Shown: positions 1-47,327 of the stretch, piece by piece | Layout of the letters: the number at the start of each line of letters is the position of its first letter | Position numbering within the stretch: the first letter of the stretch is position 1 | Virus record (IMG/VR): IMGVR_UViG_3300009168_000021 | Span: 1-47,327 of that record | DNA length: 47,327 bases | From: a virus | Reading direction: 5' to 3' (one strand) | Program-made: the position numbers and the translations under genes | The notes under the pieces: model-generated | The model's database searches: none | Seen by the model: the letters and a program-made list of their open reading frames with translations, nothing else | What the model was told of the DNA's origin: nothing

Positions 1-123
1 CGACGACCGCGACGCACTCGGAAGAAGTCCGGCTGGCGAACCTCCTGGAAGACAAGCTGGAGGACATGCAGGAAGGCACCGACCGGGGCATGAACACGAT
101 GTTCTGGGACGACGGCCTGCCCG
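1..123. repeat. Left copy of 123-bp terminal direct repeat
   Basis: Bases 1-123 are identical to 47205-47327. The repeat lies wholly inside the major capsid gene and the reading frame continues cleanly across the join, so the window most likely represents a circular or circularly permuted molecule of 47,204 bp opened at an arbitrary point. A physical terminal repeat inside the capsid gene would be unexpected. Confidence 0.95.
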
Positions 124-689
124 ACACCAAACTCGTTCCCGGCATTCAGTCTTTTGTCGTGGACAATCCGGCGGCAGCGGCCACTGTTGGTGGTATCGAC
201 CCGGTGGCCAACACTTGGTGGCGCAACCGCGCGTCTCTGGCGATCCCGTCTGCGGACGCGACGCTGCAAGGCGTGGTCACGGTGCTCCAGAAGGAGTTCC
301 GCCAGCTTCGTAAATATGGCGGCAACCCGAACCTTCTCCTGGCCGGTTCTGACTTCATGGAGTTCTTCGAGAAGGAGCTTCGCGCCAAGGGCAACTACAC
401 GCTGGAAGGTTGGGCCAAAGGCGGCATGATCGACGCGTCCATCGCGGACATCGCGTTCAAGGGCAAGCCGATCAAGTACGACCCGACGCTCGATGACCAG
501 GGCAAGAGCAAGTACCTGTACGTTCTCGACACCAAGCACATCTTCCCGATGGCCGTCGAAGGCGAGTCGATGCGTGATCATTCGCCGTCGCGTCCCTACG
601 ACAAGTACGTCTTTTATCGTGCCAAGACCTGGGTCGGTGGCTTGGTCACCGATCAACGCAACTGCCACGGCGTTTACTCCATCGCGTAA
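1..689 (+). CDS. Major capsid protein, C-terminal part (continues from 46856)
   Basis: This is the second part of the capsid gene that starts at 46856. Position 1 equals position 47205 and is the second base of a codon, so the joined gene is 1038 bp and encodes 345 aa. The protein resembles the HK97-fold major capsid proteins of podoviruses and temperate phages: an N-terminal DKPLLEAL segment, an FPGG loop, a DDPVTYSDP stretch, and a C-terminal part ending in a YVFYRAKTWVGGL segment typical of the family. It follows the scaffold gene at 45793 and precedes the head gene at 762, the usual late order. The assignment as capsid is strong from position and pattern; the exact family is from memory. 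Confidence 0.9.
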   Translation, partial: TTATHSEEVRLANLLEDKLEDMQEGTDRGMNTMFWDDGLPDTKLVPGIQSFVVDNPAAAATVGGIDPVANTWWRNRASLAIPSADATLQGVVTVLQKEFRQLRKYGGNPNLLLAGSDFMEFFEKELRAKGNYTLEGWAKGGMIDASIADIAFKGKPIKYDPTLDDQGKSKYLYVLDTKHIFPMAVEGESMRDHSPSRPYDKYVFYRAKTWVGGLVTDQRNCHGVYSIA

Positions 690-761
690 GCGCCGTCGCC
701 GCTCGATTGGCCCCTCCGGTCGAGCGGCACCCCGCTTCGCCCAAAATGAAAGGGTAAACCC

Positions 762-1628
762 ATGTCTTCGGCTTCAACCTCAACCGTCTTGACGGCAGCG
801 GTGCCGTTGGCGGGCACGTTCAACGCGCCATATCCCGCTGGGATGGCGGGCGCGTTGTTCGCCAACGCGGTCAACCACAAAATGTATGCGATGGGGTCGG
901 AATACTCCTCGCCCAAGGATTTCACGCTGGCGTTCGGCGCATCGAACATCACCGTGACGTGGAACGGCCAGACGACGTTGCCGCTCGGTGAAAGCGTTCG
1001 TCTCGGTCTGGATATTCTCGGTGCCGACGTTGACGACGACGTGCCGCTTAACAGACAGATCGTCAGAGCACCGATTGTCGGGATCTACTTTGGTGCGCCT
1101 TTGGCGGCGGCGGCCAACTCCATCGCACTGACTCAGTCGGTGGCGGCTGGCGCGGCGGCGCTTCTCAACGGCGCGCGAGGGGCTAACCTTGACGTTCCTC
1201 GCAACATCGTGGCGGCGTGGACCGGCACGGCAGTCGCAACAATCCGGGGCTATGACGTAGACGGTCAACTTGTTTCGGAGCTGTCGGCGTCTGGCGTGGC
1301 GCATACCGGCAAGAAGGCGTTCGCGTCGATCACCGAGATACGTTTCCAGAACGCGATCACCGCGCTGACCATCGGTCACGGTCTTCAACTCGGTATGCCG
1401 TGCCGGATCTCGCACGCTTCGCAGATCATCTACGAAGTGAAAAACGGCGTGGTCGCAGCACCTACCGGCACCACGACACTCGGCATCACGACCGCATCGA
1501 CAGGTACGTCTGGCGACGTGCGCGGCACCTATGCGCCGCTGACCCCGCCCGATGGTCTTACAGCTTACTCACTGGTTGCTGTCTCCAACGCCCCCGACGA
1601 TAGAGGCATCAATCAATATTTCGCGTGA
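762..1628 (+). CDS. Virion protein, possible head decoration protein
   Basis: The 288-aa product is rich in Ala, Gly, Thr and Val and has long beta-type stretches, with no signal peptide or membrane segment. It lies directly after the major capsid gene, with a Shine-Dalgarno-like AAAGGG before the ATG. Phages of this type often carry a capsid-associated or decoration protein here, so that is my inference; I see no motif that proves it. A strong terminator follows directly (1639-1662), so the capsid gene and this one form a transcription subunit. It could instead be a head-completion protein. Confidence 0.6.
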   Translation: MSSASTSTVLTAAVPLAGTFNAPYPAGMAGALFANAVNHKMYAMGSEYSSPKDFTLAFGASNITVTWNGQTTLPLGESVRLGLDILGADVDDDVPLNRQIVRAPIVGIYFGAPLAAAANSIALTQSVAAGAAALLNGARGANLDVPRNIVAAWTGTAVATIRGYDVDGQLVSELSASGVAHTGKKAFASITEIRFQNAITALTIGHGLQLGMPCRISHASQIIYEVKNGVVAAPTGTTTLGITTASTGTSGDVRGTYAPLTPPDGLTAYSLVAVSNAPDDRGINQYFA

Positions 1629-1638
1629 GTGAAGGAGG

Positions 1639-1662
1639 CGGGGACGCAAGTCCCCGTCTTTT
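1639..1662 (+). terminator. Intrinsic terminator after capsid and decoration genes
   Basis: A perfect 7-bp stem (CGGGGAC at 1639-1645, GTCCCCG at 1650-1656) closes a GCAA tetraloop and is followed by TCTTTT. It sits 10 bp after the stop of the gene ending at 1628 and before the Shine-Dalgarno of the next gene. It probably lowers expression of genes downstream of the abundant capsid proteins. Its T-rich tail also contains the genome-wide motif GTCTTTT. Confidence 0.85.
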
Positions 1663-1677
1663 AACCAGGAGGCCGCC

Positions 1678-1896
1678 ATGTCTGCGATAGCGATCAACGT
1701 GCTCTGGTTCCTCATCGGCTTGATCATCCTGTGCGGGGTCATCTACCTCGTGATCTATGTGATCGAGCTGTTCGTCATGCCGATCCCGGAAAAGATCAAG
1801 CAGGGTGTCTGGGTCATCGTGCTGCTTCTTGCACTGATCGCGTTGATAAGCGCCCTGGTGGGAGGGGGCGGGTTTCACTTTCCCGCCGTCCGGTGA
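1678..1896 (+). CDS. Small two-helix membrane protein
   Basis: The 72-aa product has two strong hydrophobic segments, about residues 5-34 (AINVLWFLIGLIIL onward) and 44-62 (VWVIVLLLALIALISAL), separated by a short basic/proline linker (PIPEKIKQ). A good Shine-Dalgarno (AGGAGG) lies 6 nt before the ATG. It sits in the head-gene cluster; small membrane proteins here are common in these phages and have no assigned role. The sequence after its stop stays open in the +1 frame, is proline-rich, and ends exactly at the start of the next gene, so a frameshifted longer form is possible (see findings). Confidence 0.75.
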   Translation: MSAIAINVLWFLIGLIILCGVIYLVIYVIELFVMPIPEKIKQGVWVIVLLLALIALISALVGGGGFHFPAVR

Positions 1897-1963
1897 GAGT
1901 CAGATAGAGCCGTTGCCGCCTTATCCGCCTCCACCGCCTTCGATTATTGAAAAGGAACGCTAA

Positions 1964-2419
1964 ATGCCTATTCGGCCCCTCTACGATGTCACGGTCTTGC
2001 TTGGCGGCTCGCGCGATAACTCGGTCTTTGTGCCGGGGATCAGCGCAGTCGAGATCTACGTTCTCCAGCGCATTCACGGCCAAAACGAAAGCGGCACCAA
2101 CCCGATTACCAATGTCAAAAAGACGGGTAAGGGGGTGGAGCGTACCGATGCGCAAGAGCGCGCCCGCATCGGTACGCGCTACAATTCGCCATCGCCAGGG
2201 GCCAATGGTATCGCGATTCTGAACGCGATGTACGGCGTGGGAAATCCACTTCCCACTGAATACGAAGAACCCGTAGCGCCCGACGCACAAGACGCGCCGC
2301 TGATGCGCGAGGAAGAAAAACTCATCGAGCTGGAGCCGGAGGCGTCTGGCCCGATCACCAGCGTTCCGGACAAGCCGCGAAAGGCCAGGGCCTCCGTCCT
2401 GGATGACGTTGACCACTAG
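1964..2419 (+). CDS. Hypothetical protein of the head-tail region
   Basis: The 151-aa product has an ordered N-terminal half (residues 1-90) and a charged, proline-containing C-terminal tail (residues 95-151) likely to be disordered. The ATG follows a GAAAAGGAACGC leader that supplies the ribosome binding site. It lies between the small membrane protein and the adaptor gene, with 9 bp to the latter. I do not recognise a family. Its position suggests a virion or assembly role. Confidence 0.7.
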   Translation: MPIRPLYDVTVLLGGSRDNSVFVPGISAVEIYVLQRIHGQNESGTNPITNVKKTGKGVERTDAQERARIGTRYNSPSPGANGIAILNAMYGVGNPLPTEYEEPVAPDAQDAPLMREEEKLIELEPEASGPITSVPDKPRKARASVLDDVDH

Positions 2420-2428
2420 GAGGCTTCG

Positions 2429-3121
2429 ATGCGCGGTTCGCAGTTTCTGACGATGATCAACATGCTGCGGGACGAGCTGCGCCGGTCCACCGATCCTGCG
2501 GTGAGTTCGTCTGACATTGATTCGCTGAAACGCGTGCTCAACCGCACTTACGAGTTCCTCTACACGGACTACGATTGGCCGATCTTGCGAGAGGTTTTCC
2601 CGTCCGACGAAATGCTGGCCGGGGAGTTTCTCTATGATCTCCACGACATCGACCCGGAGCGGATCGAGCACGTCGCGCTTTGGCATAACGCCGCTGCGTG
2701 TCCGCTGGAGCGCGGCATCGGGTTCGATGAATACTCGCTCTATGACACGGAAGACGGCGAGCGGTCTTCGCCTGTGCAACGCTGGGATCTGCGCCTCGTC
2801 AACAACACGGTGCAATACGAGGTCTGGCCGATTCCAGACGGCACCAAGATGTATGTGCAGATCATCGGCTGGCGAAAGTTCAATCGCCTCGTCAACGATA
2901 TCGACGTGTGCCTGCTCGATGACAACCTGGTGGTGGCGTTTGCCGCTGCCGAAATGCTCACCGCTCAGGGCAGCGCAGACGCAGAGTCCAAACAACGTAG
3001 CGCCCAGGCGATGTATGTGCGGCTGCGCGGCCGTGTGAAATCGGGATCACGGACCTACACGCTGACAGACGGCGGCATGAACAAGCCGCCTCCCAAGATC
3101 ACTGTTCAAGTCAACGGGTAG
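2429..3121 (+). CDS. Head-tail adaptor (gp4 / tail tubular A-like)
   Basis: The 230-aa product has the pattern of podovirus adaptor proteins: an N-terminal helical part with a FLTMINMLRDELR start, a conserved aromatic LYTDYDWPILR segment (around residues 46-56), and beta-rich middle and C-terminal parts. Such proteins form a ring below the portal and receive the tail nozzle. It follows an AGGAGG ribosome site and is 5 bp from the large gene at 3127, which fits the usual adaptor-then-nozzle order. The call is by pattern and gene order. Confidence 0.7.
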   Translation: MRGSQFLTMINMLRDELRRSTDPAVSSSDIDSLKRVLNRTYEFLYTDYDWPILREVFPSDEMLAGEFLYDLHDIDPERIEHVALWHNAAACPLERGIGFDEYSLYDTEDGERSSPVQRWDLRLVNNTVQYEVWPIPDGTKMYVQIIGWRKFNRLVNDIDVCLLDDNLVVAFAAAEMLTAQGSADAESKQRSAQAMYVRLRGRVKSGSRTYTLTDGGMNKPPPKITVQVNG

Positions 3122-3126
3122 CGAAT

Positions 3127-5217
3127 GTGGCATACGTTGCCATTGCCGATTTCAAATACGGGATGGATCGCAGGCGTCCGCGCATAGCGGGCGTCTCTGG
3201 AACGCTTTACACACTCAAAAACGCGCATATTTCGCGGGGTGGCGACATCGAGCGCGCCAAGAAATTCGCGCTTAAATATTCACTTCCCAGCGGCACCCAC
3301 GGGTTGGCGCGTAATCGTCAGCAGCTCTACGTCTTTGGGTCTGCGGATCTCGCCGCGCTGATGCCGCTTGGTGTTCTGTACCAGCGGCTGCAATCCGTTG
3401 GTGGCAGTTCTACGATGACCCGTGTGCTGGACGTTCGCACGTTCAGCGGCAAGCTCTACGTCGTGGCGGAATATAACGACGGCCAGCTCTGTCATTTTTA
3501 CGATGGCGTGCGCGTCACCGATTGGGACACGATCAGCGCAGCCAACTCCAGCATAGTGACGACAGCGGAATATCTGGCGACGCTGATCAACAGCTCGCCG
3601 GTCGTGAAGGCGCAAAGCTCCGGCAACGTGATCTTGGTTGAGTCGCGTTTTCCTGGCTCACCGATCACCGTCACGACAGCGGCCCTCAATGGTGGGACGG
3701 TAAACGATCAGACGCTGACCAGCGTCGTTGTGCAGCCCAACGTCGTGGCTGCGAACGAGGTTCGCGCCACCGGCACCATCGTGATAACCGGCGGCACGTT
3801 TGACCCAGTTAACAACGCGGTCAAAGAGGTTCAGGTCACCGGCACATCGGGAAGCCTTATTGGTCCGGAGGCCGTGCATTGGCGCACGTCTAACGATGCA
3901 ACAGCGGTTGCGGTGGCTGCGGCCATCGTCAACCACACGGGATCGCACGGCTACACGGCTTTTGCCGTTAGTAACGTGGTGACAGTCCAGGCCCCGCCAG
4001 GGCAGGGACCGGCCGCGAACGGGCGTTTGCTGACCACGGCACTCTCGGGCGATGTCACCACCAGCACGACCAATTTCGCGGGCGGCGTGAACCAGACAAC
4101 CGCCGTGGCCCAGGTCAACAAGCTGACGTTGGGCGGCACCTACGAGGCGATGGATTTTTACCAAGTCAACGTCAACGGCTTGGTCTACACCGCGCGAGGC
4201 GCGGCGTCTGGCACGGGCGTGTCGGCGTTCACTTACAAGCAACGCATGTGGAGCGTCGCCGGTACGCTGTTTATGGGATCGAAGCTCAACGCCCCGGCGG
4301 ATTGGCACGACACGGCGGCGGCAACTGGCTTCGTGCAGATCGACGCCACCAACGAATCCGAAGGAAGCGAAAGACTTGTCTGCGTCGGGCAGTATTCCAA
4401 CTACGCGGTGGTGTTCGGCAGATCTCAGATCCGTCTTTATACGATCTCGACCGACGCCCAGGAGATCAGTTTTTATCAGTCGCTCGACAACACCGGCACG
4501 TTCGCCGCGAGAAGCGTTCTCAGCTACGGCAACAACGACGTGTTTTATCTGGACCCGACCGGCATCAGAAGCATTCGCGCGAGAGACGTGCTGAACGCGG
4601 CCTATGTCAATGACGTGGGCACCGCCATCGATCCTTTTGTACATGCACATCTTCGGGATTTGGCTATCGACACCATTACGCGAGCTGTGTCGGTCGTCGA
4701 GCCGGTGGACGGACGCTACTGGCTGGCCGTGGACAACAGGATTTACGTTCTGAGCTACTTCCCCAGCTCCAAGGTCACGGCGTGGTCTTTTTACGAACTG
4801 CCGTATCGCATCGAGGATTTCGTGCGCGACAGCGCAAGGCTCTATGTGAGGGGCAACAACGACAAGATCTATCTCTACGGCGGCGACAGCGGCGAGGAAT
4901 ATCCGGACGCTGGCGAACAGCCTGTGCAGGTCGAGCTACCATTTTTGTCGGCAGACAGCCCCGCCACCCAGAAGATGTTCACCGGGATGGATGTCGGCTT
5001 GGTCAACGAATGGCTGGTGAAGCTCTTGCCAGACCCCAACAACGAATCAATCATGCAGACCATCGGACGGCTGCATAAAAACTCGTTTCACGAGCCGCAC
5101 ATTCCGGTGTCGGCAAGAACCTCGCATTTTGCGTTGAATATAGAGTGCTCGAAAGCGGGTTTTGCGAGCTTGTCGGGCATCCTGATACATTTCCAGGGAG
5201 GCGAGGAAGATCGTTAA
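3127..5217 (+). CDS. Tail nozzle / stabilisation-type tail protein
   Basis: The 696-aa product starts with GTG; an ATG two bases earlier is out of frame. The N-terminus (ADFKYGMDRRRPRI, GTLYTLKNAHISRGGDIERAKKF) matches the start of podovirus tail nozzle proteins of the P22 gp10 / T7 gp12 type, which form the tail tip below the adaptor. The middle (about residues 170-330) is a Thr/Val/Ala-rich beta region that looks like an inserted Ig-like or carbohydrate-binding part, and the C-terminal half returns to beta-propeller-like strands. The stop TAA is followed at once by the ATG of the next gene. Confidence 0.7.
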   Translation: MAYVAIADFKYGMDRRRPRIAGVSGTLYTLKNAHISRGGDIERAKKFALKYSLPSGTHGLARNRQQLYVFGSADLAALMPLGVLYQRLQSVGGSSTMTRVLDVRTFSGKLYVVAEYNDGQLCHFYDGVRVTDWDTISAANSSIVTTAEYLATLINSSPVVKAQSSGNVILVESRFPGSPITVTTAALNGGTVNDQTLTSVVVQPNVVAANEVRATGTIVITGGTFDPVNNAVKEVQVTGTSGSLIGPEAVHWRTSNDATAVAVAAAIVNHTGSHGYTAFAVSNVVTVQAPPGQGPAANGRLLTTALSGDVTTSTTNFAGGVNQTTAVAQVNKLTLGGTYEAMDFYQVNVNGLVYTARGAASGTGVSAFTYKQRMWSVAGTLFMGSKLNAPADWHDTAAATGFVQIDATNESEGSERLVCVGQYSNYAVVFGRSQIRLYTISTDAQEISFYQSLDNTGTFAARSVLSYGNNDVFYLDPTGIRSIRARDVLNAAYVNDVGTAIDPFVHAHLRDLAIDTITRAVSVVEPVDGRYWLAVDNRIYVLSYFPSSKVTAWSFYELPYRIEDFVRDSARLYVRGNNDKIYLYGGDSGEEYPDAGEQPVQVELPFLSADSPATQKMFTGMDVGLVNEWLVKLLPDPNNESIMQTIGRLHKNSFHEPHIPVSARTSHFALNIECSKAGFASLSGILIHFQGGEEDR

Positions 5218-5736
5218 ATGCTCACCTTCCAGGCGGCCGACATGGCGGCTATCCACGCGGTCTTTTCGGACTTGTCCGAGGTTTCGGCCGAGGAAGTCAT
5301 AAAAGACTGTGGAAGCTGGTGGAAAGCCCTCCCGAAGGTCTTGAAACTGCTCGCTTTACCCGACTCCCAGACCGAGGCCCTGGTGGACGAATCGGGTACG
5401 GCGCTGGCGCTGTTTGGGCACTACCCCTCAGAAACCCCCAGAATCCGCACCACCTGGTTCGTCTTTTCCAACGGCTTTATAGCCAGGAAAGCGATGGCGG
5501 TGCTGGCGTGCTGGAAGCGGGTCGATGAGCTTCGGCTGGCCTACCCGGAGACGGAGTTTCACAGCTACACGACTTCCCGGCACTCGCAACGCGCCCGCTG
5601 GTTTTCACTCCTGGGCTTTCACTTTGTCGGGCTGACCAGCGACGGCGCGCAGCACTATGTCCTTCAGGAATCGGACAAAACGAGTGACTTGGAGTCTGTC
5701 GAGCAGTATAACCCTACAAATCCGCGAGCGTCATAA
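5218..5736 (+). CDS. gp13-like internal virion protein (GNAT-like fold)
   Basis: The 172-aa product resembles T7 gp13-type internal virion proteins, which have a GNAT acetyltransferase-like fold and are needed for virion morphogenesis. Visible features are the central VDESGTALALFGHYP strand region, the hydrophobic TTWFVFSNGFIARKAM segment and the HSQRARWFSLLGFHFVG motif near residues 120-140, typical of the C-terminal half of that fold. The start abuts the previous stop (TAAATG). It heads the block of ejection proteins, as in T7-like tails. Catalytic activity is not implied. Confidence 0.65.
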   Translation: MLTFQAADMAAIHAVFSDLSEVSAEEVIKDCGSWWKALPKVLKLLALPDSQTEALVDESGTALALFGHYPSETPRIRTTWFVFSNGFIARKAMAVLACWKRVDELRLAYPETEFHSYTTSRHSQRARWFSLLGFHFVGLTSDGAQHYVLQESDKTSDLESVEQYNPTNPRAS

Positions 5737-5780
5737 AACGGAGTTCGCCGCGCCGTGCCCGACCATGAGGTCGCGCAGCA

Positions 5781-6419
5781 ATGTGCTTCAACAGCGGCGA
5801 CAAGGCGGCCCGAGAAGCCCGTAACGACGCGGCTATCGCCAAGGCAGAACAACGCGCCGAAGAAGAAGCCCGCCAAGGTCGCATCACGACCGGCCAAGCC
5901 AATATCGACAAGGCGTTCGAGCAATTCTCGCCTGACTATTACAAGAAATTCCAGGACACCAGCGTCGCGGCCAACTCGCCCCAGGTCGAGGATCAATATG
6001 CTCGCGCCAAAGACAAAGCCGCAGCGATCTTAGCTGGCAGAGGCGTTCTCAAATCCACCATTGCGGCGAACGCGCTTGGCGACGTGGAAAAGACCCGCGC
6101 CACCACGCTGGGGCAGATCGCAAACGACGCGGTCACGCAAGCGAACAATCTTCGCGCCGCTGTCGAGAAACAAAAGACCGATCTCTACACGTTGAACACC
6201 GCTGCCGGAGATCCCGCCGCGCTGGGCGCGCGGGCCATCGGTGAAGCGACTGCGCTGGTGGCGCAGCCGACAACGTCACAGCTCGGAGACATCTTCGCCA
6301 GCACGATTGGCTCGCTCGGCACGGCCGCAAAAGCAGATGCGTACTCGCCATACGGTGGACGCGTCGCAAACTGGTTCAGCTCGCCGCCGCTTCGCGGGTC
6401 GGACAAGGTTTATAGTTAG
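5781..6419 (+). CDS. Internal virion protein, paralogue 1
   Basis: The 212-aa product begins MCFNSGDKAAR and is highly helical and Ala-rich. A central segment, FSPDYYKKFQDT followed by a VEDQYARAKDKAAAIL helix and a GRGVLKST turn, is repeated in the next gene, and both end with a GDIFAS/GDIFGG motif before a Tyr-containing tail. This makes it one of two tandem paralogues. Short Met-Cys N-termini also occur in the protein at 7219. The role as ejected internal protein is inferred from position after the gp13-like gene and from composition. Confidence 0.6.
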   Translation: MCFNSGDKAAREARNDAAIAKAEQRAEEEARQGRITTGQANIDKAFEQFSPDYYKKFQDTSVAANSPQVEDQYARAKDKAAAILAGRGVLKSTIAANALGDVEKTRATTLGQIANDAVTQANNLRAAVEKQKTDLYTLNTAAGDPAALGARAIGEATALVAQPTTSQLGDIFASTIGSLGTAAKADAYSPYGGRVANWFSSPPLRGSDKVYS

Positions 6420-6430
6420 AGGAGGCTGGC

Positions 6431-7216
6431 ATGAGCTGGTTCAGCAGCGTATTCAACGACCTCGTTGGCAACAAACAAGGCCCGGTCTACAGCACGGGTG
6501 CGCTTGATCAGGCGGCTATCGACCAAGCCGCTATCGATGCGGCGGCGCAGACGCCAGCCCCGGTGACGCCGACACCAGTGACGCCGACGCCAGCCCCGGT
6601 GACACCGACGCCAGCTCCAGTGACGCCCGTGTCCACGTTCGACCCGACGCCGTTTCGGAGTTCGGTCGATTCCAGTTTCAGCCAGTTCACGCCGGAGTTC
6701 TACGCTAAGAAATTCCAGGACACGTTCAATCCGTGGAAGACCGGCGTCGATAACCAATACAATCTCGCGCGAGACGCGCTGACCGCTGGTGTCGCCAAAA
6801 AAGGGCTTTCCAATTCCAGCCAGGGGCAGGGTCTTTTTCAGCAGCTCGATGCGCTGCGTGATCAAGCCTACAACACCGGGCAAAGCGCGGCGCAGGGCTT
6901 TCAGTCCACGCTTACGAGCGACATACAAAAAGCAAAAGACGATCTTTACGGCAGCATCGGTGAAGGCAAAGACAACGCGGGTGTCGGTGGCAGAGCCGCC
7001 ACGGCGGCCAGCGGGCTTGCTGGCAGGACCGGCTCTGCCGGTACGCTGGGAGATATTTTTGGCGGGCTGGTTTCGCCGTATGCGAACGCGAACAATCCTG
7101 GCGGGCCGGTCAATCCAGACGTTCAGGCGTTCGCGACCGGCGGTAGCCTTAACTTGGCGAATCCCAGCGGCGGCCCGTCCACCAAGGTCGTTGGCGCTAC
7201 CAAGAAGAAGTTCTAG
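6431..7216 (+). CDS. Internal virion protein, paralogue 2 with PVTPTP repeats
   Basis: The 261-aa product starts after an AGGAGG site. Residues about 40-65 are a low-complexity repeat built from APVTP and TPVTP units, a likely flexible linker. The following part (FTPEFYAKKFQDT, VDNQYNLARDAL, KKGLSNSS, GTLGDIFGGLVSPYA) aligns by eye with the previous gene, showing tandem duplication. The C-terminal tail is Gly/Asn-rich with a basic end (KKKF). It probably belongs to the internal virion or ejection set; no enzyme motif is seen. Confidence 0.6.
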   Translation: MSWFSSVFNDLVGNKQGPVYSTGALDQAAIDQAAIDAAAQTPAPVTPTPVTPTPAPVTPTPAPVTPVSTFDPTPFRSSVDSSFSQFTPEFYAKKFQDTFNPWKTGVDNQYNLARDALTAGVAKKGLSNSSQGQGLFQQLDALRDQAYNTGQSAAQGFQSTLTSDIQKAKDDLYGSIGEGKDNAGVGGRAATAASGLAGRTGSAGTLGDIFGGLVSPYANANNPGGPVNPDVQAFATGGSLNLANPSGGPSTKVVGATKKKF

Positions 7217-7218
7217 CC

Positions 7219-7947
7219 ATGTGTACGGGCATCGAAATCGCATTGCTCGCTGGCGGTGCTGCCGCGTCTCTCGGCGGCACACTGATGGAGCGCAACGCGC
7301 AGCAAGAGAATGCTGCGGCGATGGCGCGTGCCCGCAACCAGGAACTCCGCGACAGCATGGCGCGGCAACGCCGCTATGAAGACCGCAGTCGCACTGAGGG
7401 CGTTGCAAAGGCGCTCGAACGCTTCGACCCGAAGACGCAGGCAGATGCGCAAGCCGCAGACCAAGCGCGGCGCGACACCGCGATCACCGAGGCGGTAGCG
7501 CCGACCCAGGGAGCCGAAGGCGTCCCGCTGGATGACAGCACCAACGTGGTTGTGAAGGGCGCAATCAGCAAGAAACTCAGCGATGTTTTCAAGCTCGCCA
7601 CAGACCGCGCCAAGCTCAATGCGAAACCTCTCACCTACGCAGACATGCTGGCTGGCAACAACATCGACCTGACCAACGCCGGACGCGTGGTCGATACGCA
7701 GAACAGTTTCGCCAGACAGGAAGCGGCGATGTTGCCAGCGCAGCAGGATTTCGCTGCGTACATGGCGCAGAAAGACCCGTCTATTTGGGGACCAGTGCTT
7801 AAAGCCGCTGGCGGTCTGGCGGTTGGCGCTGGTGGCTCCGGCTACCTGAAGAACCTGGGCGGTCTGACCGGCGCGGGCGCAACTCCTCCGACAGCGGCAC
7901 TCACTGGCACCGCTATTCCGTTCCTGAACAACCCCTTTAGGACGTGA
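7219..7947 (+). CDS. Internal virion protein with glycine-rich hydrophobic N-terminus
   Basis: The 242-aa product starts MCTGIEIALLAGGAAASLGG, a short hydrophobic glycine-zipper-like segment, followed by a long charged helix (about residues 22-75) and a second Gly/Ala hydrophobic stretch near the C-terminus (KAAGGLAVGAGGSGYL). This design, amphipathic helices with small-residue membrane-active ends, is common in podovirus ejection proteins. It lies 2 bp after the previous gene and 3 bp before the next. Function is inferred from context. Confidence 0.6.
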   Translation: MCTGIEIALLAGGAAASLGGTLMERNAQQENAAAMARARNQELRDSMARQRRYEDRSRTEGVAKALERFDPKTQADAQAADQARRDTAITEAVAPTQGAEGVPLDDSTNVVVKGAISKKLSDVFKLATDRAKLNAKPLTYADMLAGNNIDLTNAGRVVDTQNSFARQEAAMLPAQQDFAAYMAQKDPSIWGPVLKAAGGLAVGAGGSGYLKNLGGLTGAGATPPTAALTGTAIPFLNNPFRT

Positions 7948-7950
7948 CGG

Positions 7951-9561
7951 ATGCCCACGATCATCAACCCGTATAAGTCCGGCTCGACGATGGGCGAGGA
8001 TATCTTTGGGCTTGGCGGTCTGGCCGATACGTTCTTTGGACCGAAGGCCACGACGGCGGCATATACGCGCGAGAAATTCAACGAGGCGCGGCGGATCAAC
8101 GAGAACGTGCCGCTATACGCTGCTGCGGCAGCCGCTAACACCGATCCGCGCGAGATCGTAAGACGCGGTATCCTGGCGGATCAGCGTGGTGCGGACATGG
8201 GAAATGTCATTCGCACCATTACCGCAAATACCAACCCGAACGATTTGTCTGGCAATCGTGTAACGGCGGCGCTTATCGGCGCTGGCGGCCCGATGAGTGC
8301 GACACCGCAGGGCACTACCAACGAACTCGCAAATCGCCAGACCATCGCTCAGATGCAGATCGACAAGACGCTGGCTGCACAAGAAGCGCAGGACGCACGT
8401 TCGCTGGTCGCTGTGCGAGATCAATACGGGAATCTTACTTGGACGCGGAAATCAGACGCGCCAGGGCAAGGCGCTCCGATAACCGCCGATCAGGCGCGCG
8501 GCGATGCGCTCTCGCGATATCTGTTTCCGCAAATGGGTGGAGCTGACGGAGCGGCGGTGTTCCCCGATCCTGGCGCACCGCAGACGCTGCCAGACGCGAC
8601 ACTTACTCCTCTCACCACGTTGCCGGGGCTTGGTTCGATTCCGGCGGCTATGCCGCCGCCGATGACGGCTCCGCGAGCGCCGCTCAATCCGCAGCAACTG
8701 AAGGCGCTTAACGCGCTGCCGACCGATCACGTTCAGAATTGGGTCTTGCTTGACGACACCGGCACCAAGGTCATCCGCAGGGGCCGCACCGCTGGCAACA
8801 ACATCGACGTTGATACAAACCAACCGATGCCGGTTGGCTCACAGGTTATCTCGCCGCTTACGGCGCAGGGCGTCGCTGGCCTCACGACACCGGCGGCTCC
8901 GGGAAAGACCGAACTAAAAGACTATCGTTCCGCGATTAACAACGCTGACTCGGTGCTTAATCTCGGCACCAAGATCAACGACATTGTTGATCGCAACCCG
9001 ACTGCTATTGGCGCAGTCGGCAACCTTCGTCTTTTGGGTCAGGAAGGCGTTGATCTTCTCAATTCGCTCAACACGCAGTTTGGCGGCGGTCGAGCTGGCG
9101 GCTACGACACCGCCGTCGCGCAGACGCGGAACGAAATTAGACAGCGGCTTGGTGCCGGAGCGGCGCAGCTCATACCGGAGCTGTTCGACTCTGAGCTGAA
9201 CAGCGTCCGCACCATGAACGGCATGATGATCTACAAAGCCGCTGCGGCGCTGGGCCAAAGCGGCCGTGACGCGTCCGACAAAGACATCGCCATCGTCAGA
9301 GGTTTGGTTGGCGACCCGTCGTCGTGGTTCCAGGGACCGAACACTTACAAAGACAAGATCAACACCATCATGAGAATCGTCGCGGAACAGCGCGACAGCG
9401 ATTTCACGATGATCCAGCCGGGTGCGGTCATTGGGGCGCGCACGCAAGGCCCTGGCCTCACGCCTGCACCAGCCGCCACGACCACACCGCCAGCCGCCAC
9501 GGCGGCCCCCGTTATCGGCGGCACGACACAGACCGGCAGGACATGGAAGCTGGAGCCTTAA
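7951..9561 (+). CDS. Large virion-associated protein, possible ejection protein
   Basis: The 536-aa product has no membrane segment and no recognised catalytic motif. The N-terminal part is helical; about residues 200-255 are proline-rich (PDPGAPQTLPDATLTPLTTLPG), probably a linker; residues 310-490 form a helical domain (AINNADSVLNLGTKINDIVDR onward); and the C-terminal 40 residues are a Pro/Ala/Thr tail. Similar 'internal virion' proteins lie between gp13-like and the largest ejection gene in related phages. Four bases separate it from the next gene, indicating one transcript. Confidence 0.55.
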   Translation: MPTIINPYKSGSTMGEDIFGLGGLADTFFGPKATTAAYTREKFNEARRINENVPLYAAAAAANTDPREIVRRGILADQRGADMGNVIRTITANTNPNDLSGNRVTAALIGAGGPMSATPQGTTNELANRQTIAQMQIDKTLAAQEAQDARSLVAVRDQYGNLTWTRKSDAPGQGAPITADQARGDALSRYLFPQMGGADGAAVFPDPGAPQTLPDATLTPLTTLPGLGSIPAAMPPPMTAPRAPLNPQQLKALNALPTDHVQNWVLLDDTGTKVIRRGRTAGNNIDVDTNQPMPVGSQVISPLTAQGVAGLTTPAAPGKTELKDYRSAINNADSVLNLGTKINDIVDRNPTAIGAVGNLRLLGQEGVDLLNSLNTQFGGGRAGGYDTAVAQTRNEIRQRLGAGAAQLIPELFDSELNSVRTMNGMMIYKAAAALGQSGRDASDKDIAIVRGLVGDPSSWFQGPNTYKDKINTIMRIVAEQRDSDFTMIQPGAVIGARTQGPGLTPAPAATTTPPAATAAPVIGGTTQTGRTWKLEP

Positions 9562-9564
9562 CAC

Positions 9565-12500
9565 ATGGCCACACTCAACATTGGTGGCCGCCGGGTTACG
9601 GTCGATGACGGCTTTATGTCGTTGTCCCCGGAAGACCAGCAAAAGACGGTAGACGAGATCGAGGCGTCGCTGCCACCGGCAGAGGCTGCGCCCGCCGCCG
9701 CTCCCGCACCAATGGACGCCGCGCCGCCGCTCGATCCGCTGGCCCCTGGCCCGCAGATGCCGACGCTGGTTGGTCCCGCGCCACCGCTGGAGCGCCCCGC
9801 GCCGCCACGCGCAATGGGCAGCAGACCGGCTTTGCCTGCGGGCAGAGCCTCGCGCGATGAAACCGTCATTGAAGTGCCGCTGGACGAAGTACGGGCTGGC
9901 AAGCTGACCGCGCAGGGACTTGGCGGCGCGGCGGCCAACGTCGTGGGGGCCATACCAGACATTCCGGCGCTCATTCAGGGCGGGCTTTATGCCGGGGCCG
10001 ACAAACTCGTGGGTATGGCTGGCCTCCCGACCCGCGCCGACACGGGCCTGGAAACAGGTCTGGGGCTTCCGTCCGACATGCTGAAGTCCGGTGCGTCGTG
10101 GCTTGGGAATTACTTTGGCTACGAGAAAGCCGTGCCGGAGACGACCAGGGAAAAGGCGCTTTCCAACGTGGTCGAGCTGGGCGGGACCGGGCTTGGCAGT
10201 GCGGCCATTCTCAGCAAGCTGGCGGGGATGCGCGAAGCTGCGTTGAAGCTGCCGGGTGCAACACCGCTGCGAACCGACAACCTCGTTCGTCCGTATTTCG
10301 ACCAACCGGCAAGGACTGCTGTCGGTGATACCATCGCGGGCGGAACGAGCGGCGCGGGTCTTACTGGATCTCAGGAGTACACGCCCAAATCCGTTCGCGA
10401 GGCGGGCGGTGGCCTGGGCGGTGCGGCAGTCGATCTGCTTGCGATGCTGGGCAGCGGTGTCAGTGCCGGTACGCTCTACAGCGGCATAGCGGGCACACCG
10501 GGCAGCACGCTTAACGCGCTTCGGCGCAGGGCAGACTCGAACCTTTCGGTCGATCCGGCCAGCGGCGTGGGGTCTTCCAATCAGGCGGCAGATGAAGCTG
10601 CCAGACTGATGCAGAGCATCACCAGCAACGATCCCAAGGTGACAGCCCAGAATATCGGGCAGCAAGTTTCGCTTCTGCGGCAACAGGGTTTGCCGGTTCC
10701 GACGACCGACATTGTGTTGGGCGGGGAAGCGGCTGATCTCGGCTTGACGAGTCTCGGAAAGCGGGCGCGGACCCAGGCCGGTCCTGGCAACACGCTGTTG
10801 GACCCAAACCTGTCCCCGGAAAACAGACAGAGATACAGCTTCGGGGAACGCGACGCGGCGCAGAAACAAGCGGCGGCCGACGAGGTTCAAGCGACCCGGC
10901 CGACCGACGTTGCGCGCGAGGTCGTCGAGCCTCCCGCACCCGCGTATCCTGGCTCGCTTCCCCGGCAACAGCCTATCGACACCGAGACGTTCGCCAGACG
11001 CGCGCAAGAGCGCGCCGACGCGGAGCTGGCCGCGCGCCAGCGGCTGGTCGATCAGCCGACCGGCGGGGCGCGCGAGGTCCAGATCGCGCGTGAAGAAGCC
11101 GCCAGACCGATAGAGAACACCACCCAGGCGGATGCCGTTGCTGCGAATCAAGCGATCCATCGCGATGTCACGAACACGCGCGTGGCTGAGAGAAACCAAT
11201 CTCAGGAGCTATACGCTAACCCGGATCTGACTCAGCAGCTCATACCTGTTGACCCGCTGCTTACCGAAGCGGCGGCCATACGTTCACAGGCCACCGGCAC
11301 CACGCCGGTCAGGAGAAGCACTGTTGAATATCTGGATCGTGCTGAAGCAGCGGCTGAAACAGGCGTGCTTCCTGGTAGCGCGCTTATACAGCTCAAAAAA
11401 GACATCGAAGCCGAGATCAAATTATCCCTACGAGACGGTCAAGATTTTCAGCAGCTCAAAGCACTAAAAAACAGCATCGATAGGACCTTCGCGCAACTCC
11501 CCGAGGGGCATCCCGCCAGGGTGGCGCTGGAAGCCGCCGAAACCAATTATGCGGAGCGTGTCCAGCCAAACTATCGCCGGTTCGCGGGCGGGGATTTGAA
11601 TAGAGACTTGGAAACCCGACCCGGTCAGGTTTATCCGTCAGAAACCGGCGACAAATTTCTTCTGAAGCCCGAGAGTGTCGATCAGCTCATACGAATCGGT
11701 GAACAGAGGGGCACCACCGGAAGGATCTCGGCTAACGCGAGAACCATCATTTTTGATCAACTTGCCAAAGCCGGAGTTGTAAAAGACGGCATCATCGACG
11801 CGGCTGCGATGACCAGATGGCGTAACCGCAACAACGCCATTTTTCCACGCATTCCCGGTCTTGGTGACGAAATCGAGAGGATCGTGACGAGCGCGCAACG
11901 TGGCTCTGCCAGGGCGGGCGAGTACGCCGCCGATATTGCCGCAGCCGAAGCGCGCCTGGGGCAGGCCCGAAAGACCATCGAAGGCGGGCCGGTTGGCCAA
12001 CTGGCGAAGCAGACCCCCGCCGAAGTCGTCGCCAGCATCATGGATGGCCGGGACGCGGCGCGAAAGATCACTGAGCTGCGTAAACAGACCGGCAACAGCC
12101 CGGAAGCTGCGAAATCATTAAAAGCTGCCGTCGCGGATTATTTCGCGGAGCGGGTCAGCTCGTTCGACCATCTGGTGGACACGCCAGAACACGCTGTCAA
12201 TCTCCGGAAACTCATCAAGGAGTTCAACGGCAAACGCGACGCACTGAGCGCCGCTGGCTTTACGCCGGAGGATCTGAACTCGTTGCAGCGGGCGCAGACG
12301 GTGCTGGAGCCGCTGACCCGGCGCAACGTCCAGGCCACGGTCGGATCGACCACGGCCGAGAGCACCGAACAAGCGATGCGGCCGTTGGAGCTGGCGCTTA
12401 AAGGCTACTACGGAATCCTGAAAGGCGGCGGCGTCTTCCGGACGGTCAAGGTCGCATTAAAGACGATAGCGGGCGACCAGACGCTTCCGGTCGGAAGGCT

Positions 12501-12654
12501 GATCTCGCGGGCGATGTTCGATCCGGAATTGGCGCAGGCGTTGCTGACACGCGACATCAAGAGCGTGGGCACCCCGGCTTGGAATAGCGCGCTTCAAAAG
12601 ACGATCCGGCGCATGACGGTCGCCAAAGACTTGGCCACGGAAGACCAGGAGTGA
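9565..12654 (+). CDS. Largest internal virion (ejection) protein
   Basis: At 1029 aa this is the longest gene. The N-terminus (GRRVTVDDGFMSLSPEDQQKT) is a short compact motif seen at the start of many podovirus internal proteins, followed by a Pro/Ala-rich linker (residues 35-95), a Gly/Ala-rich weakly hydrophobic region (about 110-330) and a long, highly charged helical region (about 400-960) with many Arg, Glu, Gln and Ala. I see no lysozyme or transglycosylase motif, unlike T7 gp16; cell-wall opening may fall to the separate transglycosylase at 35859. It likely enters the cell with the DNA. Confidence 0.6.
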   Translation: MATLNIGGRRVTVDDGFMSLSPEDQQKTVDEIEASLPPAEAAPAAAPAPMDAAPPLDPLAPGPQMPTLVGPAPPLERPAPPRAMGSRPALPAGRASRDETVIEVPLDEVRAGKLTAQGLGGAAANVVGAIPDIPALIQGGLYAGADKLVGMAGLPTRADTGLETGLGLPSDMLKSGASWLGNYFGYEKAVPETTREKALSNVVELGGTGLGSAAILSKLAGMREAALKLPGATPLRTDNLVRPYFDQPARTAVGDTIAGGTSGAGLTGSQEYTPKSVREAGGGLGGAAVDLLAMLGSGVSAGTLYSGIAGTPGSTLNALRRRADSNLSVDPASGVGSSNQAADEAARLMQSITSNDPKVTAQNIGQQVSLLRQQGLPVPTTDIVLGGEAADLGLTSLGKRARTQAGPGNTLLDPNLSPENRQRYSFGERDAAQKQAAADEVQATRPTDVAREVVEPPAPAYPGSLPRQQPIDTETFARRAQERADAELAARQRLVDQPTGGAREVQIAREEAARPIENTTQADAVAANQAIHRDVTNTRVAERNQSQELYANPDLTQQLIPVDPLLTEAAAIRSQATGTTPVRRSTVEYLDRAEAAAETGVLPGSALIQLKKDIEAEIKLSLRDGQDFQQLKALKNSIDRTFAQLPEGHPARVALEAAETNYAERVQPNYRRFAGGDLNRDLETRPGQVYPSETGDKFLLKPESVDQLIRIGEQRGTTGRISANARTIIFDQLAKAGVVKDGIIDAAAMTRWRNRNNAIFPRIPGLGDEIERIVTSAQRGSARAGEYAADIAAAEARLGQARKTIEGGPVGQLAKQTPAEVVASIMDGRDAARKITELRKQTGNSPEAAKSLKAAVADYFAERVSSFDHLVDTPEHAVNLRKLIKEFNGKRDALSAAGFTPEDLNSLQRAQTVLEPLTRRNVQATVGSTTAESTEQAMRPLELALKGYYGILKGGGVFRTVKVALKTIAGDQTLPVGRLISRAMFDPELAQALLTRDIKSVGTPAWNSALQKTIRRMTVAKDLATEDQE

Positions 12655-12658
12655 GCCG

Positions 12659-13021
12659 ATGGAAAACACCTTGGGCGGCTCGTTTCATCAAGCACTGATG
12701 CAGGCGCTGGAATCGCAGCGCAGGCGTGAGCTGATGGCGTCTGGATTACAGGGACTGCCGGAATCCACGAACGTCGAAGATCGCACAGGCGTGCCCCTCG
12801 AATACTGGATGGCGGACCCGATACGCGAAGGCGAGCAAACCCGGATGCGGATGGATCACCAGTACAACAGAAACACGCCGCTCGATGCGATGGGTCTGGC
12901 GCTGGGCGGGAATCTGATCGACCAGAAACCGCAGAACCTGGGTGCTTTCGCACCAAAGACCCCAGGCGACGCCATCGGGCGGCTGATACTCGGAAGCAGT
13001 CAGGACCGCCGCAGGAAATAA
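12659..13021 (+). CDS. Hypothetical small virion-region protein
   Basis: The 120-aa product is hydrophilic, rich in Gln, Arg and Gly, with helices at residues 1-30 and a HQYNRNTPLDAMGLALGG segment in the middle. It starts 4 bp after the largest ejection gene and shares the late transcript. I do not recognise a family. Position suggests a structural or morphogenesis role. Confidence 0.6.
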   Translation: MENTLGGSFHQALMQALESQRRRELMASGLQGLPESTNVEDRTGVPLEYWMADPIREGEQTRMRMDHQYNRNTPLDAMGLALGGNLIDQKPQNLGAFAPKTPGDAIGRLILGSSQDRRRK

Positions 13022-13025
13022 AGCC

Positions 13026-13250
13026 ATGGCCGATTCACTAGGCGACGCGCTGCGTGTGGCGATGGCCCGGGAACAAGCGGAGCGGCTGAACACCCCTGCA
13101 CCCGGTGGATACCCTCCCCCGCCGGACTATGCAGACGGCCTGAACATTCCGGTGCCCGGGGGGTCGCTGGGTGTTCAGGCTGGTGTCCAGGGCGTTCCGC
13201 GCGAGGTTGATTGGGGCGCGTTGCTCAGCCTGCGAAGGCCGCTGCAATGA
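13026..13250 (+). CDS. Hypothetical small proline/glycine-rich protein
   Basis: The 74-aa product has an N-terminal helix (residues 1-22) and a Pro/Gly-rich remainder with two similar units, NTPAPGGYPPP and NIPVPGGSLG. Its stop codon overlaps the start of the next gene (ATGA). No family is recognised. Tight packing with its neighbours supports that it is real. Confidence 0.6.
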   Translation: MADSLGDALRVAMAREQAERLNTPAPGGYPPPPDYADGLNIPVPGGSLGVQAGVQGVPREVDWGALLSLRRPLQ

Positions 13251-13522
13251 TGACCGTCGTCAACAGTTGGTTCAAAGAGAACCAGACGCTGGTCTATTTC
13301 CTGATCGTGCAGGGCATCGCCATCATTACGGTCTGCGCCAGCATTCTCGCCTATTCGGTGCGTCTGGAAACGCGGGTGAACACCCTGGAAGTACGCGGCT
13401 CGCCACACCTGGAGCGCGTTGACGGTCGCCTGACCGTGCTGGAAGCCGCCACCGAAACCAACAAGCAATCCATCGACCGCATCGTCAACGTGATGACGAG
13501 AAAGCTGAACATCAATCCGTAG
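13247..13522 (+). CDS. Single-span membrane protein with coiled coil; holin candidate
   Basis: The 91-aa product starts at the ATG overlapping the previous stop (ATGA). Residues about 14-36 (TLVYFLIVQGIAIITVCASIL) form one strong transmembrane helix; residues 42-85 are a charged heptad-like coiled coil (TRVNTLEVR, RLTVLEAATETNKQSID). It lies 9 bp before the amidase gene, where holins or other lysis membrane proteins are commonly encoded. The single span with a soluble coiled-coil end could equally fit a spanin-like or holin-associated protein, so the lysis role is inference. Confidence 0.55.
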   Translation: MMTVVNSWFKENQTLVYFLIVQGIAIITVCASILAYSVRLETRVNTLEVRGSPHLERVDGRLTVLEAATETNKQSIDRIVNVMTRKLNINP

Positions 13523-13531
13523 GAGGCCGCC

Positions 13532-14497
13532 ATGAGTTTCGACCGCATCGTGATCTCGTCTGGCCACGGGCTTCATGTGAGGGGGGCGAGCGGCATCTTG
13601 GACGAGGTCAACGAAGCGCGAGCAGTCGTGGATCGCGTGGTGGAGCTGCTCGAAAGCCGTGGCGTGGACGTGAAGAAATTTCACGACGACGTGAGTACGT
13701 CTCAGAACGAAAACCTGAACCGCATCGTGAATTACCACAACGCGCAGACCCGCGATCTTGACGTGTCGGTGCATTTCAACGCGTTCGAGCAGACCGATGC
13801 ACCGAGAGGAACGGAGGTGTTCTATGTGACGCAGTCGGGGCTGGCAGGACTGGTGTCAGCCGCGATTGCCTCCAACGGATTCATCGACCGGGGCGCAAAG
13901 AAAAACGGTGATTTGTTCTTTCTCAACTCAACCGAAATGCCCGCAATTCTAATCGAGGTGTGCTTCGTGGACTCCGAGGCCGACGCGGAGATCTACATCG
14001 ACCAATTCAACGGCGTCTGTTTAGCGATTGCAGACGCGCTTAGTGACGAAGACGGGACAGGGCTACCGATCCCGCCCCCCGAAGACGTGCTGTTTCGGGC
14101 TACCGGCAAATGCTCGCACTTTGGCGGTCCCGCAGACACCGGAGTTTCGCCCAGCGAAGGGCTGGCATTCATCTACGACATGATGGACGTGCCGCAGCTC
14201 TTTCTGCCGTACCAGCCGGAGGGCACCACCGGCTTGGCCCGAAGACTTAACCCCTATGTCCACTACATCGCTGTTCGCTGGGATTACTCAAAAACCTCAA
14301 AAGAGTACCTCGCCAACAGCGGCGACCGGGCGCTGGTAAAAGCGCGTTCTACTGGGCGGGAACTACTGGCGTTCCCGGCGGATTGGGGACCGAATGAAAA
14401 CACAGGTCGCATAGCAGACCTGTCTCCCGGTCTGCTTGCGGATCTCGGGATTTCAACAGACGATGAGGTAGAAGTGATTTTTCCGTGGAAAGGTTAA
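13532..14497 (+). CDS. Endolysin: N-acetylmuramoyl-L-alanine amidase with C-terminal beta-barrel-like domain
   Basis: The 321-aa protein has an Amidase_3 domain (residues 1-175) with the expected zinc and catalytic residues: H12 in SSGHG, E25, H81 in SVHFNA and E142 in ILIEVCF. It cleaves the bond between MurNAc and the stem peptide. Residues about 190-321 form a second domain with GKCSHFGGPADTG near its start and a GRIADLSPGLLADLGI end that resembles RlpA-like double-psi beta-barrel proteins; it may bind or trim peptidoglycan. No signal peptide is seen, so a holin is needed. It has a good AGGAGG site and is the last late gene before the lysogeny region. Confidence 0.9.
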   Translation: MSFDRIVISSGHGLHVRGASGILDEVNEARAVVDRVVELLESRGVDVKKFHDDVSTSQNENLNRIVNYHNAQTRDLDVSVHFNAFEQTDAPRGTEVFYVTQSGLAGLVSAAIASNGFIDRGAKKNGDLFFLNSTEMPAILIEVCFVDSEADAEIYIDQFNGVCLAIADALSDEDGTGLPIPPPEDVLFRATGKCSHFGGPADTGVSPSEGLAFIYDMMDVPQLFLPYQPEGTTGLARRLNPYVHYIAVRWDYSKTSKEYLANSGDRALVKARSTGRELLAFPADWGPNENTGRIADLSPGLLADLGISTDDEVEVIFPWKG

Positions 14498-14531
14498 CCT
14501 AGTTAAAAGACAACCATATAAACACATATAA

Positions 14532-14583
14532 ATTGTGAGTTCTCACAATCGTTGTTGACGTGTCCATACAATGAGATTATCCC
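14532..14583 (+). promoter_or_regulatory. Repressor operator and promoter region
   Basis: A perfect inverted repeat lies at 14532-14549: ATTGTGAG, two bases, CTCACAAT. Directly downstream is TTGACG (14555-14560), a good -35 element, with TATCCC (14578-14583) at 17-bp spacing as a weak -10. The promoter points at the XRE repressor gene at 14636. The same half-site occurs at four other promoters. AT-rich TATAAA repeats at 14517-14532 could also serve a leftward or extended promoter. Confidence 0.65.
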
Positions 14584-14635
14584 GTTAATTATGAGAGCGG
14601 ACGCCCAACAAACTCAACACTCGAAGGAGAACGGA

Positions 14636-15091
14636 ATGCCTAAGACCCCAACAGTGGGGCGTCTTAGCCCGCGTAACGATGACGAACCTGATGCAGTCGC
14701 GCACAAGGACGTTATCAAGCGGGAGTTTGGTCAACGGCTGCGACGCTTGCTAGTTTCAAAGGGAATGTCCCAGACTGAACTAGCTAAGGCGGCGGCAAGA
14801 CACACACCGGACAAGCAATTCGGGCGTGACTTAATCTCCAGCTACATCAACGGGCGATACGTCCCTAATCCCATCAACTTGGAAGCCTTAGCGCGAGCGT
14901 TAGACGTTCGTGCCGAAGAACTACTGCCACAGGCGAACAGCCTGCCGCGACGCGGCGAGGCAACCCCGCCGTTCGACATACGCGTGCTTGGTGACAATCG
15001 CGCCTCGTTGCGTGTCAACCAAGTCGTGTCGTTGAGTGTCGCGTTGAAAGTCGCTCAACTGATCAATGACGACACCAAGAACGGCATTTAG
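14636..15091 (+). CDS. XRE-family helix-turn-helix repressor
   Basis: I choose the ATG at 14636 because GAAGGAG lies about 7 nt upstream; an in-frame ATG at 14552 lies inside the promoter and lacks such a site. The 151-aa protein has an HTH_3 domain at about residues 30-95 (FGQRLRRLLVSKGMSQTELAKAA, then DLISSYINGRYVPNP and LEALARALDV). The C-terminal part (PFDIRVLGDNRASLRVNQVVSLSVALKV) is short, with no LexA/CI-type peptidase, so induction is unlikely to be by RecA-stimulated self-cleavage. It is the probable lysogeny repressor, and the palindromic operator at 14532-14549 suggests autoregulation. Confidence 0.85.
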   Translation: MPKTPTVGRLSPRNDDEPDAVAHKDVIKREFGQRLRRLLVSKGMSQTELAKAAARHTPDKQFGRDLISSYINGRYVPNPINLEALARALDVRAEELLPQANSLPRRGEATPPFDIRVLGDNRASLRVNQVVSLSVALKVAQLINDDTKNGI

Positions 15092-15386
15092 CCACGTCGA
15101 GATCGCGAAGCTGCTTGGTGTCTCTGCTCGCACGGTGTCGAGATACATCGCGGCTGGATACTTGGGCGAGCCGGATTCTTTCACAAAGACCGGCCGCCCA
15201 AGATTCACACGGGAGCAAGTCGAGAGGGTGTTATGTCCAGACCAATCCGTGAAGTCCCCTGGCTCGATCAGAGAGACGGCTATTGGTACGCCTGTTGGTA
15301 TGACAAGAAAGCGCGACGGGCGAAACGCCTCTCGCTTCATACAAGAGACGCTGACGAAGCGCAGGATCGTTTCTCGGCGTTCCTGA
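15066..15386 (+). CDS. MerR/excisionase-like HTH protein overlapping integrase
   Basis: The first 56 residues form a clear HTH_17/MerR-type DNA-binding domain (HVEIAKLLGVSARTVSRYIAAG, then GRPRFTREQVERVL), as in excisionases and small activators. The gene starts inside the end of the repressor gene (26 bp overlap) and runs 154 bp into the integrase gene in another frame, giving a 106-aa product with an Arg-rich tail. The tail may simply be tolerated read-through of the integrase frame. Its place beside the integrase points to control of excision or of integrase transcription. Confidence 0.65.
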   Translation: MTTPRTAFSHVEIAKLLGVSARTVSRYIAAGYLGEPDSFTKTGRPRFTREQVERVLCPDQSVKSPGSIRETAIGTPVGMTRKRDGRNASRFIQETLTKRRIVSRRS

Positions 15387-16312
15387 CCAATCGCGGCGTC
15401 TTCACGTCTGGCGACACGCCGCGCTACACCGTGGCGCAAGCCCTCGATGCGTACTGGCAGGAACACTGTTCGCTGAAAGTCATCGACCGGGTGCGCCAGG
15501 GAGGCATCATCCAGCGGCTCCGGGATTGGTTCGGTGACACGCCGATCTCAGACGTGGACATCCCCAAGTGCCGCGAATACGCAGACGCGCGCCGCAGCGG
15601 TGCTGTCGGTGGCGGCGCAACGCGCCCCGCCCGCAGGAACGGCGCAGACGCCACCATCCGGCGCGAGCTGAACGTGCTGCGCGCGGCGGCCAATCACGCC
15701 ATGCGCTGGCGGCGGCTTGGCCCGACCGCAGACCCGCCCACACCAATGCCGTTCGTCGAGACGCCAGCGGAAGGCCACCGGGACGCCGAATGGCTTACCC
15801 AGGACGAGCTGGCGATGGTGCTGCGATACGCGGAGCCGGACCTTCACGACTATGTGATGATTCACTACTACACCGCCGCCAGGAGGCGGTCTGTGGAACA
15901 CCTGACCCCGTTCCAGGTTGATCTATCCCGGAGCCGGATCAATTTGCGACGACCTGACGAGACGGACCTTCAACGTAGCAGCAAGAAGCGCCGTCCCATC
16001 GTTCCGATTGATCCGGCCATCCGGCCCATCGTCGAGCGCCTCATGACCCAGAACGGAGCCACGGGCTGGCTATTCGGGGCCGACAAGGATTTCTACCACC
16101 GCTTCCGCAAGCTCCTGGGCGATCTCGGGATGCCCCACAAGGGCCGCCCGCACATCCTCCGACACTCCCGCGCCACCCATCTGCTCCAGGCGGGCGTCCC
16201 GATCTACGCCGTGGCGAAGATGCTGGGGGACACCGTGGCCACCGTGGAGCGGGTCTACGGTCACCATTGTCCCGACCATCTGGCGACCACCATCGGCGTG
16301 GCCACGAAATGA
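15233..16312 (+). CDS. int: Tyrosine recombinase integrase
   Basis: The 359-aa protein is a phage-type tyrosine recombinase that would catalyse attP x attB strand exchange. It has an N-terminal arm-binding part (GYWYACWYDKKARRAKRLSLHT), a core-binding helical domain (about 65-165) and a catalytic domain. Catalytic residues visible are R217 (TAARRRSVEHL), H307 and R310 (HILRHSRATHL), and Y342 (RVYGHH); the usual third His after LG is D333 (LGDT). The ATG follows GAGAGGG. Its presence shows the phage can integrate. The start lies inside the HTH gene at 15066. Confidence 0.93.
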   Translation: MSRPIREVPWLDQRDGYWYACWYDKKARRAKRLSLHTRDADEAQDRFSAFLTNRGVFTSGDTPRYTVAQALDAYWQEHCSLKVIDRVRQGGIIQRLRDWFGDTPISDVDIPKCREYADARRSGAVGGGATRPARRNGADATIRRELNVLRAAANHAMRWRRLGPTADPPTPMPFVETPAEGHRDAEWLTQDELAMVLRYAEPDLHDYVMIHYYTAARRRSVEHLTPFQVDLSRSRINLRRPDETDLQRSSKKRRPIVPIDPAIRPIVERLMTQNGATGWLFGADKDFYHRFRKLLGDLGMPHKGRPHILRHSRATHLLQAGVPIYAVAKMLGDTVATVERVYGHHCPDHLATTIGVATK

Positions 16313-16518
16313 AGACCGAGACAGAGCTGCTCGCTCGCGAGATCGCCATGTGGCACGGCTCGCACATCACCGGGCCGACCCGCACCATTGCATCGGATCA
16401 CGGCCACGGCGCTTGGGGGCATTCCGCAAGCGTATACGCGGATAAGCACTGGCGGGAGTATGTCGGCGCAGCCGAAGCGGTGCTGGCACGCTTTCGCGTC
16501 GAAATCACCCCCCAATAG
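16309..16518 (+). CDS. Small hypothetical protein coupled to integrase
   Basis: The 69-aa product starts at an ATG that overlaps the integrase stop (ATGA), which favours this start over an upstream in-frame ATG. It is rich in His, Trp and Glu (MWHGSHITGPT, DHGHGAWGHSASVYADKHWREYV) and has no recognised motif or membrane span. Coupling to the integrase suggests an accessory of the lysogeny block, but nothing in the sequence proves it. Confidence 0.55.
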   Translation: MKTETELLAREIAMWHGSHITGPTRTIASDHGHGAWGHSASVYADKHWREYVGAAEAVLARFRVEITPQ

Positions 16519-16775
16519 TATCCATTTTTGGTGTTTCAGGCGGCGCGTAGCGCGCCGTTGGTTGTCGTGTTTTGAGGGCTTCGGCCTGGAAAAAGACAGC
16601 TAAATCAGTGTTGGGCGGCACCCACAACGCCCCACTAACGCCCTACAAAGGCAAAGTTTTTTCGTGACGCTGTTGGGTTCTGTGACGAAAAGCGTCTTTT
16701 AAGTCAGCGCGGTAGAGGTCTGCGGGCGTTCGTGCAAACGGGATCAAAAGGAGATTTGGCGCGCTAAATGGCGCG
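16519..16775. terminator. Convergent intergenic region with hairpins
   Basis: This 257-bp gap lies between the rightward integrase operon and the end of the leftward early operon. It holds a 7-bp stem hairpin (CGGCGCG 16541-16547, CGCGCCG 16551-16557), a second inverted repeat TTTTCGT (16659-16665) / ACGAAAA (16685-16691), and a short GACG...CGTC stem followed by TTTT near 16700. These could serve as bidirectional terminators. An attP core is expected near the integrase, but I could not identify one. Confidence 0.45.
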
Positions 16776-17078
16776 TTAAACGCCCTGATGTGGTGCCAGC
16801 AAGCACCTTGTCCTGGCCCTCAGATCAGTGACGTATCGCTTAGTGAGGAAATCGTAGTTGCAGGCGCAGCGATAAAACTTGCCGTCTGGAGATCGCCTGA
16901 CAGTGAGGATTTCGCCGGTCGCCAGCACCTTGTACTGATCTTGACCCATATCCTGCACGTCCACCGCCGGGATCTCGAAACAGCAGTCGTGCGTGACGCA
17001 GCATTCGGCCGGGATGAACGACCGCAGATAGGGATCGCCCTGGATCAGCAGCACAATGATCAGGATGCACTTATTCAC
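16776..17078 (-). CDS. Small exported or membrane-anchored Cys-rich protein
   Basis: I choose the GTG at 17078, which overlaps the previous stop by 8 bp (GTGAATAA) and places a short hydrophobic segment (NKCILIIVLLIQ) at the very N-terminus as a likely signal or anchor. An ATG at 17111 is possible but would overlap the neighbour by 41 bp. The 100-aa product contains a CCVTHDCCFEIP cluster and several later Cys residues, suggesting disulfides or metal binding. I do not recognise a family. It is the last gene of the leftward operon. Confidence 0.55.
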   Translation of the reverse strand: MNKCILIIVLLIQGDPYLRSFIPAECCVTHDCCFEIPAVDVQDMGQDQYKVLATGEILTVRRSPDGKFYRCACNYDFLTKRYVTDLRARTRCLLAPHQGV

Positions 17079-17256
17079 GGTAGTCGAAACCCCAATCCGA
17101 GAGTCGGCCACGGCCGCGCCGGGTTTTCGCTTTGCGATCCTCCGCGATAGCCTCGCGTATTTGAGCAGCGTAGAACTCCACCCGTGTTATGCCGCGAGTC
17201 TGTAGGTCTTTGGGGTGGATACGCCACATCATTTCCGCGCGCTGTTCTGGGGTCAT
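17071..17256 (-). CDS. Small hypothetical protein
   Basis: The 61-aa product is hydrophilic and mostly helical (MTPEQRAEMMWRIHP, FYAAQIREAIAEDRKAKT) with a basic stretch KTRRGRGR, so nucleic-acid contact is possible. It shares one base with the end of the gene at 17256-17456 and overlaps the GTG of the next gene, as is common in this tightly packed leftward operon. No family is recognised. Confidence 0.6.
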   Translation of the reverse strand: MTPEQRAEMMWRIHPKDLQTRGITRVEFYAAQIREAIAEDRKAKTRRGRGRLSDWGFDYRE

Positions 17257-17456
17257 TATTGGCTCCTGCGTCCGGCTTCGTAGGCGCGTTCAATCTCGCG
17301 GATGATGAACTCTCGCTCCATATCCCCGGTGCATTCCACGCAGTCGCGCTCTCCGGCCACCATCTGGCGGATTTGGCGGCGGCCAAGAATGCGAGCCTTG
17401 GTGACGGCTTGCCGGTAGCGTTGTGCTGGTGTCGGTGTCATGGGGTCAAGGTCCAT
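17256..17456 (-). CDS. Small hypothetical protein with Cys pair
   Basis: The 66-aa product is helical and basic, with a CVEC pair in the middle (GERDCVECTGDMEREF) and a C-terminal REIERAYEAGRRSQ helix. It could start at M1 (17456) or M6 (17441). The first bases match an 18-bp stretch near 19777-19794, at the junction of a duplicated gene fragment. It overlaps the methyltransferase gene by 11 bp. No family is recognised. Confidence 0.6.
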   Translation of the reverse strand: MDLDPMTPTPAQRYRQAVTKARILGRRQIRQMVAGERDCVECTGDMEREFIIREIERAYEAGRRSQ

Positions 17457-17973
17457 ACGTCAGGATTGGCGGGCCGCTGTGCTTCCAATCCCACAGAAAC
17501 CACGCGTGATTAAAAGACGGACTCCCGGTGGTGTTCTCGAACCAGCGAATGCGCCGGGTCAGCACCAGTTTCTTCGCGAATTGGGGGCACTCGAATAAAT
17601 GCCTGCGAGTCTTGGCGTGATCGAAGTCCGTCCTCAACAGCAGCGCGATTTGACCACCGACCGGCTCCATCAGAGGAACCCCCCGCTCGATGAAATCCTG
17701 CGCCCGCCGGTATGGCGGGTTGGTAATGATGCAATCGCAGCCAAACGGCGGGGACGTGGTCAAGAAATCAGTTCCGGTGGCTATGTCTGTTTCGATGACC
17801 GGCGCGGAGAGCAACATGCGTAGCACCCGTGCGATTTTCCCGCCGCCAGCGGCTGGCTCCCAGACCGCGTAAGGCTCCCGCAGCCCTTCCCCCACGAGCA
17901 CCGCCGTGACCCACGAAGGTGTCTCGTAAAGATCATCGTCTTTGCGCACATAGCCGCTGACACGCTGACTCAT
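17446..17973 (-). CDS. N6-adenine DNA methyltransferase-like protein
   Basis: The 175-aa product has the two hallmark motifs of N6-adenine methyltransferases: an AdoMet-binding WEPAAGGGKIARVL segment near residue 40 and the catalytic ITNPPY motif near residue 85. It is short, with little room for a separate target-recognition domain. A start at 17973 overlaps the upstream stop (ATGA); an ATG at 17991 is an alternative. A solitary enzyme without a nuclease partner suggests protection from host restriction, DNA marking or regulation. Its target is unknown; an A-rich heptamer enriched in this genome is one candidate worth testing. Confidence 0.8.
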   Translation of the reverse strand: MSQRVSGYVRKDDDLYETPSWVTAVLVGEGLREPYAVWEPAAGGGKIARVLRMLLSAPVIETDIATGTDFLTTSPPFGCDCIITNPPYRRAQDFIERGVPLMEPVGGQIALLLRTDFDHAKTRRHLFECPQFAKKLVLTRRIRWFENTTGSPSFNHAWFLWDWKHSGPPILTYGP

Positions 17974-18122
17974 CGCCGTTTCAACACCCATTTGACCCGC
18001 TTGCGCCGGTCTTTGCTCCTGCCGCCGCTTCGGTAAACCTGTTTACAGACGCTGCGCCTATACGCGTCGTAAAACTGTTTTCCCGCGATGATGATGTCGG
18101 GACGGCCAGACAAGATGGTCAT
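17970..18122 (-). CDS. Small basic protein (50 aa)
   Basis: The ATG at 18122 overlaps the zinc-ribbon gene's stop (ATGA) and gives a 50-aa product, MTILSGRPDIIIAG followed by a strongly basic C-terminus (GGRSKDRRKRVKWVLKRR). The basic tail suggests nucleic-acid binding. It is coupled at both ends to neighbours by 4-bp overlaps. An in-frame ATG farther upstream exists but would lie inside the preceding gene. Confidence 0.5.
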   Translation of the reverse strand: MTILSGRPDIIIAGKQFYDAYRRSVCKQVYRSGGRSKDRRKRVKWVLKRR

Positions 18123-18373
18123 CAGTCGAGGTCCACCACCGCGTTGCCGAAGACCGCGAGATAGTTGCAGCCGTCTTTTTCGATGTCGGTGACGGCGTCG
18201 CACTGGTCACAGGTTCCGGTCCTGTGGAACGTGTTCGGCTCGTCAATTGTCAGACGCTGGCCGCACCCGGCACAGGTGAATTTCTGATAGACGATTGCGC
18301 CAGACTTGACCTTTTCCTCGGCAGTCTTCGCAACCTCGTCAAACGGGTGATTTATTGGCTTGATCGCGGTCAC
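18122..18373 (-). CDS. Small zinc-ribbon protein
   Basis: The 83-aa product carries two CxxC pairs, CAGCGQRL and GTCDQCDAV, about 25 residues apart, the pattern of a zinc ribbon. The rest is a helical N-terminus (PFDEVAKTAEEKVKSG). It has a good ribosome site (AGGAGG, from the complement of 18381-18388). It is the first gene after the operator/promoter region at 18420-18470 and probably leads a leftward transcript. Such proteins often bind nucleic acid or partner proteins; the target is unknown. Confidence 0.7.
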   Translation of the reverse strand: MTAIKPINHPFDEVAKTAEEKVKSGAIVYQKFTCAGCGQRLTIDEPNTFHRTGTCDQCDAVTDIEKDGCNYLAVFGNAVVDLD

Positions 18374-18419
18374 TTGCTGTTCCTCCTCATGCGTTACCTG
18401 TTTAGTTAGAGTGGTGGTT

Positions 18420-18470
18420 TGTGAGATATAACACAGATCTCACAATTCACAACACTCTAATCCAAGTCAA
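18420..18470 (-). promoter_or_regulatory. Leftward promoter with repressor operator
   Basis: An inverted repeat TGTGAGAT (18420-18427) / ATCTCACA (18437-18444) with a 9-bp spacer lies in front of the zinc-ribbon gene. On the - strand TTGACT (complement of 18465-18470) forms a -35, and AATTGT lies at 17-bp spacing as a weak -10, so the operator would cover the start of transcription. The same half-site is found at the repressor gene's own promoter. Confidence 0.6.
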
Positions 18471-18555
18471 GGAAAAGACGCTGCAACAAGACCAGCGTCG
18501 CTGCACACGCGAGAAAACCGCCAACGAACGCCATCGATATGTAGAGCCAGAACAC
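18457..18555 (-). CDS. Tiny membrane protein (32 aa)
   Basis: A GTG at 18555 with AGGAG 8 nt upstream gives a 32-aa product beginning MFWLYISMAFVGGFLACAA, almost wholly one transmembrane helix, with a short basic/acidic end. It is too short for routine gene calling. The upstream gene ends inside its ribosome site. Its 3' end overlaps the -35 of the next promoter. Similar tiny membrane peptides are encoded at 31225-31965; the role is unknown. Confidence 0.5.
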   Translation of the reverse strand: MFWLYISMAFVGGFLACAATLVLLQRLFLDLD

Positions 18556-18559
18556 GGGT

Positions 18560-18934
18560 CTATCTCCTGCACCGCCAGCTTCTGCCGTCTCGCGAATATT
18601 TTTTCTGCATTCTATGAACCGCACACACGTCGCGCTTTCCGATACGCCGCCCACTCCGCTTCACAGGCTTGCCCGCGTCTGGTGATGCAGCAGCAGGCGG
18701 CGTATCAACCGGCGGGGCGAACCGCTCGGTTACCACCGTCTTTGGGACGATGATCTCGTTAGACGGCACGGCCAAAATTGTCGTCCTCCAAGTCTCGTCG
18801 AAGCTCATCCCCTGATCGACGCTGGCCACCGTCTTTTTTGATAGGGATGACTGTGTCTGTACCCGGTGAAACGCCGACACCAGGATCAGTGCGAAGATCG
18901 CGGCTGTCAGCAACGTGAGCCAGAGCCGGGTCAT
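18560..18934 (-). CDS. Membrane-anchored protein with soluble tail
   Basis: The ATG at 18934 has GGAG a few bases upstream and gives a 124-aa product with an N-terminal anchor (MTRLWLTLLTAAIFALILVSAF), a soluble region of about 70 residues and a basic C-terminus with two Cys (KRDVCAVHRMQKK, RSWRCRR). Its first 176 bp lie inside the upstream gene in another frame. The hydrophobic start and natural-looking sequence suggest it is real in the overlap. Function is unknown. Confidence 0.55.
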   Translation of the reverse strand: MTRLWLTLLTAAIFALILVSAFHRVQTQSSLSKKTVASVDQGMSFDETWRTTILAVPSNEIIVPKTVVTERFAPPVDTPPAAASPDAGKPVKRSGRRIGKRDVCAVHRMQKKYSRDGRSWRCRR

Positions 18935-19256
18935 GGTTATCTCCGTTCCGGAATTTAGCGATTTTGTCGGCCTGCTCTTTGAACGTGGTGTGCGTGTCAC
19001 GGATCAACGTACTCAAAGCCTCGATGGTGGCCGCCTGACCATCGCCCTGAATACGGAGCTGTTCGGCTTCCTCGCGCATCAAACCAATGTGCGACTGCAT
19101 TTCCGTTTCCAGCTCCCGCGCGGCGTCTTCTAACGCCTTCGCTGCGGTGTGGTGCATCGACCGGACGATCTCCGGCATCTTGGTCGGCGCATCTTGGACG
19201 AGTTGGTGGCTCAATATCGGATCAGTCATCACACCCTCTTTTGTTGAATAAGTCAT
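18759..19256 (-). CDS. Hypothetical coiled-coil protein
   Basis: The start at 19256 overlaps the upstream stop (ATGA) and gives 165 aa; an internal ATG at 19229 has an AAGAGGG site and would give 156 aa. Residues about 30-110 are a long helical, coiled-coil-like region (SMHHTAAKALEDAARELETEM, EEAEQLRIQGDGQAATIEAL). The last 58 residues overlap the next gene and look less protein-like, so the conserved part is probably the coiled coil. No family is recognised. Confidence 0.55.
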   Translation of the reverse strand: MTYSTKEGVMTDPILSHQLVQDAPTKMPEIVRSMHHTAAKALEDAARELETEMQSHIGLMREEAEQLRIQGDGQAATIEALSTLIRDTHTTFKEQADKIAKFRNGDNHDPALAHVADSRDLRTDPGVGVSPGTDTVIPIKKDGGQRRSGDELRRDLEDDNFGRAV

Positions 19257-19630
19257 GACGGCCCCACCAGGATCGACGGCGGCGCTGGCAGGATAACGCC
19301 GATTGGTTTCCACATGTGCAGGCAGTGCGGGTGGAGGTTGACGCGCGTGGAGAGCGGCGGGTGATACTGGATCACGGTTTCATCCTCGGTCCAGAACAAG
19401 TCCTTCACAAAGCACATCTCATCCCATGTAGGTGTTCGACGCTTCGACACGCTGACGTGTTCCCAACCGTAGCCTTCGTCACGGATGAGGCCGGTCGATG
19501 CCATGACAATCAGCTTGCCTTTCGGCCCTGCCAAAGCGAATGCGCCCATCATCCCGTAGTCAGGCGTGGAGCCGTACTCACCCTCGCGGATGCGCGCCTT
19601 CTCCAGAAATGATGGTGGCGTTGCTCTCAT
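19253..19630 (-). CDS. DUF7694-like protein (full copy)
   Basis: The 125-aa product has a pattern I associate with the DUF7694 family of phage proteins: GWEHVSVSKRRTPTWDEMCF, then KDLFWTEDETVIQYHPP and a HPHCLHMWKPIG end. The Trp, His and Cys positions are conserved in that family as I remember it; its function is unknown. The first 35 codons are present a second time upstream at 19807-19901 in a truncated form. It is coupled by ATGA overlaps on both sides. Confidence 0.75.
   Translation of the reverse strand: MRATPPSFLEKARIREGEYGSTPDYGMMGAFALAGPKGKLIVMASTGLIRDEGYGWEHVSVSKRRTPTWDEMCFVKDLFWTEDETVIQYHPPLSTRVNLHPHCLHMWKPIGVILPAPPSILVGPS
19536..19630. repeat. 95-bp duplicated gene start, copy 1
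   Basis: These 95 bp match 19807-19901 at 90 positions by eye. They encode the first part (about 32 residues) of the DUF7694-like protein, from its ATG at 19630. The five differences are mostly silent or conservative, so the duplication is recent or under selection. Confidence 0.9.
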
Positions 19631-19782
19631 GCCTCACCTCGCCAGATCTGATCGAGAATCTCGTAGTCATGCGCTGCATGGAAGGGTATCGCGCCAAGGC
19701 TGGCCCAAGCTCTGTAATGACGATTAACCTGCCACCGAAGGTAAAAGTAGCGAGCGTGTCGGATGATTGGCCACCTTGTCAT
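19627..19782 (-). CDS. Small aromatic/basic protein (51 aa)
   Basis: This 51-aa gene lies between the two DUF7694 copies and overlaps both neighbours by ATGA. It encodes MTRWPIIRHARYFYLRWQVN followed by a helical AHDYEILDQIWRGEA end. It is rich in Trp, Tyr, Arg and His. The clean coupling at both ends and the compact sequence suggest a real gene. No function is known to me. Confidence 0.6.
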   Translation of the reverse strand: MTRWPIIRHARYFYLRWQVNRHYRAWASLGAIPFHAAHDYEILDQIWRGEA

Positions 19783-19901
19783 GGGGTCAAGGTCAGCCCT
19801 TTGAGGGCGAACGCACCCATCATCCCGTAGTCGGACGTGGAGCCGTACTCGCCCTCGCGGATGCGCGCCTTCTCCAGAAATGATGGTGGCGTTGCTCTCA
19901 T
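19779..19901 (-). pseudogene. Truncated DUF7694-like gene copy (40 aa)
   Basis: From the ATG at 19901 the product repeats the first 33 or so residues of the full DUF7694-like protein (MRATPPSFLEKARIREGEYG...) and then ends in an unrelated LKGLTLTP tail. The tail lies in an 18-bp sequence also found at 17436-17453, at the start of another small gene. The fragment lacks the conserved family core. It is most likely a recombination remnant whose start still couples translation to the 51-aa gene. Confidence 0.7.
19807..19901. repeat. 95-bp duplicated gene start, copy 2
   Basis: This is the upstream copy of the 95-bp repeat at 19536-19630, in direct orientation. The match ends at the ATG of each copy, and the sequences diverge on both sides. 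Confidence 0.9.
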
Positions 19902-19906
19902 GATTC

Positions 19907-21898
19907 CTAGTCTTTCTTGTAACGAGTTCCGGTCCACGCTTTTGCGGTTATGGGGAATCCTTCCGCCCACTCCGGTACTTGTTCCATCAGGTCTTTGAAC
20001 TCGTCCACGTCGCCGTGGACCGCTTCACAGACGACTTCGTCGTGGACCGTCAGAACGATGGGATAGCCAGCGGCTTCGACCCGCAACATGGCTTCAGCCA
20101 TCACGTCCCTGGCGACAGCTTGCGTTGCGTTCTCGACCAGCGAGCCGCCGTAGGTGGAAATCCTCGCCCAATTTGACGAGTTACCGGGGTCGTCAACAAC
20201 GCGACGGGCGTTGCTTGGATTCACAACGCTCTTGTACGTCAGTGAAAGTTTGTCGGTGCCCCACGGCGTCTTTGTCTCGACCAGCTTGGGATAGGGATAA
20301 GTCAGCGCGCGACCGCTGGGGAGCCGCATAAAGAGGAAACTCCCCGCGACCTTGAACGCGAGTTTTCCGCAGGGGACGGTCTTGCCCTTTTGACGGACTG
20401 CGCTAATCGCAGCGTCTTCCGTGTCGTACCAAAACTGTTTGATGTTCGGATGCGCGTCGCGCCAAGCGTTTTTCAATTCCTCGGCACGGCTGTCTTCGAT
20501 TTTGACACCGTAATTCTGGGCCATGCTCTGGAACGCGCCAACGCCGCCCTGGTAGCCAAGCGCCAGCTCCATGACTTTGCCGATTTGGCGCTGGTCGTCG
20601 TCCACTTTGCTGGGACCGATTCCAAAAGACCGCGCATAGGCCAGCTTGTAGAGATCCGGCCCAAAGCCGGAATCGAAATCCTGAAACGCTGCGATCTTCC
20701 ATGTTTCACCCGCCAGCCAAGCTAAAGCTCTACCCTCGATGTTGGAGTAATCCGCCGCGTAAAAAGACGCGCCTGGGGCCGCGATCAGCATCCCCCTTAT
20801 TACGTCTCCGATGACTTCAAGCGGCGATCCCGCGAGCATCCGCACCGCAGAGATCGAGCCGGTCATGATGATCTTGATCAGATCGCCCTGGGCCTTGTCG
20901 GTTGGGCGCTTGATGTTCTGCGGCTGGAATCTCCTTCCGGCCCATCTTCCGGTGGACGCCGCGTGATAAGCCAAAAGTCCCCTGGCGCGGCCGTCTTTTG
21001 AGCACCCCATAAGAAGCGCGTCGATTTTCTTCACAGAAGCCTTCCCGGCTTCGGCGCGGATTTCGAGAATACGTCTTACGTCGTCGGGGAGAACCTGGGT
21101 CAGGAGTTCCTCGACCACGTCAGCAGCGACCGAGTCGGTATCGACGCCACGGTGCTGGCAAAACGCGATGATCTTCGCAACACTATCGACGCTGGGAATC
21201 ATCCCCTGGGAAAGCGTCTTTATCTCTCGATTGAGCTGCTCCAATGCCATCGCGATGATCGGCTTCGCAGCGTTACAAAGTGCTTTATCGACGCGAACGC
21301 CACGGTCGTTAATTTGTTGGTCTAAGAGCCAGATGCGCTTTTCCATCAGGCGCAAATCTATGAGCCTCGTGTGCAGCTCGCGCTCGACCACGACATCTTG
21401 CTGGCAGTACGCGACCAGCTCCTTGACGCGCACCGGGTCATCCCACCAGACCGGCGTGCCGTCTTCGTTGTAGCGGCGCGGCTTGGACATCCTCAACATG
21501 GTGCGGTAGCCGACTGGGTCTTTTGCTTCGGAGATCCCCAGCGCGGCAGCGGCGCTATCGAGTGCGCCAGGGAGCGCCATCGCGTAGGCCCGCGCCATCG
21601 TGCAATTCCATTGCTTTATGTCTGGCAGCGGCCAGCCGTAGCGCGGGGTCAGAACGTGCTCCCAGATCGCGCGCTCGAAATTCGCATTGTGCGCCCACAT
21701 CGCGCCGCCGTTGGAGACGTGTATCAGCAGCTCCAGCGGACACGGCTGGTGCGGAAGCCAGACCCGCACCGGGCCGTCGTCGAAGGCATACGCGGCGCAC
21801 CAGGCGTTGGTCGTCGGGTCTTCGGCGTAGACGTACACTCCCGTCTTGCGGAGATCGACGACAGACCGCGTCTCAAAGTCGATGTGGCAGTCGCTCAT
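19907..21898 (-). CDS. Family A DNA polymerase with 3'-5' exonuclease
   Basis: The ATG at 21898 overlaps the upstream stop (ATGA) and begins the exonuclease domain at once, giving 663 aa. The proofreading exonuclease (residues 1-185) shows D7/E9 in HIDFETR and D168 in YCQQDVV. The polymerase domain has motif A (DYSNIEGR, D383), motif B (R437 and K441, LALGYQGG) and motif C (TVHDEVV, D620). The position that is Phe or Tyr in most family A enzymes (four after the motif B Lys) is L445. There is no 5'-3' exonuclease domain. It is the replicative polymerase, working with PrimPol-helicase and the ssDNA-binding protein. Confidence 0.95.
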   Translation of the reverse strand: MSDCHIDFETRSVVDLRKTGVYVYAEDPTTNAWCAAYAFDDGPVRVWLPHQPCPLELLIHVSNGGAMWAHNANFERAIWEHVLTPRYGWPLPDIKQWNCTMARAYAMALPGALDSAAAALGISEAKDPVGYRTMLRMSKPRRYNEDGTPVWWDDPVRVKELVAYCQQDVVVERELHTRLIDLRLMEKRIWLLDQQINDRGVRVDKALCNAAKPIIAMALEQLNREIKTLSQGMIPSVDSVAKIIAFCQHRGVDTDSVAADVVEELLTQVLPDDVRRILEIRAEAGKASVKKIDALLMGCSKDGRARGLLAYHAASTGRWAGRRFQPQNIKRPTDKAQGDLIKIIMTGSISAVRMLAGSPLEVIGDVIRGMLIAAPGASFYAADYSNIEGRALAWLAGETWKIAAFQDFDSGFGPDLYKLAYARSFGIGPSKVDDDQRQIGKVMELALGYQGGVGAFQSMAQNYGVKIEDSRAEELKNAWRDAHPNIKQFWYDTEDAAISAVRQKGKTVPCGKLAFKVAGSFLFMRLPSGRALTYPYPKLVETKTPWGTDKLSLTYKSVVNPSNARRVVDDPGNSSNWARISTYGGSLVENATQAVARDVMAEAMLRVEAAGYPIVLTVHDEVVCEAVHGDVDEFKDLMEQVPEWAEGFPITAKAWTGTRYKKD

Positions 21899-22320
21899 GT
21901 CAGCACATACGGCGTTGAGATCATCTCCACACTCACGATCTTGGTCTTTATGTCGCCGTGCTGGGCGACGTTGCGCGCTTTGGCGAGAGTGTTGGCGTGG
22001 ACAATGTGTGTGTGAATGTGGACATGCCCGTCCGGAAATGTCGTCATGATCACGACTTTCCACTCCGGGTCAGGCCGGTCCAGCAAGGTATAAAGCCACA
22101 AACCGCCGTCGAGGCGCTCAGACCGAATCGAGTAGCCTCGTTCGCGTAACTGACGAATGCGCCGAAGATAGTCCATTGCGATTTTGGCCAAGTCTGCGCT
22201 GTCTTGGGGGGCTACTCGCAGGGCAGCAAGAATCCGTTGTTGCTGGCTGGCAAAACGCGCCTCGTCTTCGGGAGGCAGATAACTGCGATCAAGTGCGCTC
22301 CACATATCGCCAGCTCGCAT
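21895..22320 (-). CDS. Hypothetical protein with winged-helix-like region
   Basis: The 141-aa product has a helical segment (ARFASQQQRILAALRVAPQDSADLAKIAMDYLRRIRQLRERGY, residues 22-64) that reads like a winged-helix domain with a RLDGGLWLYTL wing, followed by a beta-rich C-terminal half (VVIMTTFPDGHVHIHTHIVH) that contains a His cluster. It starts after GAGGG and its stop overlaps the polymerase start. A DNA-binding or regulatory role at the replication operon is possible. Confidence 0.6.
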   Translation of the reverse strand: MRAGDMWSALDRSYLPPEDEARFASQQQRILAALRVAPQDSADLAKIAMDYLRRIRQLRERGYSIRSERLDGGLWLYTLLDRPDPEWKVVIMTTFPDGHVHIHTHIVHANTLAKARNVAQHGDIKTKIVSVEMISTPYVLT

Positions 22321-22327
22321 AGCACCC

Positions 22328-22708
22328 TCACGTCGGAGCGATTTCTTCGAGAATGGCTTTGAGCGGCTTCTTCGCGGCGTCGCGCTTGTTGAGATCGTCT
22401 ACGATCTGTTGCGCCAGAAGCGCGTCGTGGATTTCGCCAAGCGGCTTGTCGCGGCCGATTTTCTTGTCGTAGATTCCCCAGACGTTGGCGTTATCTTCGG
22501 TTGGAAAATGCTCCATGCAGTAGCGGTCGGAGCCGCCATCGATCTTGTGTTGCACTTGCCAGCTCTGGATCGAGGCAATCGCGACACGCGCCAGCGCCAT
22601 GTGGGTGCTCTGATCCTCGGCAGACGCGTCTTCCCAATCGGTTTCGGCACCAACGCTGTAGAGCGCCTGGGCGACGTAACTTGCAGACGGCATAAACTGT
22701 TTACTCAC
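22328..22708 (-). CDS. Hypothetical protein
   Basis: I choose the GTG at 22708 because AAGGAG lies 8 nt upstream; the ATG at 22756 would lie inside the upstream gene. The 126-aa product has an acidic helical N-terminal half (SYVAQALYSVGAETDWEDASAED), a YCMEHFPTEDNANVWGIYDKK segment and a helical C-terminus (LLAQQIVDDLNKRDAAKKPL). I recognise no motif. It sits between small genes and the polymerase. Confidence 0.6.
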   Translation of the reverse strand: MSKQFMPSASYVAQALYSVGAETDWEDASAEDQSTHMALARVAIASIQSWQVQHKIDGGSDRYCMEHFPTEDNANVWGIYDKKIGRDKPLGEIHDALLAQQIVDDLNKRDAAKKPLKAILEEIAPT

Positions 22709-22713
22709 GGGGT

Positions 22714-22944
22714 CTACTCCTTCGTTTGATGTTGGCGTTCGTGCATCTGCTTCCATTCCGCGTAAGCACGAATTTCGGCGTAGGCTTGCATGGCGTCTCT
22801 CGCGAGAGTGAAAAGCTGCTCGGGTGTTAATTTGTATTGCTGATAAGCTGCGGCGGCGGGAATTGGTTCGACAGATCGCGTCGGGTTGATGCGGACCTCT
22901 GCTTGTCCGTCAACTTGCACAACACGAATGGTGATCTCCATCAT
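22714..22944 (-). CDS. Small hypothetical protein
   Basis: The 76-aa product begins with a beta strand pair (MEITIRVVQVDGQAEVRI) and ends with a helix (LTPEQLFTLARDAMQAYAEIRAYAEW). Its start overlaps the upstream stop (ATGA). No family is recognised; the tight coupling supports that it is expressed. Confidence 0.6.
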   Translation of the reverse strand: MMEITIRVVQVDGQAEVRINPTRSVEPIPAAAAYQQYKLTPEQLFTLARDAMQAYAEIRAYAEWKQMHERQHQTKE

Positions 22945-23252
22945 GCGGCGTCCCTCTTTGGTTTCGATGCGATGTGATAGCGGCCACCGCGTCCGCTGAT
23001 TTGCAGATCGCAGGCTTTGCCGAGACGCTGGTTGATCTGAAAGATGTGCCCCTTCAGCGCAGTGCGCCGTGACGCGCGGCTTGAATAGAGCTGCTCGTAA
23101 AGCTCGTCATAGCCAACGCCGTCGTTGCCAGCGCGCTTCACCGTGTCGATGATGCGAACCGCCAGCGCGCCCCAGCGCAGACCAAAACGGATTCCGCCGA
23201 ACGGTCTGTCGCAATGCGGACAGCGCACAGTCATGCGTTCGCCGGGGTTCAT
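22941..23252 (-). CDS. Winged-helix protein with N-terminal CxxC
   Basis: The 103-aa product has VRCPHCDRPFG near the N-terminus, a possible half zinc site, followed by a winged-helix-like domain (VRIIDTVKRAGNDGVGYDELYEQLY, then a ALKGHIFQINQRLGKA recognition-helix pattern and GRGGRYHI wing). That pattern resembles the output domain of response regulators. It may be a transcription factor of the early operon. It is coupled to both neighbours by ATGA overlaps. Confidence 0.65.
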   Translation of the reverse strand: MNPGERMTVRCPHCDRPFGGIRFGLRWGALAVRIIDTVKRAGNDGVGYDELYEQLYSSRASRRTALKGHIFQINQRLGKACDLQISGRGGRYHIASKPKRDAA

Positions 23253-23608
23253 AGGGTTTGCTCCCCAACCAGCGCGTCGGTCGGCAGTTTTCGGTATTCG
23301 ACCGGAACGTCATGCGCGATAGCGACGGCGATGGCGTTTTTCATTCCCGGCGAAATGCCCAGGTCGTTGTAGACCACCATCGCGTCGGCTTTTTCGATCC
23401 ACGCCAAACCGGCGAGGATGCCGCGCAAGCGTTCCTCCGAGATCTCGTCACGCAACACGTCGGGCTGCGTATAGAGAAGATGCGACGCTATCGCCGCTTC
23501 GTTGCGCGCCAGACAGTCGCGTAGACAACGTCTTGCGTAAGCGACGTTCACGTTGATGCCTTCCTGCGTTTTCGCCGCATAAGGCGATTCCAGAATCACT
23601 AGCCTCAT
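23249..23608 (-). CDS. DUF7768-like (nucleoside deoxyribosyltransferase fold) protein
   Basis: From the ATG at 23608 the 119-aa product begins MRLVILESPYAAKT and shows AYARRCLRDCLARNEAAIASHLLY, DEISEERLRGILAGLAWIEKADAMVVY and GISPGMKNAIAVA. These match my memory of DUF7768/DUF4406-type proteins, related in fold to nucleoside 2-deoxyribosyltransferases. A role in nucleotide metabolism or salvage is plausible. The leader upstream shares a CCAC(C)AACTCTAAC-type element with the leader near 18400. Confidence 0.7.
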   Translation of the reverse strand: MRLVILESPYAAKTQEGINVNVAYARRCLRDCLARNEAAIASHLLYTQPDVLRDEISEERLRGILAGLAWIEKADAMVVYNDLGISPGMKNAIAVAIAHDVPVEYRKLPTDALVGEQTL

Positions 23609-23658
23609 TTTTCGACACCTGTTAGAGTTGGTGGTCTTGCCACACCCAAGACCCAACA

Positions 23659-23700
23659 CTCCGGGCACGCGAACGCTTTACTTCCAACGCGTGCCCGGAG
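23659..23700 (-). terminator. Perfect 13-bp hairpin between SSB and DUF7768 genes
   Basis: CTCCGGGCACGCG (23659-23671) and CGCGTGCCCGGAG (23688-23700) are perfectly complementary around a 16-nt loop. There is no T-run on either side, so it is not a classic intrinsic terminator. Placed just after the stop of the ssDNA-binding protein gene, it may stabilise that mRNA end, or limit read-through to the downstream genes. Confidence 0.6.
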
Positions 23701-23715
23701 GCCGGGGGTGACCCA

Positions 23716-24300
23716 TCAGTTGAACATCGAGTCGGGATTGTTCCCGCCAACGGTTTCGTTGATGAACTCGAACTCGTCTTCGACCTTGGCGCGACCGCCA
23801 CCGATGCGGTCATCGTGATCCAGCAACTGGACGTTCGACAGACCAAACGAAACACCACGGCCGTTGGCCTTGTGCTCCCACGCATAGGCGCGGACAGACA
23901 CCCTGGCCCAGCGTCCCGGATAGACTTCGTCCGGAACGGTACACGGTTCGCCGTTGCCAAAGACCACGTTGGGCTTCTGCGAAGACGACATGCGGATCAG
24001 CACTGGAAACGCCGCCGCCAGCTCCTGGTCTTCGGTCTTTTCGGCATGTTTCAGAAAAGGCTTTCTGACTTTGCCGATGTTGTTGCCCCATTTCTCCTTG
24101 GCGATCCTCTCCACCCAGGCGACAGCCAGCGTCAGATCGGCGTCGGGCGGAAGCAGTATCGATGTCGAGAACTTGGCCTTGTCTTCCGGCTCGCCGTCCA
24201 TCGCGCGGGCCTTGAACAGGTTCGGGTAGGAAAGCCGCCCCGCCGGAAGAAGCATGGTTCCGGCCTTCGTCTCAGCGCACGTCTTGAATTTTGGATTCAT
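23716..24300 (-). CDS. Single-stranded DNA-binding protein (DUF2815 family)
   Basis: The 194-aa product matches the DUF2815 ssDNA-binding family (T7 gp2.5-like role): a beta-rich OB-type body with GRLSYPNLFKARAMDGEPEDKAKFSTSILLP, KEKWGNN, DEVYPGRWARVSVRAYAWEHKANGRGVSFGLSNVQ-like strands, and an acidic tail (VEDEFEFIN) ending NPDSMFN. The acidic, aromatic C-terminus is the usual partner-contact element. It coats ssDNA during replication by the phage polymerase and helicase. Confidence 0.85.
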   Translation of the reverse strand: MNPKFKTCAETKAGTMLLPAGRLSYPNLFKARAMDGEPEDKAKFSTSILLPPDADLTLAVAWVERIAKEKWGNNIGKVRKPFLKHAEKTEDQELAAAFPVLIRMSSSQKPNVVFGNGEPCTVPDEVYPGRWARVSVRAYAWEHKANGRGVSFGLSNVQLLDHDDRIGGGRAKVEDEFEFINETVGGNNPDSMFN

Positions 24301-24304
24301 GTTC

Positions 24305-24616
24305 TCATGTCCCTATGGGTTTTTCGATTTGCACTACTTCGCCGTCTTTTCCGGCTGTCATTGCCACGGACGGCACAGCAAGCGTGTCCGTGGTAATCGC
24401 GTTGATCGACGTAACGTCAATGAAGACGATCAGCGGGCCTTTGCTCAGATGCGCCACGGCCACGCGCTCCATGCTCAGTTTGATAAGCCCGTTGGCGTCC
24501 GGCGGGAGCGCATCCCCCTCCATCAGCTTGCCGTTGTTCAGCAGCAAGCTGACCCGTGTTGGCGTGTTCAGCGGGTTGATGGCGCGCAACACGTTGGTGA
24601 CTTGGTTGGGGGTCAT
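24305..24616 (-). CDS. Hypothetical protein
   Basis: The 103-aa product has no recognised motif; it is predicted beta-rich in the second half (LIVFIDVTSINAITTDTLAVP). Its ATG overlaps the upstream stop (24613), and the SSB gene follows 4 bp after its end. The position between SSB and the nuclease gene suggests an accessory replication role, without direct evidence. Confidence 0.6.
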   Translation of the reverse strand: MTPNQVTNVLRAINPLNTPTRVSLLLNNGKLMEGDALPPDANGLIKLSMERVAVAHLSKGPLIVFIDVTSINAITTDTLAVPSVAMTAGKDGEVVQIEKPIGT

Positions 24617-24807
24617 ATTTGGAATCCCTTCACTTTGATGAGCCAGCCGGGGACAGCGAACAGACCATCGCTTATCTGTTTGACTTGGGACTTGGGCACC
24701 CAGGCGTGGGTCTTGACGCCGTCGAACAGTTTGTAAGCCAGCTCGGTTTCGTGCTCGATCTCCGCGAACAGCTCGACCAGCTCGTCATCGCTTTTTCGCC
24801 GCACCAT
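24613..24807 (-). CDS. Small hypothetical protein (64 aa)
   Basis: I choose the ATG at 24807, which has GGAG 7 nt upstream and lies just past the upstream stop; an ATG at 24819 is in frame but has a poorer site. The product has an acidic N-terminal helix (SDDELVELFAEIEHETELAYKLF) and a short beta C-terminus containing HAWVPKSQVK. The latter pattern occurs in many small phage proteins next to recombination genes. No function is assigned. Confidence 0.6.
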   Translation of the reverse strand: MVRRKSDDELVELFAEIEHETELAYKLFDGVKTHAWVPKSQVKQISDGLFAVPGWLIKVKGFQI

Positions 24808-24808
24808 G

Positions 24809-25966
24809 TCAGTCTCCAAACTCGTCTGCTGGAGTTATGGAAATCGGTCTGCGCTTGTCGGCCAAGGGAGCCAAGGTGGCTCCCCCTGGCGGATTGGTGG
24901 TCAGCGCGGTCAGCCCCTTGGCAGAAGCCTTCCCGACCAGCTTCTCGGCTTGCGCGGGGGAAACGATCTTCCGAACATAAATTTCTTTATCATCCAGCTC
25001 GTATAAAGACCGCAGCGCGCCAGCGGCTTTGTCGTCGTCGATCCAGCGGCGTATCGTGCGCTTGGCCACCAACTTGAACCCGGTTGGGATCTTCCCATCC
25101 ATTGCAGACGCCAGCGCATGATCGCGCACCGCGCTACACCAAGCCTCGACCAGGGAAACCTCTTGCATAAGTTTTCCAAGCTGCACCGGGGTGAGCTTCT
25201 CGGGTGGCGGCAGCACCACGATGTCGTCGATGAACTCGGCCTGCGCTGCCTTTAAAGACGCGGCGCGCAGCTCCGGGCAGAACCCAGATGCCGGACAAAA
25301 CTGACAGTGATCCCCCGCCACCAGCGGCGCGTTGTCTTGCTGCGCGTTTTCGACCGCGTGGCGGAACTCCCACTCGAACTCGGCAAGGCGCTCGACGGAG
25401 CAATCCCAGGACTTCACGGGAGGCCCCGGCACGCGCGGCTGCACGATATGCACCGCCACGGTCTGGATTTGATGGTTATGGTAGAGCTTCGCCGCGCCAG
25501 ACAAATACGACAGGAGCTGTGGGTTTTCTTCTGGCTCGACCACGACACCCCTGCCGTATTTGAAATCGACGATCTGGAGATCGCCAATTTCCTCCTTGAA
25601 TAAGACCGCGTCGCCCGTCCCAAATTGCCCTGGCCAAAGATGCCCCAGGTCCAGCTTCACTTCTGAACGCAGCTCGTAGCCGTCTTCGACGTAGGCCCGC
25701 ACCAGATCCAGAAATATCTGCGCGGCGTTGGCCATTTCCTCGTCCACGTCGAACGTCACACCGTCTCGCACCGTGATGGTGTCGCCAATGCAAGACGCCG
25801 CGTCCGCGTCTTCACGCAAGCACGCCTCGATCAGCGTGTGCGCGGCGGTGCCTTCGTCCGCATAGACGGAGGACACACGGGTCACGTCGGCCGAAAGTTT
25901 TATGCTTCCCGGACAGCGGAACCACCGATAGGCGGAAGATGGGGCAAAGACGGCGTGAACAGTCAT
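24809..25966 (-). CDS. DUF2800 / PD-(D/E)XK nuclease (Cas4/RecB-like)
   Basis: The 385-aa protein matches DUF2800, a phage family within the PD-(D/E)XK nucleases. Visible are the GTAAHTLIEACL motif (residues 39-50), D118 in FGTGDAVLF, the D/K pair of QIVDFKYGRG, and a NPQLLSYLSGA motif with the conserved Gln and Tyr. A C-terminal Cys group, CQFCPASGFC, with one earlier Cys could hold an Fe-S cluster as in Cas4 and AddB. The likely role is end processing in recombination or replication alongside the ssDNA-binding protein. Confidence 0.85.
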   Translation of the reverse strand: MTVHAVFAPSSAYRWFRCPGSIKLSADVTRVSSVYADEGTAAHTLIEACLREDADAASCIGDTITVRDGVTFDVDEEMANAAQIFLDLVRAYVEDGYELRSEVKLDLGHLWPGQFGTGDAVLFKEEIGDLQIVDFKYGRGVVVEPEENPQLLSYLSGAAKLYHNHQIQTVAVHIVQPRVPGPPVKSWDCSVERLAEFEWEFRHAVENAQQDNAPLVAGDHCQFCPASGFCPELRAASLKAAQAEFIDDIVVLPPPEKLTPVQLGKLMQEVSLVEAWCSAVRDHALASAMDGKIPTGFKLVAKRTIRRWIDDDKAAGALRSLYELDDKEIYVRKIVSPAQAEKLVGKASAKGLTALTTNPPGGATLAPLADKRRPISITPADEFGD

Positions 25967-26466
25967 GCGGACAAATCCGGGATCGCGTCGTTCATGTCGG
26001 ACGCAGGAGTCGTAGCCGCTTTGTAGACAGCGGCGAGGTACTGCGGCTCCAGCTTCGACAGTCGATCCGTCTTGCCGTATTTCGCCAGCAACGCCGCCGC
26101 CTCGGATTCGCTGTTGGCCTGGAGGTACTCAGTAAGAGCTTTGCGCACGTCGAGAATGCTGATTTCCTTCTCGGGTTCTGGTTCCTCCTTGGGGACGATC
26201 TTCAGCGGGCGCTTGGGTTCTTCCAGCTTACCGGGCTGGATCGGCTCCATGCCGATCTGAGCGCCGAGATCGCGCGGGGGACGACCACGGCGGCGGGGCT
26301 GAACGGGCGGATCATTGTCCAACGGCTCGGGTTTCTCAGGCAGCTCTTTGAACTGGTCTTTCGCCACCAAGTTCACTTGCGGCGCGATACCAGCGCCTTG
26401 AAGTGCCTGGAGCACGTTAACCATTTCAGCGGCGTTTTCCGCCGTGATCGTCAGTGTCATCAACAT
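25963..26466 (-). CDS. AT-hook-containing hypothetical protein
   Basis: The 167-aa product has a beta-alpha N-terminus (TLTITAENAAEMVNVLQALQ), a proline-rich linker with an AT-hook-like core (RRRGRPPR, around residues 57-66), and a helical C-terminal domain (ILDVRKALTEYLQANSESEAAALLAKYG). The C-terminal domain resembles a small module found in phage recombination accessory proteins. It is coupled to the DUF2800 nuclease by ATGA, so it may act as its DNA-binding partner. Confidence 0.65.
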   Translation of the reverse strand: MLMTLTITAENAAEMVNVLQALQGAGIAPQVNLVAKDQFKELPEKPEPLDNDPPVQPRRRGRPPRDLGAQIGMEPIQPGKLEEPKRPLKIVPKEEPEPEKEISILDVRKALTEYLQANSESEAAALLAKYGKTDRLSKLEPQYLAAVYKAATTPASDMNDAIPDLSA

Positions 26467-26488
26467 GGGTCAAGTTCTCCCGAAGGGT

Positions 26489-26773
26489 TCACATCAAAAG
26501 CGTGTTCAGTCGCGACTTCTCGTCTTCGTCCACGGTGGTCAAAAGCCGCCGTGAAGCGTTCACCACCCAGGTGTCGATGGCGGCAAGCGCCAGAGCCTTC
26601 ATTTCGAGGCGGGTCAAAGACGAGATCGGCCGCGACAAGTGCAGCGATCCTTTGAGCCAGCGGGCCATTTCCTCGGCTGCTTTCACGGCCACTTCATCCA
26701 CCCACGCGTCGTCTTCGGACCACGCCCGTGCGAGCGGTTTGTTGGCTTTAGTGTGCGGTCTTTTCGTCATCAC
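26489..26773 (-). CDS. Hypothetical helical protein
   Basis: The 94-aa product starts with GTG at 26773 or ATG at 26770, both close to an AGGG site. It is all-helical with Trp-rich surfaces (ARAWSEDDAWVDEVAVKAAEEMARWL). The start lies 5 bp from a TTGTGAGAT operator half-site, so it probably heads a repressor-controlled leftward transcript covering the nuclease and SSB genes. No family is recognised. Confidence 0.6.
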   Translation of the reverse strand: MMTKRPHTKANKPLARAWSEDDAWVDEVAVKAAEEMARWLKGSLHLSRPISSLTRLEMKALALAAIDTWVVNASRRLLTTVDEDEKSRLNTLLM

Positions 26774-26777
26774 CCTA

Positions 26778-26785
26778 ATCTCACA
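26778..26785 (-). promoter_or_regulatory. Operator half-site before leftward gene
   Basis: ATCTCACA here reads TGTGAGAT on the - strand, followed by TAGGGTG and the start codon. It matches the half-site of the other operators. A TTTATGTT element just upstream on the - strand could be a -10. Only a single half-site is present, so regulation is less sure than at the palindromic sites. Confidence 0.4.
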
Positions 26786-26815
26786 ACATAAAGCTCACGG
26801 CAAAACCGCCGCCGC

Positions 26816-27325
26816 CTATGACAACACCCTCGATACTGTGACGGTTTCCCGGTCGCGCTCGTGTGCAAAGTGTGCCAGCGCGATGGCGTCGGCTTCGTTG
26901 TCGTCTGTGACCGCGTCGTAGCCGCGCGCCGCAGCCTCATCCAGCATCATCTTCTTGGATGCGTTGCCTTTGCCGGTCCACGAATGTTTGATGGTGCCGA
27001 CAGGCACGCCCTCGTATGGGATATTCCGTTCCTCGCACAGACCCGTGACCACACCGAACAACGCGCCGTAGACGCGACCAGCGTCAGCTCCGATGTGTCG
27101 GCGCACTTCCTCGAAAAAGACGAGATCCACGGCGGTCTGATCGAACAACGTATTAAGTTGCGAGCGAAATCGAACATAACGCAGACCGGCACCGTCAAAC
27201 CGCCCCGGTCTGAAATCCCACACGCCACTAAGCAAATTAAAGCCAGCGACCGACGTTGTGAGCAACGCCCAACCAGTGTGGGTGCCGAGATCGAGACATA
27301 AGATGGTCTTGCGAGCAGGCTTCAT
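26816..27325 (-). CDS. RuvC-like Holliday junction nuclease
   Basis: From the ATG at 27325 the 169-aa product has the RuvC fold pattern: D12 in LCLDLGTHTGWA, acidic residues E72/E73 in FFEEVRRH, and acidic C-terminal motif DDNEADAIALAH (D141, D142, D146). A KGNASKK basic stretch lies before the last motif. Such phage enzymes resolve branched DNA before packaging or process replication intermediates. An in-frame ATG at 27409 would overlap the HTH gene at 27369 and is less likely. Confidence 0.8.
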   Translation of the reverse strand: MKPARKTILCLDLGTHTGWALLTTSVAGFNLLSGVWDFRPGRFDGAGLRYVRFRSQLNTLFDQTAVDLVFFEEVRRHIGADAGRVYGALFGVVTGLCEERNIPYEGVPVGTIKHSWTGKGNASKKMMLDEAAARGYDAVTDDNEADAIALAHFAHERDRETVTVSRVLS

Positions 27326-27368
27326 GTGCGACGTTTCCCCGAGTGCAAAGTAACCACGAAAACAAAAA

Positions 27369-27680
27369 TCAAGACGGCGTGTCGGCGCGCTTTCCGTTGC
27401 CGCCACCAAGCACCGCGTTCTTGCGCGTCTTGTTTGATTTGCGTCTTCCTTGCGCTACCCACGCAAACCTGGGCCGATCAAACTCACAGATTGTCTCGTA
27501 GGCACGCCACAGCGTCGCGGGCTTAAAAGGATGCCCGTCGCGGAGTTTCTTCACGAACAACGGATCGCCAGAGGCGAGATAGCCCAGGCGCGTTGCGCTG
27601 AATCCGTTGTTGACCGCTTCCTTGACTCGCGCCAGCACACGACGCCGGTCCATTGGTTCTGACTTTTTCATAGTGGTCAT
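27369..27680 (-). CDS. Small HTH-type regulator candidate
   Basis: The 103-aa product has a pattern like a small DNA-binding protein: RVLARVKEAVNNGFSATRLGYLASGDPLFVKKLRDGHPFKPATLWRA spans two or three helices with an HTH-like turn, and the C-terminus is basic (GRRKSNKTRKNAV). It is the first gene leftward from the divergent control region at 27685-27769 and could be a Cro-like regulator opposing the repressor. The HTH call is moderate. Confidence 0.6.
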   Translation of the reverse strand: MTTMKKSEPMDRRRVLARVKEAVNNGFSATRLGYLASGDPLFVKKLRDGHPFKPATLWRAYETICEFDRPRFAWVAQGRRKSNKTRKNAVLGGGNGKRADTPS

Positions 27681-27684
27681 CGGG

Positions 27685-27769
27685 TTTTGAGCGCCCCTCT
27701 TTGCCGTTGGCTATAATTAGGAGTGTGTGAGATCGTGTTATTGACACCCTACATCGACAAGGATCAAAG
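27685..27769. promoter_or_regulatory. Divergent control region between HTH gene and PrimPol
   Basis: On the + strand a perfect TATAAT lies at 27712-27717 with TTGAGC (27687-27692) at a long 19-bp spacing, and a second -35-like TTGACA lies at 27741-27746. The operator half-site TGTGAGAT is at 27726-27733, between these elements, so a bound repressor would block rightward PrimPol transcription. Leftward transcription of the HTH gene must also start here, but its promoter is not clear to me. Confidence 0.55.
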
Positions 27770-27813
27770 TCAACAACGCTCACCTAAATTAGAAAAACCC
27801 GCAGGAAATTCGC

Positions 27814-29772
27814 ATGTTGTCGCCGGATCAGAACATCTTGCACTTGTTAAGGGGCAGCGCGGCGCTCGAACTCGCAAAACAGGGCAAGAAGATTTTCCCG
27901 CTTATTCCAGGCAGCAAAACACCAGCGATAGCGGGTTGGGTAAAGCTGGCCACCACCGATAGTGTCCAGATCATAAAATGGTGGAACGAAAGAGACTACA
28001 ACATCGGAATCCTGACCGGCGACTCGGACATCCCCGGCCAGCAATACATCATGCTGGACTACGACATGAAGGCGGGCCAGCGGGGCGAGGCGATGCTGCG
28101 CCAGCACACACTTCTCGGATTGTCCGACACCGAATCGGTCAAGACCCCGCACGGGGTGCATAAGACCTACTTGGCTCCCAAGGGGCTGCACATCAAAAAC
28201 AGCGTCTCGACCATCGCCACCAACGTCGATGTCAGGGGCTGGCACGGCTATGTGGTCGGCCCCGGCAGCATCGTCGATGGGGTGCTCTACACCTGGGACG
28301 AATCAAACCAGCCCGCCATCGCGCAGCTCCCGCAGGAGTTCATCGATCTGGCGCTGGCGGGCGGCGCGGATAAAAAGACCAACGAGCAGCGCAAAACGCC
28401 GCTGGGCGAGCTGGATCAGGCGGCTGCGGTGACGCTGGCCATCGATTACCTGGAGAACTACGCGCCGCTGGCGGTCGAAGGCGCTGGCGGCGACCAGACC
28501 ACCTACCGGGTGGCGGCCCATGTGAAAGACCTGGGCATCAGCGAGGGGATGTGCCTCGAACTGCTGATGGATCACTATAACGAAACGAAATGCTTCCCGG
28601 CCTGGGCTTATGACGCGCTCAGAACAAAGGTGCAAAATGCCTACAAATACGGCCAATCCGCTCCGGGATCGAAAAACCCTTATGTTGAGTTCGGTGTCGG
28701 GAATAACGGGTCTGACGACCCGCAGACCCAACAAAAGACGGGACTCTACCGGATCGGCTACAGGAAACGGATTGCCAGGGTCGGAAAGTCCCACGGGAAA
28801 CCGCTGATCAAGGGGCTGATCCACCGGAACACGCTCACCGTGATGTATGGCCCCAGCAACAGCGGAAAAACCTTTGTCGCGATGGATATCGCTTACGCGG
28901 TCGGCACGGGCCTTCCCTGGAACAGCAGGAAGACCACCAAGGGGCTGGTGGTCTATGTGGCGGCCGAGGGCGGCTCTGGCGTGAACGACCGCACCGCCGC
29001 GCTGGATACCGCCAGAAAACCAGCCAGCGATCCGCTTTTTGACGTGGTGCCCTGTCCTATCGACCTTCTAAGGGGCAACGGCCCCGACTCCCACGCCAGC
29101 AAGCTGGTGGCGCTCATAAGAGAAGCCGAAAAGGAATACGGCGAACCCTGTGCGCTCTTGGTGATCGACACCCTCTCCAGGGCGCTCGCCGGAGGCGAGG
29201 AGAACTCGTCTGTCGATATGGGGATGTTTATCAAGCACCTGGATCAGATCAGGGCCGCCACCGGCACGGCAGTCCTGGTGATCCACCACAGCGGAAAAGA
29301 CATAGCGCGCGGGGCCAGGGGGTGGTCTGGCGTCCAAGCCGCCATCGACACCGAGATCGAGATCAACCAGAACAGGTTCGCGGTCACCAAGCAGCGGGAC
29401 CTCCCGACCATCGACGAGCTGTCTTTCAGGCTGGACCCGGTCACCGTCGGCAGCGACGAAGACGGGGACGACATAACCTCGTGCACGCTGCTCTGGGGCG
29501 CGGCGGCCGAGTTCGAGGTGGAGCTGACCCCGGCCGAGGAACGGCTGTTCGGGGTACTCGCCGCGTCATCGCTTAACGTGTTCACGGTGAGCGAACTACA
29601 GACGTACCTGGGCGGTCTGAAAGACCCGGAGCACGCCGCGATGGCCACGCGCGACGAGAGCGTGCTGCGCCAGTGGCTGGAGGCGTTGGCGGCCAAGCGG
29701 GGGAGCAGCGTCAGGAAACTCAAAAGGAGGGGCCAATGGGAATATGTAGCGCCCACAACTCCCAACAAATAA
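27814..29772 (+). CDS. PrimPol primase-polymerase with helicase domain
   Basis: The 652-aa protein has an N-terminal bifunctional primase/polymerase (prim-pol) domain (about residues 15-185) with catalytic LDYD (residues 81-84), H116 in TPHGVHKTY and D139 in VDVRG. A RepA/AAA_25-like ATPase follows, with Walker A GPSNSGKT near residue 347, a LVIDTLSRA Walker B segment and VIHHSGKD near residue 490. The C-terminal 70 residues look like a winged helix. It would unwind and prime phage DNA. The repeat-rich candidate origin follows immediately. The start follows an AGGA-type site. Confidence 0.9.
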   Translation: MLSPDQNILHLLRGSAALELAKQGKKIFPLIPGSKTPAIAGWVKLATTDSVQIIKWWNERDYNIGILTGDSDIPGQQYIMLDYDMKAGQRGEAMLRQHTLLGLSDTESVKTPHGVHKTYLAPKGLHIKNSVSTIATNVDVRGWHGYVVGPGSIVDGVLYTWDESNQPAIAQLPQEFIDLALAGGADKKTNEQRKTPLGELDQAAAVTLAIDYLENYAPLAVEGAGGDQTTYRVAAHVKDLGISEGMCLELLMDHYNETKCFPAWAYDALRTKVQNAYKYGQSAPGSKNPYVEFGVGNNGSDDPQTQQKTGLYRIGYRKRIARVGKSHGKPLIKGLIHRNTLTVMYGPSNSGKTFVAMDIAYAVGTGLPWNSRKTTKGLVVYVAAEGGSGVNDRTAALDTARKPASDPLFDVVPCPIDLLRGNGPDSHASKLVALIREAEKEYGEPCALLVIDTLSRALAGGEENSSVDMGMFIKHLDQIRAATGTAVLVIHHSGKDIARGARGWSGVQAAIDTEIEINQNRFAVTKQRDLPTIDELSFRLDPVTVGSDEDGDDITSCTLLWGAAAEFEVELTPAEERLFGVLAASSLNVFTVSELQTYLGGLKDPEHAAMATRDESVLRQWLEALAAKRGSSVRKLKRRGQWEYVAPTTPNK

Positions 29773-29793
29773 GAGGTGTTCAGCTACCGGCGA

Positions 29794-30056
29794 ACGGGGT
29801 AAAAGTGGACCCCGAAACCCCCCCTTTCGGGGTGCCGTTTTACCCCGAAATATTATTGCGCGGAGAGGATTTAAGTCACTTCGGGGTACTTCGGGGTAAC
29901 TTCGGGGTAAAACGGGAAGGCGTAAAAGACGTGCAATATCAAGTGTTTATCGAAACTTCGGGGTACTTCGGGGTAAATGCCAACCCCGAAACGCCAAGAG
30001 CGTTTCGACTTCGGGGTAAAAAACCTCCCCCCTATACGGGGAGGTTTACCCCGAAA
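29794..30056. repeat. Iteron cluster, candidate replication origin
   Basis: About 12 copies of TTCGGGGTA or close variants lie here in both orientations. Direct copies are at 29879, 29889, 29900, 29956, 29966 and 30009; inverted copies at 29841, 29982 and 30047. The left end forms a nested palindrome: CGGGGTAAAA (29795-29804) pairs with 29838-29847, and ACCCCGAAA (29809-29817) pairs with TTTCGGGGT (29825-29833). The right end has AAACCTCCCC (30021-30030) / GGGGAGGTTT (30038-30047) flanked by inverted iterons. Such arrays beside a primase-helicase gene are typical of origins. An open frame across it looks accidental. Confidence 0.75.
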
Positions 30057-30074
30057 CGCAGGGGAGGTGGATAA

Positions 30075-30806
30075 ATGGTTTCTAAAAGTCGAGGGGAGCC
30101 GCTGCGGCCAGGGCGAAGGGAGCAGGAATTTTACGATCATCTGCGGACGCATGTGAAGCCGAAGGCGACGAGTGTTCTAGGGGCGCTCGAACAGTTGGTG
30201 GCTGTAACGGCGAAGCGCGAGGCCGCGAGCCGTGCCGCGCAGAAGCGGCGGGCGAACCAGTGGGTGACCGGGAAGCGGGAGAAGCAGACGAAGACGAGGA
30301 AGGCGAACGAGGCGGCCGAGGCAAGGCGGTGGGCGGCTGTGGCCGCCCGAACAGGAAGACGGGCCGCGAGCCATTTGCCGACGAGTGTGGGGGTGGTGGG
30401 CACGTCGAGCGCGTGGGTGAGGCTCATAGCGGCGATGGAGCCGGGGCGCTGGTATGGGCTACCGGCGCTGAACCAACTCATTGGGGTGGATGGGGTGATC
30501 TATCGGGGCAAGACGATGCTGTTTCTGGACAAGGCCCGTAACCCGGCGTTCGAGCCGTCCCAGTACTCGCTGGCGATCCGGTCGATGCTCGCGGCTGGTC
30601 TTTATGGGCATGTCGAGCCGGAGTGGCTCTGGCGGCTGAACGCGTGGGGCGTGGCTGTGCGGGCGAAGGTGCTGGAAGACCCGACGCTTGATCGCTTCAA
30701 CATATTGGAGCTGGAGGGTGCGCGGCCGGATTTGTGGAAGAAATCGAGGGGTGGCCTTCCTGGGAGAGGTCCGATTTGGGACAATCGTGGCTCAGTTTTA
30801 GACTGA
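30075..30806 (+). CDS. Basic protein after iterons; candidate DNA-binding protein
   Basis: The 243-aa product has a strongly basic helical N-terminal half (residues 1-100, many Arg/Lys, e.g. AQKRRANQWVTGKREKQTKTRK) and a C-terminal half with a pattern like a winged-helix or replication-protein domain (RWYGLPALNQLIGVDGVIYRGKTMLFLD, SLAIRSMLAAGLYGHVEPEW). It lies directly after the iterons and shares the PrimPol transcript. It could bind the repeats or load the helicase, but no family is recognised. Confidence 0.6.
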   Translation: MVSKSRGEPLRPGRREQEFYDHLRTHVKPKATSVLGALEQLVAVTAKREAASRAAQKRRANQWVTGKREKQTKTRKANEAAEARRWAAVAARTGRRAASHLPTSVGVVGTSSAWVRLIAAMEPGRWYGLPALNQLIGVDGVIYRGKTMLFLDKARNPAFEPSQYSLAIRSMLAAGLYGHVEPEWLWRLNAWGVAVRAKVLEDPTLDRFNILELEGARPDLWKKSRGGLPGRGPIWDNRGSVLD

Positions 30807-31015
30807 CCTGGTTTGGTCTTTCTGTCTGAAATCCTGGATTTGAAAAACAAAATCAGCGGTCGGGCTGGAAAAAATTGGCCGTTTTTTCCCAGGAAATTTT
30901 GGAAACCATTAAAAATATAGAAACTGATTTGCGCTGGCGGCGGCGCGGCCCCCCGCGTGCGGGCGGGGCCGGTCGGGGGCGGGGGAGAACAGACCGTGAA
31001 AATCCCAGGAAACCG

Positions 31016-31160
31016 GGTGAGCTCGCCCCTGGTGAGCTCGCCCCTGGTGCGCCCTGGTGCGCTCGCCCCCTGGTGAGCTCGCCCCCTGGTGAGCTCGCCC
31101 CCTGGTGAGCTCGCCCCCTGGTGCGCCCTGGTGCGCTCGCCCTGGTGCGCCCTGGTGCGT
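31016..31160. repeat. Tandem repeat of GGTGAGCTCGCCCCCT-type units
   Basis: About eleven head-to-tail units follow one another: 15- or 16-bp units GGTGAGCTCGCCCCCT (with a GGTGCG variant) mixed with 10-bp units GGTGCGCCCT. The array ends just before the leftward terminator. All units contain GGTG and a C-rich stretch, and many contain GAGCTC. The order of long and short units suggests growth by slippage and partial deletion. Function is unknown. Confidence 0.85.
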
Positions 31161-31168
31161 CAGGGCAC

Positions 31169-31196
31169 AAAAAAACCGGGGGCAACGCGCCCCCGG
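31169..31196 (-). terminator. Intrinsic terminator of the leftward ATPase operon
   Basis: On the - strand a perfect 8-bp GC stem (CCGGGGGC 31176-31183 with GCCCCCGG 31189-31196, loop of 5) is followed by seven T (complement of the A-run 31169-31175). It lies 28 bp after the last tiny gene of the operon. Confidence 0.92.
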
Positions 31197-31224
31197 CAAG
31201 TCACAGGAAACTAGGATCGGCGGC

Positions 31225-31308
31225 CTAGGGGTGATGCCACGCGTACCAAGCGGCGAGTATGAGTAGGATTGCTATCATCCGGCAGATGTCGCGGTATTGC
31301 GTGTTCAT
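31225..31308 (-). CDS. Tiny membrane peptide (27 aa)
   Basis: The ATG at 31308 overlaps the upstream stop (ATGA). The 27-aa product, MNTQYRDICRMIAILLILAA followed by WYAWHHP, is a short cytoplasmic head and one transmembrane helix. It is the last gene of the leftward operon. Two other tiny membrane peptides occur upstream in the same transcript. Confidence 0.55.
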   Translation of the reverse strand: MNTQYRDICRMIAILLILAAWYAWHHP

Positions 31309-31511
31309 GTGTGGGTGTGCCCGTCGCGTTCTATTCCTACGGTCATGCCGTGCCAGTCTGGAAGCATCCAACAACCTAGCAGCGTCGAATAATAGGTCCG
31401 GCGACGAAGGGCGCGATAGCGCCCTAGAACCGGATGGCGGGGCGAGTGTTGTTCGTTGTCGCGTTGTGCCAGATGCAACAGGGCGCGACGTTCGTTCATG
31501 TTCATTTTCAT
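31305..31511 (-). CDS. Small basic protein
   Basis: The ATG at 31511 overlaps the upstream stop (ATGA). The 68-aa product is rich in Arg, His and Leu (NERRALLHLAQRDNEQH, YRALRRRTYYSTLLGCW). In-frame ATGs at codons 3 and 5 are alternatives. No family is recognised; it belongs to the chain of coupled small genes. Confidence 0.55.
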   Translation of the reverse strand: MKMNMNERRALLHLAQRDNEQHSPRHPVLGRYRALRRRTYYSTLLGCWMLPDWHGMTVGIERDGHTHT

Positions 31512-31756
31512 AGCGGATTCCTTTCACGGTCCCAAAGCTCGAAACAATCCCCGCCATCAATGCGGATAACGCCCCGGCGTTTCCGCACCTTGCTAGTCGC
31601 TAGTCGGATTGCGTCTGGCATGTTCGCCGCACAGACGCGCACGTCTGTGGTGTTGCATCCGCTATTCGTGCGGTAGCGAACATGCACAACGAATGTTAGC
31701 GGCGCAAAGCGTCGCAATGCTTTAGCGGTCATGGCGTGCTTTCCGGCATACGTCAT
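31508..31756 (-). CDS. Small hypothetical protein
   Basis: The 82-aa product has a basic N-terminus (AGKHAMTAKALRRFAP), a beta-type middle (TFVVHVRYRTNSGC) and a helix-strand C-terminus ending CFELWDRERNPL. Both ends overlap neighbours by 4 bp (ATGA). No motif is recognised. Confidence 0.6.
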   Translation of the reverse strand: MTYAGKHAMTAKALRRFAPLTFVVHVRYRTNSGCNTTDVRVCAANMPDAIRLATSKVRKRRGVIRIDGGDCFELWDRERNPL

Positions 31757-31857
31757 GACAGCAACGCGAGTAAGAGAACGCCGAAAGCAAATCCCATCGC
31801 GGCCCCGATTAGACCGCGCAAGAGTTCCGGCAGAATTGCGTCTGTTTCGTTTGTCAT
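31753..31857 (-). CDS. Tiny membrane peptide (34 aa)
   Basis: The ATG at 31857 begins a 34-aa product, MTNETDAILPELLRGLIGAA, followed by a hydrophobic MGFAFGVLLLALLS end: one transmembrane helix with an acidic head. Its stop overlaps the next start (ATGA). It is too short for routine calling but fits the coupled chain. Confidence 0.55.
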   Translation of the reverse strand: MTNETDAILPELLRGLIGAAMGFAFGVLLLALLS

Positions 31858-31875
31858 TGGTCTGATCTTTCCTGA

Positions 31876-31965
31876 TTAGAGGGGCAACAGGGCCGCGCAG
31901 AAAAGCGCGATAGCCAAAAGCGCGGCCCCTAGGCGAGGTAGCAAAACTAGGACAAGGCGAATCAT
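31876..31965 (-). CDS. Tiny membrane peptide (29 aa)
   Basis: The ATG at 31965 overlaps the stop of the 159-aa gene (ATGA). The 29-aa product, MIRLVLVLLPRLGAALLAIA then LFCAALLPL, is almost entirely hydrophobic with two Arg. It may insert in the membrane. Expression depends on the coupling, as no separate ribosome site is clear. Confidence 0.5.
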   Translation of the reverse strand: MIRLVLVLLPRLGAALLAIALFCAALLPL

Positions 31966-32441
31966 TGCAGCGTGCCGCGCGTGGCGGTTCCTGGCCGTGT
32001 CAAATCGGCAAGGTCTGAGTCCATGATTGCGATAGAGCAATCCTGTAAGACCTTCAGCGGGGCTAGGGTCGCGCGGCCATGCTCTGGCTTCAGAATGTAT
32101 TGAACCGCACAAGCGCGCGTTCCATCGCGGGCTTGCGCCAAGTAAATGTAGCAACGCCGCGCGTCGGGATGGTCTGCCGCGTTCTCAGTATCGGGCAACG
32201 CGTCGCCAGGATTTTGCGCGATGATGCAACCCTCCAAGCAAGTGATAGTTAGGAACGCGTCCCGGATCGCCGCTTGGATTTGCGGCGCGGTCACGTTCTC
32301 CAGCGGCAATACCTCGAAACCTGTTTTGCTCGGCGCGATAACAAGCGCGGCGGGTAGTTCGCCTTCCTGTCGGAAGAATCGAGCGTTGATATCCGCAAAA
32401 CGCGACACGATACCCAGTAACAAGTCAGTGCGATTTTCCAT
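31962..32441 (-). CDS. Hypothetical protein of the ATPase operon
   Basis: The 159-aa product has a helical N-terminus (MENRTDLLLGIVSRFADINARFF) and a mixed alpha/beta body with several Cys (TITCLEGCIIAQ, CYIYLAQ, RACAVQY). A good AAAGGAAC-type ribosome site lies upstream. It follows the VWA-like gene after a 93-bp gap that contains a large hairpin. No family is recognised. Confidence 0.6.
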   Translation of the reverse strand: MENRTDLLLGIVSRFADINARFFRQEGELPAALVIAPSKTGFEVLPLENVTAPQIQAAIRDAFLTITCLEGCIIAQNPGDALPDTENAADHPDARRCYIYLAQARDGTRACAVQYILKPEHGRATLAPLKVLQDCSIAIMDSDLADLTRPGTATRGTLQ

Positions 32442-32492
32442 GGCGTTAGTTCCTTTCGTGGTTCCGTTTCCGGCAGGCTTAGGCTTGCCGCC

Positions 32493-32524
32493 AATGCGCC
32501 GCGCGCTTTCACGCGTGGCGCATT
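32493..32524. promoter_or_regulatory. Large hairpin within the ATPase operon
   Basis: AATGCGCC (32493-32500) pairs with GGCGCATT (32517-32524), and inner CGCG segments extend the stem with one mismatch, around a 6-nt loop. No T-run follows on the - strand. It lies between the VWA-like gene and the 159-aa gene and could be an RNA processing or attenuation element that sets the ratio of ATPase to small proteins. Confidence 0.5.
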
Positions 32525-32534
32525 AGCTCCAAGT

Positions 32535-33458
32535 CTAGGCCGCCTCTTGGCGCGGGAATGCCGGACAGTCTTGTTCCTGTAGTTTGCGAATGAAAAACGC
32601 GAGTCCCGTTGTGGCCGCTGCTTGTTCGTTTTCGAACATCGGCGCACACGAGGCGAGCGACGGCAGCACATAGACTCCTGCGTCTGGTTTGTTTGCGTAA
32701 TCCGTTGTTGCGCCTAAGGTCACTTGCAGTGGACGATTGAACGCGTCTCCGGATCGGCATGCGAAAACGAGGCGACGGAAGGCGGACGTGTGGCCAATGC
32801 TGAACGCTATCTTTCCAATGTCCGCAGACTGTCCGGCTTGTTTCACGGTGAAAGACGTCTCGTGAAAGAAGTGCGCGTCTGCTTGGTTCGATAGGCTTGT
32901 GGCGATTAGCTCGACTTGGAAATTTGCGGACTCTATCGCGTCAATGATTGCCGCGACAACGGCCGCCTTGTGCTGGAATGTTGCGGCCAGGATTGAGGTA
33001 TTGCCGCCCATGTGATGCACGATTGTTAGTACGGGCTTGCGACGCAATGCGGCCGTATCAATGCGTCGCATGTTCATAGGATTGCCGGACAACGCGCGGG
33101 CAACGCTAGGATAGGCTCCAGCAACATCCCAACGTGCAAGGCGCGGTCCCGTGGGATTTGCGGCGTTGATTTTGTCGCGCAACTTGCTCGCCTTGTCCGC
33201 GCCTTCCGGCCACCCAGTGCGGCATAGCCGGATTGCGTGTTCCATGTCATAGGTGCCATTGAATTTAAAATCTTTGTCCCAAGCATCGCGAGTCCAGCAA
33301 TCCGATTCCTTGATTGCCTCAACGTGCTGGCACAACGACTCCGGCGACGTGAAATGGGCATGGCTAACGGTCGCCTGGATTTTTCCTTTGCCGGTGATAA
33401 CGGGCAACAGACTCCGCAAGCCGGAGTCGTTGCCACTGTATCGGTGGATGGTTTCCAT
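32535..33458 (-). CDS. DUF7192-like degenerate VWA protein
   Basis: The 307-aa product has a C-terminal half that reads like a VWA fold: VLTIVHHMGGNTSI, then a FQHKAAVVAAIIDAIESANFQVELIATS helix-strand unit. The usual DxSxS metal motif is replaced by HHMGGNTS. This pattern fits my memory of DUF7192. The N-terminus (METIHRYSGNDSGLRSLLP) is separate. It directly follows the MoxR-like ATPase (TAATG overlap), and such ATPase-VWA pairs (CobS-CobT, RavA-ViaA) act together in metal insertion or protein remodelling. The substrate here is unknown. Confidence 0.65.
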   Translation of the reverse strand: METIHRYSGNDSGLRSLLPVITGKGKIQATVSHAHFTSPESLCQHVEAIKESDCWTRDAWDKDFKFNGTYDMEHAIRLCRTGWPEGADKASKLRDKINAANPTGPRLARWDVAGAYPSVARALSGNPMNMRRIDTAALRRKPVLTIVHHMGGNTSILAATFQHKAAVVAAIIDAIESANFQVELIATSLSNQADAHFFHETSFTVKQAGQSADIGKIAFSIGHTSAFRRLVFACRSGDAFNRPLQVTLGATTDYANKPDAGVYVLPSLASCAPMFENEQAAATTGLAFFIRKLQEQDCPAFPRQEAA

Positions 33459-34672
33459 TAGCGCGCCCTCGCCTCAATGCGAGAACGAACCTCGGAGTCG
33501 AGTCCCTTCCAGATGCACATGGACTCGACGTCGTTCGAGGGCACTCCGGCGGCTAAAAGTTTTTCGCCAAAAATCGAAGCGCGCGGTGAAATCACGATGC
33601 GCGCCTTTTCAGCGAAAGCAGCATGACGCAGGGATTGAACGCGCTTTAGCCACGATACGTTGCCGCACAACGCGGCCTCTAGTTTTTCGTCATAGTCCCA
33701 ATCGATAAAGACGAAACGATCTAGCGTTGCGCCGTCGAGTTGATTGCGCCCAACGTAGATACGATCGGCACCGTTGCCCCATGTGTTCGCGCACGCGACG
33801 CATTGGAAGCCCGCGCCCTTCATGATCGGCTCTACGCAATCCGGGAAAGCGGCGTATCCATTGGCCATGCCCGCGTTCAATGTGAGCAGCGCGGCCGGAT
33901 CGTCTGCGTCTATTTCGTCTTTTACGAAAACATGTCCGCTTTGGAACGCGTCGCGATAGGGCGTTGAATGATATTTGCCGTGTGCATCCACAAAGCCCGT
34001 TAGCTTGTGCTCGCCACTTACCGCGCCTTCAATGCGGAAAAGTTTCTGTACCGCAGTAGCGGCCATTTCTGCGGCCGTCGTTTTGCCAGACCCGGCAGGG
34101 CCGGACAAAAAGACGTGTAAGCCGCAAGCTAGTGCTTTCACAAGCAACGGAAACTTGTGGTGCATCGGCATTGTGCCGACGTACAAAGGTTCGTCGTTTG
34201 GCTTTACGACCTCAATCCGAGTAACAGGCACAAGCCCCGGCAGTTCGCGTTTGATGATTGCGACCACGGCCGCATCATCGATGCTTGCCGCCTTGGGCTG
34301 CACGCGCGCGGCGATGACGCGAACCGCCTCTGCTAGTGCGGCGTCTGCGTCGTCGTCTTTTGGTTCGTTCATGATCGTGACCGGCAGCATTGGCGTGCTT
34401 GCCGGTTCGTCTGCCGTGGCCGTGGGCGCGCTTGTTGTTGGCGCGTGGATGCTTGCGGCTTGCTTGTGGAGACGTTCCAGGGTCGCGCCGGATACGTCGT
34501 TATACGCCTCTGCAATCTCGCGCAGTTTCAGGTCGCAAACGAAAGCAGACGAAAGCCCGTTAGCTGTCAGCCATTTCCGGGTGATAGGACGATTTTCCAT
34601 AGTCACAAGCAAAGACCCGCGCGGCCCTAGCAGGGATTCGAGTTCTGCGGTGTTGGATGTTGGCGTTCGCAT
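33458..34672 (-). CDS. MoxR/CobS-like AAA+ ATPase
   Basis: The 404-aa protein has a Walker A motif GPAGSGKT (residues 191-198), a Walker B-like VFVKDEIDA (about 248-256), a CVACANTWGNG sensor-1 segment and a LDRFVFIDWDYDE region typical of MoxR/CobS-type AAA+ proteins. The N-terminal 170 residues hold a helical domain (MENRPITRKWLTANGLSSAFV) and a Pro/Ala/Thr-rich linker. It is the first gene of the leftward operon, behind a promoter with inverted operator half-sites at 34713-34768. Confidence 0.85.
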   Translation of the reverse strand: MRTPTSNTAELESLLGPRGSLLVTMENRPITRKWLTANGLSSAFVCDLKLREIAEAYNDVSGATLERLHKQAASIHAPTTSAPTATADEPASTPMLPVTIMNEPKDDDADAALAEAVRVIAARVQPKAASIDDAAVVAIIKRELPGLVPVTRIEVVKPNDEPLYVGTMPMHHKFPLLVKALACGLHVFLSGPAGSGKTTAAEMAATAVQKLFRIEGAVSGEHKLTGFVDAHGKYHSTPYRDAFQSGHVFVKDEIDADDPAALLTLNAGMANGYAAFPDCVEPIMKGAGFQCVACANTWGNGADRIYVGRNQLDGATLDRFVFIDWDYDEKLEAALCGNVSWLKRVQSLRHAAFAEKARIVISPRASIFGEKLLAAGVPSNDVESMCIWKGLDSEVRSRIEARAR

Positions 34673-34712
34673 TTTGGATTTTCCTGTGTTTTCAATGGCT
34701 TAATTGGTGCCT

Positions 34713-34768
34713 GTTGTGAGGCGCATTGCCCCGCGCCTTTTATTGCTCACAATACCCGACAAAGTCAA
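34713..34768 (-). promoter_or_regulatory. Promoter and operators of the ATPase operon
   Basis: On the - strand TTGACT (complement of 34763-34768) is a -35 with CAATAA at 17-bp spacing. Two half-sites flank the likely start: CTCACAA at 34746-34752 (reads TTGTGAG on the - strand) and TTGTGAG at 34714-34720 on the + strand, 25 bp apart in inverted orientation. The half-site matches the repressor operators, so this accessory operon may be silent in lysogens or under its own control. Confidence 0.55.
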
Positions 34769-34828
34769 CATTCTAATCGACCCCTACACGCGTTTGCGTG
34801 TTTGGGGCTGATTGGGCTAGGTTTTCGA

Positions 34829-35293
34829 ATGCCCGACGTGCCGCAACAAGAGCGTGATTTTTGCCGGATACTTGTCGAAACCGGGAATCCAGTATCGGCG
34901 GGAAAACTAGCGGGAATAGACGGCAAGCAAGCCATGACGCGCTTGCGCGTTCAGCGGCATCTGCGCGACCTATTGAATGCGCGATTATTGGCCATTGTGC
35001 CCAAAATGCTCGGAGTCATGGAGCGCCTTGCCTGCGACCCTGCGGTTCCGAGTGCGGTAAGGCGGCTTGCCGCAGCGGACATATTGGACCGTGCGGGCCT
35101 CGTACAAGCCAGTGCGGCGGCACTGGCGAAGCCCGTGGAGAGTTTAAGTGAAATGCCTGCCCGCGACCTACGGGCACTAGTGGAGCGTCTGGAAGGCGAG
35201 CTATTCGCCAGGGCGCGCCCTGTTCGGGACCTGGAGCTCGAAGCATCACAACCCGCGCCAAGGGAACCTAAGTCGTTGGCGTTCCTCGACTAG
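34829..35293 (+). CDS. Small terminase subunit-like protein
   Basis: From the ATG at 34829 the 154-aa product has a helical, HTH-like N-terminus (RDFCRILVETGNPVSAGKLAGIDGKQAM), a middle LLAIVPKMLGVMERLACDPAVPSAVRRLAAADILDRAGL segment typical of phage small terminases and a charged C-terminus. Small terminases bind the packaging site and direct the large subunit. The large subunit lies about 6.6 kb downstream on the same strand. A TTG at 34802 is a possible earlier start. The stretch shares the CTAG-rich composition of the ATPase operon. Confidence 0.65.
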   Translation: MPDVPQQERDFCRILVETGNPVSAGKLAGIDGKQAMTRLRVQRHLRDLLNARLLAIVPKMLGVMERLACDPAVPSAVRRLAAADILDRAGLVQASAAALAKPVESLSEMPARDLRALVERLEGELFARARPVRDLELEASQPAPREPKSLAFLD

Positions 35294-35502
35294 GCTTGCC
35301 TGTTCGGGGCAGAAACCGGGGGACGGCCCTTGAACATGCCTTGTCTTTTTAGGTCTGCTTTGTCTGCTAAGTCTTTGATCTTATTCATAAAAGACCGACC
35401 CGGCCTATGGCCGACCCCCGCCCCCTGGCACCCCCCGCGACGCGCGAGCAGCGATTGGCCAACCCCCCGGCGCTAAATTTTCAAATTTGGCAAAAGTAGC
35501 CA

Positions 35503-35592
35503 TGTTCGGGGTCCTTTCTGTCCTGTTTTCGCGGTTCGAGGCCCTTTTTGGCTCATTTTCACGGTTCGAGGCCGTTTCTGTCCTGTTTTCGC
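35503..35592 (+). repeat. Three 30-bp direct repeats upstream of the late promoter
   Basis: Three abutting 30-bp units lie at 35503-35532, 35533-35562 and 35563-35592. Units 1 and 3 share TTTCTGTCCTGTTTTCGC; units 2 and 3 share GGTTCGAGGCC. The array ends 11 bp before the -35 of the candidate late promoter, where binding sites of an activator or antiterminator would be expected. Confidence 0.8.
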
Positions 35593-35603
35593 CTAAGCCC
35601 CCC

Positions 35604-35632
35604 TTGACGCGCCCGCGTCGGGGATGGCACGA
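35604..35632 (+). promoter_or_regulatory. Candidate late promoter
   Basis: TTGACG (35604-35609) is a good -35; the -10 at 17- or 18-bp spacing (GCACGA or CACGAT) is weak, as is usual for activator-dependent or alphaproteobacterial promoters. Transcripts would start near 35639 and meet a strong terminator about 25 bp later. Confidence 0.45.
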
Positions 35633-35662
35633 TCCGGTTGCAAACCTTGATTGTTGAAACTC

Positions 35663-35705
35663 GGCCCGACCCGCTCCCCAAGAGCGCGGTCGGGCCTCTT
35701 CGTTT
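35663..35705 (+). terminator. Strong hairpin terminator in the late leader
   Basis: GGCCCGACC (35663-35671) and CGCTC (35672-35676) pair with GAGCG (35682-35686) and GGTCGGGCC (35688-35696), leaving a 5-nt loop and one bulged base, and TCTTCGTTTT follows. It would end a leader RNA of roughly 60-70 nt from the promoter at 35604, or the small terminase transcript. Confidence 0.75.
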
Positions 35706-35858
35706 TGGCTCTGTTCGAGCAATCTCGCCCGTGGTATGGGTTTTTCTGGTGGTAGAGGGCGTTCTTGGCGTTCGCACTCTTCCGTGGTGGGGGGCTGGAT
35801 CACCACCCGATGGTGATTCGGCCCCCGTTTCCCGTGAAACAGGCCAAAAAGGCCCGAA

Positions 35859-36653
35859 ATGCCGGATCTGGGCACGATCATCAGGGAAGCCGCTGGCCGT
35901 TATGGCCTATCACCGGAAATGATGCTGCGCATCGCGCAGATCGAGTCGGGCATGAACCCCCGAAACGCCAACCCCAGGTCTTCGGCACGCGGCGTCTACC
36001 AGTTCATGACCAAACCGGGGGGGAGCTGGGGCGAGTACGGGCGTGGCCAGGACGTGCTCGATCCGCACGCCAACGTGGACGCCGGAGCAAGGTACATCAA
36101 GGACAACATGGCCACGCTCCGCACCAAGCTGGGGCGCGAACCCGCCGATTGGGAGGTGTATTTAGCTCATCAGCAGGGACGCGCTGGCGCTCCCGCGCTT
36201 CTCGCGAATCCCAACGCCAGAGCGGTCGATGTGCTGTCGCAGTTTTACAGGAAACCCGGCGTGGCCAGGGACGCGGTGGTCTTGAACGGGGGACGCGAGG
36301 ACATGACAGCGGGTGAGTTCGCAGCTCTTTGGAAGGCGAAATATGAAGGCACAAACCCCTCCGGCGGTGGTCGAGCCGCGCGCGTTGCGTCGGCAGCTCC
36401 GGCTTCAGCCGCTGGAACAGCGCCGCAAGCGATCAACGCTACCGACCCCATCGCGCTCCAGCAGACCGGCGCGCAGGTGACCAATCCCCAGGCGCTGGCG
36501 TTCGCGGGACCGGCGATGCTCGGGAGTGTTTTCACTGATGCGCTTGCCCCGCTGAAGAAGCCGGTCGATCCGAACGATCTCATCAGGAAGCCAAAGAGCG
36601 TCGGAAACATTTTAGGTGATCTCGGTCAGCCGGTTCACTTGTCCGGCGCATAG
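35859..36653 (+). CDS. Lytic transglycosylase (SLT domain) virion protein
   Basis: The 264-aa product has an SLT/goose-lysozyme-type domain at residues 1-125: the catalytic Glu is E29 in RIAQIESGMNP, followed by SSARGVYQFM and a DPHANVDAGARYIKDN segment. It cleaves the glycan strand. The C-terminal half is Ala/Pro-rich and low in structure. Its place ahead of the tail fibre genes, away from the endolysin, suggests a virion-associated enzyme that opens the wall on DNA entry. No signal peptide is visible. Confidence 0.85.
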   Translation: MPDLGTIIREAAGRYGLSPEMMLRIAQIESGMNPRNANPRSSARGVYQFMTKPGGSWGEYGRGQDVLDPHANVDAGARYIKDNMATLRTKLGREPADWEVYLAHQQGRAGAPALLANPNARAVDVLSQFYRKPGVARDAVVLNGGREDMTAGEFAALWKAKYEGTNPSGGGRAARVASAAPASAAGTAPQAINATDPIALQQTGAQVTNPQALAFAGPAMLGSVFTDALAPLKKPVDPNDLIRKPKSVGNILGDLGQPVHLSGA

Positions 36654-36728
36654 AAACAGCGTATTTGTTCGAGCTGCTTCGGCCGCACCGCCGCATCGCC
36701 ACCGGCTCTACCGTCACGGTAGCAAGCG

Positions 36729-38729
36729 ATGCCGCAGCCGACCCCGTACAACAGAATCACGAATTTTCAGAACGATCAGGCGCTTCATCCGACTGATCCG
36801 TATCCCGCGCCGAAGGTCGATCAAGAATACAACGCGATCAAGATCACGACCGACGAGATCCTGCAAAATCTTGCGCTGATCCAGCGTGACGACGGCGAAC
36901 TCGCCAACGATAGTGTTGGCCAGGATCAGTTGCGGGACGATGTCTATGTTGGCTTCGGCAAGCCGGAGCCGTGGATGCCGAACCACGATTATGTCGGCTC
37001 GAACACCGTCTTTCATCTGAATGCTTATTACTATTGTCAGGTCACGCACACGTCTTCGACTGATTTCAACGCGGATTTCGCGTTGGGCTACTGGCTGGTG
37101 ATCGTTGACTTTGAAGACGTTCACTTTGACGCGGACATCGAAGCGATTGGCGCGCTGACCGGAACAGGTTTTTCGTATCGCGTCTCCGATGGCGTCTGGA
37201 AGACCAAGCTGATCCAGGGCAGTCCGCTTGTTCCGGAGTCGTCTATCGATGTTCAGGACAACACCGATCCGTTGAACAACGTCGCGGTCAAGCTGGTCAA
37301 CGATGCGCAAGCGCCCGGTGCGAGCAAAGTCTACGGCACCAACGGCGCTGGCGTTAAGGGCTGGAAAGCGGACCCGCTGCCGCCAGCAACCGGCGTCACG
37401 CCGGGGAGCTACACCAGCACCAATTTGACGGTGCAGGCAGACGGAAGAATCACCGCAGCGGCCAACGGCACTTCGGTCGCGACCACGGTGGCTGGTGATT
37501 CACCGCCGGTTGGCGTTCCGCCAGGGACGATGTGGTACGAGAGCGACACCGGCGGTTTGTATATCAGCTACAACGACGGCACGTCGGTGCAGTGGGTGCA
37601 GATCAACGGGCCGGTCCCGGCGGGTGCCATCGGCGTGACAGACGCGTCGATGCGCGCGTTCGCCGCGCCGCTCGATGCGCTGGCGTATTCAGGGATGCAG
37701 ATCAACGGCGGCATGAGCGTCAACCAGGAAGGTTTGGCCTCGCGCGCCGACAATGGCTACATCTGCGACGGCTGGCAGTTGGCTGTTAGCGTGAGCGGCG
37801 CGGTGGTGTCATCGGGTGCGGCGGCTAACGCTGGCCCCCCGCTTTTTGGCGGCGGGCACACGCACTACGCTTACGTTGTGACCGCCACGGCGAAGCCGGT
37901 GCTGGCGGCTGGCGATGTCTGTTCGTTGAACCAGATCTTCGAGGGCTTCCGGGTGGCGCGGCTCGGTTGGGGAACGCCGGAAGCGCAGCCGATCACGATT
38001 GGGTTCTGGAGCTTGAACACGGTTGCCGGTATCTACAACGGCAGCATCCGCAACAACGGGGCTTCGCGTTCATATGTCTTCACATATAACCAGGCCGTTG
38101 GCGGCGTTCCCGAGTATCACACTGTCACCATCCCTGGTGACACCGCTGGCGTTTGGCTGAAAGACCAGAACGCGGGCATCATCCTGTCGTTCGCGGTGGC
38201 GAGCGGATCTGATTTCACCACGACTCCCGGTGATCTGTGGGTCGCCGGAAACTTTGTCGCGAGGCCGCTCCACATCAATGTCCTGGCGGCGAACGGCAAC
38301 GCGATCCGCATCACGGGCGTTGTCGTCGTCCCCGGCAGCAACGCCCCGGCAGCGGCGCAGTCGGCGCTGATCGTGCGGCCGTATGATGACGAGCTGCTGA
38401 CGTGTCAGCGATACTTGCAACGGATCAGCAGTTCGGCAGCGCAATCGATCTATGGGTCTGGCGTCGTCTTTTCTGCAACGACGTTGCTGCTCGGGATTCC
38501 ATTTCTGGTGCCAATGCGAATAGCTCCAACTTTTACGACGGCGGCAGCGGCGAATTTTCATGCGGTGCAAGGCGGGGGACTTGTGTCGGTGAGTTCGCTG
38601 GTGGCGGAAGTGACCACGCAATTCATGGCGTCCATCAACTGCACGATAGCCGCTGGCAATGCCGGTCAGGCTGGTGTGCTGCGTTCCGCCAACGCGAATA
38701 GTTGGATGCAAATGAACGCGAGGATCTGA
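36729..38729 (+). CDS. Tail fibre or tailspike protein
   Basis: The 666-aa product has an N-terminal part typical of podovirus fibre proteins (YNRITNFQNDQALHPTDPYP, DQEYNAIKITTDEILQNLALIQRDDGELAN), a repetitive Thr/Gly/Val middle, a GTMWYESDTGGLYISYNDGTS motif, and a C-terminal receptor-type domain beginning ALAYSGMQINGGMSVNQEG. That last domain is shared with the next gene. The N-terminus likely docks on the tail and the C-terminus contacts the host. Confidence 0.75.
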   Translation: MPQPTPYNRITNFQNDQALHPTDPYPAPKVDQEYNAIKITTDEILQNLALIQRDDGELANDSVGQDQLRDDVYVGFGKPEPWMPNHDYVGSNTVFHLNAYYYCQVTHTSSTDFNADFALGYWLVIVDFEDVHFDADIEAIGALTGTGFSYRVSDGVWKTKLIQGSPLVPESSIDVQDNTDPLNNVAVKLVNDAQAPGASKVYGTNGAGVKGWKADPLPPATGVTPGSYTSTNLTVQADGRITAAANGTSVATTVAGDSPPVGVPPGTMWYESDTGGLYISYNDGTSVQWVQINGPVPAGAIGVTDASMRAFAAPLDALAYSGMQINGGMSVNQEGLASRADNGYICDGWQLAVSVSGAVVSSGAAANAGPPLFGGGHTHYAYVVTATAKPVLAAGDVCSLNQIFEGFRVARLGWGTPEAQPITIGFWSLNTVAGIYNGSIRNNGASRSYVFTYNQAVGGVPEYHTVTIPGDTAGVWLKDQNAGIILSFAVASGSDFTTTPGDLWVAGNFVARPLHINVLAANGNAIRITGVVVVPGSNAPAAAQSALIVRPYDDELLTCQRYLQRISSSAAQSIYGSGVVFSATTLLLGIPFLVPMRIAPTFTTAAAANFHAVQGGGLVSVSSLVAEVTTQFMASINCTIAAGNAGQAGVLRSANANSWMQMNARI

Positions 38730-39997
38730 TGGCTTTCGATTTCCCAACCTCGCCCGCCGTCGGCACCGTCTCGAACGGCTACACCTGGGACGGACAGAAG
38801 TGGGTGAGTGTCGGTACGGGTGCCGCGATCATCGCCGCGACGCCTCCTGCCGGAGCAGTCAACGGCGATCTCTGGTGGGATTCGGACGACGGCAAGCTCT
38901 ACATCTACTACAACGACGGCACGTCTTCGCAATGGGTCGGCGTTGGCGGCGCGAGTGGCGGCAGCTCTGCAAGCGGCGCGCTGGCGTTCTCAGGAATGCA
39001 GCTCAACGGCGCTATGGAGGTCAGTCAGGAAAGCGGCACAGCCTCTCAAAGTGGCACGAACATCGCAAAATATGTCGTGGATGGCTGGCAGCTTCTTTCG
39101 TTCGGTTCGCAAGCGGTGTTGGGATTGCAAATAGCCACGCAGTACACGCCATATGGATGTGGCAACGCGATACAAGTCTACGCTTCGACGTTCAACACGT
39201 CCCCCGGAGCATCCGACTACTGTGCTTATCTGCAAAGCATAGAGGGCTACCGGGTATCGCGTTTGAGGTGGGGAACGCCAAACGCGCAGCCGATCACACT
39301 CGGATTTTTTGCACACAGTACGATCACGGGAGTGTTTTCTGGCGTTGTTGGAAACGGTGCTGCTCCATTTCGGAGCTATCCGTTCTCGTACAGCATCACC
39401 ACGGCAAACACCTGGGAATATAAAACGATCACCATCCCTGGCGATGTCACCGGAACGTGGGCGAAGACCAACACCGTAGGAATGACGCTGCATTTTACCG
39501 CGATGGCCGGAAGCGGTGTTGTGGCTCCCGCCGGAGCGTGGACAGCGGGTGGCTTTATCGGTGCTACCGGCACCAGCAATCTGGTCAAAGCTGGCGACAG
39601 CTTGCTGATCACGGGCGTGTCTGTTCTTCCGGGAATGCAATCACTGACCGCGACGCAGTATCCGCTGATCATGCGGTCGTTCGACCAGGAGCTGGTGACG
39701 TGTCAGCGGTACTATCAGAAGATCGCCGCTTCGGGCACCGGCTTGGGCGGTGGCGCTTTCATTGATATGTCGCTGGCTTGGCGGGAAATGCGCGTCACCC
39801 CGACCATGATTCAAGACGGCGTGTTCACCTTCACCAGCATGGCTGCGAATTTCGTTCAGTCCGCTGTCAGCGTGGCGACCTTGGGCATCACGCCGCGCGG
39901 CGGCGGTGTGCGGTTTGGCAATTTCACGGGTTTGGCTTTGGGGACACCGTATGCCATCCGTGATCCAAATATGTTGTCTCTGGACGCGAGGCTCTGA
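38729..39997 (+). CDS. Second tail fibre protein, paralogous C-terminal domain
   Basis: The ATG at 38729 overlaps the previous stop. The 422-aa product starts with a short [22 protein letters not shown] attachment-like motif, also found in the fibre at 40423, then [24 protein letters not shown] and a large domain ([20 protein letters not shown] to the end) that aligns by eye with the C-terminal 350 residues of the upstream fibre, e.g. [16 protein letters not shown] against RLGWGTPEAQPITIGF. The pair may broaden host range. Confidence 0.75.
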
Positions 39998-40419
39998 TGG
40001 CAGACTATCAGCTCACCCACACCGACGTAGTCATCCGCACCAGCGACATGGCGAGCATCCCGAACGATCCCGCCAACAGGGATCGCGCGGAGTACGACAA
40101 GTGGCTCGCAGACGGCAACACGCCGGACCCGGCCGCGCCGTTGCCGCCGCCAGCGCCAGCACCGCGCGACGCCAACGAAAGACTTGATGCTGGTATTGCG
40201 GCGGCGACGCTGACCGTGGTGGTGGCCGCGCGCGACGTGCTGCACAACATGCCGATGACATTCAATGCGCCGAATTTTCTGCTGATGCTGGCGCAGATGA
40301 AAGTGATCTCAGACTCGTTCGTGTCGATGCTGCAAGCACACGCCGCTGCCGGTGGAGCAGAGACGCCGGAACAGCCCGACATGAAGCCGGATTTGCCAGC
40401 GAAGCCGCCAGGAGCATAA
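39997..40419 (+). CDS. Tail fibre assembly-like protein
   Basis: The 140-aa product starts at an ATG overlapping the fibre stop. The N-terminus [21 protein letters not shown] then [14 protein letters not shown] is the typical start of small fibre-assembly or DUF4376-type proteins encoded after fibre genes. A Pro/Ala linker ([10 protein letters not shown]) and a helical C-terminal half ([22 protein letters not shown]) follow. It may help fold or attach the fibre. Confidence 0.65.
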
Positions 40420-40422
40420 GCC

Positions 40423-41871
40423 GTGGCCTTGAATTTCCCGAGTAGCCCGACTGTCGGCCAAGTCTACGATATGTATTCGTGGGACGGCGAAAAGTGGGTG
40501 CCGCTTCCGTCTGCAAGCGGTGGTGGCGGGATTTCGGAAGCACCAACAGACGGCGGTCTTTATGGCCGCAAGGCTGCGGCGTGGGCGCGTGGTGTTGCGG
40601 TTGCTGGCGACACGATGTCCGGCGATCTCGGGATCAGCAAAGTCGATGCTCAGATTTCGTTGGATAAGACCTCGGGCGGTAGCTGGCTCACCGGCAGACG
40701 CAACGGTATCACGCGTTGGACGTTGCAGTTGGGCAATGGCGAGACAGAGTCGGGGAGCAACGCCGGGTCTAATTTCGATCTGTCGAGCTGGAACGATGCC
40801 GGTACAAATCTTGCCTCTCCGATTCGTATCTCGCGGGCAACCAGCCAAGTAACGCTCAGTGCTGGCTTGGTGACCGGCGCTGACTTGAATGTGATCCGCG
40901 CTGGCGCACCCACGACCGGGGCGGTTCTGTTTGGCAATCTCACCAACAAATATCTCTATTACGACGGCGCTAATTTCGCGTTGACGGGTGGTCATCTGTT
41001 CATGACCAGCCAGATCAACCTCAACAACGCCGGGGCTACGCTTACGTTCGGCGGTGCTGCGTCCGCTGGCATCTACAATGATTCCAGCAACATCGCGATC
41101 CGTGCGCCAGCGACCAACGGCGCGGTCTATTTCCAAGACCTGAACTCTGCCCACACTTACGGTCTTTTCAACGCGGGCGGTTTAAGTATCACCGGGGAAT
41201 TAGGTGTTTCCAGCAACGGAAACTTTGGTGGCACCATCAACGTCAGCGGGGTCGGGGCGCAACCTCCAACCCTCACCTATAAAGACAACGTGGGCGGGCT
41301 GCGTGGCTACAGCACTTTTGACAGTGTTTCTACCGGCTCTTTTTTCCTTGGGATTCATCAAGCGTCTGGACAGCAGTTGTACATCCGGGGGGACGGCTAT
41401 CTCGTCCTGAATGCCGTAAACGCGGCGAAACCGGGCGGCGGCTCGTGGGCGGATTCGTCGGACGAGCGCATCAAGACCGTGGTCGGGGACTACGGCAGCG
41501 GTCTGGCTCAGATCAAGCAACTCCAGCCGATCCGCTACACGTTCAAGGGTAACGACACCAATCAAGCGCCGTCGAACGACGCGCTTGGCGCGCTGGCCAA
41601 GTCAGCGTCAAAAGACGCGCCGACTGTCCCGTATCCCAACTCTCCGCACTACGCGGACGCGGTTGCCGAGACGCAGTTCGTCGGGCTGATTGCACAGAAT
41701 ACCGAAGGCGCGATGCCGGAGTGCGTCAAGCAGATCGCTGGCTACATCGACGGCGCGGCAGTCACAGATCTTCGGATGCTCGACACCAGTCCCCTGGTCT
41801 TTGCACTGATCAACGCCGTGAAAGAACTTTCCGCGCGGGTCGAGCAGTTGGAGGCGGCGGCAACCCCGTGA
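40423..41871 (+). CDS. Tail fibre with C-terminal S74 intramolecular chaperone
   Basis: The 482-aa product starts with GTG. It has the short FPSSPTVGQVYDMYSWDGEKWV attachment motif, a long beta-rich shaft (residues 60-330) with Asn/Ser/Gly repeats, and a C-terminal Peptidase_S74 domain (SSDERIKTVVGDYGSGLAQIK, LQPIRYTFKGN, TQFVGLIAQN, ALINAVKELSARVEQLE). Such domains trimerise and fold the fibre and then cut themselves off. The cut would fall near the SSDER segment at about residue 345. Confidence 0.85.
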   Translation: MALNFPSSPTVGQVYDMYSWDGEKWVPLPSASGGGGISEAPTDGGLYGRKAAAWARGVAVAGDTMSGDLGISKVDAQISLDKTSGGSWLTGRRNGITRWTLQLGNGETESGSNAGSNFDLSSWNDAGTNLASPIRISRATSQVTLSAGLVTGADLNVIRAGAPTTGAVLFGNLTNKYLYYDGANFALTGGHLFMTSQINLNNAGATLTFGGAASAGIYNDSSNIAIRAPATNGAVYFQDLNSAHTYGLFNAGGLSITGELGVSSNGNFGGTINVSGVGAQPPTLTYKDNVGGLRGYSTFDSVSTGSFFLGIHQASGQQLYIRGDGYLVLNAVNAAKPGGGSWADSSDERIKTVVGDYGSGLAQIKQLQPIRYTFKGNDTNQAPSNDALGALAKSASKDAPTVPYPNSPHYADAVAETQFVGLIAQNTEGAMPECVKQIAGYIDGAAVTDLRMLDTSPLVFALINAVKELSARVEQLEAAATP

Positions 41872-43523
41872 ACAAGCCGCACACCAAAGACGACGCCAGT
41901 AAGCACGAGCTGCTGATCGCGGCACGCCGTCTGTTGGCGATAAAAGACTCCAAGAACCACCTGATCCAGTTCATGCGCTTGACGATGCCCGACCCCAACG
42001 CGATGGACGACGTGACAAAGTCTCTTTACACGATCACCCCCCAGGCAAGTCTGCTCTGTGAAATCTTGGAGAAAGTCGAGAAAGGCGATTTGAAGCGCGT
42101 CGCGGTTTCGATCTCCCCTCAGACCGGAAAAAGCCAAGTGCTGACAAGAGGCGGCCCTGCCTGGATCAGCGGTCGAGATCCGCGACGGCACATCATGGTC
42201 GGCGCGTACAATCAGGATTTCGCCAACGAGTTTGGCGACGACGTGCGGCAGCTCATCAACAGTAGCGGCTACAAACAGGTCTTCCCAAATTACGTTTTGG
42301 ACAAAGGCGGCGCGGCGAAAGACCTGCTCATCACGAAACAGCGGGGCAAGCTGGCGTTCGTGGGTGTCGGCGGTTCTGGCACCGGAAAGCCCGCAGACTT
42401 CTTCTTCGTTGACGATCCAATTCGTAACGACGAAGACGCCAACAGCGCGAGTTACCGTGACAAGATATGGAAATGGTTCAATCGTGTGGTCTTCACCAGA
42501 TGTCATGGCAAAACGCCCATCGTGGTAGTGCATACCCGTTGGCACGAAGACGATCTGATCGGAAGACTTTGTGATCCGGACCACCCGGCAAGAAAAAGAC
42601 CCGTCTCGGACGGGGGTTATGCGGGGATCGAAGCCAACTGGAAATATTTTAATATTCCTGCGGTGGTGACAGACCCGGACCTGGCGAAGGCGCTGAAGCT
42701 GGATCTTCACGTCCAGACCGATCCCATCGTGGTGCGCGAGTTTGGCGACAAGCCAATGGCGTCACTCTGGGAAGAGAAATTCCCGCTGAGTTTTCTTGCG
42801 GAGGCCAAGCATAATGACCCTGTTGGTTTTTCATCGCTGCGGATGGGAAAGCCCACCCCAGACGATGGCTCGTATTTCAGGGCTGAAGATATCGTCGAGT
42901 ACGATGTCAGCGAGCTACCAAGAAACCTCCGCAAATACGGCGCTTCAGACCATGCCGTGTCGCGCGCCCAGGGCCGCGACTACACGGTGCTGGGATGCGT
43001 GGGCATCGACGAAGACGATAATATTTGGGTCTTACCGGATCTGACCTGGGAACGCATGGAGACGGACCAAACCGTCGAGGAAATGCTGATCAAGTTCAAG
43101 CTGCACAAACCACTTTTATGGTGGATGGAAAGCGAACTCATATCGAAGTCTTTCGGGCCGTTCCTGTTCAAGCGGATGCACGAGGAACGGATCTACACGT
43201 CGGTGGACGCGGTCACCCCGTCAAAAGACAAATCGCTTCGTGCGAGGTCGATCCAGGGCCGGATGCGAATGCGTAAGGTTTATTTCCCCAAACGCGCGCC
43301 GTGGTGGCCCAATGCAAGAGCGCAGCTTTTGCGGTTTCCGGCCGGAGCGCATGACGATTTCGTCGATTGGATCTCCCATATCGGTATGGGGCTTGGCAAA
43401 GAAGTCGGCCCGGTGGTCCGCAAACCTAAAAAACCAGAGTTTGCGAGCGGCTCGATCCAATGGATCTTGCAGAACGCGCAGGCTCGCGCCCGCGACGGCG
43501 TTAAAAAGACGCGAGGCTGGTGA
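41868..43523 (+). CDS. terL: Large terminase subunit
   Basis: I choose the GTG at 41868, which overlaps the fibre stop (GTGA) and removes an unlikely upstream extension; this gives 551 aa. The ATPase domain has a Walker A-like SISPQTGKSQ (residues 81-90) and Walker B FFFVDDP (about 178-184). The RNase H-like nuclease has D361 (GASDHAVS), D371 (GRDYTVLG) and a HDDFVDW motif near the end. It packages DNA through the portal encoded next. The Walker A has Gln/Thr where Gly/Ser is usual, common in this terminase group. Confidence 0.92.
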   Translation: MNKPHTKDDASKHELLIAARRLLAIKDSKNHLIQFMRLTMPDPNAMDDVTKSLYTITPQASLLCEILEKVEKGDLKRVAVSISPQTGKSQVLTRGGPAWISGRDPRRHIMVGAYNQDFANEFGDDVRQLINSSGYKQVFPNYVLDKGGAAKDLLITKQRGKLAFVGVGGSGTGKPADFFFVDDPIRNDEDANSASYRDKIWKWFNRVVFTRCHGKTPIVVVHTRWHEDDLIGRLCDPDHPARKRPVSDGGYAGIEANWKYFNIPAVVTDPDLAKALKLDLHVQTDPIVVREFGDKPMASLWEEKFPLSFLAEAKHNDPVGFSSLRMGKPTPDDGSYFRAEDIVEYDVSELPRNLRKYGASDHAVSRAQGRDYTVLGCVGIDEDDNIWVLPDLTWERMETDQTVEEMLIKFKLHKPLLWWMESELISKSFGPFLFKRMHEERIYTSVDAVTPSKDKSLRARSIQGRMRMRKVYFPKRAPWWPNARAQLLRFPAGAHDDFVDWISHIGMGLGKEVGPVVRKPKKPEFASGSIQWILQNAQARARDGVKKTRGW

Positions 43524-45691
43524 TGACTGACGTGTATGGCGCAGACACGGGCGGCGCGATGACCGGCGCGGAAGCCCTTGGGATGCAAACCGAAACCAAG
43601 AAACCATCTTGGGACGACATGCCCGAGGTCGATGAACAGCGCGCCGAACTCATCAAGGAGTGGGAAGACAAGATCAAAGACGCCAAGAAATTCTGGAAAA
43701 AGTTCTACCAGCGCACGCGTGATTGCGAACAACTGGCGTTTGCTGGCGCGGACAAGGCGTGGATCGAGTCGGACTCATACACGGTCCCGGTGATCCCCCG
43801 GCATATCAATCAGTCGGTGGCGACGCTCTACGCGAAGGACCCCAAGGTCGCAGCGAAGCCGCGCAAAAAGCTCATGTACACGCTGTGGGACGGCACCACG
43901 GAGCAGCTCGAAGGCATCATTCAGAAGATCATGATGCAGCAGCAGATGGTGTCGATGGGCATGATGGCCCCTGGCCCCGATCCCAACGACATGGCGGTGC
44001 TGGAGGAGATCAAGCAAGTCTCGCAATACGAGCAGCAAGTGGAAAAGCTCGGCAAGACGCTTGAAATCCTCTGGGATTACTACACCAAGGAACAGGCGAC
44101 CAATTTCAAGTCGCAAATGAAGGCGCTGGTACGCCGCGCCAAGGTGGCTGGTGTCGCGTACTGCCAGCTCGGCTACCAGCGTATCCTCGAACCCAATCCA
44201 GACGTGTCTGCGAAGATCAGCGATATAACATCGAAGATCAAAAACATCGAAAGCACCCTCGACAAAGTCAACGACGGCGACGGTGCCAACAGCGCGTATG
44301 ACAGTGGCTACAGCGCAAAGGGCGAGCTGGAGCAGCTAAAGCTGAACCTGAAAGACCTACAGAATCAGGAAATGATCGTGATCCGGGAAGGGCCGATCTT
44401 CTCCTGGCCCAAGGTGCGCGACATCATTCTCGATCCCGACGTGACCCACGTTAAGACCCTGGAGGGGTGCGGCTGGTACGCGCGTGAATATCTGCTCACG
44501 CCAAAGCGTGTCTTTGAAGTGTACGGCGTCCGTATTGGCGAGCACTACACCAAGCGTTACCGGGTGGGCGACGATGGCAAGCCGCAAAAGAGAAAAGACG
44601 ATAAGTCGTGCGAGGTTTGCATCTACGAGATCTTCGACGAGCGAAATCGCCAGCAGCTCGTCATCGCGGAAGGCTATCCGGACTTTGTATCGGAGCCACA
44701 AGAGCCGTCCGTCAAGCTGGAGCGTTTTTGGAACCTGTTTCCGCTGGTTTTCAACGAAGTGGAATCGGAAGAAGAAAAATTCCCGCCCTCAGACGTTTGG
44801 CTGATGCGGCATCCGCAAAAAGACGTGAACCGCGCCCGCCAAGGTCTTCGCGAGCATCGCAATGCGAACCGGCCGAAGTACCTCGTGGGCATGGGGTCGC
44901 TGGAAGACGAGGACAAGCGCAAAATCGCGCAGGCCGAAGCCCACGCCATCCTGGAGATCGCCAACCTCCAGCCCGGTGAAGACATCGCCAAGAAGATCCA
45001 GAAGTTCGATCACACCGGCATCGACCCGAACCAGTATCAGGTCGAGGAGCATCACAAAGACATCCTCCGGTCTGTTGGGTCTTCCGAGGCGGCGATGGGC
45101 ACTCCCACAGGCGGCACCGCCACCGAGAACTCCATCGCGGAAAGCGCGCGAAGCGCGTCGCAGGCCGACAACGTCGATGAACTCGACGATTTCTTAGGTG
45201 AACTCGCCAAGAGCGTCGGGCACCTGATGATGCTCGAACTGGAAAAAGAGACTGTTGTCGAGATCGCTGGCCCCGGCGCGGTCTGGCCCGACACCCGCCC
45301 GACCCGCGAAATGATCGCAAAAGACCTGGAGCTGGAAATCGAGGCTGGCTCGTCTGGCAGACCGAATAAAGCGGCGGAACTTGCGAATCTGGAGCGCGCC
45401 GCGCCGTATGTGCTTCAAATCCCTGGCGTTTCGCCCAAGCCCCTCGCGAAGAAGTACGCGGATCTGCTCGATATCAGCATCGAGGATCTCTACAAGGCCG
45501 GAATGCCGTCGATTGCGGCGCAAAACCAGCCGCAAATCGGCCCGCCGCAAGCCGGTGGCCAAGGACAGGGCGGCGAGAAAGACCCCGGCGCGCAGGGCGC
45601 GAAGGGATCAGATAACACCGCCAAGCCAGGACCACAGCAACCTGGTCCTCAACCGGCGTACCCCGCTGGCGGTGGTGGCTTAATGCAATAA
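43523..45691 (+). CDS. Portal protein
   Basis: The ATG at 43523 overlaps the terminase stop (TGATG); a GTG one codon earlier is possible. The 722-aa product has the podovirus portal pattern: an early aromatic and charged region (DKIKDAKKFWKKFYQRTRDCEQLAF), a wing with a coiled coil (SDITSKIKNIESTLDKVNDGD), a WPKVRDIILDPDVTH segment, a helical clip/crown region and a Gly/Gln/Pro-rich C-terminal tail (from about residue 665). It forms the 12-mer DNA channel. Confidence 0.85.
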   Translation: MTDVYGADTGGAMTGAEALGMQTETKKPSWDDMPEVDEQRAELIKEWEDKIKDAKKFWKKFYQRTRDCEQLAFAGADKAWIESDSYTVPVIPRHINQSVATLYAKDPKVAAKPRKKLMYTLWDGTTEQLEGIIQKIMMQQQMVSMGMMAPGPDPNDMAVLEEIKQVSQYEQQVEKLGKTLEILWDYYTKEQATNFKSQMKALVRRAKVAGVAYCQLGYQRILEPNPDVSAKISDITSKIKNIESTLDKVNDGDGANSAYDSGYSAKGELEQLKLNLKDLQNQEMIVIREGPIFSWPKVRDIILDPDVTHVKTLEGCGWYAREYLLTPKRVFEVYGVRIGEHYTKRYRVGDDGKPQKRKDDKSCEVCIYEIFDERNRQQLVIAEGYPDFVSEPQEPSVKLERFWNLFPLVFNEVESEEEKFPPSDVWLMRHPQKDVNRARQGLREHRNANRPKYLVGMGSLEDEDKRKIAQAEAHAILEIANLQPGEDIAKKIQKFDHTGIDPNQYQVEEHHKDILRSVGSSEAAMGTPTGGTATENSIAESARSASQADNVDELDDFLGELAKSVGHLMMLELEKETVVEIAGPGAVWPDTRPTREMIAKDLELEIEAGSSGRPNKAAELANLERAAPYVLQIPGVSPKPLAKKYADLLDISIEDLYKAGMPSIAAQNQPQIGPPQAGGQGQGGEKDPGAQGAKGSDNTAKPGPQQPGPQPAYPAGGGGLMQ

Positions 45692-45711
45692 GACGCAAAA
45701 AGACCGAATCC

Positions 45712-45746
45712 TTGACGTTCGCGTCTGCGTCTGTGAGAAGTGTGAG
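45712..45746 (+). promoter_or_regulatory. Possible internal promoter before the scaffold gene
   Basis: The 101-bp gap after the portal gene contains TTGACG (45712-45717) as a -35-like element with no clear -10, and two direct TGTGAG copies (45732-45737 and 45741-45746) resembling the repressor half-site. It could raise transcription of the scaffold and capsid genes. The evidence is weak. Confidence 0.35.
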
Positions 45747-45792
45747 CTTATTCGCCCGACACGCTAACAGCATCGGGCATAGGGAGACGTAA

Positions 45793-46827
45793 ATGGCAGA
45801 TTCGGATTCGTCACCCGAATCAATAACTACAAGTCCGGTCGATGGCTCTGCCCAGACCGCAGCACCCGACGTAACGACTACGCCTGCTGAGTCGTCGCCA
45901 GCGGAAACCAAGGATACCGGCGAACCGAAGTCGATGGTGGAGGCGGTTCATTCCGCTTTGCAGCCAAAAGACGCGGACGAGGAATCGCCAGCCTCACCAC
46001 AAGATCCCGACCCATCCAAAGTCGATCCCTTAAAGACCAAGGAACAGACAGCATCCGATGAGCTGAGCGAAGCTGAACGCTCGCAGCTCAAAGGCCGGAC
46101 TAAAAAGAGTTTCGAGCGTCTGACATCCCGTGTTGGTGAGCTGAGTCAGCAGAACGAGTCTTTGCAGACCCAGGTCAACGAGTACCACAAGGTCGTGGAC
46201 TACATTCGGGCCACCAAGCTGAAGCCCGAGGAAATCGACACGGTTTTCGACATCGCGACCACGATGAAATCAGGCAATCCGCACGAAGCGTTGCGGAAAC
46301 TGGTTCCGATAGTCCAGGAGCTTCAAAAGCAGGCTGGCGTTGAGCTGCCCGACGACCTGACCGATCAGGTTCGGAACGGCTACCTCACCGAACAGCACGC
46401 TCGCGAGCTGGCTATGGCCCGAAGCGAAGCGGCGCACGCACGAGCGCGGGAGCAACACTCCGCGCAAGAGCGAGCGCAGGCCGACACCCAGGCCAGATTC
46501 CGAAGTCATATGACATCGTTGGTGAACACCGCCGACGAATGGGAACGGCAGAAGGCGGGAAGTGATCTCGATTGGAGCCGGAAGTCCGCTCGCGTTCACG
46601 AACTAGCCAAGCTGGAAGTTTTGCAGAACGGCCCCCCAGCGTCCCAACAGCAAGCAGTCGAAATGTTCAATCGCATTTACGACCGCGTGACGACGGACCT
46701 GAAGGCTTTGATGCCACGACCAGCTCCGGTGCGAGGCTTGAATGGCAGCGCGTCTTCCCCCCGCAGCGTAGCAGAACCGAAATCCATGCTGGAAGCGATC
46801 CGGATGGGCATCAGGAGTTCGACGTAG
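45793..46827 (+). CDS. Scaffolding protein
   Basis: The 344-aa product is acidic and low in complexity at its N-terminus (residues 1-85, Ser/Thr/Asp/Pro-rich), then a long helical, coiled-coil-rich middle (RTKKSFERLTSRVGELSQQNESLQTQ) and a C-terminal part rich in Ala, Arg and Gln ending SMLEAIRMGI. This make-up and the place between portal and major capsid genes are typical of scaffolding proteins. It has a GGGAGACG-type ribosome site. Confidence 0.8.
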   Translation: MADSDSSPESITTSPVDGSAQTAAPDVTTTPAESSPAETKDTGEPKSMVEAVHSALQPKDADEESPASPQDPDPSKVDPLKTKEQTASDELSEAERSQLKGRTKKSFERLTSRVGELSQQNESLQTQVNEYHKVVDYIRATKLKPEEIDTVFDIATTMKSGNPHEALRKLVPIVQELQKQAGVELPDDLTDQVRNGYLTEQHARELAMARSEAAHARAREQHSAQERAQADTQARFRSHMTSLVNTADEWERQKAGSDLDWSRKSARVHELAKLEVLQNGPPASQQQAVEMFNRIYDRVTTDLKALMPRPAPVRGLNGSASSPRSVAEPKSMLEAIRMGIRSST

Positions 46828-46855
46828 CGGGGCTGTCTGAGAAGGACGCAGTCCC

Positions 46856-47327
46856 ATGCCGTTTACCGCAGCTCAACTTGAAAACGCCGCCAACGCGGCA
46901 ATCGACTATCACTTTCGCCGTGGCAAGATCACGTCGAGCACCATCACCGACAAACCTCTTCTCGAAGCCCTCATGGCCAAGGAGAAGTCGTTTCCCGGCG
47001 GTCTGGAGTTCATCACTGTCCGCGTCAAGGGCGTCTACACGACCACCATCATGGGCTTCGTGCATGATGACCCGGTCACCTACAGCGATCCGCAGAACAT
47101 CAAGACCGCGAAATTCCCGTACAAGCTGATCCACTCCGGCATTCAGTTTTCGATGCACGAGCTGATCAAGAACGGCATCAGTGTCGTTGACACTGACGAC
47201 GGCTCGACGACCGCGACGCACTCGGAAGAAGTCCGGCTGGCGAACCTCCTGGAAGACAAGCTGGAGGACATGCAGGAAGGCACCGACCGGGGCATGAACA
47301 CGATGTTCTGGGACGACGGCCTGCCCG
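46856..47327 (+). CDS. Major capsid protein, N-terminal part (continues at position 1)
   Basis: The ATG at 46856 follows GAAGGACGCAGTCCC. The open frame runs to the window end and continues at base 1 after removal of the 123-bp overlap, giving a 345-aa protein. This part holds the N-terminal arm and E-loop-like segment (SFPGGLEFITVRVKGVYTTT, FVHDDPVTYSDP) of the HK97-type fold. It is the most abundant virion protein expected here. The small scaffold-to-capsid gap of 28 bp supports co-transcription. Confidence 0.9.
   Translation, partial: MPFTAAQLENAANAAIDYHFRRGKITSSTITDKPLLEALMAKEKSFPGGLEFITVRVKGVYTTTIMGFVHDDPVTYSDPQNIKTAKFPYKLIHSGIQFSMHELIKNGISVVDTDDGSTTATHSEEVRLANLLEDKLEDMQEGTDRGMNTMFWDDGLP
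47205..47327. repeat. Right copy of 123-bp terminal direct repeat
   Basis: These bases are identical to 1-123. One copy should be removed when the genome is closed into a circle. Confidence 0.95.

Follow-up and report, generated by a model that had tools for sequence, protein, structure and literature searches.

Genome organization and replication genes

The DNA analysed here (the window, 47,327 bp) is a complete circular phage record with a 123-bp terminal repeat. A tRNA scan and an Rfam scan of the window were both empty, and megablast detected no relative in the phage collection. The phage encodes its own PrimPol-ATPase, family A DNA polymerase (19907-22063, minus strand), single-stranded DNA-binding protein (SSB) of the Enc34/gp2.5 type (23716-24300, minus strand) and exonuclease. 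The polymerase and the SSB provide the replisome context, and a DUF2800/PD-(D/E)XK RecB-like nuclease (24809-25966, minus strand) provides the context of phage recombination.

The gene at 27814-29772 (plus strand) encodes a PrimPol with a pRN1 ORF904-like AEP and a helix-bundle domain (HBD), fused to an AAA_25 RecA-like ATPase (Pfam Prim-Pol 4.9e-29, AAA_25 3.9e-36). In the structural model an AEP core is followed by helices at residues 203-279, which matches the domain order of pRN1-type enzymes. Residues 9-283 of the model superpose on the pRN1 primase (PDB-code: 9aam) with a Z of 14.1 and an r.m.s.d. of 8.7, the two domains being placed differently, while the modelled catalytic part alone matches pRN1 3m1m with a Z of 13.8 and an r.m.s.d. 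of 3.5.

Positions and shape of the heptamer

The word AAAAGAC (GTCTTTT on the opposite strand) occurs exactly 54 times in the window by exact match, 33 times on the plus and 21 times on the minus strand. This bears out the count of about 54 in an initial annotation, whose 25 quoted coordinates are all exact. The plus strand carries copies at 2118-2124, 5301-5307, 6088-6094, 6172-6178, 6934-6940, 8916-8922, 9641-9647, 11397-11403, 11781-11787, 12596-12602, 17512-17518, 20624-20630, 20762-20768, 27115-27121, 28373-28379, 28733-28739, 29295-29301, 29924-29930, 34108-34114, 41610-41616, 41942-41948, 42594-42600, 43223-43229, 43504-43510, 44593-44599, 44818-44824, 45319-45325 and 45966-45972. Copies on the minus strand lie at 149-155, 609-615, 1656-1662, 4785-4791, 5260-5266, 5461-5467, 6831-6837, 9029-9035, 20993-20999, 21518-21524, 24035-24041, 24344-24350, 26758-26764, 33917-33923, 34355-34361, 38466-38472 and 41162-41168. 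Intergenic copies, also noted in the annotation, number 10 in 7,158 bp (0.9 expected). They include, on the plus strand, 14505-14511, 16591-16597, 35389-35395 and 45698-45704 and, on the minus strand, 16694-16700 and 35343-35349; those at 18173-18179 (minus), 18473-18479 (plus) and 18831-18837 (minus) fall between genes under the gene set applied.

Words that differ by one base at position 2 or at any of positions 4-7 have counts at, near or below expectation. At the first position CAAAGAC (26 copies), GAAAGAC (18) and TAAAGAC (11) are mildly enriched too, the first two well above the 5 to 11 each that had been estimated, and the core is therefore NAAAGAC with A strongly preferred at the first position. 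Over the clade, the tolerance profile reads A>T>C/G at position 1 and A>C at position 3. The next base is mostly G, as had been noticed (29 of 54), but this is near the background after AGAC (45% G), so that the motif comprises 7 bp and not 8. Apart from weak base preferences there is no flanking consensus beyond the 7 bp in either 54 or 182 sites, no palindrome and no preferred spacing between pairs of copies, and a longer or paired motif was rejected on these grounds. With a density of about one per 0.85 kb, both strands counted, the copies are randomly spaced (CV 1.04, short gaps as expected). A role as packaging signal, one of the earlier suggestions, does not fit such randomly spaced, orientation-neutral copies.

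Over-representation against null models

Dinucleotide shuffles of the sequence gave 5.4 ± 2.3 copies, with 11 as the largest value in 100 shuffles. Markov models of order 1, 2, 3 and 4 fitted on the sequence itself predict 4.8, 7.3, 12.1 and 23.7 copies, and 4.4, 5.9, 7.8 and 7.9 when fitted with the motif masked; an explanation by composition or Markov structure is thereby ruled out. The coding DNA holds 44 copies, compared to a mean of 5.7 and a maximum of 14 in 500 codon shuffles. Both the Markov and the codon-preserving nulls thus stay far below 40 copies. The codon shuffle, the antisense copies and the intergenic copies also confirm the earlier statement that Lys-Asp codon use is not the cause, and rule out codon usage as an explanation.

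Relative to codon-shuffled genes, sense copies are enriched 5.3-8.0-fold and antisense copies 7.0-13.1-fold, and the density is similar in intergenic (1.4 per kb) and coding DNA (1.1 per kb). Copies were indeed found in all frames and both orientations, as had been claimed, although sense frame 0 has a single one. The enrichment is orientation-neutral and not gene-linked, and the data support AAAAGAC as a short asymmetric motif at the level of DNA.

The site at 1656 is preceded on the plus strand by a GGGGAC/GTCCCC hairpin, after which GTCTTTT follows in a terminator-like arrangement. Could the heptamer be the tail of intrinsic terminators, hairpin then GTCTTTT? The complement of the copy at 35389 and some sites in the related genome G027 likewise follow G+C-rich hairpins, and for a few intergenic copies such as 1656 the suggestion stands. 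As a general explanation it is extremely improbable: a strong upstream hairpin is present at 16% of 156 sites vs. 7% in the background, and most sites lie inside genes in both orientations. In G027 a similar hairpin with GTCTTTT adjoins the gene equivalent to that at the 1656 site.

Distribution among related phages and turnover of sites

The enrichment is common to the window and two further near-complete genomes, which have 47 and 55 copies; it is also present in five fragments whose TerL is 80-85% identical. In each of the three genomes AAAAGAC is the top 7-mer, with codon-shuffle z values of 13.4-13.8. Relatives with a TerL identity of 61% or less are without the enrichment despite homologous replication genes. 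The enrichment therefore defines a clade of related uncultured phages, which is new here; our search of the literature, limited in its open-access scope, found no report of the motif.

At about 75% nucleotide identity, 35-50% of the AAAAGAC sites are shared between genomes, compared to 15-23% for words of the same composition. Sharing at this level rules out inheritance of fixed ancestral sites as the sole cause. The density is thus maintained through turnover, with conservation in excess of that of the control words. We conclude that AAAAGAC probably marks sites read by a DNA-handling protein of the phage itself.

A functionless motif could arise from context-dependent mutation or codon-context bias on the part of the host or of the phage polymerase. 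The amino acids at motif sites match those of the genes as a whole in conservation (0.68 vs. 0.65 on average), which indicates that copies collect where the proteins tolerate them, and the 7-mers enriched in other lineages could be lineage-specific biases. However, the seven-base sharpness of the motif, the roughly two-fold higher conservation of its sites over same-composition words and the enrichment in sense, antisense and intergenic DNA alike make this explanation unlikely.

It had also been proposed that the motif is a methyltransferase target. The methyltransferase-like ORF with an NPPY motif (17446-17991, minus strand) has a 65% identical homologue in genome G005, but none was detected in G027, which is apparently complete and has 55 copies; the ORF is therefore a poor cause of the enrichment and was rejected. 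Recognition by a DNA methyltransferase, whether of the phage or of the host, is very improbable, and methylation alone leaves the accumulation of sites unexplained.

PrimPol as candidate reader

AAAAGAC most likely serves as an address for a DNA-processing factor that the phage itself encodes and that acts genome-wide, in any gene context and on either strand. We favour the pRN1-type PrimPol as this factor, with the word as its priming site in replication, and assign this reading a probability of roughly 0.3. In the pRN1 primase, the HBD binds to the template at a sequence motif (PMC8076596). The helix-bundle domain of the phage PrimPol would act in template recognition: where DNA is single-stranded it would recognise GTCTTTT (or AAAAGAC), and the enzyme would start primers at these sites. 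Because a 7-mer occurring by chance is too rare for frequent lagging-strand priming, we propose that selection enriched the genome in copies, until each strand had about one every 1.4-2.3 kb.

The sites of known primases (GTC for T7 gp4, GTG for the pRN1 PrimPol, TTTGGTTA/GTG for NrS-1) are short and asymmetric like AAAAGAC and act as template signals on both strands, and the AAAAGAC phage encodes a PrimPol of the pRN1 type. In contrast to AAAAGAC, they are 3-5 nt long or rare, and show no strong genomic enrichment. The catalytic part of the PrimPol is 46-57% identical within the clade vs. 35-38% to outgroups, and the HBD 59-60% vs. 36-43%, while the ATPase part shows no clade split (40-43% within vs. 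43-45% to outgroups). Most other core genes are clade-coherent too, and the PrimPol correlation is therefore weak.

Several observations count against priming. PrimPol phages outside the clade, sampled as 15 relatives and prophage regions with a PrimPol gene (homology was not re-detected in every truncated record), have no comparable 7-mer and reach a maximum z of only 5-7, so that the presence of a PrimPol cannot by itself be the cause. With pRN1, priming takes place on the bases lying 5' of GTG, a geometry that GTCTTTT does not match. The primase sites of T7 are only mildly enriched in the T7 genome (GGGTC, 94 vs. 57). Known PrimPol motifs are shorter (GTG of pRN1) or not enriched, and the 8-nt site of NrS-1 occurs twice in the NrS-1 genome (PMC7102993, PMC8718748).

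Other candidate readers

Alternatively, AAAAGAC could be the dispersed binding site of a non-primase phage protein with a nucleoid-like, silencing or packaging-related role. Three candidates have DNA-binding features predicted from their sequences. A small protein at 22941-23252 (minus strand; alignment A4) has, on inspection, a CPHC-type ribbon and a putative winged-helix-like C-terminus. The protein at 25963-26466 (minus strand; alignment A7) contains a predicted AT-hook, RRGRPP, and its C-terminal part matches phrog_408. The third is a Cro/CI-type HTH repressor at 14552-15091 (plus strand; Pfam HTH_31 1.8e-8), 76% identical to the G027 copy, and the AAAAGAC copy at 14505 lies just upstream of its gene. 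The first two proteins were detected only in the enriched clade; the clade-only proteins A3, A4 and A7 recur in the same two genomes only, and hence no phage of mosaic make-up was found that would tell the candidates apart.

Some phages are known to carry numerous dispersed repressor sites: the stoperators of Cluster A mycobacteriophages are, like AAAAGAC, tens of dispersed asymmetric sites in a temperate phage genome (PMC6550527). Outgroup relatives of the clade bear longer, mostly one-way repeats of their own, e.g. TGTAGnGAACTGAGAGA. Stoperators, however, have an asymmetric consensus of about 13 bp and run mostly one way relative to transcription (PMC6550527), whereas AAAAGAC has 7 bp, is enriched in both orientations with no preferred direction of transcription once codon use is corrected for, and is about equally common in coding and intergenic DNA, its intergenic preference being slight. 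It also lacks the palindrome or flanking extension of typical operators. Such a binding site is tenable, though rather improbable.

Could AAAAGAC instead be a Chi-like signal, at which a host AddAB/RecBCD-type enzyme, or the RecB-like nuclease of the phage, would switch from degradation to recombination, with both orientations carried so that both ends are protected? A length of 7 bp, the asymmetry, and a spread over the whole genome in both orientations would suit a phage protected against nucleases that attack DNA from its ends, and the phage encodes the DUF2800 nuclease and the SSB. Chi of E. coli (GCTGGTGG) is likewise short, asymmetric, strongly over-represented genome-wide and mostly inside genes. 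Chi, however, is the signal of a host enzyme and shows a skew towards the host's leading strand, while AAAAGAC is a feature of a phage clade without strand skew. A host Chi is expected to be enriched in the host, but among 289 alphaproteobacterial genomes, a sample that may not contain the host of the clade, AAAAGAC reaches at most about 2.4-fold over the reversed control, and no host-wide enrichment was found. No close prophages of the clade were detected; the best matches have only 51-56% TerL identity and lie in Hyphomicrobiales genomes including Chelatococcus. We consider a Chi-like role rather doubtful.

Genome-wide words in other lineages

DNA uptake sequences and KOPS-type words are, like AAAAGAC, short words over-represented genome-wide and maintained by selection. 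They are features of bacterial chromosomes with known readers, whereas we know of no reader for AAAAGAC. Words with known readers (Chi, uptake sequences, KOPS) have revealed basic machinery of recombination and segregation; AAAAGAC is a similar word, but the property of a phage clade and kept through site turnover. It provides a testable sequence for where PrimPol phages start DNA strands and how a phage marks its own DNA. More speculatively, and with considerable doubt, the lineage may have acquired an address code of its own that spans the genome: a word of 7 bp, maintained by selection at about 1 per kb on both strands, in which the PrimPol would find its priming sites, with other lineages using other words to the same end. 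If true, this would be, to our knowledge, the first case of a primase that leaves a visible imprint of its recognition word on a whole genome.

In some other phage lineages a similar enrichment is seen for unrelated 7-mers, and AAAAGAC is therefore a strong example of something that recurs among phages and is as yet unexplained. As a factor common to phages with a dominant 7-mer, a CobS-like ATPase looked promising and then failed; the 7-mer z values are 5.9 in a Staphylococcus phage and 6.6 in a cyanophage, both of which have CobS homologues.

AAAAGAC is over-represented in the window

The window, which is the whole IMG/VR virus record, carries a 123-bp direct terminal repeat (1-123 and 47205-47327) which makes it a complete circular assembly, about 47,204 bp long. 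It contains exactly 54 copies of AAAAGAC, 33 on the + strand and 21 on the − strand, in agreement with the roughly 54 counted in the initial annotation, whose named coordinates are exact in 25 of 25 cases. The excess is statistically strong: dinucleotide shuffles gave 5.4 ± 2.3 copies (largest 11), and Markov models of order 1, 2, 3 and 4 fitted with the motif masked predicted 4.4, 5.9, 7.8 and 7.9. Unmasked expectations (4.8, 7.3, 12.1 and 23.7) are inflated because the motif itself contributes to the fit. Codon use is not the general cause, as the genes hold 44 copies against 5.7 after synonymous codon shuffling (maximum 14 in 500), and 7,158 bp of intergenic DNA hold 10 against 0.9 expected. 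The annotation's 5-11 copies for each related word were too low for CAAAGAC (26) and GAAAGAC (18), with TAAAGAC at 11, and the G it saw favored after the motif occurs near the background frequency following AGAC.

In pooled sequence of the clade, i.e. the window and the related uncultured phages sharing the enrichment (176 kb), AAAAGAC has 183 copies where 26 are expected. Variants at the first position are raised too (T 4.9-fold, C 2.5-fold, G 2.1-fold), as is AACAGAC (2.2-fold), while ATAAGAC, AATAGAC and changes at positions 4-7 lie at or below about 1.3-fold. No flanking consensus was found, weak base preferences aside, and spacing is random (CV 1.04; 21 gaps below 100 bp against 17.8 expected). 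Against codon-shuffled genes of four records, sense copies are enriched 5.3-8.0-fold and antisense copies 7.0-13.1-fold; the motif thus has no orientation bias. Stoperators run predominantly one-way (PMC6550527), and the coding placement and lack of orientation of AAAAGAC set it apart from them and disfavor an operator or stoperator use.

The enrichment is restricted to one clade

Relatives were collected via the terminase. Of the near-complete genomes, G005 (47.1 kb) carries 47 copies and G027 (45.6 kb) carries 55; fragments G023, G004, L014, L113 and L114 are enriched as well; in all of these TerL or portal is about 80-85% identical. AAAAGAC ranks first or second among 7-mers in the longer clade records (order-2 Markov). 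Records of 45-50 kb with TerL identity of 61% or less have 0-7 copies (16 in G024, at 46% G+C), and the nearest cultured relatives by TerL include Rhizobium phage RHph_N65 with 3 and Microcystis phage Mae-Yong1326-1 with 2. Outgroups are syntenic and encode homologues of PolA, nuclease, SSB, integrase and PrimPol, so the enrichment was gained, or lost, inside a family of similar gene content.

By codon shuffle, AAAAGAC is the top 7-mer in the three whole clade genomes (z 13.4-13.8), and the maximum in most other records is 5-9 (T7 8.3, lambda 7.0). The dominant coding word of Mae-Yong1326-1 (L248), GCTGTCC/CAGGACA, exceeds the z of the window's motif (79 words against 16-20, about 4-5 fold, z 12.9-15.1, the dominant word at 15.1). 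Others are GCGCAGC in G019/G020 (z about 13), AACAGCC in G024 (10.9), CCTGGAC in Rhizobium phage P106B (L250; 10.7, 28 copies against 4.0) and CCGTCCC in G018 (10.4, 17 against 1.3). With single dominant words in a few unrelated lineages, the clade stands as a strong example of a recurring phenomenon in which the word differs.

Sites turn over while density holds

Where genomes align at about 75% identity, the well-covered pairs conserve 35-50% of their motif sites, compared with 15-23% of same-composition control words (24-36% in G023 pairs) and 14-22% of all 7-mers. Most sites are thus not shared between genomes, yet each genome keeps close to 50 copies, as selection for density predicts. 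We infer that selection holds the density; mutational bias as its source is improbable. Residues under the motif match their genes in conservation (0.68 against an average of 0.65), so copies gather at places that the protein tolerates. The motif is about as dense in window-specific genes at 16.3-19.9 kb (1.7/kb) as in conserved structural genes (1.4/kb), and sparser in the variable tail region (0.8/kb).

Candidate readers of the motif

For the window's methyltransferase-like ORF (17446-17991), a homologue was detected in G005 and none in G027, so the annotation's idea of a target for this enzyme fails as general cause. The annotation's terminator-tail role survives for a few intergenic copies and fails as general cause, since GTCTTTT follows a hairpin at 16% of its sites, with a background of 7%.

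We propose that AAAAGAC may be a replication priming site read by the phage PrimPol (27814-29772, +). In favor of priming, the phage brings its own full replication set. The PrimPol N-terminus matches the pRN1 primase in sequence profile and in predicted fold (Z 13.8 at rmsd 3.5 for the catalytic part, Z 14.1 at rmsd 8.7 with both domains aligned), and pRN1 depends on a motif in the template that its helix-bundle domain binds (PMC8076596). Against priming, the PrimPol motifs that have been characterized are either short or infrequent (PMC7102993, PMC8718748), related PrimPol phages have no comparable word, and the enrichment of primase sites in T7 is weak. On this balance priming is a tentative reading (probability about 0.3), followed by another phage DNA-binding protein as reader, which is possible but doubtful; the reader would in either case be phage-encoded. 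A Chi-like signal ranks next, ahead of mutational bias, and is unlikely: motif size and the two orientations fit, but the host should then be enriched too, which none of 289 alphaproteobacterial genomes was, a sample that may not include the clade's host. Hyphomicrobiales harbor prophages of the wider family.

Within the PrimPol gene, the catalytic AEP and helix-bundle portions track the clade, a further point for priming, and in the ATPase part clade mates are no closer than outgroups; these differing relationships suggest a mosaic gene formed by domain exchange. A DUF7192 gene adjoining a CobS-like AAA+ ATPase (32535-34672) is present in the clade and was not found in the nearest outgroups; Rhizobium phage RHph_X2_24 has homologues of both.

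Longer repeats in relatives

Every relative appears to carry a repeat peculiar to it, for example a ACCAGACA-centered one in G030 (L082-L084; 14 copies) and TTTGTCGG in G010 (L088-L090; 19 copies). In the outgroups G007 (L085-L087), G026 (L091-L092) and L058, a long asymmetric repeat of roughly TGTAGnGAACTGAGAGA is present 8-11 times; it resembles stoperator or start-associated sequences and in G026 has a single orientation with one exception. In G018 (L093-L094) and in L030 and L031, TGGGACGG is scattered across coding DNA, with 13 copies over 23 kb, and G024 (L095-L097) has palindrome-like AACAGTCTGTT sites, with 20 copies of ACAGTCTG over 44 kb in both orientations.
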